Of a stretch of 64,000 nucleotides of DNA, positions 1 to 64,000 are shown piece by piece. Every line of letters begins with the position of its first letter. The first letter of the stretch is position 1. The position numbers and the translations under genes are program-made. The notes beneath the pieces were generated by a model. It worked only from the letters and a program-made list of their open reading frames with translations. It did no database searches and was not told where the DNA came from. This DNA is from Rugalucina vietnamica (Eukaryota > Mollusca > Bivalvia > Lucinida > Lucinidae), in assembly GCA_964017185.1 (NCBI GenBank), contig OZ024884.1:18570048-18634047 (forward strand), in the 5' to 3' direction.

Positions 1-1695
1 ATGTTAATGCATGCTACTATGAAGTTTCGTATGCGTCGGCGAGTTCGTTACGAATGCGACGCTCCACATCCTCTGTTCTTGGACGGTAAGTACCACATGT
101 TTTGCTCTCGTGAAAATAAACAAAGCCGAGTTTACAAAATCGGCTTCCACTATGATCTGCAAAATTCTTCTATATTCCCACTTGAAGTCATTTGGAATAC
201 TTACGGCACTTGTGTTTTTCAGCTAATGGTTTATAAAGTTGACAGGTAGATACAAGATTGCCAAGAAAACTCATTACATTCTTAAAGTCCTTTTGTTTTT
301 CTAATTCTTGACCGTAAACTAAGAAGTATAACACAGTATTGTGGTGTCTTTATTGAAATATGTATCAAAATGGCTTTGTAAATGCACACTTATTTACTGA
401 GCGTGAAAAACAGTAAGATAAGCATCTTTCGTATGCATCGTAGATTTTGTTAAAATTTAATATGCGACACAGAAATGCATCGTGGAAGATTGAGACCGAT
501 GAATCAGTAAAATAAAATAGCAAATAGTACGATATTGAGACAGTGATGCATTTTCTTCAATTAATATTTTCTAGATACATGTTAAAGGTGTCAACCATGT
601 TTTTATACTGTATTAACATTTGCAGAGGCTCGAGAAAGTTGTTTTAGCCTGAGGCCGAGGGTTCAAAGGGCTCCCGAAAGACTCTTTTAATTGCAATAAA
701 ATAACCATAGTTGATCGATGTTCTTGTACAACACACCATTCCCATGGAAAACTGACTGACAACTGCACCTATAAACCGCACAAATCCCTATAATTCTTTT
801 GTTTTCTCTCTCTCCCCCCCCCCCCCCACCCCCGCTTATCAAAATGCATGGAACCACTGATATTAAATGATCAAATAATACTTGGTTCAGCCTTAGTGGT
901 CACTTAATGTTAGAAAACATATTACCTATGTTGTCAATGATTATCCCCGAAAATGATTTGCTGTTTCGAGGCAAGAAGTCACTCGAATGTTGACAAAGCT
1001 ATATCAGAAAACCACTCTGTGACCACATTCAAAATAAAAGTGGAACATTCTTTGAAGCTCGCTCAACGAAGTACATGTAGTACAAGGAAAAAATACACCA
1101 TGCAATATTGCGCTTGCTATGCTTCTGCATTGACGTAAATAACATTTGTAAGAGCACAACAAAATGCTAATTCATCCATGACTCATTCTAGTAGTACGTA
1201 CCTTCATCTTCGATGCATACAAAAAATACTTATCTTACTGTTTTTCACGCTCAGTAGATAAATGTGCATTTACAAAGCCATTTTGATACATATTTCAATA
1301 AAGACACCCATACGACTGTGTTGTACTTCTTAGTTTACGACCAAGAATTAGAAAAACAAAAGGACTTTAAGAATGTAATGTGTATTCGTGGCAATCTTGT
1401 ATCTACCTGTCAACTTTATAAACCATTAGCTGAAAAACACAAGTGCCGTAAGTATTCCAAATGACTTCAAGTGGGAATATAGAAGAATTTTGCAGATCAT
1501 AGTGGAAGCCGATTTTGTAAACTCTGCTTTGTTTATTTTCACGAGAGCAAAACATGTGGTACTTACCGTCCAAGGACAGAGGATGTGGAACGTCGCATTC
1601 GTAACAAACTCGCCGACGCATATGAAACTTCATAATGGCATGCATTAACATTCCACGTCGCATCAATAATCACGATTAACAGTTGGGTCCCCGTG
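1..1695. mobile_element. CAC-1 long-TIR DNA element, copy 1 (left tip outside window)
   Basis: The first ~450 bases recur as the reverse complement at ~1203-1695, so this is a DNA element with ~490-bp terminal inverted repeats. The right tip is GTTGGGTCCCCGTG, ending at 1695. The full copy at 44204-45943 shows that about 40 bases of the left tip lie before the window. Each arm holds an open frame of about 80 codons (1-249 on +, 1403-1666 on -) that starts near the tip and is also present in the second copy. The middle (450-1200) has a poly-C tract near 815-833 and no recognisable transposase, so the element looks non-autonomous. Confidence 0.85.
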
Positions 1696-2519
1696 AATCT
1701 ATAGGGTCACTGAAGAGGCTTAAGTAGCCGAAACCATGGTATGGCCCATCCCCTTTCTCATTAATATGCTCACTGCTCTTAAAGGATCTCAGTTTTATTT
1801 TTATTTATAAAGGTGTTTTTTTTTTTGTTGTTTTGTTTTTGTTTTCCCAAGACGTATGTATCTTTTTTAGACTTTATGGCTTCAAACAAGCATAGAAAAC
1901 TAAATTCCATTTTATTATTTCACCATTTTCTCCTTAAAATATGCAAATGGAATCAAGTTTGATAATTTTCCCGCAGATTTGTCTTTTTTATCTACACGGG
2001 TGGTTGAATTTATAGTATTTTCCAGCATGCATGATTTATTGAAAAAGCTTATCGGCTCTTCTTTCCAAATAATTATTGTTTAACCACTTTCCGGTGATTA
2101 TGAATGCTCAACCAAGGAATTGTCTGATATTCTATCAGTCACTGTTAGAACGGATAAAATGATGACACTATAATTGTCTTCAAACTGTCATAATTTCAAG
2201 TGGCTGGAAGATAAATTGCACATATTTTCATATGCTTTAATAACAATGTTGAAAACAAGGGTCGTTCAAGAAAATATTTTGAGTAGGCATAATTGAGTCA
2301 AAGACTTCGCTGCGTAGGAGGGGAATGGCGATGTGTGGTTTGGTTTCGTTTAATAAGTCCAGATGACATCATCATCATCATCATCATCATTATTATTATT
2401 ATCATCATCATCATGATCAGCAGCAGCAGCAGTACCGGCCAAAAATAACATATGCCTGGCAAGGCAAATTTACTGCCCGAAGTAATGCTCGAAATAGTTT
2501 GTGATGTTTTGTGCAGTCC
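1696..2519. other. No gene seen; simple repeat
   Basis: AT-rich sequence without a supportable exon. It holds a T-rich stretch near 1795-1850 and a compound microsatellite (ATC)n/(ATT)n/(CAG)n at about 2367-2432. The open frame that crosses the microsatellite on the minus strand is a by-product of the repeat. Confidence 0.6.
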
Positions 2520-2757
2520 TTCTTGAAATGTATACCCCCTTATACACCCACTTTTATATAGAAAAAACTGGGGTATGAAGGTGCTCCAAAACATAGATTG
2601 TGGGTACTCGTAAGAACCGCCTTTACCGAGACGATTCTAGTGTGTATCCACAATCTATGTTTTGAGCAAACACATTAAAATTATCAAAATCTTTCCTATG
2701 AAATTCTTAATGCAGAGAAAATCTCTGTATATTGCATGGGCAAGTTTTCATAATGTT
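2520..2757 (-). mobile_element. HP1 hairpin MITE
   Basis: Reverse-oriented HP1 copy. A GTATACCCCC...ACTGGGG block at 2530-2575 is followed by inverted arms around 2586-2665, both containing a CATAGATTGTGGGTA-type sequence and its complement. The usual AT-rich half then ends at the degenerate tip GCATGGGCAAGTTTTCATAATG. It lies about 70 bp upstream of the Link exon acceptor, so it is in the upstream intron. Confidence 0.8.
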
Positions 2758-2828
2758 TACCTGGTTTCTGGGTTGGAATTCCTGGAACATTTTATCTGAA
2801 CTTAAAAGATTATTATACACACTTTCAG

Positions 2829-3679
2829 TACTTCATTTGAGTGGTCCGACCGATTACTCTTTGACATTCAACGAATCTGTGGCAATGTGTGAGGACTTTG
2901 GGGGCAGATTGGCGACATATGACGAACTCAAAGCTGTCTGGTTGCTAGGTTACCATAAATGCAGGTATGAATTTAACACTCATTTAAGCCTGGCGTCCCT
3001 TTTGTGAGACATGTTTGCTTTTAGGAATTTCATCGAAAAATAGAATAAATTTTAAAACGACACCTGCAGCCCCTTAAAACGACAGTGAACTCACCCAAAC
3101 GATCATGATCGTCAAATATGTGTTAAGTCAACCCCTTCCAGTGTGTTCAGGCTTTAATGTCTTTCTTCTGGTTGTCCGACAAAAAGCGGGAGATGATAGA
3201 TTTTCCTTGTCTGTATTGCTGTTTAAGGTCTCGGTGGGCAATTCTTCAGTCATGCCAGAACGGAAACATCGCTTCCTGAGCATAAACCATTACCTCGGAG
3301 AGAAAATGTGTCCCCATGGACAAATTTCGAATCCGCCACCTCTTTATTTTCAGTCCGACGCTCCGCCACTTGACTAGGCCACAGCGCTAGCCCAAGATGG
3401 GTAGAGGCTATCGATTTTGGATTAAGAAAGTGGATGAAGAGGCAATAGACTTTTGGTCAGCGTTTTCAAATCTTAAATGATTTTGTTTAAATACTTGGAT
3501 TTAAATCTAAGACTCATTGTATATAATTTTGGACAATATTTTTCAGATGCGGTTGGTTAGAGAATGGCTCCGCCTACTTTCCGTCGCATAGCGACAGTGT
3601 TGAATGTGGAAGTGCCATACAAATCAATGTTTGTTCTGGGGGAACCACATATGATGCTTATTGCACCACAATGATTTAG
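2829..3679 (+). CDS. Link-module (Xlink) protein, last two exons, 5' end missing
   Basis: Two exons are visible. Exon n-1 is 2829-2964 (acceptor CTTTCAG, donor GTATGA, ending in phase 2); the last exon is 3547-3679 (acceptor TTTTTCAG, stop TAG). The joined frame matches a Link module in order: a D-Y-S-L-T-F start, E-S-V-A-M-C, G-G-R-L-A-T-Y-D-E-L, an H-K-C-R-C-G-W-L junction, and a T-Y-D-A-Y-C end just before the stop. In Link modules these positions are the first Cys, the 'ATxxQL' helix, 'HQC..GWL' and 'TYDVYC'. The fold is a C-type-lectin-like domain that binds hyaluronan in vertebrate CD44, aggrecan and TSG-6. The segment between Cys 3 and Cys 4 is shorter than in vertebrate modules and there is an extra Cys, so ligand binding cannot be assumed. 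No start codon or signal peptide is visible: the ATG at 2732 lies in the HP1 remnant and intron, so upstream exons are outside the window or lost. Confidence 0.8.
2982..3115 (+). repeat. HP3 MITE fragment in the Link intron
   Basis: GGCGTCCCTTTTGTG..GACAT followed by TTGCTTTTAGGA matches the outer parts of HP3 copies at 6240-6400, but the central hairpin is missing. It lies within the intron between the two Link exons. The rest of the intron (to 3546) shows nothing recognisable. Confidence 0.5.
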
Positions 3680-3710
3680 CTGTGTCATTATAACTAATAG
3701 ACTAACTAAC

Positions 3711-4324
3711 TTACTAATGCCTTACATTTGACCTAAGATGACCGCACGATGCCAGCTTTTGCATTTTTCTGCGGTCTCCGCAGGGCGACCCACTGACAAT
3801 CACGTGGTATTGTTTACATACAAAACGATAAATGATCGGTGACACACACTGCAATTGAGACAGAAGTTGAGGTTAGATATTCGAGTTTTTCCTATAGCAT
3901 GTACTCTACTGAAAAATAGATGGGCGCAGTCCATGCAGAAATTGAACATTTATCGAAAGAAACATAAGAAATCCCGGTTATTTTGTTTTCGTAAACACTG
4001 CAATGTTATTGTGTTGTAAGCACTATATGTTCATAGGGCGTAAGTGTTTGCGAAAACGAAATACATGTAACCTGGATTTGTAACATGTTACTTTCATTCA
4101 ATAAATGTTCGATTTCTGCATGAACTGCGCCTATCTATTAGTCAATGGTATAGGACAAAACTCGAATTTTTCATCTCAACTACAGGCAGATTTGCATTGT
4201 GCGTCACCCATTCCATACCACGTGTTTATCAGCTGTGCAACGACGTCCCTACGATTCAACGGCTTCCTACAATCGCCGTAGCGTCTACGATTTTGTAATT
4301 GTCTGCACTTTGACAACTTTTTAA
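3711..4324. mobile_element. Decayed CGTACG-type element with a nested palindromic element
   Basis: The left part (3727-3790: GACCGCACGATGCCAG, CTGCGGTCTCCGCAGGG) matches the inner part of the foldback element at 13244-14637, and so does the right part (4255-4320). Between them, 3801-4224 is an inverted-repeat unit with ends CACGTGGTA and TACCACGTG. Its arms contain complementary 'aatagatgggcgcagt' and 'cgaaaacgaaatacatgtaacc' blocks, which suggests a second element inserted into the first. Confidence 0.6.
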
Positions 4325-4680
4325 AAAGGTACAAGTAGGCAATGATCAGGAAATGGCGCGATCAGAAAGATATTCCCACTCCATAAACCGAGGGGTGGGA
4401 AAAGCTTAGGAACGTATACAAAGAAAACATATGATAAGCCGAGTGAGTAGCTACTCCCCAATAGGCGGCCACTCAAATACTCGAACTGAACTAAAAAATG
4501 AAAAAGAACAGAAGGCTTAAACAGCACAAAAACGCGACTCCAAAACACATAACAATTAGAACCACAACAGAAGTATCGCCTTGGAACGATCAGTAATATA
4601 AAATTACTGGGGAGCTTAAACCGGTTTTAGATGCGCCTTACCTCACTCTCATACATGTATCTTCTACAGTGGTTCACAAC
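4325..4680. repeat. Dispersed repeat D1
   Basis: It begins AAGGTACAAGTAGGCAAT and contains a CCCACTCCA...CCGAGG block and GGCGGCCACTCA. The same order of blocks occurs at 21736-22350, 30950-31050 and 31847-32080. No coding capacity is conserved. The class is unknown. Confidence 0.6.
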
Positions 4681-4939
4681 ATTTAGTTAGTTTTTCGGTC
4701 CTCATAGACCGTAGGCCGTAGACACGTCGTAGTGACATCGTACCTGCACTTTGCGGATACCCTGTGATGATCTAATTAAGAGAATACGGATATCGTATGA
4801 AGCCGTAGAATTATAGCGACATCGTTGGGTCACCCTGCGGAGACTTCGAAAATGCAAAAATTGGTATCGTACGACCATCGTAAACTGACTGACTAACTAA
4901 GTAACTAACTAACGAACGAAGGAACACACATAACATAAG

Positions 4940-5031
4940 ATAACATAACATAACAGTGTTGACTGTGGGAGCGCTATTCAAATCAATGAGTGTGCTGGAG
5001 GGACCATATATGGTGTTTATTGTACCACCAA

Positions 5032-5062
<31 letters not shown>

Positions 5063-5165
5063 ATATGTAAATAAATAAATAGTGTTGAATGTTGGATCAT
5101 CAAATCGACATTTGTTCTGGATGGAACGCATATGATGCTTATTGTACCACCATGGATTGAGGCGA
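4940..5165 (+). pseudogene. Two broken tandem copies of the Link last exon
   Basis: Sequence at 4955-5026 and again at 5086-5160 matches the 3' half of the Link exon at 3595-3679. The first copy keeps the frame through an N-E-C-A-G-G-T-I-Y-G-V-Y-C-T-T segment and then runs into an (ATAA)n tract. The second has lost the frame (a base change after GTTGAATGTTGGA and a small deletion) but still ends GATGCTTATTGTACCACC. Neither has a splice acceptor or the upstream half of the exon, so they are non-functional tandem remnants. Confidence 0.75.
5027..5083. repeat. (ATAA)n microsatellite
   Basis: About 13 ATAA units with one interruption. It directly follows the first Link exon fragment and separates it from the second. 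Confidence 0.95.
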
Positions 5166-5524
5166 TTTTCACCTATCTGTATCACTTTTCTAAGCTAAGT
5201 ACCCGACTTTAAACTTTACCCAAACTATGGAAACTCTAGATGTTTTTAACAGTCGCATGTAAAGGGTATAGAAACATTGAAGTTGACCCAATGCTTGAGT
5301 AAAGGCTTTCAGCCCCCTCTAAAATTATCTTGTTTGACATTTTCTCTTAAAAAACTAAATGCTCGTCGAGTTTTGAAATCCCGCGTCCTGCAGACAATTT
5401 TGAATTTTTACATTATATGCGCCATAATTTGGAAAAACAATTATACCCCATCAATTGCAAAACAACAAAAACGTAACCTCATTTATAATTTAATATGTAC
5501 GCACATGTATATGTAATTAGGGTA

Positions 5525-5800
5525 TATAAGGGACGCCTTACGTGCAAGACTGAGTATAGCGTCCTTTTATGGGACATAGGCAAACAGTATAGCCCCAGAT
5601 GTGACGCAGCGTACTGCGGCGTCCTATCTGGGGCTATTCTGTTTACTTAGAGGACTTCCGTCTAAAAAATGAATAAGAATTCAAAATCAGTCCAGACAAT
5701 GATCTCATCCAAATGGTAATGTTGGGAAAGTCCATTCGTCAAAAATGGGTTTTGAGGGGCGGTCGCGAAGTCATGAAAATCACGTGATGAACAAATTTTT
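5525..5800 (+). mobile_element. HP3 hairpin MITE
   Basis: Contains GGGACATAGGCAAACAGTAT, then AGCCCCAGATGTGACGC and its inverted partner GCGTCC.ATCTGGGGCT around 5590-5638, then CTTAGAGGACTTC. It ends with the shared GTCCATTCGTCAAAAATGGG tail at about 5731-5750. That tail is uninterrupted here and so serves as an empty-site comparison for the copy at 6240, which carries an insertion. Confidence 0.75.
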
Positions 5801-5858
5801 CATCGTGACCTAGTGCACCATAATATCAAATTCAGTGCGTGTATGTAATGAACTATAT

Positions 5859-6092
5859 GAGCCGCCTCATGGGAAAACCAACAATCTACATATGCGAAAC
5901 CAAAGGCGCAGATCAGCTTCGCGGTAACCGCGAAGCTGAGCAGCGCCTTTGTTTTCGCTACTCGGATAGTACAATTCCTCTTTTACTTAAATCCGAAATT
6001 TCAAGCTTCTAGCTCTATTCTGTTACTGTACAGGCCGGTTTGTGTCAAGCCTGTTCGAAAACCACATTGTTGGTTTTCCCACGAGGTGGCTC
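5859..6092 (+). mobile_element. HP2 hairpin MITE
   Basis: Complete copy: starts GAGCCGCCTCATGGGAAAAC and ends with the inverted GGTTTTCCCACGAGGTGGCTC. Near the left end, a hairpin CTTCGCGGTAACCGCGAAG is flanked by AAAGGCGC / GCGCCTTT. The 3' half is unique to the family (GGATAGTACAATTCCTCTT, CTTAAATCCGAAATTTCAAG). Confidence 0.9.
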
Positions 6093-6235
6093 ATATATAT
6101 ATTATACCAGGAAACGTTCCTATATAAAAGTAACCCCATGTTTGAATTTTGTATATACCGCCCATTAGGTGCCATGAGAAATAGATAGGCTGCTTGTGTC
6201 TCCTGCTTGTGTCTCCAAGCAAAGCTGTTAAATCA

Positions 6236-6470
6236 TATAAGCTTGGCGTCCTTTTTGTGGGACATAGGCAAACAGCATAGTCTCAGATGTGACGCCGCAA
6301 AACGCGGCGTTCCATCTGAGGCCATTTTGTTTGCTTAGAGGACTTTCACAGAAAAATGAAATAACAATCTAAAACCACACCTGATGTCCTTTAAAATGAA
6401 AGTGGACACACAAATGATAATTATGGGAAAATCCATTCGCCATATATCACAGGCGCTCGACGACTGGACT

Positions 6471-6515
<45 letters not shown>

Positions 6516-7410
6516 CATTTTCACCCGTTTGGAGACCCTTACGATATATTCATGCAATTATTTTACCTTTAAAACCTTTTCTATCAATCCTCAATCAACC
6601 CTCGTCTATGGGCTACTATATAGACAAGGTCGGAAACGCGGTGTCCTAGTTTAATTGGGGTCATGGGATTCCCCGCATCTCAAACAAGTACTTCACCCTT
6701 TACCGTTATTTCAATGCTGGATGTCTACTTATGAGCGACTTTGTAAAAGGTCTCACCTATTGCCTTCGTCAAAAATAAGCATAGTCGCCCGTAAACTTAT
6801 ATTTTATACCACCACCTGTCTACTTGGATGGGATCCCGAATGTTTTTGTATGGTGACCTGTCGTTTCTAGAAATCAGTGGAAGGTCACTGTAAATATCGT
6901 TTGAAAGAATCAATCCTACTGGATAATTGTATTGCATTGTTGCCATGACAATAGATCACAAAGTGTTTTGACTGGATATTAAATCAAGCAACCTATGAAA
7001 ACCAACGTAACACATATCACGCGCTGGCGTAACACGTCGTGTGACCAGTGTATTTATAGTAATGTCGCGGCTAGATTGCCGATTTCATTCGGGATGTCCT
7101 CCAATTCTGTAGAATGCTATATTTGTTAGTTTTTACGGGCGGCTGTGCTTATTTTGAATGAAGGCAATGGGCGAGACCTTTTACAAAGACACTCATGTGT
7201 TGACAGCCAGCATTGAAATAACGGTAAAGGGTGAAGTATGAGTTTGAGATGCGGGAAATCCCATGACCCCAATTAAACTAGGACACCGCGTTTCCGACCT
7301 TGTCTATATAGTAGCCCATAGACGAGGGTTGATTGAGGATTGATAGAAAAGGTTTTAAAGGTAAAATAATTGCATGAATATATCGTAAGGGTCTCCAAAC
7401 GGGTGAAAAT

Positions 7411-7457
<47 letters not shown>

Positions 7458-7760
7458 AGTCGTCGAGCGCCTGTGCCATATATGGGTTAAACTCTACTGA
7501 TTGATCATCTGATCTGGTTAACCGCTCAGGTCTCCAATCAAACCATTCATATTTAGTTTTTACTTTCAAAATTGGTGGTTTTACTTCGTATGCCATGACT
7601 TCCCAATGCTGTGTTGAATTAACATAAAAAGGAAACAACGTCCTGACATGACCAAAACTATTGACCGTTACGTTAAGCAACCAATCAGACAAACAAAAAT
7701 AGTAGTGTGGTGACAAAACGGAGCAAATCGCTCTCCATAAACTATTGGAGCAAATAAAAG
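6236..7760 (+). mobile_element. HP3 MITE split by a hAT-like insertion
   Basis: The left part at 6240-6448 has GGCGTCCTTTTTGTGGGACA, a hairpin around CAGATGTGACGCCGC / GCGGCGTTCCATCTG, and then AAAATCCATTCGCCATATAT. It resumes at 7476 with CCATATATGGGTTAAACTC. The uninterrupted arrangement is seen in the copies near 5731 and 54005 (reverse orientation). The right boundary is uncertain; the tail to about 7760 shows nothing else. Confidence 0.7.
6449..7475. mobile_element. Non-autonomous hAT-like element, 8-bp target duplication
   Basis: The ends are CACAGGCGCTCGACGACTGG and its reverse complement. The flanking 8-mer CCATATAT occurs on both sides (6441-6448 and 7476-7483), an 8-bp target-site duplication as is typical of hAT elements. 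The arms are inverted over about 330 bp (6449-6775 against 7155-7475). Both arms carry a homopolymer at the same place: T tract 6472-6515 and A tract 7412-7453. The centre has no transposase. Confidence 0.85.
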
Positions 7761-8148
7761 TCTACTAAATACACCAGATGGGAAAGACAAATAAGTTCAT
7801 GATAACAATAGTGATTGGTAAGAAGAACGAAATGAACAGCTGGTTCCCAGTAAGGTAGTCATCGCCATGTTTCAACCAAAGGGCAAACTGATGTCGTACA
7901 CAAAACTATGGCAGATATTAAAATGGTACTGTACTTATTCTAAGGTATAACACAGCCACTTTGTAAATGGCAGAAAGCAATTTGCTGCAAGCATGAAACG
8001 AGTTTGGAGAGATTTGCAACCAAAGTTATGAATACAGAGTCGCTCCCGTGCCGAGGTTTGAAAAAGGCTCAAAATACATGCATATTAGCGGTATGCAATT
8101 CTCGGTCATATTTGTATTGTATTTCGTAAATTGAGTCATATTTCATAT
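7761..8148. other. No feature seen
   Basis: AT-rich intergenic sequence without a supportable exon or an obvious repeat boundary. Confidence 0.5.
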
Positions 8149-8383
8149 GAGCCTGTGCATGAGAACACCAACAATTTGCATAGGCGAAAACAAAGACGCA
8201 GATCAGCTTCGCGGTAACCGCGAAGCTGATCAGCGCCTTTGTTTTCGCTACACGGATAGTACACTTCCTCTTCTTCTTAAATCCGAAATTTCAAGCTTCT
8301 AGCCTGCTTCTGTGACTGTGCAGCCTGGTTTGTGTCAGACCTGGTCGGAACCAAAAATTGTTGGTTTTCTCATGCACAGGCTC
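8149..8383 (+). mobile_element. HP2 hairpin MITE (variant ends)
   Basis: Ends are GAGCCTGTGCATGAG and CTCATGCACAGGCTC. They complement each other perfectly but differ from the GCCTC/GAGG ends of other copies; the copy at 49013 has one end of this type. The internal hairpin and 3' half are typical of HP2. Confidence 0.9.
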
Positions 8384-8631
8384 ATATCATATTCCAAATA
8401 GCCAAATACTCTAGGCCAAGGCTGCATAGCCAAGATATACTGTAAGTATTTTTTTTTTATGTCATTCATATACAAAAGTTCTGAGCGATTTTGTACGTAA
8501 ACAATATACGGCATATACATACGACGTCTGGGTAACATCATGTTTTCCGTTTCAATTTGCATTGACTATAATATGATTTAATTACTTTAACGCAAAAGTT
8601 TCAGCACTGCTGACATACACATACGACTCAC

Positions 8632-8912
8632 CATTACACAAACATGCCCGTGTTATATACAGATTTTTCCTAAGTTGTAAAAATTGAAAATTTTCATTAG
8701 AAAAAAATATTGATATTCTTCCTATTTTTGCTCAAAACATAAATTGTGGGTACACGTTAAAACCGCCTCACCGAGGCGGTTCTAACGAGTACCCACAATC
8801 TATGTTTTGGAGCAAAAATAAGAAAAATAGGTATACCCCTGCAAACCCCAGTTTTGCTATATAAAAGTGGGGTATAAGGGGGTATTTATTTCACGGACAT
8901 GTTTTCCTGATG
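8632..8912 (+). mobile_element. HP1 hairpin MITE
   Basis: An AT-rich left half is followed by the hairpin at about 8730-8810 (arms around CGCCTCACCGAGGCGG), then a CCCCAGTTTTGCTATATAAA block and the right tip CACGGACATGTTTTCCTGATG. It sits about 320 bp upstream of gene A. Confidence 0.85.
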
Positions 8913-9233
8913 CTGCCTATAATTCGATTTAGCAAACACAATGTCAAAATAAAAGATGCGATACAAGCCTACGCTTGGTAGATTGTTATTTAGTATGCAG
9001 GAACATAATTTGAAACTGTTCACTCGAAAATCATGCGTGTTTCTTTCTCGTTTCTCGTTTTAGCAATTTCATTCGTGACATTTTATAAATACAGTCAATC
9101 TTTCAAGTCATCTTTCAAATTAGTTTCCACATGTATAAAAATATGTACTCGATAGTATTTATCAACAATATGTACACTGTATAGTGGCTTCATTACTATC
9201 TTTTATTGATGCATTTTAATTTCAGCATAAAAA

Positions 9234-12200
9234 ATGTCAATGTCGCCGATATACACGATTTTGCTCTGCGCTGTGGCAATGTATGCCGCAAACGCGGCAG
9301 GATCATTTCATGGTGGTATAAAAGGTAAAAGAGATCCCTCAACTTGAACAACAACAACTGGAAAATGAAAAACAACAAATAAATTAGAATGTCTTACTTA
9401 AGGCTAAGTTTCCATAGGCAATGTTTCTTCTTCAAAGATTTATTGTGACCATTGCCTTAGATATTTGCCGATGAGACTATGCCACAGATTTAAGTTTACG
9501 CAAATATATTTGAGCCGCCTCATGGGAAAACCAACAATCTGCATAGGCGAAAACAAAGATGCAGATCAGCTTCGCGGTTTGTTTTCGCTACTCGGATAGT
9601 ACAATTCCTCTTCTACTTAAATCCGAAATTTCAAACTTCTAGCTGTTTTCTGTGCTTGTACATGCCGGTTTGTGTCTGACCTGTTCGGAAACCACATTGT
9701 TGGTTTTCCAACGAGGTGGCTCATTTTTCTTTGACAAACCAACTTTGCCAGAGAAAACGTGTCCGTGGAAACTTAGCTTTAAACATACTTACTGTAACGT
9801 AACACTTTCCTGCACTTTACGGCCGCTACTTGATTAAAAGTAAAATTGACAATGTTGCACTGAATTTCATTTTCCGTTTTGCGGTTTTGTCGCAATATTA
9901 ATTCAAATTAGATCGATATTTGTTGTACTTTTATCATATAATTTATTTTATGATCCTTATTTGATTTGTAAATGTACATTTACATACCGAAAGCCCAGTC
10001 CCTCTCTTATATTTCATTGTCACCAGAACAACTCTCAATAACACATAGTTGCCCGAAGGCATCGAAAGTTCCCCTACTTACGACAAACTTACGATTGTCT
10101 TAAGATGACCACCTTAAAATGTACGCCCTTTCTATTCCAGTTACTCAAATCTATCGTCAAGTTTGACATGAAAGGTGCCACTTCGTAAAATAAGACGACG
10201 CTAAGGTGGGCTTGCGTTGACCGTAAAGTTACGATGCTGTTAAGTTGTCACCGTAACTTAAGGTCATTTTCAGTTATTCACCATAGCCCTAAGAGATACT
10301 GTACTTAAGTTGGTCGTTAGTTGGTCTTAAGCCTAAGATGGCTTTGAGTTAACAACCCCTGTACCATTATCTTTCATGATGCCCAGGCCAATCAGTGTTG
10401 ATGCTTCTTAACATTAATTCCGTCCATATTTTCCAGGTTTTTCGCGTGGCGCACAGGTATTACATGGGATACAAGTATTTGGTGAGTAGTGTTCGAAACT
10501 AGCATGGACCTCGCAAATTAACACCGAGGCTTTAAATGTGCAAGTGGGCGGCGTGCGATGTTCTAACTGTTCTTAGCGAAGAGTTTAAGGTGTGGTAGTA
10601 AATGGCGTATGTTTTGGGTCGCCGTCAACTGTTACATGTATAAACCAATCAAAATGTCAGCTATGTTCATGAAGCTGAATCTGGCAGTCATAGAGCTATA
10701 TGAAAGATGTGTATTCCCACAATTATGTCTCTTTTTAAAAGTAACAATTACCACCAGATAAAATATACACAGGCGTGATAGTAGTCTACATGATGGCTAC
10801 CAACAAGGTCGAAGTGGACACCGGTACATAAACAAATAGCAAACAAGCAAATTCAGAGAATTTATGTCCCCCGCCTTGATACATGTAGTTTAGTTACACA
10901 TATATTATCTTACAAAAACATATATCCAAACCACATGCACTTTCTTAGCGTAAATGCCTGAAAAACGACTTAAGTTCAAATTTCGAAAAGTGATAAAAAT
11001 TAAAGTGAGGATTATATCCATACCACATGGGTAAGTTTAAAGCATGGTCAATACATCTGCAAAGTTTCAAAAAAATCAGAATAAAACTGTAGGAGGAGTT
11101 GTGTGCACAAGGTACCCACTGTCCATTCACTTTCATTGTCAAAATGTCCGAAAAAATGACTAAGTTCAAGTTGCGAAAAAAGTCTCAATAATTAACCTGA
11201 GGATTATATCCAAATCACATGTATATCTTCAAAGCATGATTAAAACATCTGTTAAATTATAAAAGAATCGGAATAAAACTGTAGGAGGAGTTGCTTGCAC
11301 AAGGTACCCACTGTCCATACACTTTCATTGTCAATATGCCCGAAAAAATGACTAAGTTCAAATTGCAAAAAAAAGTGTCAAAAATTAACCTGAGGATTAT
11401 ACCCAAATCACATGCACATTTTCAAAGCATTGCTAAGACATCTGTAAACTTTCAAAAGAATCGGAATAAAATTGTAGTGTAGGAGGAGCTGCTTGCACAA
11501 GGTACATACTCCTATAGGGGGACGGAAGGACGGACGGACGGAATGACGGAAAGCCAAAAACCATGTCCCTCCGCTTTTCTTCGAAAAGGCGGGGGATAAT
11601 AAATAACTAGGGTAAATAAATAAATAAATGAAAATATAGGAATATTACTTCTACATGTAATGCACCAGTCATTTGTATCCACCCAAGGGCCGGGGATAGC
11701 GGGAAAACACTGGTGGGGATAGCGGGAACACAGTGGTGGGGATAGCGGGAACACAGTGGTGGGGATAGCGGGAACACAGTGGGGATAAAGGGCCAGAATT
11801 TAACCTCTGATAAATCCCGGCAATGTCGGGATGTGCCGTGGGTTTAATTTCCCGCCAATACTTGGACCCATTAATTCAAATTAGATCGATATTTGTTGTA
11901 CTTTTATCATATAATTTATTTTATGATCCTTATTTGATTTGTAAATGTACATTTACATACCGAAAGCCCAGTCCCTCTCTTATATTTCATTGTCACCAGA
12001 ACAACTCTCAGCTGTTGTTGCACATTATTGTCAGCCTCTGTGGAGCCGGTGCTTTTAGCAGGGATTTTACCACAAATCTGACCCCGCAGTGTCGGGCTTT
12101 AAGCAGGGCTTTAAAAATTGAAAAGTGAAAACCCCGCTATTACCCGGCCTGGGGATAGGGGACGTGGATACAAATGAGCCACCTCGTGGGAAAACCAACA

Positions 12201-15200
12201 ATGTGGTTTCCGAACAGGTCCAACACAAACCGGACTGTACAGTCAAAGAAGACAGCTAGAAGCATGAAATTTCGTATTTAGGAAGTAGAGGGATTGTACT
12301 ATCCGTGTAGCGAAAACAAAGGCGCTGATCAGCTTCGCGGTTACCGCGAAGCTGATCTGCGCCTTTGTTTTCGCATATGCAAATTGTTGGTTTTCCCATG
12401 AAGCGGCTCAAATGACTGGTGCATTAACCACAGATTCATTTACGAAGCAAAACTACTGGTAAGATATAAAAGCTTTTATTAACCATTTAGATCCTAAACG
12501 TGTTAAAACTGCATTTATAATTTTTTTTTTATTTTAGAACATATTATCAAAGACGCAAAGTTCATGTTTAGAAGTGCTTTCGGAGAAAAAGTGTACCTCC
12601 GCAGTGGTGGCTATACACAAGCTAGGGCTGACTTCTATGCTGCTGATCCAAAACAAATAAGAGACATTTCTGTTGTAAGTCAAAGATCATCTCATTATGT
12701 TACGTCTACACTGGGCCACGTTCTCACCACGTGAAGGACCTAGTAAGGACGTGGTGCGGACGTAGTAAGGACGTGGTGAGGACGTAGTGTGAACTTACAA
12801 ACCAGCAATTGTTTGATTTTGACCCCGTCCTCGCTACGTTCTTTAATTAATTAGGACGTAGTAAGGACGTGGTGAGACGTAACACGAAAACACGTTCAAG
12901 CAATAAACAGATTTAACTTAGTGTTGGAAAAAAAAATGAAAAATCTCAGTAGAAAAAAAATGGTATTTTTCTCATTTTTGCTCAAAACATTGATTGTAGG
13001 TATATGTTAGAACCGCAGGTTCTACATGTAACGACAGGTTCTAACGAGTACCCACAATCTATGTTTTGGATGACAAAATAAGGAAAATTGGTATATATGT
13101 ACCCCTTTAAACCCCAGTTTAATTACATAAGCTTGGGTTCAAGGGGATATACTTTTCATGGACGTGTTTTCCTGATGGTTTGGTTGTTCCGTCCTTTCCT
13201 TTAATCTAGAACGTCGAGGCGCGCTTAGATTATTAAAGCCTATGTTACATTTGCCCCGATCATCGTACGATTTTTCGGTCTGCGATTTTCTCTACGATTT
13301 TTAGACATCGTAGGAGATCGTGGGCTACGACGTATGTGTTAACAATTCATACGGGCATCGTGCGATTTTTTGATCTGCCATTTGTCGACGTTCTCATACA
13401 AAAACGCAAGGCGATCGTACGGCAGTCGTATGTCTCCGCAGATAGTACGTAGATATCGTACGGATCCCGTGCGTTGTCCGTACGGAGTCCCTATACGTTT
13501 TGATACAAAGCGCAAGGAGGCAGCACGGTAGTCGTAGGGTCTCCGCAGACTGTTAGTGGATATCGTACGGAGTCCCTTGGACTTCTGACTGACGCCTTGG
13601 TTACATTTGGTCTACGATTAGCTTGCGATGATCGTACGATGCCATTTTTTGCATTTTCGTGCGGCCTCCGCAGGGTGACCTTACGATGTCCCTACGATTC
13701 TACGTCTTCCTACGATCTCCGTAGCTTCTACGATCTTGTAATAGTCTGCACTATTACAAATTTTAAAATCGTAAGACCGTAGACCGTAGACACGTCGTTG
13801 GGCATCATACGGGCACCGTACGGATACCCTGCGATAATCGAGCGGTCACCGCACGATTTATTTTATGATAATTTGGGAACAAAAACCGTACAGTGATCGT
13901 AGGGAGGCCGCAAGAGGTCATGCCTAGTAGGTTACATTTGCCCCGATCATTGTACGATTTTTCGGTCCGCGATTTCCCTACGATTTTTTTAAAAATCGAA
14001 TGTGATCATGGGCTATGACGTAGGTGTTTACAATTCATACGGGCATCGTTCGATTTCTTGTTCTAGCTTTCTTCGATGTCCTGAGTCGGAACTGTTTGGA
14101 GATCGTAGGGAAATCAAAGGGTCTACGCACACTTTAAGTTGAAATCGTACGGAGCCCGTGCGATGGCCGTATCCTTACGATTTCTTGCGGTCTCCCTACG
14201 ATAGCCGTACGATGTTAGGTGTCCGTACGATTTTAATAAACTTGTGATATAACCGTACGGATGCCGCACGATCACCCTAAAGGTCTACGATTATCTTATT
14301 ATTTTAGTTCCCAAATTATCATAAAACCGTGCGGTGACCGCACGATCATCGCAGGGTTTCCGTAAGGCGCCCGTACGATGATGCTACGTACGACGTGTCT
14401 ACGGGCTACGGTCTTACGATTTTTAAAATTTGTAAAAGTGCAGACTACTACAAAATCGTAGAGGCTACGGAGATCGTAGGAAGCCGTAGGAAGTCGTAGG
14501 AAGCCGTAGGAAGCCGTAGAATCGTAGGAGCATCGTAGGGTCACCCTGCGGAGACCGCACGAAAATGCAAAAAATGGCATCGTACGATCATCGCAAGTTA
14601 ATCGTAGGGCAAATGTAACCTAGGCTTAAGCAGATGAACTCTTGTATGGCCCTTCGTTCTATTCCTTTAAAAACTTTATGTTATGCTCATTTATATACAA
14701 AGATGCATGGAAATAAAGCTATACCATTTTTCGAACGAACAGGTAAACAATGGTAAACAAGTGAAATCAGTAACCCTGGGATAGCGTTGCCCGTTGAAAA
14801 AGCAGTACTATTTTAAACTTTGTAGTAAATACGTCATACTATATACCTAAAACGCAGATGTGTCGGTTTTCGTTGAGCGTTGAAAAAGTAGTAATATTTT
14901 AAACTTTGTAGTAAATACGTCATACCATTACCTAAAACGAAGATGTGTCGATTTTCTTTGTTTATAATGGTTTTCACTAAATTAATTTACCATCTACATA
15001 ATTAGCCGGGCTATGAGAAACCCAACAATCTGCTGGTGCAGACCAGCTTCGCGGTGACCGCGAAGCTACTCAGCGCCTTTCTTTTCGCTACACGGATAGT
15101 ACAATTCCTCTTCTTTTTAAATCTAAACTTTCCAGCCTCTAGCCATCTTCTATGCTTGTACAGCTCGGTCAGACCTGGGGGAAACCACATTGTTGGGTTT

Positions 15201-15367
15201 ATCATCACGTGGCTCATACTTATTTTCAGGGACATGGTAAGCAAGGCTCTGTTGGGGATAAGACAATTCAGCTTTATAAGCCAGATGGTTTTATATCGAA
15301 ACCAACATTGGTTATTGAATCAAAGAGAGGCAATTTCCCGGATGTACGGGTCATATACGAGGATTGA
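9234..15367 (+). CDS. Gene A: small secreted protein of unrecognised family, four exons
   Basis: Exons: 9234-9324 (91 nt, ends phase 1, donor GTAAAAG), 10437-10481 (45 nt, acceptor TTTTCCAG, donor GTGAGT), 12538-12674 (137 nt, acceptor ATTTTAG, donor GTAAGT, ends phase 0) and 15230-15367 (acceptor TATTTTCAG, stop TGA). All phases join in frame and give about 136 aa. Residues 1-22 form a signal peptide (hydrophobic Y-T-I-L-L-C-A-V-A-M, then A-A-N-A-A-G). The mature part has A-F-G-E-K-V-Y-L-R-S-G-G-Y, A-R-A-D-F, and in exon 4 G-H-G-K-Q-G-S-V-G-D-K-T-I-Q-L. Gene B at 21108 shares these motifs, the exon 4 start and the phases, which supports real coding sequence. A TTTCAG just before the ATG hints at a 5'UTR intron. 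There are no Cys residues in the mature part, and I see no known domain. Introns are full of repeats. CAC-3 begins 25 bp after the stop, inside any 3'UTR. Confidence 0.8.
9512..9722 (+). mobile_element. HP2 MITE with half its hairpin deleted, in gene A intron 1
   Basis: Starts GAGCCGCCTCATGGGAAAAC and ends GAGGTGGCTC. The inner hairpin is reduced to CTTCGCGG followed directly by TTTGTTTTCGCTACTCGG, so one arm has been lost, as expected from replication slippage at a cruciform. Confidence 0.9.
9896..10037 (+). repeat. Repeat shared with 11874-12010 (element N1 fragment)
   Basis: About 137 bp beginning AATTCAAATTAGATCGATAT and ending CACCAGAACAACTCTCA is nearly identical to 11874-12010. A related stretch lies on the minus strand near 61428-61500. 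The rest of intron 1 of gene A (to 10436) shows nothing definite. Confidence 0.75.
10860..11600. repeat. Tandem-unit element in gene A intron 2
   Basis: Bounded by TGTCCCCCGCCTTG (about 10865) and its inverse AAAGGCGGGGGATA (about 11584), with a GGACGGACGGACGG tract next to the right end. Inside, a unit of about 190-200 bp is repeated roughly three times; each contains GTAGGAGGAGTTG, CACAAGGTAC, CACTGTCCAT and CATTGTCAATATGCCCGAAA. The element is of unknown class. Confidence 0.6.
11655..12426. mobile_element. Element N1 with inverted ends, interrupted by HP2
   Basis: Left end TAATGCACCAGTCATTTGTA and right end ACTGGTGCATTA are inverted repeats. The interior has four units of GGGGATAGCGGGAACACAGT at about 11706-11785, the 137-bp segment shared with 9901, and a GGCCTGGGGATAGGGG block. 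The HP2 copy 12176-12409 is inserted between GATACAAAT and AAATGACTGG. A second partial N1 lies at 61342-61500. Confidence 0.65.
12176..12409 (-). mobile_element. HP2 hairpin MITE nested in N1
   Basis: Reverse-oriented copy from GAGCCACCTCGTGGGAAAAC to CATGAAGCGGCTC with a full hairpin (TTCGCGGTTACCGCGAA). AAAT is present on both sides, consistent with a short target duplication. Confidence 0.9.
12925..13177 (+). mobile_element. HP1 hairpin MITE in gene A intron 3
   Basis: Divergent copy. The hairpin loop region reads AGAACCGCAGGTTCTACATG and the right tip is CATGGACGTGTTTTCCTGATG. The left tip is not clear. Confidence 0.75.
13244..14637. mobile_element. CGTACG-rich foldback element
   Basis: Outer ends are GCCTATGTTACATTTGCC and GGGCAAATGTAACCTAGGC. 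The interior is built almost wholly of short self-complementary words (ATCGTACGAT, CCGTACGG, CTACGATTCTACG). The end sequence GTTACATTTGCCCCGATCAT occurs again at about 13931, so two related units are joined or nested. A segment with TTCTGCGGCCTCCGCAGGG (13640-13870) is inverted at 14299-14600. No transposase is present. The small open frames here are mirror images of the same palindrome, not genes. Confidence 0.7.
15004..15215 (+). mobile_element. HP2 MITE abutting gene A exon 4
   Basis: Left end GCCGGGCTATGAGAAACCCA (degenerate); right end TCACGTGGCTC at 15215. Only ATACTTATTTTCAG (14 nt) separates it from exon 4, so the branch point and most of the pyrimidine tract of that acceptor must lie within the MITE. 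Confidence 0.85.
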
Positions 15368-15391
15368 CGGATTCACATGGTGATAAACTAT

Positions 15392-16724
15392 CACGGCTAA
15401 CAAACCTTTAAATGCGTAACCGCCGGTTAAGAAAGAAAATCCGATTCACGCCCTTCCGGTTCCGCATATGAAGACCAAGAAAAGGTAAACAAAGCATACA
15501 GTACTAGGATCGATTGATGATTATATTTTAGTACAGAAATATATCGATTATCTATGAATGCTATTTTGTCACTTATTTACTATTGTAACTCAGCACCAAA
15601 GTAGCTCGCAAAATAATTTGATGGTCTTTGAGTTATTTATTCCCTTCTTCGAACCTGGTGTTCCAACAAGACCAAAGCCGGCGAAATACAACAAAAAATT
15701 GGACAATTTGCTGGTAAATATCAAATTTTAGTGATTGTTCCACGACAAATTTACAGATATGTATTAACTAAATTGCATCTGATGTCTGTGCCAGTATTTC
15801 GTTGTGTTAGTGTCCGTCATTATCGATTTGAAGGGAAGGAAAAGATGGGTACGCATTTAATCATTAAAATATGAAGGATATATTTCAAGATACGTTTGAA
15901 AACCTCAACCTGTTCAAGTTATGGTATTTATTTCCCTGTAAAGCGTTTTGAAAGACATAAAACCAAGAAAAAATAAATTAAAGTATACAGAATGCTGAAA
16001 AATCGTCTTCATGAACAGGAATATCATGCATGTGAACTATTGCATTACATGTATTCATAGACAGTTTGTATTATTTTATATCGAACATTTTCACTGCAAA
16101 TATCACAAACACACCAAATTTGAGTAAGCAACTATTAAGAAAGGACGAGAGAATGTGGCAATAATCTTCCAGCGTAAAACAATTAACAAAAACAAAAACT
16201 TTAATACATGTGTTCTATAATGACTATATTGCTATCATTCTAATGATTAAATTCGTAACCGAAATGTTGACACAGCTTTTAACCTCATATGCATAGAATG
16301 CATTGGCCAGAGGCAACGAAACTGTCACCATACCTCACACAATGTTAAAATCATCTGCGCACTGTATTTCTTTCCGTTAATATGGACGTAATGAGCGGAA
16401 ATCTAAAAATATCCCTGCGACTGACCCACATTTTCGTCGTGTACAATGCAATCCCAACATGTGTTTTGGGGTAGGGAATAAAAATCATGATTATAAAGAA
16501 AAAAATCTGGAAATCCTTTGGGGTCCAAATATAGCAATGTCTTACTAATAAAATAGCATTGAGAGAATTATAATATTTGTCTTCGAATCGAAATATTTTA
16601 CTCGGAAACACGAGCTGCAAAAGTTTGTTTACCTTTTGTTGGTCATCTGATGCGAAACCGGAAGGACATGAATCGGATTTCTTTTCTTAACCGCGGTTAC
16701 GCATTTAAAGGTTTGTTAGCCGTG
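15392..16724. mobile_element. CAC-3 element, 5-bp target duplication
   Basis: Left end CACGGCTAACAAACCTTTAA and right end TTTAAAGGTTTGTTAGCCGTG are inverted; the arms match over about 110 bp (to ~15500 and from ~16617). ACTAT flanks both sides (15387-15391 and 16725-16729). The interior is AT-rich and shows no transposase. Confidence 0.8.
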
Positions 16725-16729
16725 ACTAT

Positions 16730-17238
16730 TGTAACGAACAGCCGAGCCAAGCCACAGAAACCCCGTCAGTGGAAAAGCATGCTCATCCAGCAAGGGTGGT
16801 TTACTGCGCTATATACCTAACACTTACTCTAATCACAAAGTTTCGAGTTTCTAATTTGCATATTACTACCCGTTAATATGCCGCTAATACGTTGCACCAA
16901 CGTATTCTACAAGGGAGACTATCCCGTTACATTACTTCCCCCTCCGAGAAGACTCGCCCCGAGTCTTGGCCTAGGGACTACATGGGTAAGGCAACTCCGT
17001 TCTGGCAGTTGTTATCATCCCACCGCTGCCACCAAATGTAACGAACAGCCGAGCCAAGCCACAGAAACCCCGTCGGTGGAAAAGCATGCTCATCCACCAA
17101 GGGTGGTTTACTGCGCTATATACCTAACACTTACTCTAATCACAAAGTTTCGAGTTTCTAATTTGCATATTACTACCCGCTAATATGCCGCTAATACGTT
17201 GCACCAACGTATTCTACAAGGGAGACTATCCCGTTACA
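16730..17238 (-). mobile_element. TRIM (miniature LTR retrotransposon), complete
   Basis: Two 202-bp direct repeats, 16730-16931 and 17037-17238, each start TGTAACG and end CGTTACA and differ at about three positions. They enclose only 105 bp. On the minus strand, the 5' LTR is followed by TTTGGTGGCAGCGGTGGGAT, which looks like a Metaviridae (Ty3-like) primer-binding site. The purine tract GGAGGGGGAAG precedes the 3' LTR. The flanking duplication CTAT (16726-16729 and 17239-17242) completes the structure. There is no gag or pol, so it must have moved with enzymes supplied in trans. It sits exactly at the right edge of CAC-3, within that element's target duplication. Confidence 0.9.
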
Positions 17239-17464
17239 CTATACATACATGTATGTGACTCAATATTTGCTGATTTAACTCGTGTGCAATCAAGTTATTG
17301 ATTATTGATGTTTTAAAAATACTGAGTGACAGTATACCATATTGTTCGATCAATTGCTCGATGGTCTTAGAAATGTACTTCTTTTTTCTCGATGATTTGT
17401 CAAAAATACAATGCTTTCTCAATGATTTGACTGGTGTGTTATTTTCATCTCTATCATTTCGAAA

Positions 17465-17735
17465 ACGTGCCCGTGCAATATATAGGTTTTTAAAAGCTGC
17501 AAAATTGACATTTTTTCATTTGAAAAATATGAATATATTTTTTTTCTAATTTTGCTCAAGACGTAGATTGTGGGTACACGCTAGAACCGTTTTGACAAGG
17601 CGGTACTAACGAGTACCCACAATCTATGTTTAGGTTTAGATCAAAAATAAGAAAAATAGATATACCCCCTTTACAGTTTTACTGTATAAATGTAGGGTTA
17701 AAGGGCGTATTCACTACACCGATGTTAACATGATA
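17465..17735 (+). mobile_element. HP1 hairpin MITE
   Basis: Starts in CGTGCCCGTGCAATATATAG. The hairpin at about 17565-17630 has an imperfect loop (GTTTTGACAAGGCGG), followed by the TATACCCCC and GGGTTAAAGGGCGTAT blocks. The right tip has been lost. Confidence 0.75.
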
Positions 17736-17902
17736 ATTTCATACTCAAGCACTACTTGCTCCATGTCATTTTCTAATAAATTCGAAAACTCTTCAACAGG
17801 AAACTTGGTTATTTTATCTATTTTTTATAAAGATAAGATTACTTGTCCAGTCCGCATCATTTTCGAATCGTGTACATGTTAAAATGTGTCTAAAGATTCA
17901 TT

Positions 17903-18047
17903 ACGCCGAGGCGGTTCTAACGAGTACCCACAATCTATGTTTTGGAGCAAAAATAAGAAAAATAGCTATACCCCTGCAAAACCCAGTTTTGCTATATAAA
18001 AGTGGGGTTCAAGGGGGTATACATTACACGGACATGTTTTCCTGATG
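17903..18047 (+). mobile_element. HP1 MITE, right half only
   Basis: Starts inside the hairpin (ACGCCGAGGCGGTTCTAACG) and runs to the intact right tip ACGGACATGTTTTCCTGATG. The left half is missing. Confidence 0.8.
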
Positions 18048-18159
18048 AACAGTCACATGGCTATTTTGTCATATGAGATCATACACGATATGGGAAATGA
18101 CAACAGTTGTAGCAGAGTCCTCTTTACAGGCACTGAATACGAGTGTAAATAAATAACTC

Positions 18160-18192
<33 letters not shown>
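18160..18192. repeat. Poly-T tract
   Basis: A run of about 32 T residues. An open frame across it on the minus strand (poly-Lys) is not a gene. Confidence 0.9.
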
Positions 18193-18196
<4 letters not shown>

Positions 18197-18213
18197 AAAA
18201 CTGTGATCCTTTA

Positions 18214-18424
18214 AGTGCCAGTCCCACTGAATCGTACGCAATCGTACGATTGTGCAATCGTTAGTTTTATGATAAGATTGCGCATGCAAGTTATGTAAAA
18301 TGTTTTCCAGCGTGTGTATGCTTTCTTAATTTGCATATCGGGGCCAACGAAATGACCCTGAAATTATTATTTAGAGAATCGTATAGCGATCATAAGCGAT
18401 CGTAAGCGCAGTGGGACTGGCACT
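18214..18424. mobile_element. MITE with AGTGCCAGTCCCACTG ends
   Basis: The perfect 16-bp inverted ends AGTGCCAGTCCCACTG are flanked by TTA on both sides (18211-18213, 18425-18427). The inner part has ATCGTACGCAATCGTACGAT and its inverse GCGATCATAAGCGATCG. A 3-bp TTA duplication would suit a PIF/Harbinger-type element; that class assignment is inference. Confidence 0.8.
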
Positions 18425-18427
18425 TTA

Positions 18428-19015
18428 AGGGGGATAAGTGATGCGCCGTACCGCGGTTTAGGCCATTCAAGCCTTGTCAGTGGCCCCTAAAAGAGTATTC
18501 TTGTATGTTGAATAAAGCTATTTAAAGAATAAGCATTATAAACAATCTTTCATCTACCAGATCCATGATCCCACTTGCTTTTACAGTAAAGGTACACCTC
18601 AATTTAGATGACCAATTTTTATATAAATCATGTATATTTTTTCGAAAATAAAGTGTACACAATAATTGTGCTTCAGCAACTGTCATTAGCACAAACAAAC
18701 GACATGATAATAATATTGATTTCAGTATATTTTAATGAATAATTGTTGTGTGAAATTGTTCACCTTAATTAAGGTCGTCCCCAAACATTACAATTCTCGA
18801 CCAAGATCTACAGATTTGTTTGGTTATAGGAATGTTTCACACTCCAACTCAAATTCAAAGACAATGTATTTCTAGCGTCACTCTTTGTTGAACAAAGAGT
18901 GATTTTTTAAATTAATTGTTATAGTTAATTCCCTGTGGAATATTCATTCAACTTGAAGGTTCTAGTCAAATTTAAAGGATCATAATTCTAGGATGCGTAC
19001 AATTTAAAGCACGGT
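18428..19015. other. No feature seen
   Basis: AT-rich spacer. A small inverted repeat CACTCTTTGTTGAACAAAGAGTG lies at about 18880. No exon is supportable. Confidence 0.5.
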
Positions 19016-19017
19016 CT

Positions 19018-19335
19018 AGTGCCGAATACTCTTGATCTAAGCTGGTTTGACTGGGATAGCGACTTAAACACGCCCGTTGAAGACACGCCCGATGAAGATA
19101 GCCACTGATTTTCACATCACCCAAATGCCTTCCCCATCAGTAATTTAAAAGTGGTCTGAGTGATACATTTAAAGCACTGCCTGTCCAGTGCCAAATAATA
19201 GTAGCCTTAATCTTAGCTTGTTTGACTGGGATAGCGACTGAAACACGCCCGATGAAGACAATTGCTGATTTTCACATCACCCATCCGCCTTCCCCATCAG
19301 CAATTGAAAAGTGGCCTGAGCGATACATAAACAAA
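19018..19335. repeat. Two tandem ~185-bp units
   Basis: TTTGACTGGGATAGCGACT, ACACGCCCGATGAAGA, TGATTTTCACATCACCCA and GTGGCCTGAG occur in the same order at 19048-19165 and 19229-19325. The unit appears as a direct repeat. No gene is implied. Confidence 0.7.
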
Positions 19336-20002
19336 ATGACATCGTGTTTATATAGTAAACGCCAATATGTCCGCCAAGATGTCCGAGCTGTTATGTTGTT
19401 TTGTGCCAGTGGTATCCGTTTCGTTCAGCTCGACTTGTCAGTAGTTATTTTCAAGGTCAAACCTTGTGAAAATTGGACCTGGCTGTACAGTCGTAGCTCC
19501 TTTGTTAGTATCTCGCAAACTCTAAATATCACACACAATATTCTTGTCTTGTCTTGGTCAGTAGGTGTTTGTTTGTGTTGGTGTTTTGCAACACTATTAC
19601 TAACAAATGCTCTTCTTTAATCAGTGGAAGTGGAAGACTGGTCGTAAACTACATGTATATATTTTGATGACCTCTCAACGAAAGAAATGTGCGATGTATA
19701 CCCGATATGAAGGAAAGCGTACGGGGCCTAAATGGCAGCGTAAATTCAACTCTCTGTAAATGATTACAGAAATAAATTGTACCGTCCTTTTAAAACCGAC
19801 AATAACATGTACAAAGGAGCTGAATAAATCACCTGAACTTCGACGGGCGCCATAATAGTTTATGTCTTGTAGAGCTGACCGGAATCTTCGAATTTCGACG
19901 GTACCCATCCCTCAGCCTACTTACTGCAAGGTGAGTCTATGGCCCTTTTTAACTGAAACAGACATTGCTGAAGACGTTCTTTTGTGATTCAAGTCAATAA
20001 AT

Positions 20003-20237
20003 GAGCCGCATCGTGAGAAAACCGGATTTTTGCCTAGGCGAAAACAAAGGCGCAGATCAGCTTCGCGGTAACCGCGAAGCTGATCAGCGCCTTTGTTTTC
20101 GCTACACGGATAGTACAATTCCTCTTCTACTTAAATCCGAAATTTCAAGCTTCTAGCACGTTTCTGAGCTTGTACAGGCCGGTTTGTGTCGGACGTGGTC
20201 GGAAACCCCGAAGACCGGTTTTCTCGCGTCGCGGCTC
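20003..20237 (+). mobile_element. HP2 hairpin MITE (variant ends)
   Basis: Ends GAGCCGCATCGTGAGAAAAC and GGTTTTCTCGCGTCGCGGCTC, with a full internal hairpin. The ends complement each other but differ from the standard HP2 ends, as in the copies at 8149 and 43330. The flanks 19336-20002 and 20238-21107 show no supportable gene. Confidence 0.9.
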
Positions 20238-21107
20238 AATTATAATGGAGCACGTTTTGGATGTCATGACATCCTAATTTTGGGTAGAAGTCCCATAAAA
20301 TGGAGGTAAGGTCTCGACATGGGACGCTGTTGACTGGGACGCTAAGCATCAATTTAAACAAACAAAGATACAAACAAACAAAAGATGAATCAATTGTGCA
20401 CCATGATAGTGAACACTCGACTGGCAAACAACAGTATAGTAAACAGACATTCTTTCATTTGATCTGCGCGCCAGTAATCGAACCAAGAGTGTGTCAACAT
20501 AACTTATACAGTAAGAGAATGTATCTTTATCCTCAAGGATATACATTTCAAATGAGATTCGATGACACATTCCGGATCATGTTTCTCTAGATTGGAGAAC
20601 ATAGGTGTCAGATTCGAAAAATAATCAGTTGCAATCCTAGTTCTTACAAACTTTAAGGTCAGTTCTGAATTGTCACTTTTTAATACAGATTAAAAGTATG
20701 TATGCATCTTATTATTCATTTCATCGAATTCTTCAAACATAACTTGTCATTTAATTCTTCATTGACCTTAATGACTATTTTGTGCATGTTGACTAATTTA
20801 AACGTACAACGCACTAACGCATTGTTTGTATGTAGTCATCCACGTGAAGGTATTTCCCCGTTATTGATTCATTGTTGTGTGACTTTAAATTTAATTGCAT
20901 CGATTCCTTGTCTCTCTATTCTTACTATGCCAAAACGATATAATAGTTAACGTTAGATTACGGTATGCGTTATCTAACGCATACTTCCTGCAATCTATAT
21001 TTTGAGCCACAAAATCAGCATTTTTATAGCTAAAAATTACTATGTATTGCATTTATATGTGTTTCTTATGGATATGTTGATCTAGGCTGTGAGAACGCCG
21101 TGAGAAG

Positions 21108-24100
21108 ATGAATACCTATCACTTTGTATTAACTTTGTTGGCATGTTTTATTTTCACTGGCTTTGGTGAGTAGTAAATTAGACTATATCAGTTTAACAAT
21201 TATGAAAAACGGAATTAGCCCATTGACAAATAGACTTCCCCGTCCCTTATCAATAAGATGGGCCTACTTTAACTTTAGGTGCATCAGGAGTTATTTTTAA
21301 CATTTTACTTTATTTTTCAACTTCCTCTAACATACGGCGTACATAATAGTCACAGATGAGACACCACTTTGTATGGCAGACATTTAGAACGTGGCGTAAC
21401 GATTGACACTATCACGCCCGGTAAAGTGCAAATTGACCACCCCCGGTGGTCAGCGCAAAAAAAAAAGTTTATTTATATCCGGTGGTCGTTTTGAGAGTTT
21501 CCTGTTATTAGTTTTCGCGAGTTAATGGTAAGATGCTTTTTTATTAAAAACGTAATATAAAAATCAACGGATGTCAGGCTATCAGTTTTTTGCCTTTGAA
21601 TGTCTACCCGAAGTGGTAGTTGAAAAAAAAAAAACCGTTCCACTGCAATCGCTTGCGCCCCGTTTGATCGGTGCTGATAGGCCTTTGCAAGATTTCTGTA
21701 ACCAATGGTCTTTGAAGTAAGTTAAATGAACACCAAAAAGGTACAAGTAGGCAAAGATCAGGAAAAGGCGCAATCAGAAAAAGATTCCCACTCCAAAAAC
21801 CGAGGTGGGAAAAAACCAAACTAACAATCTGGGGCCAGTTGTTCAAAACTAACGACGTCGTTAGTTAACGTTTCGTTAAAATTTCAAACATTAATATTAC
21901 AAATACACTGTTATTTTTTGTTGAAAAAATGTGAGAATCCTTTGCACTGCAAAGGATTCTCACATTTTTTCAACAAAAATTAACAGTGTATTTGTTACTT
22001 TAGCTGATATTTGCTTAACAAATTTATGTCTTAACGATATCGTTAAGCTAATGATGCTTTGAACAACTGGGTCTAGGTACTTATACCATGAAAACATTTC
22101 GTAAGCCGAATGAGCAGCTATTTTCCCAATAGGTGGCCACTCAGTTACCTTAACTTAACTGAAAATATGAAAACATACATAAGGCGCCAACAGCACAAAA
22201 ATATTTTAAACATCAAGACATAAAACAAAAAGAACCACCACAGAAGTATCGACTTGGAACGATCAGTAACACAAAGTTACTGGCGGGTTTAAATCGATTT
22301 TACATGACCATAACCTCACCCTCAGCTTCTGCAGTGGTTCATAACATTTAGTTAGTTCTTCGGTCTTCGTGGTGAATCTCTAACTAGTCAATGGATCATC
22401 AAGAACAAACAAATAATCATGATAAAGATCCTGATGAATCTAAAACCAGGACTCGCCGATTCAGTAAGCTGCCCGACGATGGAGATCCCTGGGCGCCGAA
22501 TAACTTACTAACTCCGGAGCAAAAGAAAAACATCAGTTGGACCCCGGTGGGCCAAGCAACAGACAAGAAGCTCCGGCCCCAACCAACTAAAATGAATAGC
22601 TTTAAGTCGACGCCCGACCCACCGGCGTGCAATTAATGAAGGCAGCATAGTTATCAACCGTGATTGGGTTAAAAACTTAGCATGCAGACTGTCGCATAAC
22701 ATTCAAGTTATAACCTATACGTCTGTAACGTGTTATGCTTTCAGACATATAATTTTAAACCCATTCAAGCTTTCCTTTCAACGTTTAGATCGATTTTGTA
22801 CCGGTAGTCAACTTGAAATTGCGGTGGTCGTATTGATCAATAGGGATTACAATGTGAATTTTCACCGTGAGAAAAAGACAGCAAAATGCAACTTGAGGCC
22901 ATTTTCTGTTAGGGGTCAGGGCAAAATTAATACACAGCGACATCACAATAATTTGTCACCTAAAGTATGGCAATTCGGAGAAACGAAGTACAATCGTGTG
23001 CGAGGAATGCGGGGAGCAATTCACCCTGGACCATGGACACTAACGAGGCATCGTCGACGCAAGTTCTTATGATGTTTATTAAAAGAATAACAGTGCCAAC
23101 GGAATATCATGTTTCTTTTAAGAAAAGAAGATTCTAAGTTATTTGTACGAGAAAATTTCACAAATACATTTTGTGATTATGTGTCTTTGTCTGTCGTTCA
23201 TTATAAGCGCTTTTGTGAGTTAGTATTTGTATTGATGATGTAACTAAAAATTAGTAATAAATACATACGATATTGCTACACTATGTTTCTGAAGACTTAG
23301 TGCTAATGTACAAACGAAATCAAATTTTGAGAACATCGACGGCATTTATTTTGATGTGGCTGTGACTAGAATGCATCTCCATTAATTTTGCCCCTACCCT
23401 CAACAGAAAACGACATCGAGTTGCATCGGTAGTCCACATTGATCAATACGACCACCACAATTTCAAGTTGACCACCGGAATAAAATCGATATATTAAGTG
23501 TTGAACGGAAAGCTTGAAAGATTTAAAAATTATTTCTGAAAAGCTTATTTAGTGTTCATGTAACTTACTTCAACGACCATTGGCTACAGAAAGCTTGCAA
23601 AGGCACAATCAGGGCATTCTAGCATGTATTTGCCCAGATTCTACTTTCGTTTTCACCACCGACCAAACGGGGCGCAAGCGATTGCAGTGAAACAGTTTAT
23701 TTTTTTCAACTACCACTTCGGGTGTATATTCAAAGGCAAAAAAAAAAACTGAAAGCCTGACTTTCTTTGGTTTTTATAATACGTTTTTGATCAAAAAGCA
23801 TCTTTTCGTCAACATCCACTTAACTCGCGAAAACTAATAACAGGTAACGCTCAAAACTACCACCGGATATATATCAACTTTTTGACGTGGACCACCGGCG
23901 GTGGTCAATTTGCACTTTACCGGGTGTGACTATACCTTAGTTCAGAGTGGTCAAACCGCTTACCTTTAGAAACATATTTCTAAGCAATGGTTTAATTTTT
24001 TGACCCCGTTTAGGAATGTGTCTCAATGTAGACTTCTGGTATAATTTCTCGAAATTGCAGCACAATAGTTTGGCTTTCGTTGCCGGTTTAAAAAGGACTT

Positions 24101-25009
24101 TGGGATCAGAAAAGATATCCAGAGTGTTCAAAACACTTACGTGGTGTTAGCCCAGTCCAGTGAATAAGGAATTCAAGTATACCTAGTAAATATTAACTGT
24201 ATAGTTGTACATGTAGTTTTGTTTACCTTTGTCAAAAGTCGGTTCTAATAACAAGTTCATGAGGTGCCGCCTAAACAATAACACAAATTCAGAGATAGAT
24301 TTAAAAGTATTGCTTCGTCTTTATTTGATTTGTTTGTGCTGTGATTTAGTGTCCCAGTCAACAGCTATGGTCATGTCGGGACGTTATCTCCATTTATGGG
24401 ACTAAAATTAGGATGCCATGACATCCAAAATGTACTTCAAATATAACCACAAAAGCCATTAAGGCTTATATGTGCCTATGATTGGGTGGTTTGCTTTGAA
24501 CCACTTTTCCTGGACAGGCTCATACCTGATCGGTTGACCAGAAATCAGACAGCCAGTCAGTAGTGTAGTAGCCTTGTATGGGGTACAAGCAGCCCATCTA
24601 TTTTTAGACCCCAATTGGCGGGGCCCATATTTTTAGTTTGAGCGGCATGTTAAAAGTACATGTACATGTATCGTAAAACTAAAATCAATACCCTGTTTTA
24701 TGTATAGGCAGTTATAACAACATCTAATTGACATTATTATTAATACTTATAATTATTACTATTAATAATAATACCATTGTAATCATATCATGTTTTATTG
24801 GATTTTTTTTATCATTTTTTCAATGTTCAGGTCACGCTAACAAAGTAGAAGCCGGATTAAAAGCAATCAATACACTGCTCAAGAAAGCCACATTTTGGCA
24901 TAATTTTGCATATGGAGAAAAAGTTTATCTGAAAAAGGGAGGTTATCAACAAGCTCTTATTGACTTTGAAAGTGTTGTCGATCCTAAAACTGTAAAGACG
25001 CTGGGTATA
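21108..25009 (+). CDS. Gene B, exons 1-2: secreted paralog of gene A
   Basis: Exon 1 is 21108-21165: ATG, then a signal peptide of about 19 residues (N-T-Y-H-F-V-L-T-L-L-A-C-F-I-F-T-G-F-G), phase 1 donor GTGAGT. Exon 2 is 24831-25009 (acceptor TGTTCAG, donor GTAAGT, ends phase 0) and encodes 60 residues with A-Y-G-E-K-V-Y-L-K-K-G-G-Y, Q-A-L-I-D-F and V-D-P-K-T-V. Exon 2 covers the sequence that gene A divides between its exons 2 and 3. Phases agree with gene A throughout. Intron 1 (3.7 kb) holds CAC-2. The natural partner is the exon at 43533, 18.5 kb downstream; the product would be about 125 aa. Function is unknown. If that join is wrong, this is a truncated gene. Confidence 0.75.
21413..23928. 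mobile_element. CAC-2 long-TIR element, 5-bp target duplication
   Basis: Left end CACGCCCGGTAAAGTGCAAA and right end TTTGCACTTTACCGGGTGTG are inverted, with arms alike over roughly 310 bp (to ~21725 and from ~23570). ACTAT flanks it on both sides (21408-21412, 23929-23933). A second inner pair of inverted segments (ACTTGAAATTGCGGTGGTCG near 22810, its inverse near 23445) lies inside. The interior also contains repeat D1 (21736-22350), itself interrupted by a palindromic MITE. Two short open frames (22391-22636, 22824-23072) match no transposase I know. Confidence 0.8.
21831..22071. mobile_element. Near-perfect palindromic MITE in repeat D1
   Basis: Ends GGGGCCAGTTGTTCAAA and TTTGAACAACTGGG. 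The centre is a hairpin with arms of about 45 nt (AATGTGAGAATCCTTTGCA and its complement). It interrupts D1: the D1 copy at 31035 reads straight through AACAATCAGGTACTTATACC. TCT on both sides may be the target duplication. Confidence 0.8.
23937..24140. repeat. Dispersed repeat D2
   Basis: Contains TTTTGACCCCGTTTAGGAAT and TGGCTTTCGTTGCCGG. Related sequence occurs at 53516-53740, 56250-56470 and (end only) 63714-63790. The class is unknown. The remainder up to 24830 shows no further feature apart from a fragment of a SINE-like tail (CAGCTATGGTCATGTCGGGA) near 24360. Confidence 0.5.
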
Positions 25010-25479
25010 GTAAGTATTGTTTATGTATTTAAGAGTTATCAATAATGACATGAGTGGGTGGGGTATGTTAAACAGACATCTACTGTTTTTTTTAATCTGT
25101 CAATCAAATGATGATGTGCATTTATTGCTAATAGACGTCACAGATACAAGGAATGACTCAATATAGTTATTCTTTTGAAATTTTAAATAGCTTGGTTTAG
25201 AATTGGAAATGAAACTGGTTTTCGTGGGACCCATTTCCTGGAAAATGGAATGCATGTGAATAAATATTACACAAAGCCTACATGTCTAGGATACATAATC
25301 TAAAAAATTAAAGATTATTTTTGGGTAATTGATGTAAACATGGTTTTCTGGAAAATTCTCGAAGTGGGTTTCTTGAGGCGGCTCGTGTGCGCTTATTGTT
25401 TGCTGAAAGATGACATGCCTTTTGTTTCAGGTTCTTATATGATTGAAGTCAATGACTACATCGAAAAGTCTGGCTTATT

Positions 25480-25541
25480 GTTTTTTTGTTTTTTTTTTTG
25501 TTGTTTTTTTTTTGTTTTTTTGTTTTTTGTTTTTTGTTGTT

Positions 25542-25588
<47 letters not shown>

Positions 25589-25590
25589 CA
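25480..25590. repeat. Long T-rich tract
   Basis: More than 100 bases of almost pure T broken by a few G and C. Poly-Phe and poly-Lys frames across it are artefacts. Confidence 0.95.
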
Positions 25591-26143
25591 ATAAGCTAAG
25601 AAAAATGGGTCCCACGATTTCAACCCGGAAGTAACTGAAAAATGACTCACTTGCTCTGAGCTGACCACTCATTTCACAATCATGTATACACAAATCCATT
25701 TTTTACAACATTTCAACAGTCTCATGATAAAGCATGCTAAAGAATGTAACACTGTTGACAAAAAAAAACAATGCTTTTTATACAGGTAAATCTTCATACA
25801 TGTATATACAGTGACCACACATAAGTCCTTAAACAAGCCATTGACATACAGACTGCTTCAAATATACTTATTTAGTACTGACATCTTAATGAGGTCCAAA
25901 AACATGCCCAAGTCCTTCGAATGACATTTGGTGTTAGTTACTAGACATTTTTCACTTTTGAACGTAAACTTTGCTGGCGCTTGCGGTTATGACTTTCTGT
26001 GTGATGGGCGACGACTCGTGAGGGCATATTTGAGATGAAGACGAGGGGCAATATGAATACTTACTTAGTCAAAACTACCAATAACCCAACGGAGACGAAT
26101 TAGATATGACAGGCAAAAAATGAAATAGGCCACTACGTCTATC

Positions 26144-26213
26144 GCTGTAGCGCAGTAGGTAGCATGCAAGAAATAAAACCATAAGGTACTGGGTTCGAGT
26201 CCGGGAAGGACAA
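26144..26213 (+). repeat. tRNA-like Pol III block in BIG-T 1 left arm
   Basis: TAGCGCAGTAGGTAGC fits an A box and GGGTTCGAGTCC fits a B box at the right spacing. The 5' and 3' ends do not pair into an acceptor stem, so this is a tRNA-derived promoter (SINE-head type), not a functional tRNA. Confidence 0.7.
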
Positions 26214-26984
26214 AAGTTTGTTGTTTTTTTTGTTCTATATTTCTTCCTTTTTCGTCACTGTGACATATAGCTTAGAAAATGAAAAAGAAAATAAAAAAAA
26301 AAACAAGAATTACAAAATGCACTACTGCATTTAATACAAAATACGTGAATTTGTGAATTAAAGTGTCCGCATATATAGGTTTTTGGGTTGTTGATATCAA
26401 GGATTGAAGCCGGGAGCTCGATCGTAATTTTCGGCAGAAGAGCGGATTCGCGACCGATCCTCAAGTCAACATTTCTTTCCTGAAGGCTGGTACGGATAAT
26501 GTGGTTATGATAAGTAGACCGCCTCAAATGACGCTAGACACTAAATCAAATAGTATAATGCATAGTGTACATGTTAAGATATATGTGTATTTACTATATG
26601 TAACACTACAGTTTCACGTGCTGTCTCGTGAGCGAACATAATACATAATGGCACGTTTATATTTCTAACAGATTATCAGTTTGATGGTGCTTATTTTGTC
26701 GATGTTTCGTTTTGAGACCATTCGACAAGCATCTTCTTGCCATACTAAGTGCGATGGAGGTAATATCCTACATTAGCTACATTATACCGAGCCACACAAC
26801 TAATTTTGTTTATTGTAGACCTTCAACAGTATTTCAGCCACATATCCAGTGCGATGGTTATGATGTAGGAAACTAATGTGGCAAGCCATAGGCTTTCGTT
26901 CTGTCCTCATTTATTCTGTGTGATAGTTTTCGTGCTGTTTACCTGGTTGAATTCAAATAAATCATACTATAATTTGAGCAACGT

Positions 26985-28545
26985 TTGTCTGTTTGTTTGT
27001 TTGTTCCCCTACTCCTCCCAGGTCCTTGGGCCGATCTTCACCAAACTTGGAGGGAAGGTGGAGGGTGGCAACGGATATTAGCTTGAGGGGTTCATTTTTT
27101 GAAAGGTCAAGGTCATCAAGGTCAAAGGTCAAATTTATGGGGTTTTTTTCTGTTTGTTCCCCTACTTCTCCCAGGTCCTTGGGCCGATCTTCACCAAACT
27201 TGGTGGGAAGGTTGAGGGCGGCCCCGGATATTAGCTCGAGGGGTTCATTTTTTAGAGGTCATGGTCATCGAGGTCAAAGGTCAAATTTCTGTGTCTCGGC
27301 AGTCCTTGGTCCGATTTGCATGAAACTTGGTGAGTGTATACAGGTTGATCCCTGATTAAGATTTATGGGTCCAATTGGGTCAAAGGTCAATGAGGTCAAA
27401 GGTCAAATTGATGTGTTGTTTTTTCTGTTTGTTCCTCCTAGGTCCTTGGGCCGATCTTCACTAAACTTGGAGGGAAGGTGGAGGGCCGCCCCCGGATATT
27501 AGCTTGAGAGGTTCATTTTTTGAAAGGTCAAGGTCATCGAGGTCAAAGGTCAAATTAATGTTTTTTTTCTGTTTGTTCCCCTACTTCTCCCAGGTCCTTT
27601 GGCTGATCTTCACCAAACTTGGTGGGAAGGTGGAGGGCGGCCCCGGATATTAGCTCGAGGGGTTCATTCTTTAAAGGTCAAGGTCATCGAGGTCAAAGGT
27701 CAAATTTCTGTATCTCGGCAGTCCTTCGTCCGATTTGGATGAAACTTGGTGAGTGTATACAGGTTGATCCCTGATTAAGATTTATGGGTCCAATTGGGTC
27801 AAAGGTCATCAAGGTCAAAGGTCAAATTTATGTTGTTTTTTCTGTTTGTTCCCCTACTTCTCCCAGATCCTTGGGCCGATCTTCACCAAACTTGGTGGGA
27901 ATGTGGAGGGCGGCCCCGGATATTAGCTCGAGGGGTTCATTTTTTAAAGGTCAAGGTCATCGAGGTCAAAGGTCAAATTTCTGTATCTCGGCAGTCCTTC
28001 GTCCGATTTGGATGAAACTTGGTGAGTGTATACAGGTTGATCCCTGATTAAGATTTATGGGTCCAATTGGGTCAAAGGTCATCAAGGTCAAAGGTCAAAT
28101 TTATGTTTTTTTTCTGTTTGTTCCCCTACTTCTCCCAGGTCCTTGGGCCGATCTTCACCAAACTTGGTGGGAATGTGAAGGGCGGCCCCGGATATAAGCT
28201 CGAGGGGTTCACTTTTTAAAGGTCAAGGTCATCGAGTTCAAAGGTCAAATTTCTGTATCTCAGCAGTCCTTGGTCCGATTTGGATGAAACTTGGAGAGTG
28301 TATACAGGTTGATCCCTGATTAAGATTTATGGGTCCAATTGGGTCAAAGGTCAAGGTCATCGAGGTACTAATAATTTGAGCAACGTTTGTCTGTTTGTTT
28401 GTTTGTTTGTTCCCCTACTCCTCCCAGGTCCTTAGGCCGATCTTCACCAAACTTGGAGGGAAGGTGGAGGGCTGCCCCGGATATTAGCTTGAGGGATTCA
28501 TTTTTTGAAAGGTCAAGGTCATCTGTGTATGTCTTATTTGAGATT
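26985..28545. repeat. AGGTCA-rich minisatellite
   Basis: Unit of about 272 bp (some half units of 140-157 bp) repeated roughly five times. Each unit contains TGTTCCCCTACTTCTCCCAG, CCGATCTTCACCAAACTTGG, GGTTGATCCCTGATTAAG and AAAGGTCAAGGTCATCGAGG. The word AGGTCAAAGGTCA occurs intact at 27119, 27271, 27393, 27540, 27690, 27812, 27963 and 28085. Open frames across the array repeat with the unit and are not conserved in start or end. Confidence 0.9.
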
Positions 28546-28599
28546 GTGTGTGTATGTGTGTCTTATTTGTCTTCATCGCCGTAATCATCTTACTGCTAC

Positions 28600-29890
28600 G
28601 TCGAGACGGGTAAAATTTACTAGTATAATTAAATTCAAACTAACACAATATTATTTCTAGATGACTCCATGTCGTATACAGTGTAGGTTCAGTAAGTCGC
28701 CTCGTAAAACGGGTCAATCCTTTCGTCTTTCGGGCGAGACCAAGGTCCAGTATGTTAAAAGTTGCTATTGGCACGTCAAATCCAAAATTTTCATCGTCAT
28801 ATTGTTAAGATATAGCATGCATACATGCTGGAATATAAATGTATTTTATCTGAGACGCATGGGTAACATCGAAGAAGTTTTGTTATCTGTTACAATGCAA
28901 TCAGGACCCAGAATTACAGTGCTTTCTTACAGTGCACGCCCACCTTAGTTCTCTAAGATGACAAACCACCATTTGTTTGTAACATTTAAGTAAATCAGTA
29001 TGCGTAAGAGGTATCCTTTGATTGATGAAATTCGTCACCTTAGCTAAGGTATTCCTTAGTTTTAAGGGAGGATATAATGAAATATGTTGCAGAAACTTGG
29101 TTTGTGTATTCTGTGATTGTAAGATTGATCAATTGGGCAGCAACCTACGGCGAAGAGTTCATTGTCTTTGTGTTGGTTGTTGCCAAAACGATATTGCTGC
29201 GCTTGAGGGTCAATCAGTAAACTCCATTTTATGACATGTTGTGTGATGTTGCATCAATCTTAGCTGTTAGGACTTTGGTTGTATCGCAGGTATATACGAT
29301 GGTGCTGACAAAGATAGACAATACCTGAGTACACATATTCATGTACAGTATATCACGCAGACATTTCACGTGTTCAATTTACCGGCCTTAAATATGTAAA
29401 CAAACGAAAAATATGTAAACAAACGAAACGACATCCATGTGCATAATATATACATATAACAGGGGAAATTTAATTGTGTTGTGTTTGGCTGTTGAATTTT
29501 GTCCCACCTTCCCTCGACAAAACAAAGATCAATAAGTATCAAGTAGGATCAGTTATCAAGCCACATTGCTGCTTGGCAAGCCGAAAGCAGTTGGTGTTAA
29601 GGGCATGTGTTCTATCGTCCTTTTTAACATTTGACAGTACGATTACTATCATGATAAAATGTAATTTAATGTATACAAAAACTATTAAACAAGCCTCCGT
29701 GGCGCAGTGGTTATTTAACGAGCCTTGTAAACCAGGGGCGTCAAACCTCAAATCAACAAACCAATTACATTTATCATTAACGTAATTCAGATGAAGTGAG
29801 AGGCTTATGCGCATATATGCTTGCCCGCTTCTGGACGCAAAGATGGGCAACCGTATGAGTAAGGTTAAGAATGATCAAGTGTTGAATCTC
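28600..29890. other. No gene; fragments of the BIG-T interior
   Basis: Starts with ATTCAAACTAACACAATATT, which follows BIG-T arms elsewhere (34625, 39345). GTAAGTCGCCTCGTAAAA at 28690 matches 39590. A SINE-T head lies at 29693. No exon is supportable. Confidence 0.5.
29693..29790 (+). mobile_element. SINE-T fragment (tRNA-Thr-like head)
   Basis: GCCTCCGTGGCGCAGTGGTT and CCTTGTAAACCAGG match the head of the SINE at 63543. The B box is damaged and the tail is missing. Confidence 0.6.
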
Positions 29891-30052
29891 TGTCGTCAGC
29901 ATGTGTAATACATGTACATGTGTAGTAAAACGATGCCCTGTATCATGACGCTTGTCTTTGAATGGCTAGCATTACAAAACCTTAACAAGCAATAAACAGT
30001 GTTTTATAAAGTTGTAAAAAATGGAAAAAAAAAAAAAAAAAATCAACATTTA

Positions 30053-30810
30053 TTTTTTCTCAAAACAGAGATTGTGTATACACGCCAGAACCGCCTCTCC
30101 GACGCGGTTCTAACAAGGACTCACAATCTGTATTTTCAGATGCATGGGAAACCTAAGTTGACCTTGCCGTTAAATGCGGTTGCAGACAAGATGTTTGAAT
30201 ATTATGGTCATATACATGTAAAAAGCCTCCGGGCAGGAGCAGACAACACCATGGGGACTAAATGTTTAAAACATAAATGTTCTGTGCATTTGCATACTCA
30301 TAGCAAGTTTGAAGTTTCCATCCATTTAATTACATTTTACTAATTTTCCGCATTCAATTGCATAGGCAAACTGAGTTGACATTGCTATTAAATAGGTCAA
30401 GGTCATCCCAGCGACATGATTTATGCAAAAATTTGAAGAACTCTATTGCCTGATGCTTCATGCAAAGTTTCAAAATCATACACCTTCTGGTTCTGGAAAA
30501 GAATTTTTACAGCCATGGCGGCCATCTTGGTCATGTGACCTGGACCATTTATGCAAATTTTCGTTCCCCCTTCCTAAGAATGCTCCGCAAGCAATTTGGC
30601 TTTGTTTGCCAAGCGGTTTCAGAGGAGAAGATCATGGAAATTATTGACTGACGTCCTCGGACGACGACGGACGGGCGACGAAGCAAGGCTATCCAATAAG
30701 CTCATCTTTTCAGCCGAAGGGCTCAGGTGAGCTAAAAATAGGTATACCCTGCATACCTCAGTTTTGCTATATAAGAGTGTGGTTCAAGGGGGTATAAATG
30801 TCACGGAATG
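30053..30810 (+). mobile_element. HP1 MITE split by a 'GGCGGCCATC' repeat
   Basis: The HP1 hairpin is at 30058-30138 and its right part resumes at 30735 (AAATAGGTATACCC). The insert 30139-30734 starts GATGCATGGGAAACCTAAGT, contains CCATGGCGGCCATCTTGGTC and a GACGACGGACGGGCGACG tract, and ends GGGCTCAGGTGAGCT. The same arrangement occurs at 34969-36028 and, inverted, near 40850-41310. Confidence 0.75.
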
Positions 30811-31221
30811 CTCGATATGACTTGAAATGTGTCAAAACGTTGTAAGGCGTAGTAGAATAAATAATACTGCACATAAAATTAAAGATCAACTAAATGTTTT
30901 GAATCGTAAATTTTGCCATGTATACATGTACACTGTATAAAAAGGTACAAGTAGGCAAAGATCAGGAAAAGGCGCAATCAGAAAAAGATTCCCACTCCAA
31001 AAACCGAGGTGGGAAAAAACCAAACTAACAATCAGGTACTTATACCATGAAACATAAAGCTTTCTGTTCGTTCAGGTACAATCAGGTACTTATACCATGA
31101 AACATAAAGCTTTCTGTTCGTTCACGAAAGACACGTGAAAATGTAGTTAACAGAAACAATGTACGTATATACATGTGCCAGTAAGTAAAAAAAATCACAT
31201 GGCGATAACAAATAGTTGATA

Positions 31222-31345
31222 TCGGTTTTTCACACCAACAGTTACGGTCATATGAAGACGGGACTTCGGTTTATAGTTTTACCATAAAGGCATGCGCAGC
31301 TCAGAATCGAACTAGCTACCCATAGTTTTACACGCAAAATGTTAA
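31222..31345 (-). repeat. SINE-T tail fragment
   Basis: ACACCAACAGTTACGGTCAT, GACGGGACTTCGGTTTATAG and a degenerate head. The related copies at 36404-36490 and (inverted) 40330-40437 sit at matching places in the neighbouring units. Confidence 0.55.
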
Positions 31346-31846
31346 AATGGTGGCATTTTATTCGCGCCAAGCATTTGTAAGACCGCATTTAGCGAGTAAG
31401 GTAGCTTTAATTGCAAACATGACAACGATATATATGATGCGATTTTGAAAACATGTCGTGTCAAAGATCACTTCTGGTTCTTTGTTTTATTAAACGGGAA
31501 GAAAGCAATAATCATTATGATCATTGCATATGATAACATTGTTCGTGATTTATATGTTAAATTGCTGTACGGATTTCTTTATTTTTGTATTTTACATAAT
31601 GCAAATAGGTTTTTATTCTTTTTTCATTTGTTTTCTAAGCAAATAAATTGTCAAAGATGCGCCAAAAAATAGGTCCGACCGGGACATGTATACAGGCCCT
31701 CAGGCGTTTCGTTCTCGCACAATCTGCTGAGCCAACGAGTCAGATGTCCATATTAAAATCATTTTGTACCTGTATTATATCAACGACGTATTTATTCTCG
31801 CCATGTGATTTTACGAGGCAACTGACTGAACCACTGCGACGTGAAA

Positions 31847-32330
31847 AGGTACAGGTAGGCAATGATCAGGAAAATGTGCAATCATAAAGAAATCCCCATT
31901 CCAAAAACCGAGTAGAGAAAAGCCAAATTGACAATTATGCACTACTACACAGAGAACACAACGCAAGCCAAGCAAGCAGCTATTTCCCAGAAGGCGGCCA
32001 CCCAGTTACCCTAACTGAACTAAGATATGAAAACGCACAGAACGACCGAGCAGCACAAATATTTGACTTCAAAACATAAAACAAAATGATCCTCAATGGA
32101 AATATCATTGTAGTCCTCTATGGAGCTTGCGTGCGTGTGTGTGTGTGGAGGGGGTGGTGGGCGTGGGTGGGTGGAGTGGGGCCTGAGTGTGTGTGCGCGC
32201 GTAAAATTCAGAAGAATGTGTTGTCCTGTTCTGGGGTTAAGCGAGGTACGCAGCACGTAATGAAAAAAAAAATAGATATTTCCTGGTTTATAAACATTTA
32301 TTTTCTTGAAAATGATATTGTGCTAGTTTG
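31847..32330. repeat. Repeat D1 fragment and GT-rich tract
   Basis: D1 from AAAGGTACAGGTAGGCAATG to about 32080, then a degenerate (GT)n/GGTGGG stretch at 32126-32200. The same order (GT tract, then BIG-T arm) is seen near 36550 and, inverted, near 39500. Confidence 0.6.
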
Positions 32331-33141
32331 AAGTTTAATTATATTTATTTGAATTCAACCAGATAAACAGCACGCATACTACAAGAATAAATGAGGATAC
32401 GAAAGAAAGCCTATGGCTTTCAAAATTTATCTCAAAATTGTAATAATCGCACTCGATATGGCTGAAATACTGTTGAAGGTCTACAAAACCTCAAATTATT
32501 TGAACGGCTCTTCACAATGTAGCTAGGATATCGCACTTATGACAAGCTGTTGACTGTTGAATGGACTCAAAACGAAACATCAACCATGTTTTCCAGTATC
32601 TGTTTGAAATACACATACATGTATAAACATGCCGAAATGAATTATGTTCGCCCACGATACAGCACGTGAAACTGTTAATTTTACACCTAATATTATAAAA
32701 TATATATATATATATACATGTATTTGAGTAAGTGCCTTACGTCAACGGAAAACATTTCAAGTCACTCAGGGTTGCCAACTTATCCCAGCCACATTATTCT
32801 TGTACGAGCCTTTAGTATATAAATATGTTAATGTCTCCAAGAACGAAATATTGACGTGAGGATTGCTCGCAGATCAGCTCTTCTATACCAAAAATACGAT
32901 TGAGCGCACGATTTAAATAGGTTAAAATCAACAAGAGAAAAACAAATAATGTTGTCTGCCTTCTCACAAGGCACATTCATCCACAAATTTACGATTTTAG
33001 TATTAAATGCAGCAGTGCATTCCGCGATTCTAGCACTTGCCAATAACTATAATATTTTCTTTTTTCTTTTTTATTCTCCAAGCTATATTGTCACGGCGAC
33101 GATAAAAGGAAAAAAAAAAGAAAAGAAAAAAGAAATTTTTG

Positions 33142-33205
33142 TACAATCCGGACTCGAACCCAGGACCTTTCGGTTATAATTCTTACATGTTACCTACTGA
33201 GCTAC
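33142..33205 (-). repeat. tRNA-like block, BIG-T 1 right arm
   Basis: Reverse-strand B box GGACTCGAACCCAGG and A box complement CTACTGAGCTACAGCG, facing inward from the tip at 33409. Confidence 0.7.
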
Positions 33206-33609
33206 AGCGATAGACGTACTGGTCTAGTTCATTTTAGCCTGTCTTATTTAATTCGTCTCCGTTGGGCTATTGGTAGTTTTGACTAAGTATTTCTTCATAT
33301 CGCCCCTCGTCTGCGTCTCAAATATGCCCTCACGAGTCGTCGCCCATCACACAGAAAGTCGTGACCGCAAGCGCCAGCAAACTTTACGTTCAAGAGTGAA
33401 AAATGTCTATTAGACATTTTTCACTTTTGAACGTAAATCTTGCTGCCGCTGTCACTTGCGTTTGTCGGCAACATGGGCGATTACTTCTCAGGCCATATCT
33501 GAAACGAAGACGATTGGTGATATAAACCCTTACTTGGTCAAGAATTATCGATAGCAAAACAGAGGCGAATTAAACAGGACAGGTACAAAATAAAATAGTG
33601 TGGGACAGC

Positions 33610-33686
33610 TATCTTTGTAGCTTAGTAGGTAGCGTGCAAGAATTAAAAGCGAAAGGCCCTGGGTTCAGATCCCGCTCGGACCTATT
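33610..33686 (+). repeat. tRNA-like block, BIG-T 2 left arm
   Basis: TAGCTTAGTAGGTAGCGTGC (A box) and GGGTTCAGATCCCGC (damaged B box with one extra base). Confidence 0.65.
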
Positions 33687-34433
33687 TTTTTTTTCTTTTA
33701 ATCTTCTCTTTTGTTGTCTACCATGTGACAATTAAGCTAAGGAAATGAAAATAATATATATTTTTGATCTGATTATATTTATTGGCAAATGCAAAAAATC
33801 GTGACTAGTGAGAAGGCAGTCTACATGTATGTTTTCGCTTGTTAACTTATAACCTATTGAAATCGGGAGGCCGATCGCATTTTTCGGTAGAAGAGCGGAT
33901 CTGCGAGCGATCCGCACGTCAATATTTCTTTCCTGGAGACATGACAATATTTATATACTGAAGGCTCGTACAGGAATAATGTGGCTAAGATAAGTTGGCC
34001 ACCCTGAATGACTTAAAATGTTTTCGGCGGACGTAAGGCACTAACTCAAATAGTATATAGTGTACATGTACAGATATATGTCTATTTATTAGGTGTAAAA
34101 ACAACAGTTTAACGTGTTGTCTCGTGAGCGAACATAATTCAGTTTTATGCATGTATTTCAAACAGATAATCGAAAGCTTGATGGGGTTTATTTAATTGAT
34201 GTTTCGTTTACAGGCATCTGCATGTCAAAAGTACGATATCCTAGCTACATTATGCATAGCCACACAAATATTTTGAGAATTTGTAGACCTTCAACAGTAT
34301 TTCAGCCGATGCGCTAATTACGATATATGAGATGAATTTGTAAGCCATAGGCTTTCTCTCTGATCTCCATTTATTCTTGTAGTATGCATGCTGTGTATCT
34401 GGTTGAATTCAAATAAATACATGTACATTTAAG

Positions 34434-34606
34434 GCGGCCCCCGTTGCCGAGCGGTTAAGAGCTCTGATCACTCGATTATCTTTCCGCTATGTCTGGTGCG
34501 AGTTCGAACCCCGCTCTGGCCACATGTGAGGCAAACCATGTTCTGCTTGCGGGGTCTTATATGAGCTGAAATAATCTTGAAAGGGACGTAAAACTGAAGA
34601 AAAAGT
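34434..34606 (+). mobile_element. SINE-L (Ser/Leu-tRNA-like head)
   Basis: The head GTTGCCGAGCGGTTAAGAGC has the long variable region of a class II tRNA and the B box GAGTTCGAACCCC, followed by GTGAGGCAAACCATGTTCTG and the tail TTGAAAGGGACGTAAAACTG. Tail motif GGGACGTAAAAC is shared with other SINEs here. The family is not named. Confidence 0.75.
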
Positions 34607-34683
34607 TATATATGTTTAAGCTTCAAACTAACACAATATTATTTTCAAAAAATAAATGTTCATAAAACAGAGAAATATTTAGT

Positions 34684-34748
<65 letters not shown>

Positions 34749-34749
34749 C
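34684..34749. repeat. Poly-T tract
   Basis: Uninterrupted run of about 66 T residues, probably the A tail of a reverse-oriented retroelement whose body is not recognisable. Confidence 0.9.
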
Positions 34750-34964
34750 AGTAAGTGTTAGTGTTGCTTAACCCTAAAACAGGACAAAATATTGTTGTTA
34801 CTCAGCATGACTTGTCAGCATGTGTAATACATGTGCACTAAAACTATGCCCTGTATCTTGACGCTTTTTTTAATGTAACATCACCAATATTCAGTGATTT
34901 TTAAAGATGAAAAAAAAAAAAAATCTGTATAAATATGTTGTTATTTTCTTATTTTCGCTCAAAA

Positions 34965-35702
34965 CATAGATTTTGGGAACACCCTAGAACCGCCTCGCGG
35001 AGGCGGTCCGACCAAGTACTCACAATCTGTTTTCAGATGCATGGGCATCCTAAGTTGACCTTGCCGTAAACTTTCATGTCAATGTCATCCCTGGGTCATG
35101 ATTTATAATACCCTTGTAGATGATTCATGCCAAGTTTCAAAATCATAGGCCTAATGGTTCTGAAGAAGACTATTGGTAAAGGTTTTTGCTATTTACAACC
35201 ATGGCGGCCAACTTGGTCATTTATACAAACTTTCGTTGACCCTTCCCAACGATGCTCCACATGAAGTTGGCTTTGATCGGTCATGCGGTTTCAGAGAAGG
35301 AGCAGACAACCTCCTGAGACCTAAACGTTTTCATAAACGTAATTTTATGTCGATTTGCATACTCAAAGCAAGTTTCCAGCCACTCAATAACATTTTACCA
35401 ATTTTCGCAATTCAAATGCATGGGCGACCTTCAATAGTTATATTAATTTTGTATAGCTCCATGCCAAGTTTCAAAATCAAAGGCCTTTTGGTTCTGGAGA
35501 AGAAGAAGATTTTTTTGTTATTTACAGCCATGGCGGCCGTCTTGGTCATGTGACCTGAACCATTTATGCAAATTCGTTTCCCCTTCTTGAGACTGCTCCA
35601 CATGAAGTTTAGCTTTGATTTGCCAAGCGGTTTCAGAGGAGATCTTTGAACTTGTTGTCGGACGACGGACGGACGCCGGAGCATGGCCATCCTATAAGCT
35701 CA

Positions 35703-35740
<38 letters not shown>

Positions 35741-36028
35741 TCAGTTTAACGTCCCTTTCAAGATTATTTCAGCTCATATTAAACGGGCCAATCAGTAGTT
35801 GCGGCGAAAACGGGAGAACCCCGAGAAAAAACACCTGACACACCCGCAAGCAGAACTTGGCTTGTCTCACATGTGGCCAGAGCGGGGCTCGAACCCACAC
35901 CAAAGCTCACCTTTTGAGCCTTCGGCTCAGGTGAGCTTAATATAGGTATACCCCTGCATACCCCAGTTTTGCTGTATAAAGGTGTGGTTTAAGGGGGTAT
36001 ATATATCACGGACATGCTATCCGTATGA
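34965..36028 (+). mobile_element. HP1 split by 'GGCGGCCATC' repeat that itself carries a SINE-L
   Basis: HP1 hairpin at 34969-35033, insert 35034-35938, HP1 right part 35940-36028. The insert again starts GATGCATGGGCATCCTAAGT and ends GGCTCAGGTGAGCTT. It contains two CATGGCGGCC segments, and a reverse SINE-L at 35706-35913 is inserted near its right end. Confidence 0.75.
35706..35913 (-). mobile_element. SINE-L copy with poly-A tail
   Basis: A T run at 35709-35738 (its A tail) leads into CAGTTTAACGTCCCTTTCAA, the central GCGAAAACGGGAGAACCCCG, and the head complement GAGCGGGGCTCGAACCC. Head truncated. Confidence 0.8.
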
Positions 36029-36714
36029 GGATAACCGATCACGCTCGTGTGCGAAAACTTTGTAAGACGTAGAATCAAAAACTGCACATCAAATAGCAAT
36101 TAAATGTTTCAAATCGTAATCTTGCAATGTATACATGTATAAAGTTTTCTTTGCGACCACGCTCGATATGACTTGAAATGTGTCAAAACGTTGTAAGACT
36201 TAGAATCAAAAACTGCACATCAAAGAGCAACTAAATGTTTCAAATCGTAAATCTTGCAATATATACATGCATAAAGTTGTCTGTGCGTTCACGAAAGACA
36301 CGTGAAAATGTAGCTAAATAGAACCCATGTACGTATATACACAGTGTACATGTGCCAGTATGAAAACATCACATGGCGATAACAAATAGCTGATATCGGG
36401 TTTTCCCACCAACAGTTAAGGTCATATAAAGACGGGACCTCGGCCCGGAATCGAACGTGCGACCCCTAGTTATTCACACGAGTATTTATCAGGTGATTTT
36501 AAGAGGCGACTGACTGAACTTCTACGACATGAAGTCCTCTACGAATTGCGCGCGCGAGTGTGTGTGGGTGGGTGAGGGTGGATGTAGATGTATGTGCGCG
36601 CGTAAAATTCTGAATGTTTTCGGGTTAAACTTGGTATGCAAAGAAAAAGAACTAGATATTTCTCAGTTTAATGAACATTTATTTTCTTGAAAATAATATT
36701 GTGTTTACTTGTTT

Positions 36715-36905
36715 TTGGTTTGTTTGTATTGAGGCGTAACGGCCCTGTCAACAATTTTTCAGTCATGTCGGGACGGAGCCAACTTTTCCTTGGTTTAACC
36801 AGTACTGTAGGAAGCTAATATGTCTTACTCAAGGACACAACACGGTGACGCCTGTGGGGATCGAACCCAGGACCTTTCGATTCGGAGTCATCGCCATCGC
36901 GCCTC
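36715..36905 (-). mobile_element. SINE-R (Arg-tRNA-like head)
   Basis: Reverse copy: tail TGAGGCGTAACGGCCCTGTC, centre CAGTCATGTCGGGACGGAGC, TACTCAAGGACACAACACGG, and head complement GGGATCGAACCCAGGACC with TCGGAGTCATCG over the anticodon region. Confidence 0.75.
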
Positions 36906-36951
36906 TTTTGTGTTAAATTGAAGTTTAATTATATTTTTTTTATTTCTATTT

Positions 36952-37132
36952 TATTTCATGAAATCAGTTTTACGTCCCTTTCAAGATTATTTCAGCTCAT
37001 ATGAGATGGATCAATCATTAGGTGGGCGAAAACGGGAGGACCCCGACAAAAACCACCTGGCACACCCGAAAAAAGAACTTAGCTTTTCTCACATATGGCC
37101 AGACCGAGGCTCGAACCCACATCAGACACAGC
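36952..37132 (-). mobile_element. SINE-L copy
   Basis: CAGTTTTACGTCCCTTTCAA, GCGAAAACGGGAGGACCCCG, TCTCACATATGGCCAGACCG and GGCTCGAACCCACATCAGAC, adjoining the inner end of the BIG-T 2 right arm. Confidence 0.75.
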
Positions 37133-37821
37133 GGTGAGATATATTTATTTGAATTTAACCAAATAACAGCACGCATACTACAATAATAAATGAGGATCAG
37201 AAAAAAGCATATGGCTTGCAAAATTCATCTCATATATCGTAAGTCATATGACTGAAATACTGTTGAAACACCAACTAAATAAACCCCCATCAAGCTTTCG
37301 ATTATATGTTATAAATGTATGTATAAACATGCCAAAATGAATTATGTGCCCTCACGAGACAACACGTGATACCGTAGCTTTCCACCTAATGTACATGACA
37401 CTATACTATTTGAGTTGCCTTACGTCCGCGGAACACTTTTCAAGTCATTCAGTGTGGCCAACATATTCTAGCCCATTATTCCTGTACAAGTCTTCAGTCA
37501 CAGTATAAATATTTTCATGTCTCAAAGAAAGCAATGTTGACTTGAGGATCGCTCGACGATCCGCTCTTCTACCGAAAAATACGATTGAACACCCGATTTC
37601 AATAGGTTAAAGGTCAAAAAGAGAAAAACATTCATGTGGTCTGCCTTCTCACTAGACACTTCAATTTCTTTACGATTTTAGTATTAAATGCAGTCGTACA
37701 TTTCATGATTCTTGCATTTTGCCAAAAAATATAATCAGCTGATAATATATATTTTTTCATTGCCTAAGCTTTATTGTCACATGGAAGGCAACAAAAGAAA
37801 AGAATAAAACAAAAAAGAGGT

Positions 37822-37893
37822 CCGACTGAGACTCGAACCTAGGGCCTTTCGCTTTTTATTCTTGCACGCTACCTACTGAGCTACAAGGATAGC
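37822..37893 (-). repeat. tRNA-like block, BIG-T 2 right arm
   Basis: Complement of an A box (CTACCTACTGAGCTACA) and of a B box (GAGACTCGAACCTAGG), facing inward. Confidence 0.65.
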
Positions 37894-38498
37894 TGTCCCA
37901 GACGATTTCATTTTGTGCCTGTCCTGTTTAATTCGCCTCTGTTTGCTATCGATAATTCTTGACCAAGTAAGGGTTCATATCACCCCTCGTCTTCGTTTCA
38001 GATATGACCTGAGAAGTAATCGCCCATGTTGCCGACAAACGCAAGTGGCAGCGGCAGCAAGATTTACGTTCAAAAGTGAAAAATGTCTAGTAGTGGCATT
38101 TGGTGTGATAGTTACACAGTGCGCACGACGAAATTCAAATTCAACAAACCGCAGTAAACTGGATAAAACACATTTACTAAATGTTTCTGATTTTATGTAG
38201 TGTTGTTTTTGCATTTTTACATCTCACCATTAGCAAATGTTATTTGGAGGCAGAAAATTAAAGCTTTAAAACGCAGGCTGTGTCATTAAAGCTATTATTA
38301 TTAGACATTTTTCACTTTTGAACGTAAATGCTGCTGGCGCTTGCGGTTATGACTTTCCGTGTGATGGGGGACGACTCGTGAGGGCATATTTGAGACGAAG
38401 ACGAGGGACGATATGAAGAATTACTTAGTCAAAACTACCAATAGCCCGACGAAGACGAATTAAATAAGAGAGTCAAAAAATGAAATAGTCTAGGACGT

Positions 38499-38574
38499 GT
38501 AGCTGTGTAGCTCAGTAGGTAGCGTGCTTGGAATTGAAAGCGAAAGGTCCTGGGTTCAAGTCCCGGACGGATCA
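38499..38574 (+). repeat. tRNA-like block, BIG-T 3 left arm
   Basis: The best-preserved copy: TAGCTCAGTAGGTAGCGTGC and GGGTTCAAGTCCCGG. The T stem pairs (CTGGG with CCCGG, one G-U), but the acceptor ends do not. Confidence 0.7.
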
Positions 38575-39472
38575 CTCTTTTCTTTATTTGTCTCTCTTGT
38601 GACAAAAAAGCTTTGGAAATAAAACATATATTATCAGCTGATTATATTTTTGGCAAATACAAGAATCATGAAATGCCCTACTACATTAAATTCTTAAATC
38701 GTAAAGGAATTGAAGTTTGAGACGGCAGCCCACGCGTATATTTTCTCTTGTATTGGGAGCTCGATCGTATTTTTGGTATAAGAGCTGATCTATCCTCACG
38801 TCAATATTTCTTTCTGGGAGACATGAAAATATTAATATACTGAAGGCTTGTACAAGCATAATGTGGCTAGGATAAGTTAGCCACCCTGAACGACTTAAAA
38901 ATGTTTTCCGCGGACGTAGGCACTAACTCAAATAGTACACTGTATAGTGTACATGTAAAGATATATGTATATTTATTAGGTGTAAGACCTACAGTTCCAC
39001 GTGCTGTCTCGTGAGAGAACGTAATTTATTTTGGCATGTTTATACATGTATTCCAAACAGATACTCGAAATCTTGATATTATTTATTTGGTTGATGTTTC
39101 GTTTTGAGTCCATTAGACAATCATCTGCAAGTCATAGTGCGATATCCTAGCTACATTTTGCATAGCCATACAAATAAGTTGAGGTTTCGTAGACCTTCCA
39201 CAGTATTTCAGCATTTTGAATGCGATAATTACGATTTTTGGGATGTTTTTTCCAAGTCAAAGGCTTTCTTTCTGATCCTCATTTATTCTCTTGAATTATG
39301 CGTGATGTTTATCTGGTTGAATTCAAATAAATATAATTAAACTTCAAACTAAAACAATATCATTTTCAAGAAAATGAATGTTTATAGACTGAGAAACAAA
39401 CAGTTCGTTTTTTTCATAACATGACGCGTACCTTGCTTAACCCTAAAACAGGACGACAATATTCTTTACGCG

Positions 39473-39515
<43 letters not shown>

Positions 39516-39553
39516 GCGCACGCACGCACGCACGCGCGCGCACACACGCACGC
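39473..39553. repeat. (CA)n / (CG)-rich microsatellite
   Basis: About 20 CA dinucleotides grading into CGCACGCACG. The open frame across it (Thr-His repeats) is an artefact. Confidence 0.95.
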
Positions 39554-39673
39554 ATCCAAGTTCCGTAGATGACTTCATGTCGCATTGGTTCAGTCAGTCG
39601 CTTCGTAAAATCACATGTCGAGAATAAATACGTACATGTAGTTGATATAAGACTGGTACAAAATTATTTTTAG

Positions 39674-39873
39674 GGAGCGCGGTGGCGTAGTGGTAGGGCA
39701 TCTGACTCCGAATCGAGAGGTCCTGGGTTCGATCCCCAACAGGCACCACCGTGTTGTGTCCTTGAGCAAGACACATTTAGTCCTTACTAACTGGTTACAC
39801 CCAGGAAGCGTTGGCTCCGTCCCGACATGACTGAAAAAAATGTTGACTGGGACATAAAGCCTTAATAAAAAAT
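39674..39873 (+). mobile_element. SINE-R, full length
   Basis: The head GTGGCGTAGTGGTAGGGCAT holds an A box and GGGTTCGATCCCC a B box. The anticodon loop ACTCCGAAT suggests tRNA-Arg (CCG). Then TCCTTGAGCAAGACACATTT, GTCCCGACATGACTG and the tail GTTGACTGGGACATAAAGCC. Confidence 0.8.
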
Positions 39874-40329
39874 GATTTTGATAAGAGCATCTGACTCGTT
39901 AGCTCAGGAGGTTGAGCGCGAGTAGGAAACGCCTATTTTTATTGGATTAATATTTTTTTTCGCATCTTTAACAATATTCTTGCGTAGAAAACAACAACAA
40001 AAAAAAAACAATCTTAAAACCTATATGCATTGGTAAAATGCAAAAATAAAGAAATCCAGACAGCAATTAAACATATAAATCGTAAACAATGTTATCATAT
40101 GCAATGGTAACAATGATTATTGTTGTCTTCCCGTTTAATTGTCTGATTCTAATGGAACAATGAACCAGAAGTGGCCTTTGACACGACAATGTTTACAAAA
40201 TCGCATCATCAACCGTCATGTTTGCCATTAAAGATACATTACGCGTTCAATGTGAGTTGGCCTTACAAATGCTTGGCGCGAATAAAACAGCTTCCAGTGC
40301 AGAATATTATTTTTTAGACACTCGTGTGT

Positions 40330-40600
40330 ATAACTAGGGATCGCTAGTTCAATTCTGAGCTGACCATGGCTTTATGGTGACACTATAAACAGAGATCCCG
40401 TCTGCATATGACGATAACTGTTGGTGGGAAAACAACTACATGCGCTGATCCAGAAAATTTTCTCAGGGGGGGTCCAAGTTCCCAGAAGGGGTCTGACGGA
40501 AAATTTCAACATGGCAAAATTAATAATCTGGCAATTCCAGGGGGGGGTTCGGACCCCCTGTCCCCCCCCCTCCTCTGGATCCGCCCATGAACTATCAACT
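40330..40600. repeat. SINE-T fragment and unknown repeat
   Basis: An inverted SINE-T remnant (40330-40437) is followed by a G/C-rich block at about 40447-40590 (GATCCAGAAAATTTTCTCAG, GGGGGGGTTCGGACCCCCTG) that looks like another dispersed element. Both strands read open by chance. Confidence 0.5.
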
Positions 40601-40719
40601 ATTTGTTATCGCTATGTGACTTTTAACATACTGGTGCATGTATATACGTACATTGGTTCTGTTAAGCTACATTTCACGTGTTTTTCGTGAACACACAGAA
40701 TTTTTTTTTACATGTAAAC

Positions 40720-41310
40720 ATGGCAAGATTTACGATTTGAAACATTTAGTTGATCTTTAATTTTATGTGCATTTTTTTATTCTACGCCTTACAACGTTTT
40801 GACACATTTCAAGTAATATCGAGCATGGTCTGTTATCCTCATTAGGATAACATGTCCGTGACATGTTTATCCCATTGAACAACGCTTTTATAAAGCAAAA
40901 GTTGAGTATGCAGGGGTATACCTAGTTTTTGCTCACATGAGCCCTTTGGCTCAAAAGGTGAGCTTATAGGATGGCCATGCCCCGTCGTCCGTCCGTCGTC
41001 GTCTGTCAACAATTTCCATGATCTTCTTCTCTGAAACAGCTTGGCCAATCAAAGTTAAAACTGTTTGCGGAGCATTCTTAGGAAGGGGGAACGAAATTTG
41101 CATAAATGGACCAGGTCACATGACCAAGATGGCCGCCTTGGCTATAAATAGCAAAAACCGTTATAATTTTTCTTCTCCAGAACCAGAAGGCCTATGATTT
41201 TGTAACTTAGCATGAAGCATCAAACAATATTAAAAGAACTACAAAGTTTGTATAAATTATTTCGCTGGGATGACCTTGACCTATTTTACGGTAAGATCAA
41301 CTTACAGGTG
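40720..41310 (-). repeat. Inverted copy of the HP1 / 'GGCGGCCATC' unit
   Basis: Reverse complement of the segments at 30770-30930 and 30150-30733: ACAACGTTTTGACACATTTC, GGATAACATGTCCGTG, GTATACCTAG, GGTGAGCTTATAGGATGGCC and CAAGATGGCCGCC. It mirrors the two direct copies at 30 and 35 kb. Sequence from 41311 to 41904 shows nothing recognisable. Confidence 0.7.
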
Positions 41311-41904
41311 CGTTCAATTATTAATATACCCCTGCGATATTCAGAAATAAATTGACAACTTTTCTTGTTTTTGAACAATCGTCACTGGCAAGAAATGGAC
41401 GACTGGATGAATTTGTTTATATAATGTGTTAGGTATGAGTATAAATATTTACTCTGTATATCAAACCCCTAGATCTTATTATGTTGTATGCCTAATTTGA
41501 TTACATAACCATATAGAACCAAATTTTTAACAAACAATTCGCTGATTTTCGAGTTTCAAAGATTCCACAAGGAATCATGGTTAATGAATTGTAATTATAT
41601 CTGTAATTGATGACAAAATAACTATTTTTGTACTACGGCTGAAAATTTGGTGCCTTTATGAGCACTATTGACAAAGTTACACCCTGAGATTTTCTTTCAC
41701 TGTACATTTTAGAATTTCATGTTTAAGCGGTTGTTACAATATAAAACTAAGCATGTCAGTGTTATTTTGCAAGACAACTAATATTGTACCTTGAGGTTTT
41801 TACGACCAAAGCTTGCTAGTGAGTTCCCTCATGAGGTAAATATGTCTTAAGGCACTGTGGAGTCACCAATGGCTTTGTATTCTGTCAGAACGTTCTCACA
41901 ATCT

Positions 41905-42178
41905 ATGTAATATACAATCCATGCAACATACAGAGAATTTTTAGGTCAACAAATTGAAAATTTGATTGGAAAAATTTTGAAGTTATTAATATTTTAGATC
42001 AAAACATACATTGTGGGTACACGTTAGAACCGCCTCAGCGAGGCGGTTCTAACGAGTACCCACAATGTATGTTTTGGATCAAAAATAAGAAAATTAGGTA
42101 TACCCTGCATACCCCAGTTTTGTTATATAAAAGTGGGGTTTAAGGGGGTATACATTACACGGACCTGTTTTCCTGATG
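41905..42178 (+). mobile_element. HP1 hairpin MITE, complete, with compensated hairpin
   Basis: Full copy with the right tip ACGGACCTGTTTTCCTGATG. The hairpin reads CATACATTGTGGG on the left and CCCACAATGTATG on the right; most other copies have CATAGATTGTGGG and CCCACAATCTATG. Both arms therefore carry the matching change. Confidence 0.85.
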
Positions 42179-42385
42179 TGTGGCTAGGCATATTGTAGCT
42201 ACATGTAGGGTATTGCCCCCATCGCTCTTCCTACTGTCGAATGGACTCAAAACGAGACATCGACAAAATAAACATCGTTCGCTCACGAGATAGCACGTGT
42301 AACTGTAGTTTTACATCTAATAATACACATATATCTGAACTTGTACACTATTCTTTTTGATTTGGTGTCTTGTGTATTTGTTAAA

Positions 42386-42609
42386 ATTCAGTTTTACGTC
42401 CCTTTCAAGATTACTTCAGCTTATATGAAAAGCACCAAACAGTAGGTGGGGCGAAAACGGGAGTACCCCGAGAAAAACCGCCTGGCACACCCAAAGCAGA
42501 ACTTGGCCTGTCTCACATGTGGCCATTGTGGGTCTCACACCAGACACAACGGTGAGATGATTAAGTGTTTATGAAACAGCGCTCTTAACTGCTCGGCCAC
42601 GGGGGACGC
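42386..42609 (-). mobile_element. SINE-L, full length, in BIG-T 3 right arm
   Basis: CAGTTTTACGTCCCTTTCAA through GCGAAAACGGGAGTACCCCG to the head complement GCTCTTAACTGCTCGGCCAC. The B-box region is damaged (GTGGGTCTCACACC). Confidence 0.8.
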
Positions 42610-43005
42610 TTGCGTATTTTTAGTCATTAGAGGCGGTCAGCTTATCCTATCCACATTATCTGTACCAGTCAGTCAGGAAATAAATGTTGACGTTAGGATC
42701 GGTCGAGGATCCGTTCTTCTGCCGAAAATGACGATTGAGTTATCGGCTTCAATGGGTGAAAAATCAACAAGACCTATAAAAATACTTATACATGCGGTAT
42801 GCTTTCTCACTAGACAGTTTAATCCAGAAACTTACGATTTTAGTATTAAATGCAGCAGTGAATTTTGTGATTCTTGCATTTGCCAATAGATAATTTTATT
42901 TTCTTTTTTTTTCCTTATTTTTTTCATTTTTTTAAATTTTCTAAGCTTTATTTGTCACAGGTGCGAAAAAAGGAAGAAACAAAGAAAAGGAAAATATTTT
43001 TTGTC

Positions 43006-43077
43006 CTACCCGGACTCGAACCCAGGACCTTTCGATTCTATGTCTTGCACTCTACCTACTGAACTATTCAGCTAGGC
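43006..43077 (-). repeat. tRNA-like block, BIG-T 3 right arm
   Basis: B box complement CGGACTCGAACCCAGG and A box complement CTACCTACTGAACTATTC, facing inward from the tip at 43273. Confidence 0.65.
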
Positions 43078-43329
43078 GTCCTGGACAATTTCATTTTTTT
43101 TGCATGTCTCATTTAATACACCTCCGGTGGGTGTTGGTAGTTTTGACTAAGTAATTCTTCATATCGCCCCTCGCCTTCGTCTCAAATATGCCCTCACGAG
43201 TCGTCGCCCATCACACACAAAGTCGTAACCGCAAGCGCCAGCAAAATTTACGTTCAAAAGTGAAAAATGTCTATTAGGGGGGAATTGAAACAACTAAAAT
43301 CAGAATCAATTTAAATCAGAATCTGAACT

Positions 43330-43519
43330 CCGATACAAACCGGCCTATACATCCACAATAGAAAGCTAGAATCTTCAAATTTTGGATATAAGTAGAAGAG
43401 GAAATGTACTATCCGTGTAGCGAAAACAAAGGCGCTGATCGGCTGTGCAATTACTGCACAGCTGATCTGCTCCTTTGTTTTCGCATATGCTACAATCCGG
43501 TTTTCTCATGACGCGGAGC
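43330..43519 (-). mobile_element. HP2 MITE abutting gene B last exon
   Basis: Reverse-oriented, truncated at its outer end. It has the unique half (AAGTAGAAGAGG, GTACTATCCGTGTAGCGAAA) and a changed but still complementary hairpin (GGCTGTGCA / TGCACAGCTG). It ends CATGACGCGGAGC, 13 nt (ATTATTGTTTCAG) before the exon. Confidence 0.85.
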
Positions 43520-43532
43520 ATTATTGTTTCAG

Positions 43533-43673
43533 GGCTATGGGAAGACGGGAAAAGTTGGTGATAAAACAATCCGGCTTCTTGAACCCAAAGGTCTCGTCCA
43601 GATGCCTGCGATTTCAGTCTCTGATACGAGTAATCAGGGTCTACCCTGGACTATCATCAAATATAGAAGTTGA
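43533..43673 (+). CDS. Gene B last exon
   Basis: Acceptor TTGTTTCAG, phase 0, stop TGA at 43671-43673, 46 residues. It begins G-Y-G-K-T-G-K-V-G-D-K-T-I-R-L and ends T-I-I-K-Y-R-S. It aligns from its first residue with gene A exon 4 (G-H-G-K-Q-G-S-V-G-D-K-T-I-Q-L) and has the same phase, so it is the equivalent terminal exon. It completes exons 21108-25009 in frame if spliced over 18.5 kb. It could instead belong to a separate paralog whose upstream exons were lost during expansion of the transposon block. Confidence 0.75.
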   Translation, partial: GYGKTGKVGDKTIRLLEPKGLVQMPAISVSDTSNQGLPWTIIKYRS

Positions 43674-44094
43674 TTGGCCTATCAAAATGCAAATGTATTA
43701 ACCACAGCAACGCACAATTTTATTGACCAATCACAGGCTGTGATATATTGGACATCCGAATCTGACAACGTATTAAGACAAGGCTCTATTCATAAACATC
43801 GACGTTTGTCACAAACCTAATGCTTTGCAGAAAGCCAGTATTTGACCCTATAAATTTATTTCTTTGCGCACTTACGAGTACGTCCAGTTCTCCTCAGGTT
43901 TAATTGGTCCAATACGTGTAGTTGCAAACATGGACATTGCACGACAATCAACATAAGAGAGGCGTCAGGGATTGACTGATAGGAATGTGAATGGTGAGTC
44001 TATTCCTGTAGGTCAAATGTATTTATTCCATTCCGATTTCACGGCAAATCTCTGACATCACTTTTATATTGATGCCCGAGATCTGTAGTACACA
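43674..44094. other. Presumed gene B 3' flank
   Basis: No further exon. TAGGTCAAATGTATTTATTC with ACGGCAAATCTCTGAC resembles one arm of the MITE at 49305-49461. No polyadenylation site could be assigned. Confidence 0.4.
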
Positions 44095-46015
44095 TTACGA
44101 CAACTTGCCCACGTAATATACAGAGATTATTTTCAGAAGAAAAAAATGAAAATTTTATTGGAAAAAATGATATTTTTAATATGTTTGTTCAAAATATGAT
44201 TGTCACGGGACCCAACTGTTAATCGTGATTATTGGTGCGACGTGGAATGTTAAATGCATGCTAATATGAAGTTTCGTATGCGTCGGCGATATTGTTACGA
44301 ATGCGACGTTCCACATCCTCTGCCCTTGAACGGTAAGTATCACATGTTTTGCTCTCGCGAAAATAAACAAAGCCGAGTTTACAAAATCGGCGTCCACTAT
44401 GATCTGCAAAATTCTTCTATGTTCCCACCTGACGTCAATTGGAATACTTACGGCACTTGTGTTTTTCAGCTAATGGTTTATAAAGTTGACCTGTAGATAC
44501 AATTTTGCCACGGAAACTCATTACATTCTTAAATTCCTTTTGTTTTTTCTTTTTCTTGGTCGTAAATTAAGAAGTATAACACAGTCCTGTGGATGTCTTT
44601 ATTGTAATATGTATCCAAACGGCTTTGTAAATGCACATTTATCTACTGAGCGTGAAAAACAGTAAGATAAGCATCTGTTGTATGCATCGAAGACGTTAAA
44701 ATTTAATATGCGACACAGAAATGCATCGCGGAAGAATGAGACCGATGATTCAGTAAAATAAAATAGCAAATGTTGCGATATGGAGACAGTGATGCATTTT
44801 CTTCAACAAATATCTTTAGATACATGTTAAAGGGGTCAACCATGGTTTTTATACTGTATTATTACTTGCAGAGGCTGGAGAAAGTTGTTTGAGCCCGAGG
44901 CCGAGGGTCCAAAGTGCTCACGAAGATTCTTCTAATGTAAATGCAATGAAAAAAACATAGTTGATCGCTGTTCTTGTATAACACACCATTCCACTGGAAA
45001 ACTGCCTCGCAACCGCACCTTTAAACCGCACAAACCCTTTTAATTCTGTTGTTTTTCCCCCTGCTTATCAGAAATGCATGAAGCCACCCATATTCAATGA
45101 TCCAAAATTATTTGGTTTAGCCTTAGATTCATTTAATGTTAGGAAACATATAAGCTCTGTCACTGATATGTCCGAAAATGATTGGCTGTTTCGAGACAAG
45201 AATAAATCAGTTGTGTCACTCGAATGTTGACAATGCTGAATCAGAAACCCCACTCTGTGACCTCATTCAAAATAAAAGTATTTGAAGCTCGCTCAACGAA
45301 GTGCGTGTAGTCCAAGGAAAAACGCCATGCAATATTTCGCTTGATAAAGGCACACGTTATGCTTCTGCATGTACGTAAATACATGTAACTTTTGAAAGAG
45401 CACAACAAACATGCTAATTCTTCCATGACTCATTCTAGTAGTACGTACCTTCGTCTTCGATGCATACAAAAGATACTTATCTTGCTGTTTTGACGCTCAG
45501 TTTAATAAATGTGCATTTACAAAGCCGTTTGGATACAAATTTCAATAAAGACAGCCACAGGACTGTGTTATACCTCTTAGTTTACGACCAAAACAAAGAA
45601 AAACAAATTTAAGAATGTAATGAGTTTCCGTGGCAAAATTGTATCTACAGGTCAACTTTATAAACCATTAGCTGAAAAAACACAAGTGCCGTAAGTATTC
45701 CAATTAACTTCAAGTGGGAACATAGAAGAATTTTGCAGATCATAGTGGACGCCGATTTTGCAAACTCGGCATTGTTTATTTTCACGAGAGCAAAACATGT
45801 GATACATGTACTCACCGTTCAAGGGCAGAGGATGTAGAATGTCGCATTCGTAACGATCTCGCCGACGCATACGAAACTTCATATTAGCATGCATTAACAT
45901 TCCACGTCGCATCAATATCACGATTAACAGTTGGGTCCCCGTGATTGTGGGTACACGATAAAACCGTCTCGCCGAGGCGATTCTAAAGTGTACCCACAAT
46001 CAATGTTTTGAGGAA
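44095..46015 (+). mobile_element. HP1 MITE split by CAC-1
   Basis: The HP1 left half (CACGTAATATACAGAG...) runs to 44203, and the hairpin resumes at 45944 with ATTGTGGGTACACGATAAAA and its partner at about 45985-46005. The right half after the hairpin is missing. Confidence 0.8.
44204..45943. mobile_element. CAC-1 element, copy 2, complete with 5-bp duplication
   Basis: Left end CACGGGACCCAACTGTTAAT, right end ATTAACAGTTGGGTCCCCGTG (inverted). ATTGT lies on both sides (44199-44203, 45944-45948). Arms are about 490 bp (to ~44690 and from ~45440). The ~80-codon frame of copy 1 is present in the left arm (44254-44496). In the right arm (minus, 45999-45658) it carries a small in-frame insertion and a late frame change. 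No transposase. Confidence 0.85.
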
Positions 46016-46170
46016 ACATATATATCTCGACGAAACGGTTTACTTCATGATGATAGGTCTATCGTCAATCGCATGTTGATTGGTTGGATCTGTAATTAGA
46101 CAATCATACAAATGTCAGCAACAAGCTAAAATGGCTGTGGTGGAGCAATGTCTACGCAATGGAAAATGCT

Positions 46171-46371
46171 ATAGCTCGATTTTGACCTCAAACGCGTCAA
46201 AAAACAACGAGTATACTTGGTAGCACGTGGAAGGTTATTCAGATTATAACAGTACTGTACAAATACATAATGTGCGTGCAACCGAAGTGTAACGGAAAAC
46301 TTGAGGCACTTTTTGTGATACTTCATGGACTCGTTGATCTTTTGACGCGTCTGAGGTCAAAATCGAGCTAC
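46171..46371. mobile_element. Small palindromic MITE
   Basis: Ends TAGCTCGATTTTGACCTC and GAGGTCAAAATCGAGCTA are inverse over about 33 bp, including ACGCGTCAAAA. The interior (GTAACGGAAAACTTGAGGCA, TTCATGGACTCG) resembles 59170-59220. Flanking bases are TA-rich. Confidence 0.75.
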
Positions 46372-46745
46372 ACAATTTTTATTTTCTGCATGTTTACACA
46401 TACATACAGGAAGGTATGATAAATCATTTGCAGATTCTATTGATATACACAATATCGCAATATTACATAACTTACAAATATCACTTAAAATAAAAGGATA
46501 CATGCTTGAAAAGAATAAACATAACGCTGGTGTATACCTGCAAAATAATCAAAATAATTGACAATATATACTGAACAAAAAAGAAACACAACAAAAGGTC
46601 ATCGAAGATTTTCATATTTGCGGGTAAAACGATGATAATTTCAGGTTTGTTGCTGTATGATTCTTCCTCATGGGATTTTAGGGTATAACCTGATAACACG
46701 CAAAAAAATGATTTTCATTTCGATTAAAATTAAATGAGACATTTT
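46372..46745. other. No feature seen
   Basis: AT-rich spacer without a supportable exon or repeat border. Confidence 0.5.
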
Positions 46746-46755
46746 TAACGTCTTA

Positions 46756-48671
46756 TTCTAACACACCTCGCCTATATAGCCAATGGTAAAAAAACGTGTT
46801 ATATTGTGCAACAATTTCACTGGGCGAATAAGCGTGACGTTACTTTGCGGCATTTGTGACGTCAGCTATCCCACAAAGCAGCGTTAGACGGTGAAACGTC
46901 GTTTTAGCGCACAACAAACGTAGTAAGTGTGTGTAAATACCAGCATTACAGTCAAATATTTGGCGGGATATCTGCAGTGCAATGGCGGAAAGCTGAACGA
47001 TATCGACGGTTTCAGCAACACTTATTCCGTTTATTGTGTGTTAGAATCGAAATAGATCAGCTCAAGTGCGTGAATTGTTGAGTAATAATTCACTGTTTGT
47101 CGGTCAGTTGTAAGAAGATAAATCACTCGCGCTACGCGCTCGTGATTTGATCTTCTTTACAACTGACCTCCAAACAGTGAATTATTACTCAACAATTCAC
47201 TGCTAGAGCTGATCTATTTCTTAAATTTAGGCAAATCGGGAAAAATTTACTCTGCGCAGATGCACATTTCTAACTTCCAAATCACCAAGAAACAATGTCA
47301 GCTGCTCCCTTTCAAATATTTATGAAACTATAAATTAAGTTCCACGACAAACAAGCTCGTAATTAAAACCATCAAAATCCCTATAATGTATCCTTATTTA
47401 CTTAAAAACTTGTAAAAGTGTGTCTAAAACTTCAATCTTATATTTCTCAAAAACTGCTGGACAATATTCAAACTTTTTTTCAGAGATCAAATACTACCAT
47501 CACGGCCTTCATATGAAATAAATTTCACCAAAATCTGTTAACCTCGATGTGGACTGAATTTTCAATTTTGCATGATTTTTATCTGAACCGGCACTTAATT
47601 CACGACAGCGCAGCCGGAGTGAATTAAATATCGCATCTGCCCGACAACATCACGCGTGAATCAAAGATAATTCACCGTAAAGTAAAATTATTTCGATACT
47701 AACACGACTAATAAATAAATGCTTACATTTCAAAATGTTTTCCAATGGACTCATTCTCGGCGGACATTCATGTTTATGTGCGACGTCACAAAAACGCCAC
47801 CTTACGCGCGTAATTTTGTTTACAGTGAATTATTGTTTATTTGCAAACGGTGACGTTTCCATTAGGTTCAATGGGAAAGACGATAACGTCGTGTTAGAAT
47901 TAAGAAATAGATCAGCTCTAGTAGTGAATTGTTGAGTAACATATCACTGTTTGGAGGTCAGTGGTAAAGCAGAGCAAATCACGAGCGCGCAGCGCGAGTG
48001 ATTTATCTGCGTACAACTGACCGACAAACAGTGATATATTACTCAACAATTCACGCACTAGAGCTGATCTATTTCGATTCTAACACACAATAAACGGAAC
48101 AAAACCATTTTAAACCTTCAGTTTCTTTACATGACGTGACGTGGGATAGCTGACGTCATCATTTAATCAAAATGGCGTCGAAACGGCGCAAAGTAACGTC
48201 ACTCTAATCCGCCCAGTGATATATCACTCAATATTTACATTTTTCTAAATCCTCTATTAGATGAACCATTAGATGTTCATCTGTGTTCATACTTCCATGA
48301 ACAACATCGTGTCACACGACGTCTCATGATCCATACTTGACGTCAAAAAACAATGCTCTCGCCAATCTGATTGGACGTTGTAAACGTCGACGCCGTTCCG
48401 CTGTTTGAATACACACTGTGTGTAAGTTATATATTTGCTTGTAAATGTGATCGCCTTGCTGATTTTTCAACAAGCGATAGAGAGAAATGAATATAAATAA
48501 AAGCAATGAGTTTAATGTTTTCTGATGTTCACGGAGCTATGAACGGGGTTCATTCACTTTGCACGCGACCCACTGCCGTTCATAGCTCCATGAACATCAG
48601 AAAAATTAAATTTATTTCTTAAATATATCACTGCACTTTACCATTGCCTTCTATAGGCAGGGTGTGTTAGA
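46756..48671. mobile_element. Large multi-hairpin foldback element
   Basis: Ends TTCTAACACACC and GGTGTGTTAGAA are inverted, with GGTAAA / TTTACC blocks inside. Inner hairpins lie at 47050-47225 (GTGAATTGTTGAGTAATAAT and inverse) and 47910-48075. CACTGGGCGAATAAGCGTGACG near 46830 is inverted near 48200. The unrelated hairpin 48520-48605 (CTGATGTTCACGGAGCTATGAAC and inverse) seems to be a separate insertion. Pieces of the same ends recur at 48660-48870. No transposase. Confidence 0.65.
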
Positions 48672-49012
48672 ATCAAAGATAATTCACCGTAAAGTAAAAT
48701 TATTTCGATTCTATATAAATATTAACATTTTAAAATATTTTCCAGTGGACTCATTCTCGGCGGACATGAATGTAAAACGCCACTTTACGCGCGTATTTTT
48801 GTTTACGGTGAATTATTTTCCATTTCAATTCAATTGGGAAAACGATAACGTCGTGTTAGAATCAACCATAATAGAAGCAATTTATCCAAAACATACTCAT
48901 CATTTGAAGCAGTACGATCAACAAATGCATAACAATTAAATGTCAAAGGTAAACCGGCATGGTCAAAGAAATCGCACTATACCTGCTTTATTTAGTATAG
49001 AAGTATACAATT

Positions 49013-49267
49013 TGAGCCTGTGCATGAGAAAATCAACAATTTGGGTTTCGGACCAGGTCCGACACAAACCGGGCTGTACAGTCACATAAGATGGCTAGAG
49101 GCTGGAAATTTCGGATTTAGAAAGTAGAGGAATTGTACTATCCGTGTAGCGAAAACAAAGGCGCTGATCAGCTTCGCAGTTAAACTGGGTTTTAACCCAC
49201 TGCGAAGCTGATCTGCGTCTTTGTTTTCGCCTATGCAGATCGTTGGTTTTCCCATGCGACGGCTCAC
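49013..49267 (-). mobile_element. HP2 hairpin MITE
   Basis: Reverse copy from GAGCCTGTGCATGAGAAAAT to CCCATGCGACGGCTC. The hairpin is enlarged (CTTCGCAGTTAAACTGGGTT and inverse). The two ends no longer match each other. Confidence 0.85.
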
Positions 49268-49304
49268 TTGTCACTGATGGGAACTGTTAGCTAAACTGCA
49301 TGGT

Positions 49305-49461
49305 TATAGCTCCCGGGCGATCGTAGTAGACTTTCGTCACAGATTTGCCGTTATGAATATGAATGACACGCTTGTTCCCATTGGTCAAATGTATTCATTT
49401 CATTCATAAGTATAACGGTAAACCTGTGACGTAAGTCTACTACGATCGTCCGGGAGCTATA
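49305..49461. mobile_element. 157-bp MITE with ~45-bp inverted ends
   Basis: TATAGCTCCCGGGCGATCGT and its near-inverse ACGATCGTCCGGGAGCTATA, with pairing continuing through TAGTAGACTT..GTCACAG..TTGCCGTTA. Only a short AT-rich loop is left. Confidence 0.85.
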
Positions 49462-49494
49462 TTTACTTTGATTATCTCTTTTGTATGTAATTAT

Positions 49495-50135
49495 AACCCC
49501 CCCCCCCCCCCCGCCAAAACGAAGTTGTAAGGGGGGTATACTGTTTTCACGTTGTCCGTCCGTCTGTCCGTCCGTGCGTGTGTCTGTCCGTAACGTTTTG
49601 TTTCTTTAATATCTTGAAGACCCATTGATTGAATTGATTGAACCAGGCAAATAGCTGCTTAGCAATCCAGGTGTTTCAAACATCTCCTAACTGGATGTCA
49701 AAAGGATAAAATTGACATTTCCTGTCCAATATTTGTATCAACCTTGAAATGAACATCATCACCTTATTTATCTCTGATTGGTCACAGTAAGATGGAATTG
49801 ACAGATGTTGATTACTCTTTCAAAAAATTCATTGGTTGTTTGAAAATAATGAAACAGACCAAGGTGATTGTTTGACAGCTTTTGGCTATTTTAAAGAAAT
49901 AAACAATTTTTTCTATATTTAAATTGCACCTGGATAACTGTTGTGGACTGTCAATTTCTTGTCTTTGACAACTGATTTTGAGTTGTCTGAAACTTGTGAA
50001 TTGCTAAGCTGGTATTTGCGCGGTTGTAATGAAACTTTGCAGGCATCTGCATATCTATGGGGCAAATATGTACATAAATTAAGGGCTAGGGGCCAGTCCC
50101 TTTTGAGTTACTTCCCTTTATAGTTCTTGATGGCT

Positions 50136-50176
<41 letters not shown>

Positions 50177-50545
50177 GGTAAGGGCATTAACGGGCCGATT
50201 AACTCCTACCACAGTATTTGAAGGAACAATTTGAAATTATGCCTAGCTACATGATGCAGATCTATTGGAAATTTGCATGAAGAAATATTATTGTGAAAAA
50301 TTAATTTTTGACAAAATGACAGCTATGAGAACTTAGACAATTCCTCTTAGTTTTTTTTTTACAGGTAAGGGCTTTCACGAGCCGATCAACTCCTACCACA
50401 GTTTTTGATGGAACAATTTGATATCATACCTTCATGATGTACACCCATTGGACATTTGCATGAAGAAATTATATTGCCAAAATAATTTTTGTGGTAAACA
50501 GATACCCTGCGGGGGGTATTTAATAAGCATTGCTTATTGACTCTT
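49495..50545. repeat. Repeat with 'GTCCGTCCGTCTGTCC' head
   Basis: Begins with a C run and AAGGGGGGTATACTGTTTTC, then CGTCCGTCTGTCCGTCCG, and ends CTGCGGGGGGTATTTAATAA. It holds a poly-T tract at 50139-50173 and two degenerate copies (50174-50280, 50360-50480) of a unit with ACAGGTAAGGGC, CTCCTACCACAGT and CATTTGCATGAAGAA. Repeats of this look are common in marine invertebrate genomes. No conserved coding frame. Confidence 0.6.
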
Positions 50546-50552
50546 TTTTCAT

Positions 50553-50745
50553 TTTTGTTTGTTTGTATTGAGGCTTAACGTCCCAGTCAACAATTTTAAG
50601 TCATGTCGGGACGAAGCTAACCGTTTCTGGGTTTAACCAGCACTGTAGTGAGTAAATGTGTCTTGCTCAAGGACACAACAACGTGCCGCCTGTGGGGATC
50701 GAACCCAGGATCTCGATTCGGAATCCGATGCTCTACCACTACGCT
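50553..50745 (-). mobile_element. SINE-R, reverse
   Basis: Tail complement TTGAGGCTTAACGTCCCAGT, centre AAGTCATGTCGGGACG, TGTCTTGCTCAAGGACACAA, and head complement GGGATCGAACCCAGGATC ... CTCTACCACTACGC. Confidence 0.8.
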
Positions 50746-50818
50746 TGTATGTACTGACTTGAACAGCAATTGTTGTGTTTGATAAAATGTAGTCATAGTT
50801 TATGCCTCTTTATCATTT

Positions 50819-51052
50819 GAGCCGCCTCATGGGAAAACCAACAATCTGCATATGCGAAAACAAAGACGCAGATCAGCTTCGCGGTAACCGCGAAGCTGAT
50901 CAGCGCCTTTGTTTTCGCTACTCGGATAGTACAATTCCTCTTCTTCTTAAATCCGAAATTTCAAGCTTCTAGCTCTTTTCTGCGCTTGTACAGGCCGGTT
51001 TGTGTCGGACCTGTTCGGAAACCACATTGTTGGTTTTCCCACGAGACGGCTC
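50819..51052 (+). mobile_element. HP2 hairpin MITE, complete
   Basis: GAGCCGCCTCATGGGAAAAC to CCCACGAGACGGCTC. It is almost the same as the copy at 5859, which indicates recent activity. Confidence 0.9.
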
Positions 51053-51324
51053 ATTTAGTTTCAATAAAACTAGATCTAGATAAGCCTTCAGAAATAATTA
51101 GTGTTTCATTACGAAAACTTGCCCATGCAATATACAGAGAATTTCTTCAGAAACAAAAAACTGAATATTCCATTGGAAAAAATTTGATATTTTGAACATT
51201 TTTGCTCAAAACATACAGTCAAGGGACATAATTATTCGCCACTTTCAATATGGCCGCCAAAAACAGAAAAAATTTAAGGCAAACTTTCAATAAGCATTTC
51301 TTAGTAAATAATGAACACCTTACC

Positions 51325-52473
51325 TCAATATTTGGTCAAATTGCCCTTCATTCTGATTACTTCCTTTAATCTAGCTGGTATTGTGCTGTAGAGGCCTTGA
51401 ACATAAGCTGGCTCGATGTTTTCCCAGCTATGGCGCACGGCAGCTAACAGGTCATTTTTGGTGTGAATGTTCACAGCTTGTGGTTCTATGTCTCTTTTGA
51501 GTTTCAGCCAGATATTTTCTATTGGATTTAAGTCAGGGGACTGTGCAGGCCATTCTGTGTGATTGATATCATTAGTTTCCCAGTATTCATCTACAACATG
51601 GGCTCTATGTACAGGGGCATTGTCATCCATGAAGGTATAGTTTCCATCGGGGAAATGACGGGCAATTACTGGCCACAGGTTATTATCAATAATGTTTATA
51701 TATTTCAGGGCATTTATATTACCGTCCACATGTGTTAAAGTTCCAACACCTGCATAGCATATGCATCCCCAGACCATTAAAGTCACCCTACCCCTAGGAG
51801 CTTTACTGATTACATGGGGGTTGTTCACTTCAGAGTCCTTTCTCCAGACATATATTTTGTTATTCTTTCCTATCACTATTTGGCTTTCATCACTAAATAT
51901 CCACTTTCTCCATTGTGCATCAACTGACCAGTTTTTTCTCTCCTTGGCCCAGGCAACCCGCTTTTTCTTGTTCACTTCTCTTAAAACAACCTGCTTCTTT
52001 GCCACCCGCCGCTTGTAGCCTAGTTCATTTAATTTTCTCTGAATAGTTTTTGTACAGAAAGTATGGTCCTTGCCCTCATTAATGATGGTAGTTATAGTCT
52101 GAAGTGGTCTTCTCCTGTTTTGGTATACAACCCGAGAAAGCTGAGTAGTGTCCCTGTCACTGAATAGTCTCTTCCTACCCCTTCCACTCCTGTTTTCTAC
52201 AGAGCCAAATTCATGAAATTTTTTATCACTGATCCAACTGTTCTCCTAGGTATCCCAAATACTCTTGACAATTCTGATATATTTTTATTGCTTCTGTACA
52301 TGTAGCTTTCTATGATCATTTGCCTAACATCACCCCCTAGACGGGATATTCCCATCGGTGTTTCGTTATACTCCACACGTCTAGCGAAAGTGGAACGAGG
52401 TACCGAAGTGGAGCGGAGTGAAGGCTAGCCAGCTGATCTAATCACCCCCTAATTCTTTACTTTTTTTACCCAT
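51325..52473 (-). pseudogene. Tc1-type DD34E transposase with two lesions
   Basis: Catalyses cut-and-paste transposition in the nucleus. The C-terminal 226-codon frame (51325-52005) has F-S-D-E-S (Asp 39 in that frame), F-M-D-D-N-A-P-V-H (Asp 128) and D-L-N-P-I-E-N-I-W (Glu 163); 34 residues separate the second Asp and the Glu. The frame is open upstream to the T tract near 52218-52225, where one base seems lost, since the reading shifts from one frame to the next. Further upstream, helix-turn-helix-like sequence (L-S-R-V-F-G-I-P-R-R-T-V) reaches the insertion at 52340-52440. Beyond that lies the likely original start, ATG at 52473 (M-G-K-K-S-K-E-L). Apart from these lesions the reading frame is open, so the element is young. 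Confidence 0.9.
52340..52440. mobile_element. 101-bp insertion in the transposase, 11-bp duplication
   Basis: ATCACCCCCTA occurs directly before (52329-52339) and after (52441-52451). Removing one copy and the 101 bp between restores a continuous frame between the original start and the rest of the transposase. The insert is GC-richer than its surroundings, with CTCCAC and GTGGAG words that could pair. It has no inverted ends and no tail. Its identity is unknown. Confidence 0.8.
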
Positions 52474-52829
52474 CTTCTTTTTCTGTCAACAATGTTTACA
52501 TTTGAAGCAGACTCCCAAAAAACTTTGTGTGATGTCATCAAAATATGTTTTGTGTACACAAATATGCTAATTAGGTATTGATTGGCCATTTCTATAAATA
52601 GCTAGACTCAGTTAAAGTAACAAGGTAAACTACCCAAGTAGCCATTTTGTATTAGACTGGCGAATAATTATGTCCCTTGACTGTAGATTGCTGATCGAGG
52701 CGGTTCTGACGAGTACCCACACCCTATGTTTTGGCGCAAAAATAAGAAAACTAGGTATACCCCTGCAAGCCCAAGTTTTACTATATAAAAGTGGGGTTTT
52801 CATTTCACGGACATGTTTTCCTGATGTAG

Positions 52830-53490
52830 TGTTCAAGACGTCGCCCTTATGTTTTGACTGTGTGCCGTGTGTGTGTTACTATACATGTATGCTTCTTCCG
52901 ATGTGCAAGTGTTGGCCACATAAGGTTTAAATGCACTGAGTTTTGTTGTGCCGTTTAGAGAAAAAGAAAAACATTTTCCTTTATTTTATTGTATTTACAT
53001 GGTTGTAAAATAAATGGTAGGCCTACCGGTTGTGTTGCTCAATTCCAGGTAAATTTGGACCATGCCTCGTAGCGTTAAATAATGCAATGATATTATTATG
53101 CTGTCAGCACTTTGATAAGGGGTATCATGTGAAAATGAAAGATTTCGACGACATCCTTTCATTCAAGAATGAACACAAAATACGTCGAAAATTAATAACG
53201 TCGAGTAGACTAAAAGAGCGTCAACCGTCGCATATTTTTTTTTCTTAGACACATTCCAAAAAACTTGTACTACTGTGCAAATGATTTAATGGGCAGACTT
53301 ATGTAGAAATTTCTACCCGTAAATTTATTTGCACAGTAGTACACTTTTTTGAACCCTTATGGTTGAAGGCATACAAACACAGAAAATAATCGGACCATCC
53401 TGGATGACCTTTATCATTGTACTATAATCAACGTGTAGAAGTCTTGAAGTGTTAAAACTGTTAAAAGTCTCCCCGTACATCATCCATAGT
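52830..53490. other. No confirmed gene; possible orphan exon
   Basis: 53047-53248 is open after an acceptor-like CAATTCCAG, but there is no donor, no stop-flanked gene context and no family match. TACTACTGTGCAAATGATTT near 53270 has an inverted partner at 53325-53342. Confidence 0.3.
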
Positions 53491-53750
53491 GCAGATTATA
53501 CCTTTGAGATCAGTTAAGATATTCAGAGTGTTCAACCTACTTCTAAGCAATTTTTAAAATATTTGACCCCGTTTTGGAATGTGTCTTTGATTTAGACTTC
53601 TCGTGTAAATTTTTCGAAATTACAGTACAAAAGTCTGGCTTTCGTTGCCGGATTTAAAAGGGCTACTGATGAGGGTTCATTACCCGAAATTGCGCAATAT
53701 AGTCCATTCTTTCTCCCTTTGAATGTTTTTACTGCTTCTAAAGGATCAAA
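53490..53750. repeat. Repeat D2
   Basis: ATTCAGAGTGTTCAA, TTTGACCCCGTTTTGGAATG, GTCTGGCTTTCGTTGCCGG and GAGGGTTCATTACCCGAAAT in the same order as at 23937 and 56250; the last segment also occurs at 63714. Confidence 0.55.
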
Positions 53751-53984
53751 CTTTTATATTTTATTCATGTGTAAATAAGGACCCACTGGTTCAATATCGG
53801 ATCTTGCCTTTTCGTAATCCATCAGGAAAACATGTCCGTGCAATGTATTCCTCCTTAAGGACTCGTCAAACGAAAATCTCTTGACGTAGACTTGTGTTTA
53901 ATTGCGAAAAATAGTTTTCGTTTGTTTAATTAATTGTTTTACGTCCCAATCAACGGCTATGGTCATGTCGGGACCTTAGATGTT

Positions 53985-54262
53985 AAAAGGAACGTAAAGC
54001 AACAATTTAACCCATATTTGACGAATGGATTCTCTCATCGTTATCAATTGGGTGAGTCCAATTTCATTTTTAGGGATTTTAGGAGTGATTTTTTATTTAT
54101 TTTTTTTTATCTCATTTTTCGATGACATTTCTCTGTGCAAACAGAATAGCTTCAGATGGGACGCCGCCTTCTGCGGCGTCACATCTGGGGCTATACTGTT
54201 TGCCTACGTCCCACAAAAGGGACGCCAGACTTATATGAGTAAAACAAACATAAATCCCTTTT
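53985..54262 (-). mobile_element. HP3 hairpin MITE, reverse
   Basis: AACCCATATTTGACGAATGG at the left, then the hairpin AGATGGGACGCCGCCTTCTG and partner GCGGCGTCACATCTGGGGCT around 54150-54195, then GGGACGCCAGACTTATATGA. It shows the uninterrupted form of the site used by the hAT-like element at 6449. Confidence 0.8.
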
Positions 54263-54324
54263 CGCGATAAAACGTAAGTCTACGTCGAGGAATTTTCACT
54301 TATGTGTGACGAGACCTTTAACCT

Positions 54325-54561
54325 TGTTTTTATGTATAAAAACTGGGGTTTGGAAGGCTATACCTATTTTTCGTACTTTTGTTTTGCTCCAAAATATAAA
54401 TTGTGGGTACTCGTTAGAACCGCCTTGCCGATGCGGTTCTAACGTGTACCCACAATCCATGTTTTGAGCAAAAATATTAAAAATATAACAACAATCTACT
54501 GAAAATTTTCAATTTTTATAGCTTAAGAAAATTTTGTATATTGCATGGACATGTTTTCGTA
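54325..54561 (-). mobile_element. HP1 hairpin MITE, reverse, complete
   Basis: Block ATAAAAACTGGGGTTTGG, hairpin at about 54390-54465 (GAACCGCCTTGCCGATGCGG), AT-rich half, left tip TGCATGGACATGTTTTCGTAATG. Confidence 0.85.
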
Positions 54562-56240
54562 ATGCGATTTAAATGATTGGTGACAAAAACTGGGACAATA
54601 TTCTGCCTAGTTTCACACCTGGCTTGTCCGATATATTAACCTGTTTTATTTTAAGAGTGGCGCACGGTGTGTGCGCCGCGTGATATCTCATCGTTATTTT
54701 AATGCGTCTTTTGTGATATAATTGCCATTATTTATATGTTAAAAGTTCGTAATGTCCAGAATCTCAGACAGCGATGGCTTTTGAATTCTAATATTTATAT
54801 TCTTACATACACGTAAGGTGACATTGAGGAGATAGATTATCGAAGTTGTGTGAGACTGCCATTAAAACTCATAATGATATTTATTTTCTTAACGGGAATG
54901 TTTGCCAACAATTACGGGAATTATGTATAATTAAAATCACATATTTTGGTTATCGCCCGCGACATACCCCGGGAGCTAATTTGACCTACCTTGCATTTCC
55001 CCCAGAACAATTTTTCATGGGTGCCAAATCGTTCATTTTGGGCCCCAGAAATGGAAAGCATTTTTGTCCTCAAAGATAAATTCTTCGCACTATTAAAATG
55101 CATGAGTTAACATGATTCTTGAGCATACATACAAAATTGGTTTTATCTCCGCTGTTTCTTATCCTAGACCACTCATCTTGGTCTCATTTTAAAGTTTGTT
55201 CTTTCATCCCATGGTAAGTAATGCAAGTTAAATAATTTGTATATTCATGAATTTTAATGAAATCATTAAAAATGAAGGAGAATCGTTAAAAATCCAAAAA
55301 TAAACTTATTTCAGATCCAAATTATCATTGTGAAACTTTGTTATTGAACCAGTTTTATCATCTTACAAATTTATTGATGTCATGGACCTAAATGAAAATT
55401 ATCCCCTTTGCATTTTCATGAATATAAATAAAAATGTCGAAATTCGAGGAAACATGAGGGAAAACTATAGCCATTGCAATGTTTTGCCGGATATAAGATC
55501 TAAACCAATTCTCATGACTGCTAGTATGGTCAGAGGACCACCTTAATGCCATAAAATATTGTCTTCAACAATGAACACATGTGCATGATGTAAAATTACA
55601 TAGTTTCCGCACCTACATGTACCCCTAGTGTAATTCCAAAGAGTAGGGTGAACTTACAAAAATATCCATATACCACAATGGCATGCTCTAGAATACTATA
55701 ATTGGTCTGATAGTGATTTATTGACCGAGTAATTTAACCCCAATGCCTATTATTCAAATCGTTTAATTTGCTTATTCATGAAAATTAATAAAACACACCA
55801 TAAATTGGAGAAAAATCGTGGAAAAATAAGAGGTATACATACAAAATTACTTGAACTAGAGCTGTAACAAACCCAGGAATGATTACAAGGACAATGTTCT
55901 ACAACAATATAATCTGATATAAAAATCATCAGTGACTTTTGGTGTATTAATGCGATCTTTTATACATAAGAGAAACATCAACGAAAAAAGTCAGTCTCAC
56001 CTATAACCAGTTATCAGATAGTCAACGGCGTTTATGCTTTGCCTGGAGGCATAAGACGTCCATCTTTTTCTTTAGGCCCCAATGGGCCCATATTCCCGCC
56101 CGATCACCCTGAAGCATTGTGGTGTTCGTTTAAAGACTTTTGTTCGTAACCTTACTCTTGCCAACGTAAGGTGTGCTTCTGAAGAGGACAACTCATTCTG
56201 AAGCAATAATATATATCCCAAGTAATAATCAGATAGCAAA
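54562..56240. other. No gene seen
   Basis: AT-rich, non-repetitive by eye apart from weakly similar ATGAATTTTAATGAAATCAT / ATGAAAATTAATAAAACACA segments at 55250, 55420 and 55775. No splice-bordered open stretch worth calling. Confidence 0.5.
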
Positions 56241-56249
56241 TGTTGGACG

Positions 56250-56470
56250 TTGAGATCAGTAAAAATATTTAGAGTATTCAAAACATGTATGTTTAGAGAT
56301 AGTCATGTAATCTAAACAATGTTTCAATTATTTGACCTCGTTTGGGAATGCGTCTTTGATTTAGACAACCCTTGCTTGCATCATAATTGTCTGGTATTTG
56401 GTTGCCAAATTATATGGGTCACTGTTGAGGGCTCATAACCAGATATAGCGCAATATAACACCTATTTCCC
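56250..56470. repeat. Repeat D2
   Basis: TATTTAGAGTATTCAAAACA, TTTGACCTCGTTTGGGAATG, GGTCACTGTTGAGGGCTCAT: diverged copy of the repeats at 23937 and 53490. Confidence 0.5.
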
Positions 56471-56886
56471 TCGTAGGTACGTCTGGGAAGAGAAGAGTCC
56501 TATTTGATTTAAGGGAAGATGACGAAACATGTTTTCTTTTTTAAGAAGAGTAGACCAAACAGAGTTTTCATCGTCTTCCATTTCTAAAAGGCCTCTTTTG
56601 AAACAGCATGCATGCATCTAAATAAAACTTAAATAAAGGGCGGTAATTACTAATTATTACTATTTCAATGAAACACCTATTTCCCTCGTAGGTACGTCTG
56701 AGAAGAGAAGAGTCCTATTTGATTTAAGGGAAGTTGACGAAACATGTTTTCTATTTTAAGAAGAGTAGATCAAACAGTTTTCATCGTCTTCCATTTCTAA
56801 AAGGCCTCTTTTGAAACAGCACGCATGCATCTAAATAAAACTTAAATAAAGGGCGGTAATTACTATCTATTACTATTTCAATGAAA
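56457..56886. repeat. Recent 215-bp tandem duplication
   Basis: The segment starting ACACCTATTTCCCTCGTAGG (56457 and 56672) is repeated almost unchanged, ending TTACTATTTCAATGAAA. The few differences include an AGAG gain, one AGATGACG/AGTTGACG change and a CATGCATG/CGCATGCATG change. Confidence 0.9.
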
Positions 56887-57116
56887 CCTAATAATTTTTC
56901 CAGAAAATTAAAGTGCGCGCAATTTAATGCAAACTGTGTGATAAACACTAAATAAGGCCACAACAGAGACTTGAAAATGACATGTAGCCTGATTAAGCCA
57001 TATTTGACGAATGGATTTTCCCATGTATATCATTTGGAAGAGTCTACTTTCGTGTTTTAGGTGCGTGGGGAGTCATTTTAAACTTTTTACCTGAATGTTG
57101 TTCGGCTGTCAAGTGT

Positions 57117-57480
57117 ACCATTGGTAACAATGGTACCATTAGTAGGTCTCGTGGTTGAATTTTACCATACTGGTCAATACAGCTTTAATTACACATTTTG
57201 CTCATTCTTATTTTCTACAAATACATTGTGTTATGTTTAAAAAAAAATATAGTTTCGTGCTTATATGAGAATTTCATAAACTATTTTTAGGCTCGCCATA
57301 TTGAATCGCGTGATTTTTTCTGCGTTCAACTTGGTAGATCTACTGACGCTGTATTCCGTCTGTATTATTTTCTACAAATGTTGGTAACATCGGTACCATT
57401 GGTAACAATGGTATTACCTACATTGGTAGCAATGGTATTACCAATGGTACTATTGGTATTTTGCTACCATTGGACCCGTT
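57117..57480. repeat. TACCATTGGTA-type cryptic repeat
   Basis: Clusters of GGTAACAATGGTACCATT and its variants at 57117-57145 and 57380-57475, in both orientations, giving many overlapping short palindromes. The flanking sequence between them is ordinary. Confidence 0.7.
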
Positions 57481-57914
57481 TGACCAATGCGAAGAACCAC
57501 AAACGCAGGCATAGTTTACCATGGATCGATGGCTCGATCAAACGCCTTATTTAAGAAACGCGATAAGCTCTATTTTTGTGTTCGCAAGTCAAGCAGCCCT
57601 GACATGAAAAAACACACTACAAACAGTTTAGAGCACATGCCCAAAACATATGTCTAATATCTTCACCCTTGAAATAAAACGGAAAATACCGACCGCCCCA
57701 GAATAAATGAAAAATTAAAAAGTTTTGGTCAGTTGTAAACATGGTAAAGTCACTCTAAAATACTCGCCTACGATTATTTCTCTCAGAGAAATTCTAAAAA
57801 CAGACACTGTTGATAAAGCAAATATCTGTAACAGAAAATTTCAGCCAGATTTCATATGCAAACCTTACTCTACTTATCCCATCCAAGGGTACAAGCCCAT
57901 TCACCGCCATGGGT

Positions 57915-59045
57915 AAAATCCAAGTTGACCCTAAAAGGGCCCTCAGTCTGTTGAAAGGGCTTAAGGTTTGCCTGGACCGGATGGTATGATTCATGGGGTG
58001 TTAAAAAAGTGTAAATGTAGTTCAGAAATTGCCCCGATTCTGATTATACTGAAAATAATATGACTTTTTGAGGATATAATAGTCAGAAACATTAATCAGC
58101 ATCTTTCTTTTGAATGCATTCATGCAGACTGGCAGCACGGCTTTCGTATTCAGAGGTGTTACGAAACCCAGCTGATTCAGTTCTTTCATGGCATGATAAG
58201 TAACCAGGTTCGAGCACGGACAAACGGATGTGATCATCATGGATTTCGCTAAGGACTGACAAATGGAATTTAATGTTGCCAAATGACATTCAGTGATGGT
58301 AACCCGGCACCTCCCCAGCGATGATTTTAATAACTCACTGCATCAACACACATTGGAATAGGTTCAGTCCACCAAATACCCCGGAATTACTATTACAGAC
58401 AACTTGGAATGGGGTCAACATGTTTCGGATACCTCTTGCAAAGCAGGTAAGACATTGAGTTTTCCTCGGCCCAATTTTACACTTGCACCTAGGAATATAA
58501 AGGATATAAAGGAAGCTGCATAATTTATCAAACAATGGTTTGCCCCCAGCTTGAGTATGCAGTTCCTATTTGGCATCCCTATACTAACACTGAAACAGAG
58601 ATGGTGGAGGAATGTACCTGCAAGAGATGGAGAAACACGGAGTCGGCGATATTTTGTGCGAACTTGAGTGGCCATTTCTGGAGGACCGGCGTGTGAAGTT
58701 TCCCTTAGCTTTCTTTTACAAGACTCTAATACAGTGACTCTTAACTAAGATAAATATCTGACTCCGGCGCCCAAATTAAGATATACCAGGGCTCTTGATT
58801 CACAGTGCGCGAATTATTTAATACATTGCCTATATTGATGCTCTGAATAATTCTGTCTTCCTAAGGACTATTCTACTGTGGAGAAGTCTCCCTTCTTAAG
58901 TGGTCACACGCATACTATTCAAGGCTCTTATTTAATTCACTGGTCCAGAAGTATGCGTTTTAGTTTGCCTCTTTTCCGCTTTTTGTAAATAGTTTTAATT
59001 GCCCATTCCAAAACCTTTCCCCTACTTTGCTACCCACCACACTCC
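57915..59045 (+). pseudogene. Decayed non-LTR retrotransposon (reverse transcriptase part)
   Basis: With frame changes, the translation shows typical reverse-transcriptase pieces: P-G-P-D-G-M-I-H-G-V-L near 57970, Q-H-G-F-R-I-Q-R near 58135, K-Y-P-G-I-T-I-T-D-N-L-E-W near 58375, and a Y-T-N-T-E-T-like segment near 58580 followed by F-L-E-D-R-R-V-K near 58675. The order fits the C-terminal half of a LINE pol. Several stops and frameshifts make it dead. The D-D active-site motif is not recognisable. The subfamily is uncertain (CR1- or jockey-like). Confidence 0.7.
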
Positions 59046-59067
59046 TGCGGTGATGATCGACTCAGTA

Positions 59068-59099
59068 ACTGAAGAAAGAAAGAAAGAAAAACAAGATGA

Positions 59100-59149
<50 letters not shown>

Positions 59150-59170
59150 CAAAGAAACAAAGAAATAAAT
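59068..59170. repeat. (GAAA)n microsatellite at the LINE 3' end
   Basis: CTGAAGAAAGAAAGAAAGAA and so on, later AACAAAGAAACAAAG. The position directly after the LINE remnant suggests that it grew from the LINE's own short 3' repeat. Confidence 0.9.
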
Positions 59171-59237
59171 GTAATGGAAAACTTGCGGCGACTTTTCACG
59201 TGCTGCTTCATGGACTCGCCTTACTTTCCACGCGCCA

Positions 59238-59464
59238 GGCCCCGAGGTTATAAAACTTTTTTCATGCTCAACTCAGCTAAGACTTAAATTTGTCCTGCTC
59301 ATAAATGTTAAAATGATTTTAACATTTATTAGCAGGATAAATTACAGACTTTTTTATCTTAACCTGAAATTTCCATTTATTTGGGCTATTTCGGTATTTA
59401 TGAGCAGTTGAAATTTCATGCTCAGCTGAGCTGAGCTTGAAAAAAGCTTTATAACCTCAGGGCC
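59238..59464. mobile_element. Palindromic MITE P1, copy 1
   Basis: Ends GGCCCCGAGGTTATAAAAC and TTTATAACCTCAGGGCC. Inner pairs are TTCATGCTCAACTCAGCT / CTCAGCTGAGCTGAGCTTGA and TTAACATTTATTAGCAGGAT / GTCCTGCTCATAAATGTTAA. A second copy is at 61919. Confidence 0.85.
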
Positions 59465-59761
59465 AGAGGTCAAATCAAGCTTTTCACATTCCAATCTAAA
59501 CAGAAATCTAACGCTACCTATTTCTTTCAATACAAACCCTCAGCTGTCGTTCAACCAAAAGAATAACAATATAATAACATCAAACCGCTTTACCTTCGAT
59601 ATAGATTTGCATTTGTTGATCGGAATGCTTTCAAATGGGTATATTTACTATTATGGTATACAATACATTATACAATACATGCACACGTGCTTCAGATAGC
59701 ATTGGAAAAATGTCTCAAGCTTTTCTATTGTTAACATAATTATATCTTGGAAAGGTCTAGT

Positions 59762-59985
59762 ACCAGTTGACTGGCAGCAGCGATTTTACGTTGAAATCGC
59801 TGCTGCCAGTTGACTGGCAATAGCGATTTTACGTTAAATTGGCTGCTGCCAGTTGACTGGTAATAGCGATTTTACGTTAAATTTGCTGCTGCCAGTTGAC
59901 TGTCACCAGCCATTTTTACGATAAATCGCTGCTGCCAGTCAACTGGTTATGGCAATTTTAACATAAATTAGCTGCTGCCAGATGA
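59762..59985. repeat. ~58-bp minisatellite with internal inverted words
   Basis: About four units, each GCTGCTGCCAGTTGACTGG followed by a variant of AATAGCGATTTTACGTTAAAT. CCAGTTGACTGG is self-complementary and CGCTGCTGCCAG also occurs inverted in the first unit. Confidence 0.85.
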
Positions 59986-60417
59986 CTTTTATATTTTACA
60001 AATTGTTATTTGTAGTTAAATGAAGTAACGGCAGTGTAAAAATTGTCAAAATATGAGTAAGAAATGAATCATCTGTTACTTTTTCGGTTATCTATTTTGT
60101 TGGAACTGTGTCTAAAATTCGGATAATAGAAATAATTGCGGATTATTTGACTACAAAGAAGTTTGCCACTTGTAAGTTCGTGAATTTAAATTGTAATACA
60201 TCAAAGTTGATATCATCCAGACTATGTGTAGAATAGTTCATCACATGTTATTTTGCACGTACTGCGTATGTTCCTATAACATAATCTCGATGGTTCAAAC
60301 CTTAATGACGCATGGATGAAGAAAAACATGGCTGTTGTGCGGATGGACATTGGTACATGATGCATATTGAAATGTCGATTTCAAAAGCAAAAGTAAGTTT
60401 TCAAGTTGAACTTAAAC

Positions 60418-61064
60418 AGCAGTCACACATTAGCGTATAACCCAAACGCGCACCGGGCGTATGAAAAATCTCAACACGATGAAGATTTTGGACGTACAAA
60501 AACGAATGTGTTCCTTTAGCTCGCTTTAGCAGTCACACATTAGCGAAAGATTGAGGCGTGTGTCGAACGTATAAAAAATCTCAAAGTTTCGGAGTTCGTT
60601 TGTGTTACGTCCCGACACGCTAAGCACGCGCTTTAGGCGCGCAGCAAACGTCCAACGCGCGCCTCGCACACGCTAGGGGCACGATACTTCAAAGCAATAT
60701 CTCATAAAATCGGAACGCGCATGTAGCGTACCTAAAACGAGCGCCAAACGTGTTCGAACGTATTCAACGCGCCCGTAACCTGTGTGGAACATATTCGAAA
60801 CGTATTTATATAAAACACACGTACGAGACACGCCGGGCTTCTAGAAAAATTTTAAGCATGTTTAAAAAAAATTTGAGTCGGAACGCGCGCCGACTTTTAG
60901 CGACGTACAGCGACGCGCACCGGACGCTACACCAAGGGTACCCAACGCACACGTAACGTGTTTCTAACGTGTCCCCTGACTTGCTCCTGGCGTATGTTGA
61001 ATTTTACATTTTTATCCACACGCCCGGCGCGCGTTTGGCAAAAACGCTTATATGTGACTGCTTT
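60418..61064. mobile_element. CpG-rich MITE with AGCAGTCACAC ends
   Basis: Left end AGCAGTCACACATTAGCG (repeated at 60529) and right end CGCTTATATGTGACTGCT are inverted. The inside is crowded with ACGCGC, GCGCGCC, AACGCG and CGTACG words in both orientations, in sharp contrast to the AT-rich surroundings. Small open frames on both strands follow from this repetitiveness. Confidence 0.7.
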
Positions 61065-61341
61065 TTTAAACGCAGCTCTTGTGCGAATTAAACAAAAGAA
61101 GAGCTGTAATCGGTCGTGCACTGTCCATCTACCCAACGCGTTGCAGTCTTATTTACAAATTTCTTAGTCTACACATTCAACAATAATCAAAATGGAACGA
61201 TGTTAGCTTGATTACAATTTGTTCAGATAAACATGAAACACCTCTTGTAATAGTATGTCCCACAGCTCTTAGAAACTGTAACAGAAATTTTTAACTCGAA
61301 TTCTCTCCGATTAGGCTCGGTTTCTAAAGTTTTATCTCCAG

Positions 61342-61500
61342 TATGTAATGCACCAGTCATTTGTATCCCCGGCTCCCCTAGGGCCGGGGAATAGAGGGAC
61401 TTTTAACTTTTCTTTTTTTTTCAGCTGAGAGTTGTTCTGATGAAACTAAAATATGAGAGAGGGGCTGGAATTTATTTGCAAATTAAATAAGGACCATAAA
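61342..61500. repeat. Partial N1 element
   Basis: TAATGCACCAGTCATTTGTA, AGGGCCGGGGAATAGAGGGA and, in reverse, GAGAGTTGTTCTGATGAAAC ... GAGAGGGGCTGGAATTTA, matching the N1 copy at 11655-12426. Confidence 0.65.
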
Positions 61501-61918
61501 AGCAATTTGCAATTTGATGGCCAATTATATTGACATTTGCATCGAAAAATGCAAGTCATCGTATCGCACTTTTCAAATGGTGGAAATGAATGTTACACTA
61601 CTAGGCCACCTAACTCAGTACTATCCCAAACGTGTTTGAAAGCCACCTGATGCCGTACAAATCAAAACTATTTGTATTCCTTTTTTCCTTTAAAGGAGTT
61701 CGGAAAATTGCTTTTGTGAGATGACCGAGAAGTTTTCAAAATCTCAAGTTCCAGGCGCTGACATTCATGTAGTTTATTTCCAATCGAAAAAATATGTTTC
61801 TATTGTCATTTTCGTAGGAATTCAGTAGCAATGTTACTTATGGGCGAGCTTTGTTTTGCTTTCTTTAATTTTGCTGCAGTACATTTATACTCAGGGTCGT
61901 CGGCTTTAAAAGTGTCCT

Positions 61919-62179
61919 GGCCCCAAGGTTATAAAACTTTTTTTCATGCTCAACTCAGCTGAGACTCAAATTTATCCTGCTCATAAATGTTAAAAATTGT
62001 TGGCATTTTAACATTTATTATTGTTGGCATTTTAAACGATTTATCAGCAGGATAAATTACTGGCTTTGTTAATCTAAACCTGAAATTTCCATTTATTTGG
62101 ACTATTTCAGTATTTATGAGCAGTTGAAATTTCATGCTCAGCTGAGCCTAGCTTGAAAAAGTTTTATAACCTCAGGACC
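61919..62179. mobile_element. Palindromic MITE P1, copy 2
   Basis: Ends GGCCCCAAGGTTATAAAACT and AGTTTTATAACCTCAGGACC. Same inner pairs as copy 1, plus a small duplication of TTGGCATTTTAA in the loop. Confidence 0.85.
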
Positions 62180-63540
62180 TGACCATGAGTCTGTCGAGTG
62201 GGGGAGAGCACACGGGGGTTTATCTCTCTCTCGTAATTGTAACTTACAATGACAAAAAGAAAAGAAAAAAATCATCTTCTCTGAAACCACAAGGCACAGA
62301 GCTTTTTTTTTTTTTTTTTTTTCGGATATATTTATTGTTCACGCAGCTTTTAAATCTTTAATGCGTATTTAATCAAATTTTGTTATTCTTCTCGCGGTTT
62401 ATCAAAGACTGGCGGACACAAATATACCTCAAACGTAAGTTATCATAAAAATGCCTCAAGGTGTGAAAAGAGAAGTTCAAACACGCGTACTGTAAAAACA
62501 TTTTAGGGGTATCCTTGTTTTTATGACACCTAAGCCGCACCACAAGAAAAATAAATTTGACATTTTTAATCAAAGGCCATATCTACAGCTTTAGCCAACG
62601 CCCCATCTTTTCACTACTTATTTAGCACAATGCATTTTAAAATTAAACCTCCAGACATTAAACGTGTCTGTCCTGTCCGGCTTCAGAGCTAATCAGAAAT
62701 CCCGAGGGCATTTTTTTTTATGACGCGGCTCTACAGTTTGACCATGTGATCGAATAATGTTTGATTGGTTTTATCAGAAAAAGGTGTCAATGAATCGGGA
62801 TAGGCCTAACAAAAATAAGACTTTTCGACACACCATGTTTCTTAAAACGATAACATCAGTCTACCTTAAACGTTTAGGATTGTAATCTTCTGTTTTAATG
62901 AATGTAAGGAAAAACAAACAACAAAACTCGCAGATTTGGCTAGGAATAAAAAGCCACAGGGGAAAAAGTCACAAAAAAGATTAACTTTGTCCCGATTCCT
63001 ACTTTGCGCATGGACAATTCCAGAATCGAACATTTTTTTGCACCATGTGCAGAAATGAAGATCAGGGGAATTAATCTGCTATAAGAAGCTTGACCAGCGG
63101 ATTTCCAATACCAGCGGGAGTTAGCGAGCCTAATACCTGTTATGACATTCAAGGTAGAAACTATCGCCTAGGTAATATGCCCTTAGGCATCGAATGCGCC
63201 GAGTTTGTCTATTTTTAAGGTTTAGATCTACCTGTAGAAAGGTATAAGTAGGAGATTTGTTCCGTTTTGAAATATGACTATTGGATATCTTCATTGACAA
63301 ATATTTTATTTTGAAATGAATCAACTTTACGTTCAACATCATGGTTCTATTGATCTCGTAAACTTTTAAAAGTGAAAAAAAAAAAAGTAAAAACAAAATA
63401 AAAGTCATAATAATAATGATAATAATTATAACCAAAAAGCGCTTCTGCACATACTGATCATCGGTATCTTAATTTTTTCTATTTGAACATACATGTAAGT
63501 CATGAAAACAAAACGATTCATTAAATAATAAGTACGGTTC
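62180..63540. other. No gene seen; poly-T tract
   Basis: T run at 62303-62322. The rest is AT-rich without a recognisable repeat or splice-bordered exon; a short (TAA)n-like stretch lies at 63408-63430. Confidence 0.5.
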
Positions 63541-63542
63541 TT

Positions 63543-63706
63543 GGTTGATGGTTGATTGGGGTTTAACGTCCCACCAACAGCTTAAGTCACATGGAGACGG
63601 GACCTCGGTTTATAGTCCCATCCGACGGACTGGAGAAGCCCGGGATCGAACCTGCGAACCCTGGTTTACAAGGCGAGTGACATAACCACTGCACCACGGA
63701 GGCTTC
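63543..63706 (-). mobile_element. SINE-T (Thr-tRNA-like head), reverse, complete
   Basis: Read on the minus strand: head GCCTCCGTGGTGCAGTGGTT with A box, anticodon loop CCTTGTAAAC (TGT, Thr-like), B box AGGTTCGATCCCGG. Then the body with GGTCCCGTCTCCATGTGACT and the tail GTTGGTGGGACGTTAAACCC. This is the best copy of the family in the window. Confidence 0.85.
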
Positions 63707-63713
63707 TAATAAG

Positions 63714-64000
63714 AGGGTTCATTACCCGAAATTGCACAACATGGCTCACACTTCCTCCCCTTGAATGTTACTTTGTATTCACTGCTTCCAAGATGTTAAT
63801 ATTATAATTTTATCGAAACCATTTTATCTTATATACGTATGTTTCATCTCTTTCGCGCATTCTGATCAATATCACATATTCGCTGCGTAGTCAGCAGTCT
63901 TGAAGAAATCTGCGGTGTTTCCGAAATAAAAATGCCACAATCAGATAAACTGTTTGTGTTTAGCTAATTGATTTCATGCATTCTGATCAATATCATGTGC
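63714..64000. repeat. Repeat D2 end fragment, then no feature
   Basis: GAGGGTTCATTACCCGAAAT and TCCCCTTGAATGTTACTTTG match the end of D2 at 53685-53730. After that, GCATTCTGATCAATATCA occurs twice (63858 and 63977), a short direct repeat of unknown meaning. Confidence 0.5.

Follow-up and report, generated by a model that had tools for sequence, protein, structure and literature searches.

Two genes, here called A and B, lie on the forward strand of the window (the whole 64-kb stretch of DNA that was analysed). When their exons are joined and translated, gene A comprises four exons encoding 136 aa, with intron phases 1, 1 and 0, and gene B three exons encoding 125 aa, with intron phases 1 and 0. 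The exons are as follows:

Gene A, exon 1: 9234..9324, + strand; ATG and hydrophobic leader, phase 1 donor
Gene A, exon 2: 10437..10481, + strand; phase 1 donor
Gene A, exon 3: 12538..12674, + strand; first half of the toxin-like domain, with GEKVYL and GGYTQARADF
Gene A, exon 4: 15230..15367, + strand; second half of the toxin-like domain, GHGKQGSVGDKTI, and stop
Gene B, exon 1: 21108..21165, + strand; ATG and hydrophobic leader, phase 1 donor
Gene B, exon 2: 24831..25009, + strand; first half of the toxin-like domain, with GEKVYL and GGYQQALIDF, phase 0 donor
Gene B, exon 3: 43533..43673, + strand; second half of the toxin-like domain, GYGKTGKVGDKTI, and stop, preceded by an 18.5-kb intron

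Every intron has GT-AG borders and both frames run uninterrupted from ATG to stop; with the seven exons, their borders and their phases all verified, the two genes proposed in the preliminary description are real. The introns of gene B measure 3,665 nt and 18,523 nt, and repeats are abundant in the introns of both genes. The motifs GEKVYL, GGY.QA..DF and G.GK.G.VGDKTI are confirmed in A and B, and each protein has a single Cys, located within the N-terminal hydrophobic segment. In tblastn searches of the window the core exons of the two genes match one another reciprocally (E 5e-9 and 1e-8), as do the terminal exons (E 7e-6 and 2e-5). A family HMM, whose alignment includes A and B so that the search is partly circular, recovered all seven exons from the 2,974 window ORFs at E 4e-27 to 0.016, the next match being noise at E 4.6. 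These matches, together with the shared motifs and phases, uphold the proposal that A and B are paralogues in tandem.

Further copies, selection and the extent of the family

A second A-B pair, again with seven exons and identical phases, lies on the minus strand of the same chromosome (C16:5,871,180-5,885,182). Its exons follow the same order and its last B intron is 526 nt long, which favours the assignment of the exon at 43.5 kb to gene B. Another chromosome, C1, carries a complete copy of A (35,137,187-35,137,591) from which all three coding introns are missing at the borders predicted for A, the last border being one codon shorter. The absence of introns suggests a retrocopy, but a long poly(A) tail was not seen and TTTTTCAG lies immediately 5' of the ATG, so that this copy is at most a candidate retrocopy. 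Estimates of dN/dS by the NG86 method were 0.18 for A/A2 (bootstrap 0.10-0.30), 0.26 for B/B2 (0.14-0.50) and 0.26 for A against the intronless copy (0.15-0.45), and these values of 0.18-0.26 within gene types bear out the selection on the protein that had been suspected. The comparison of A with B likewise fell below 1 (0.30), but says little because dS, at 2.3, is saturated.

The family is much larger than the two genes first described. A single divergent member has 42 matches in the genome, most of them spanning the domain in one open frame, and the matches are clustered; 12 of the 42 yielded no locus, and three of the 30 members fetched were dropped because their frames were broken or truncated. 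Stops occur in at least two other family members. Hydropathy indicates a hydrophobic N-terminus in 24 of 27 members. A basic site ahead of the domain is found in 15 of the 27 with a generous pattern for which no chance rate was computed, and is absent by that pattern from 12, two of these being unscorable; no basic cleavage site was evident on inspection of the sequences of A or B. The secretion proposed earlier for the two proteins is predicted from the hydrophobic leader that hydropathy reveals in each.

Searches of Pfam, NCBIfam, PHROGs and PDB sequences with A and B returned weak matches only, and no convincing Pfam, NCBIfam or PDB family was found for A, B or their close relatives. A match of A to a Photobacterium plasmid (E 0.2) was set aside on inspection as due to chance. 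Among beta-gamma crystallins, Protein S appeared only at E 0.2 and 0.033, a likeness that we judged to be local. Designed TPR proteins reached E 6.5e-6 over the whole chain, but only through repeated 8-9-bit matches that all lie around the Gly-Gly/Ala helix; this likeness, too, we judged to be local, and the predicted structure has a single such helix followed by four strands and no tandem helix-turn-helix repeats. Phages gave no match for B, and viral contigs contained no relative of the animal profile and one relative of the bacterial profile described below. The literature consulted, in its available text, on polymorphic toxins, CDI/Rhs, interbacterial effectors and horizontal transfer to bivalves, molluscs and metazoa did not describe the A/B family, and the motif DGRPTLE had no literature match.

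Homology of the core to a bacterial polymorphic-toxin domain

The first link to bacteria emerged when plasmids were searched by tblastn with a divergent paralogue: a single record matched (E 0.03), at the C-terminal end of a protein with haemagglutinin repeats. Profile-profile comparison of four animal with six bacterial sequences gave a probability of 96.5. With eight and 36 sequences the probability was 97.9 and the score 73.1, against 21.1 for the best of 300 column shuffles and 12.3 for the reversed profile, and with 33 and 40 sequences they were 98.9 and 95.6, against 15.4 for the best of 100 shuffles. Removing the A/B branch from the animal profile left a probability of 98.7 and a score of 89.6. 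We also searched 11 animal proteins with a bacterial-only HMM, mixing them with 1,100 shuffles and the 2,974 window ORFs into a pool totalling 4,085 sequences. Each of the 11, with E between 4e-7 and 0.011, outranked the best control (E 1.4), and the core-exon ORFs, exon 3 of A (E 3e-4) and exon 2 of B (E 0.003), outranked every control; the remaining five exon ORFs were not among the matches from this pool. These profile comparisons show that bacterial polymorphic toxins have at their C-terminus a domain homologous to the core of A and B, which spans some 80-90 aa. The description of the family as lineage-restricted and lacking a known domain thus holds in that no named family matched, but not in that the core belongs with an unnamed bacterial toxin domain.

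At least seven bacterial phyla have the bacterial domain, which forms the C-terminal toxin part of proteins of the LXG/PT-TG, haemagglutinin/PT-VENN or RHS kind, and five of six carrier ORFs scanned passed the cut-offs for LXG and PT-TG, Fil_haemagg_2 and PT-VENN, or RHS. It ends no more than 6 aa from the stop in 49 of 51 bacterial loci and is preceded in frame by at least 60 aa in 39 of them. In 32 of the 51 an immunity-like ORF of at least 100 aa lies within 60 nt downstream, and 28 of these 32 ORFs form one homologous cluster. Neither the domain nor its immunity-like partner matched a model in the Pfam and NCBIfam sets scanned, and no Ntox model was among the Pfam matches of 36 bacterial domains. 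The patterns used to collect the bacterial set included S[ST]DGRPTLE or words like GKNRIKFRY, and the apparent conservation of these motifs is therefore inflated.

Alignment A8 and the tree cover 40 of the 51 bacterial loci, and for the tree the window-exon rows of A8 were replaced by joined A and B; alignment A7 covers 34 of the 51 loci and two proteins, and from P0010-P0039 only portions of a few were used in alignments A5 and A7. In the tree, which is midpoint-rooted on 95 columns and flagged by the program for long branches, the animals form a single group (94/91) on a long stem, and no bacterial sister group was resolved among the 40 loci. An AlphaFold model of the animal protein P0007, made with 40 bacterial and seven further animal rows, has pLDDT 92.3 and pTM 0.83 and may lean on its bacterial rows; a model of P0001, a different animal protein, with two animal rows has pLDDT 38.0 and pTM 0.31. 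The P0007 model has one Gly-Gly/Ala helix and then four strands. Foldseek, whose best E values with the PDB and viral models were 0.02 and 0.033, did not assign a fold with confidence, and neither the fold searches nor the PDB profile searches produced a convincing match of the domain to a solved structure. Teneurin chains show a loose fold likeness to the P0007 model, and a teneurin sequence match was not found in the PDB profile searches. BECR-fold nuclease toxins were not noticed among the best 50 matches of each of two fold searches.

Origin and probable mode of action

Animal and bacterial domains have in common the G, A and F of GG..QA..DF, the G before VGD, a Pro and the final Tyr. At the near-invariant polar positions of the bacterial domain, part of which are biased by the collection patterns, the bacterial residue is found in the A/B clade (n=5) and in other animal members (n=28) as follows:

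T of T.G: A/B clade 1/5; other animals 3/28
G of T.G (the TKG glycine): 0/5; 0/28
R of VR: 0/5; 6/28
S of S.DGR.T.E (SSDG): 0/5; 1/28
D of S.DGR.T.E (SSDG): 0/5; 2/28
G of S.DGR.T.E: 0/5; 17/28
R of S.DGR.T.E: 0/5; 1/28
T of S.DGR.T.E: 2/5; 9/28
E of S.DGR.T.E (PTLE): 0/5; 15/28
R before the final Y: 0/5; 0/28

We think it likely that A and B are part of an extensive animal family, its members small and of secreted type, whose core is a bacterial polymorphic-toxin C-terminal domain that was transferred and then multiplied. On this reading the domain would have passed from bacteria into an animal lineage and there gained a leader, to which many members would also have added a pro-region carrying a basic site; the family would then have multiplied in clusters, with introns in the A/B branch. 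Unlike the bacterial toxins, A and B have no carrier, only the leader and a short stretch lying upstream of the domain, and they lack most of the polar invariants. Since the scaffold is kept and most near-invariant bacterial polar residues are replaced, the original catalysis is probably absent from A and B. The two proteins would be secreted and act outside the cell, most likely as binders, either a ligand or an antimicrobial defence protein, and not as catalysts. To extend this to a loss of the whole active site in all animal members would be too broad, the Glu being retained in 15 of 28, and some of these other members, with more of the bacterial residues, could still be active.

A rival explanation is that the animal proteins are still working enzymes, secreted antibacterial toxins with the chemistry of the bacterial domain. 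A large clustered family with leaders fits a defence arsenal, the genes are under purifying selection, and the PTLE Glu and the Gly preceding it persist in 15 and 17 of the 28 other members. However, neither the Glu nor the SSDG Ser and Asp are found in the A/B clade, this Ser and Asp are rare elsewhere, and the TKG glycine and final Arg are missing from all 33 animal rows, and we consider this explanation unlikely. A rather less probable idea, prompted by a scaffold that is kept while the presumed active site is altered, is that the proteins are a large arsenal of decoys, secreted 'blank' copies that would occupy bacterial immunity proteins or entry receptors or block incoming toxins of this class, a teneurin domain perhaps having arisen earlier from the same toxin fold. 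The C-terminal region of teneurins, with an antibiotic-binding-like domain and Tox-GHH, is a known domestication of a bacterial polymorphic toxin, a toxin part reused extracellularly by animals, according to the available text of PMC3482391, where the toxin domain is described as inactive; Tox-GHH is an HNH-type domain in the portions available of PMC6425310 and PMC3482391. Unlike A and B, teneurins are very large and retain an RHS-type shell. That the family goes back to a domain of this fold which animals already had, such as the antibiotic-binding-like one of teneurins, and not to a separate transfer seems to us very unlikely. Similarly improbable, and slightly more so, is a purely animal family that has converged on the bacterial toxin tail: pairwise identity is low, the conserved positions are few and no bacterial sister was resolved, but the profile scores exceed the best of 400 shuffles by factors of three to six, the bacterial-only HMM provides an independent test and the joint AlphaFold model is confident. 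That the exons are mobile-element remnants or pseudogenes can practically be dismissed, for although the introns are filled with repeats and some other members contain stops, A, B and their relatives have no transposase-type or other mobile-element match in Pfam at E up to 10, and frames and splice sites are intact in two pairs with dN/dS of 0.18-0.26.

Transfer of a bacterial toxin domain, the reading that we prefer, has parallels. Ntox18 (in Branchiostoma) and Tox-ART-RSE (in hexapods and molluscs) are among the toxin domains tabled as transferred to animals in the available part of PMC3482391, and would have followed the same evolutionary route, although they are different domains from that of the A/B family. 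Bivalves have also acquired a phage-type lysozyme (PMC5303276, as far as its text was available), likewise of bacterial or phage origin in an invertebrate but unrelated to A and B as a protein. Judged from the sequences, the animal appears to have acquired and multiplied part of a bacterial weapon. An orphan animal secreted family is thereby traced back to one particular class, unnamed as yet, of weapons used between bacterial strains, making a large and diverse addition to the known domesticated polymorphic toxins, and the work brings to notice a toxin domain, widespread in bacteria, whose sequences and those of its immunity-like partner matched no model in the Pfam and NCBIfam sets scanned. 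Direct comparison of the bacterial domain with the more conserved animal members and with the A/B type is now possible and would show whether animals have reused such a domain as an enzyme, a binder or a decoy.

Gene structure of A and B and their copies in the host genome

A and B are a shorter, intron-bearing branch of an animal protein family. The exons assigned to them in the preliminary description join into open frames of 136 and 125 amino acids, respectively, separated by GT-AG introns throughout (phases 1-1-0 in A and 1-0 in B). The paralogy proposed there also holds, as core and terminal exons match reciprocally in tblastn searches (E 5e-9 to 2e-5). Among the 2,974 ORFs of the window, the seven exons were also recovered by a family HMM, followed only by noise; this result is partly circular because the HMM includes A and B. 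Several repeats lie in or near the two genes.

Repeats and mobile elements in the window
13589-14630: element in intron 3 of A, inverted arms up to 126 nt, 91% complementarity
15035-15225 (A) and about 43390-43520 (B): interspersed-repeat copies, no more than about 20 nt before the acceptors of the terminal exons
21412-23929: stretch of about 2.5 kb within the first intron of B, bounded by nested inverted arms (46-71 nt, 83-92% complementarity)
27526-28523: tandem array, 272-nt unit, 3.6 copies
51325-52245, minus strand: Tc1/mariner-type transposase, 306-codon open frame (DDE_3, E 7e-15; HTH_Tnp_Tc3_2, E 3e-11)
56457-56887: tandem array, 213-nt unit, 2 copies, 95% matches

The stretch of about 2.5 kb resembles a foldback-type element; the 82-aa open frame at 22388 within it matched no Pfam family at E 0.01. 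The repeats ahead of the two terminal exons look like the same interspersed repeat, the copy in B being judged by eye.

The host genome (1.09 Gb, 47 contigs; window at C16:18,570,048-18,634,047) holds further copies.

Copies of A and B outside the window
C16:5,871,180-5,885,182, strand opposite to the window pair: second complete A-B pair (A2, B2), some 12.7 Mb away
C1:35,135,687-35,139,091: locus of a full-length copy of A without introns

Given the distance and orientation of the second pair, the genes were either duplicated as a unit or moved apart afterwards. The intronless copy has an acceptor-like TTTTTCAG stretch immediately 5' of its start codon. In the 400 nt downstream of the copy no long poly(A) tail was seen. 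Selection on the protein, as previously suggested, is borne out by dN/dS values of 0.18 (A/A2), 0.26 (B/B2) and 0.26 (A/intronless copy); the comparison of A with B proposed for this purpose was run, but its synonymous sites are saturated. The B-like animal protein P0007 is a single 117-aa frame from source contigs no longer than 1,542 bases, whereas the introns of B in the window span 3.7 and 18.5 kb, which points to a transcript or processed copy as its source.

Relationship to a bacterial toxin domain

The earlier statement that A and B contain no known domain stands insofar as neither matched a named family when queried alone, but their core is related to a bacterial toxin domain. A search of the host genome identified divergent relatives, each in a single frame, one of which (154 aa, with an RRKR site) matches a single plasmid record (E 0.03). 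The match is the extreme C-terminus of a Duffyella haemagglutinin-repeat protein, and a small gene begins 6 nt further on. This C-terminal region has 30 close relatives, three of which carry a precomputed VENN pre-toxin domain.

A pattern scan of species genomes yielded 51 loci for the bacterial domain, 40 of which, from seven phyla, were used in the tree. In 49/51 loci no more than 6 aa separate the end of the domain from the stop, and in 39/51 at least 60 in-frame residues precede the domain; in 32/51 an ORF of at least 100 aa begins within 60 nt after it, and 28 of these 32 ORFs are mutually related. Five of six carrier ORFs scanned exceeded cut-offs for LXG+PT-TG, Fil_haemagg_2+PT-VENN or RHS, while the sixth gave only sub-threshold VgrG-like matches. 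Passages of PMC3482391 describe this same layout for polymorphic toxin-immunity modules. Against Pfam, 36 domain sequences gave no consistent family: hits were scattered over ten families, one or two members apiece, the best at E 0.014.

The immunity-like ORFs at 28 loci (e.g. L022, L023, L025, L031, L040, L045 and L054) form one homologous family, in which a C-terminal HY...T..D.I(D/E) stretch is visible by eye. Scans of four immunity-like proteins against Pfam and NCBIfam gave no match at E 0.01, and the same holds for three scanned members of the 28-locus family.

When a profile of 8 animal sequences was compared with one of 36 bacterial sequences, the score was 73.1 (prob 97.9); none of 300 column shuffles exceeded 21.1, and the reversed profile gave 12.3. 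Individual animal sequences gave prob 81-96. Enlarging the sets to 33 animal and 40 bacterial rows raised the score to 95.6 (prob 98.9; maximum of 100 shuffles, 15.4), and leaving out the A/B branch gave 89.6. Under a bacterial-only HMM, all 11 animal proteins (three of them single-exon frames) and both core-exon ORFs of the window ranked ahead of 1,100 shuffles and of the remaining ORFs of the window; terminal-exon ORFs taken alone were absent from the list. AlphaFold returned pLDDT 38 for P0001 (two sequences) versus 92 for P0007 (48 rows, 40 bacterial), although the query proteins differ and the latter job may lean on its bacterial rows; these predictions support the link and are not proof of it.

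Extent and origin of the animal family

With the divergent member as query, the host genome gave at least 42 matches at E <=0.01, the query included, 40 of them free of stops within the matched stretch. They are clustered and spread over twelve contigs.

Clusters of family matches
C1:54.27-54.29 Mb
C2:43.22-43.25 Mb
C13:13.13-13.20 Mb
C16:19.54-19.61 Mb

The two window genes, the second pair, the intronless copy on C1 and members on C8 and C14 lie outside this set and bring the total to at least 49 places. Thirty members were fetched and 27 examined, of which 24 have a hydrophobic N-terminus; the usual layout is a leader, a variable stretch and then the domain, roughly 95-110 residues long. 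In 15/27 a basic site lies after residue 20 and ahead of the domain, on a generous pattern without a chance rate and with two members unscorable. Frames that end early or hold stops in L011 (C8), L078 and L084 (C16) suggest birth-and-death turnover.

All 8 animal sequences form one group in a tree of 48 rows and 95 columns with midpoint rooting (94/91; recovered in 93% of 200 bootstrap trees). The group sits on a long stem, and the tree carries a warning about two long animal branches meeting. This is compatible with a single transfer but does not prove one. Since the domain is widespread in bacteria, where it comes with carriers and immunity-like genes, we infer that the direction was from bacteria to animals. 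Contamination is countered by the introns, the chromosome-scale contigs and the several copies. We consider this account of the origin very likely, and much firmer than the mechanism.

Residue conservation and possible function

Of the positions that are nearly invariant in the bacterial domain, five scaffold residues (G, A, F, G and Y) are retained in 28/28 animal members outside the A/B clade and in 5/5 within it; for the Pro the counts are 25/28 and 5/5. Neither the TKG glycine nor the final Arg of the bacterial domain is kept in any animal member, and the Arg of VR persists in 6/28 and 0/5. The Glu of PTLE is found in 15/28 and 0/5, the invariance of this motif in bacteria being partly imposed by gathering patterns that contained part of it. 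On the reading we favour, A and B would lack the bacterial catalysis and instead act by binding outside the cell. For an expanded, putatively secreted family, defence would be the most natural setting; we put this whole reading, lost catalysis included, forward tentatively, as one that may well prove wrong.
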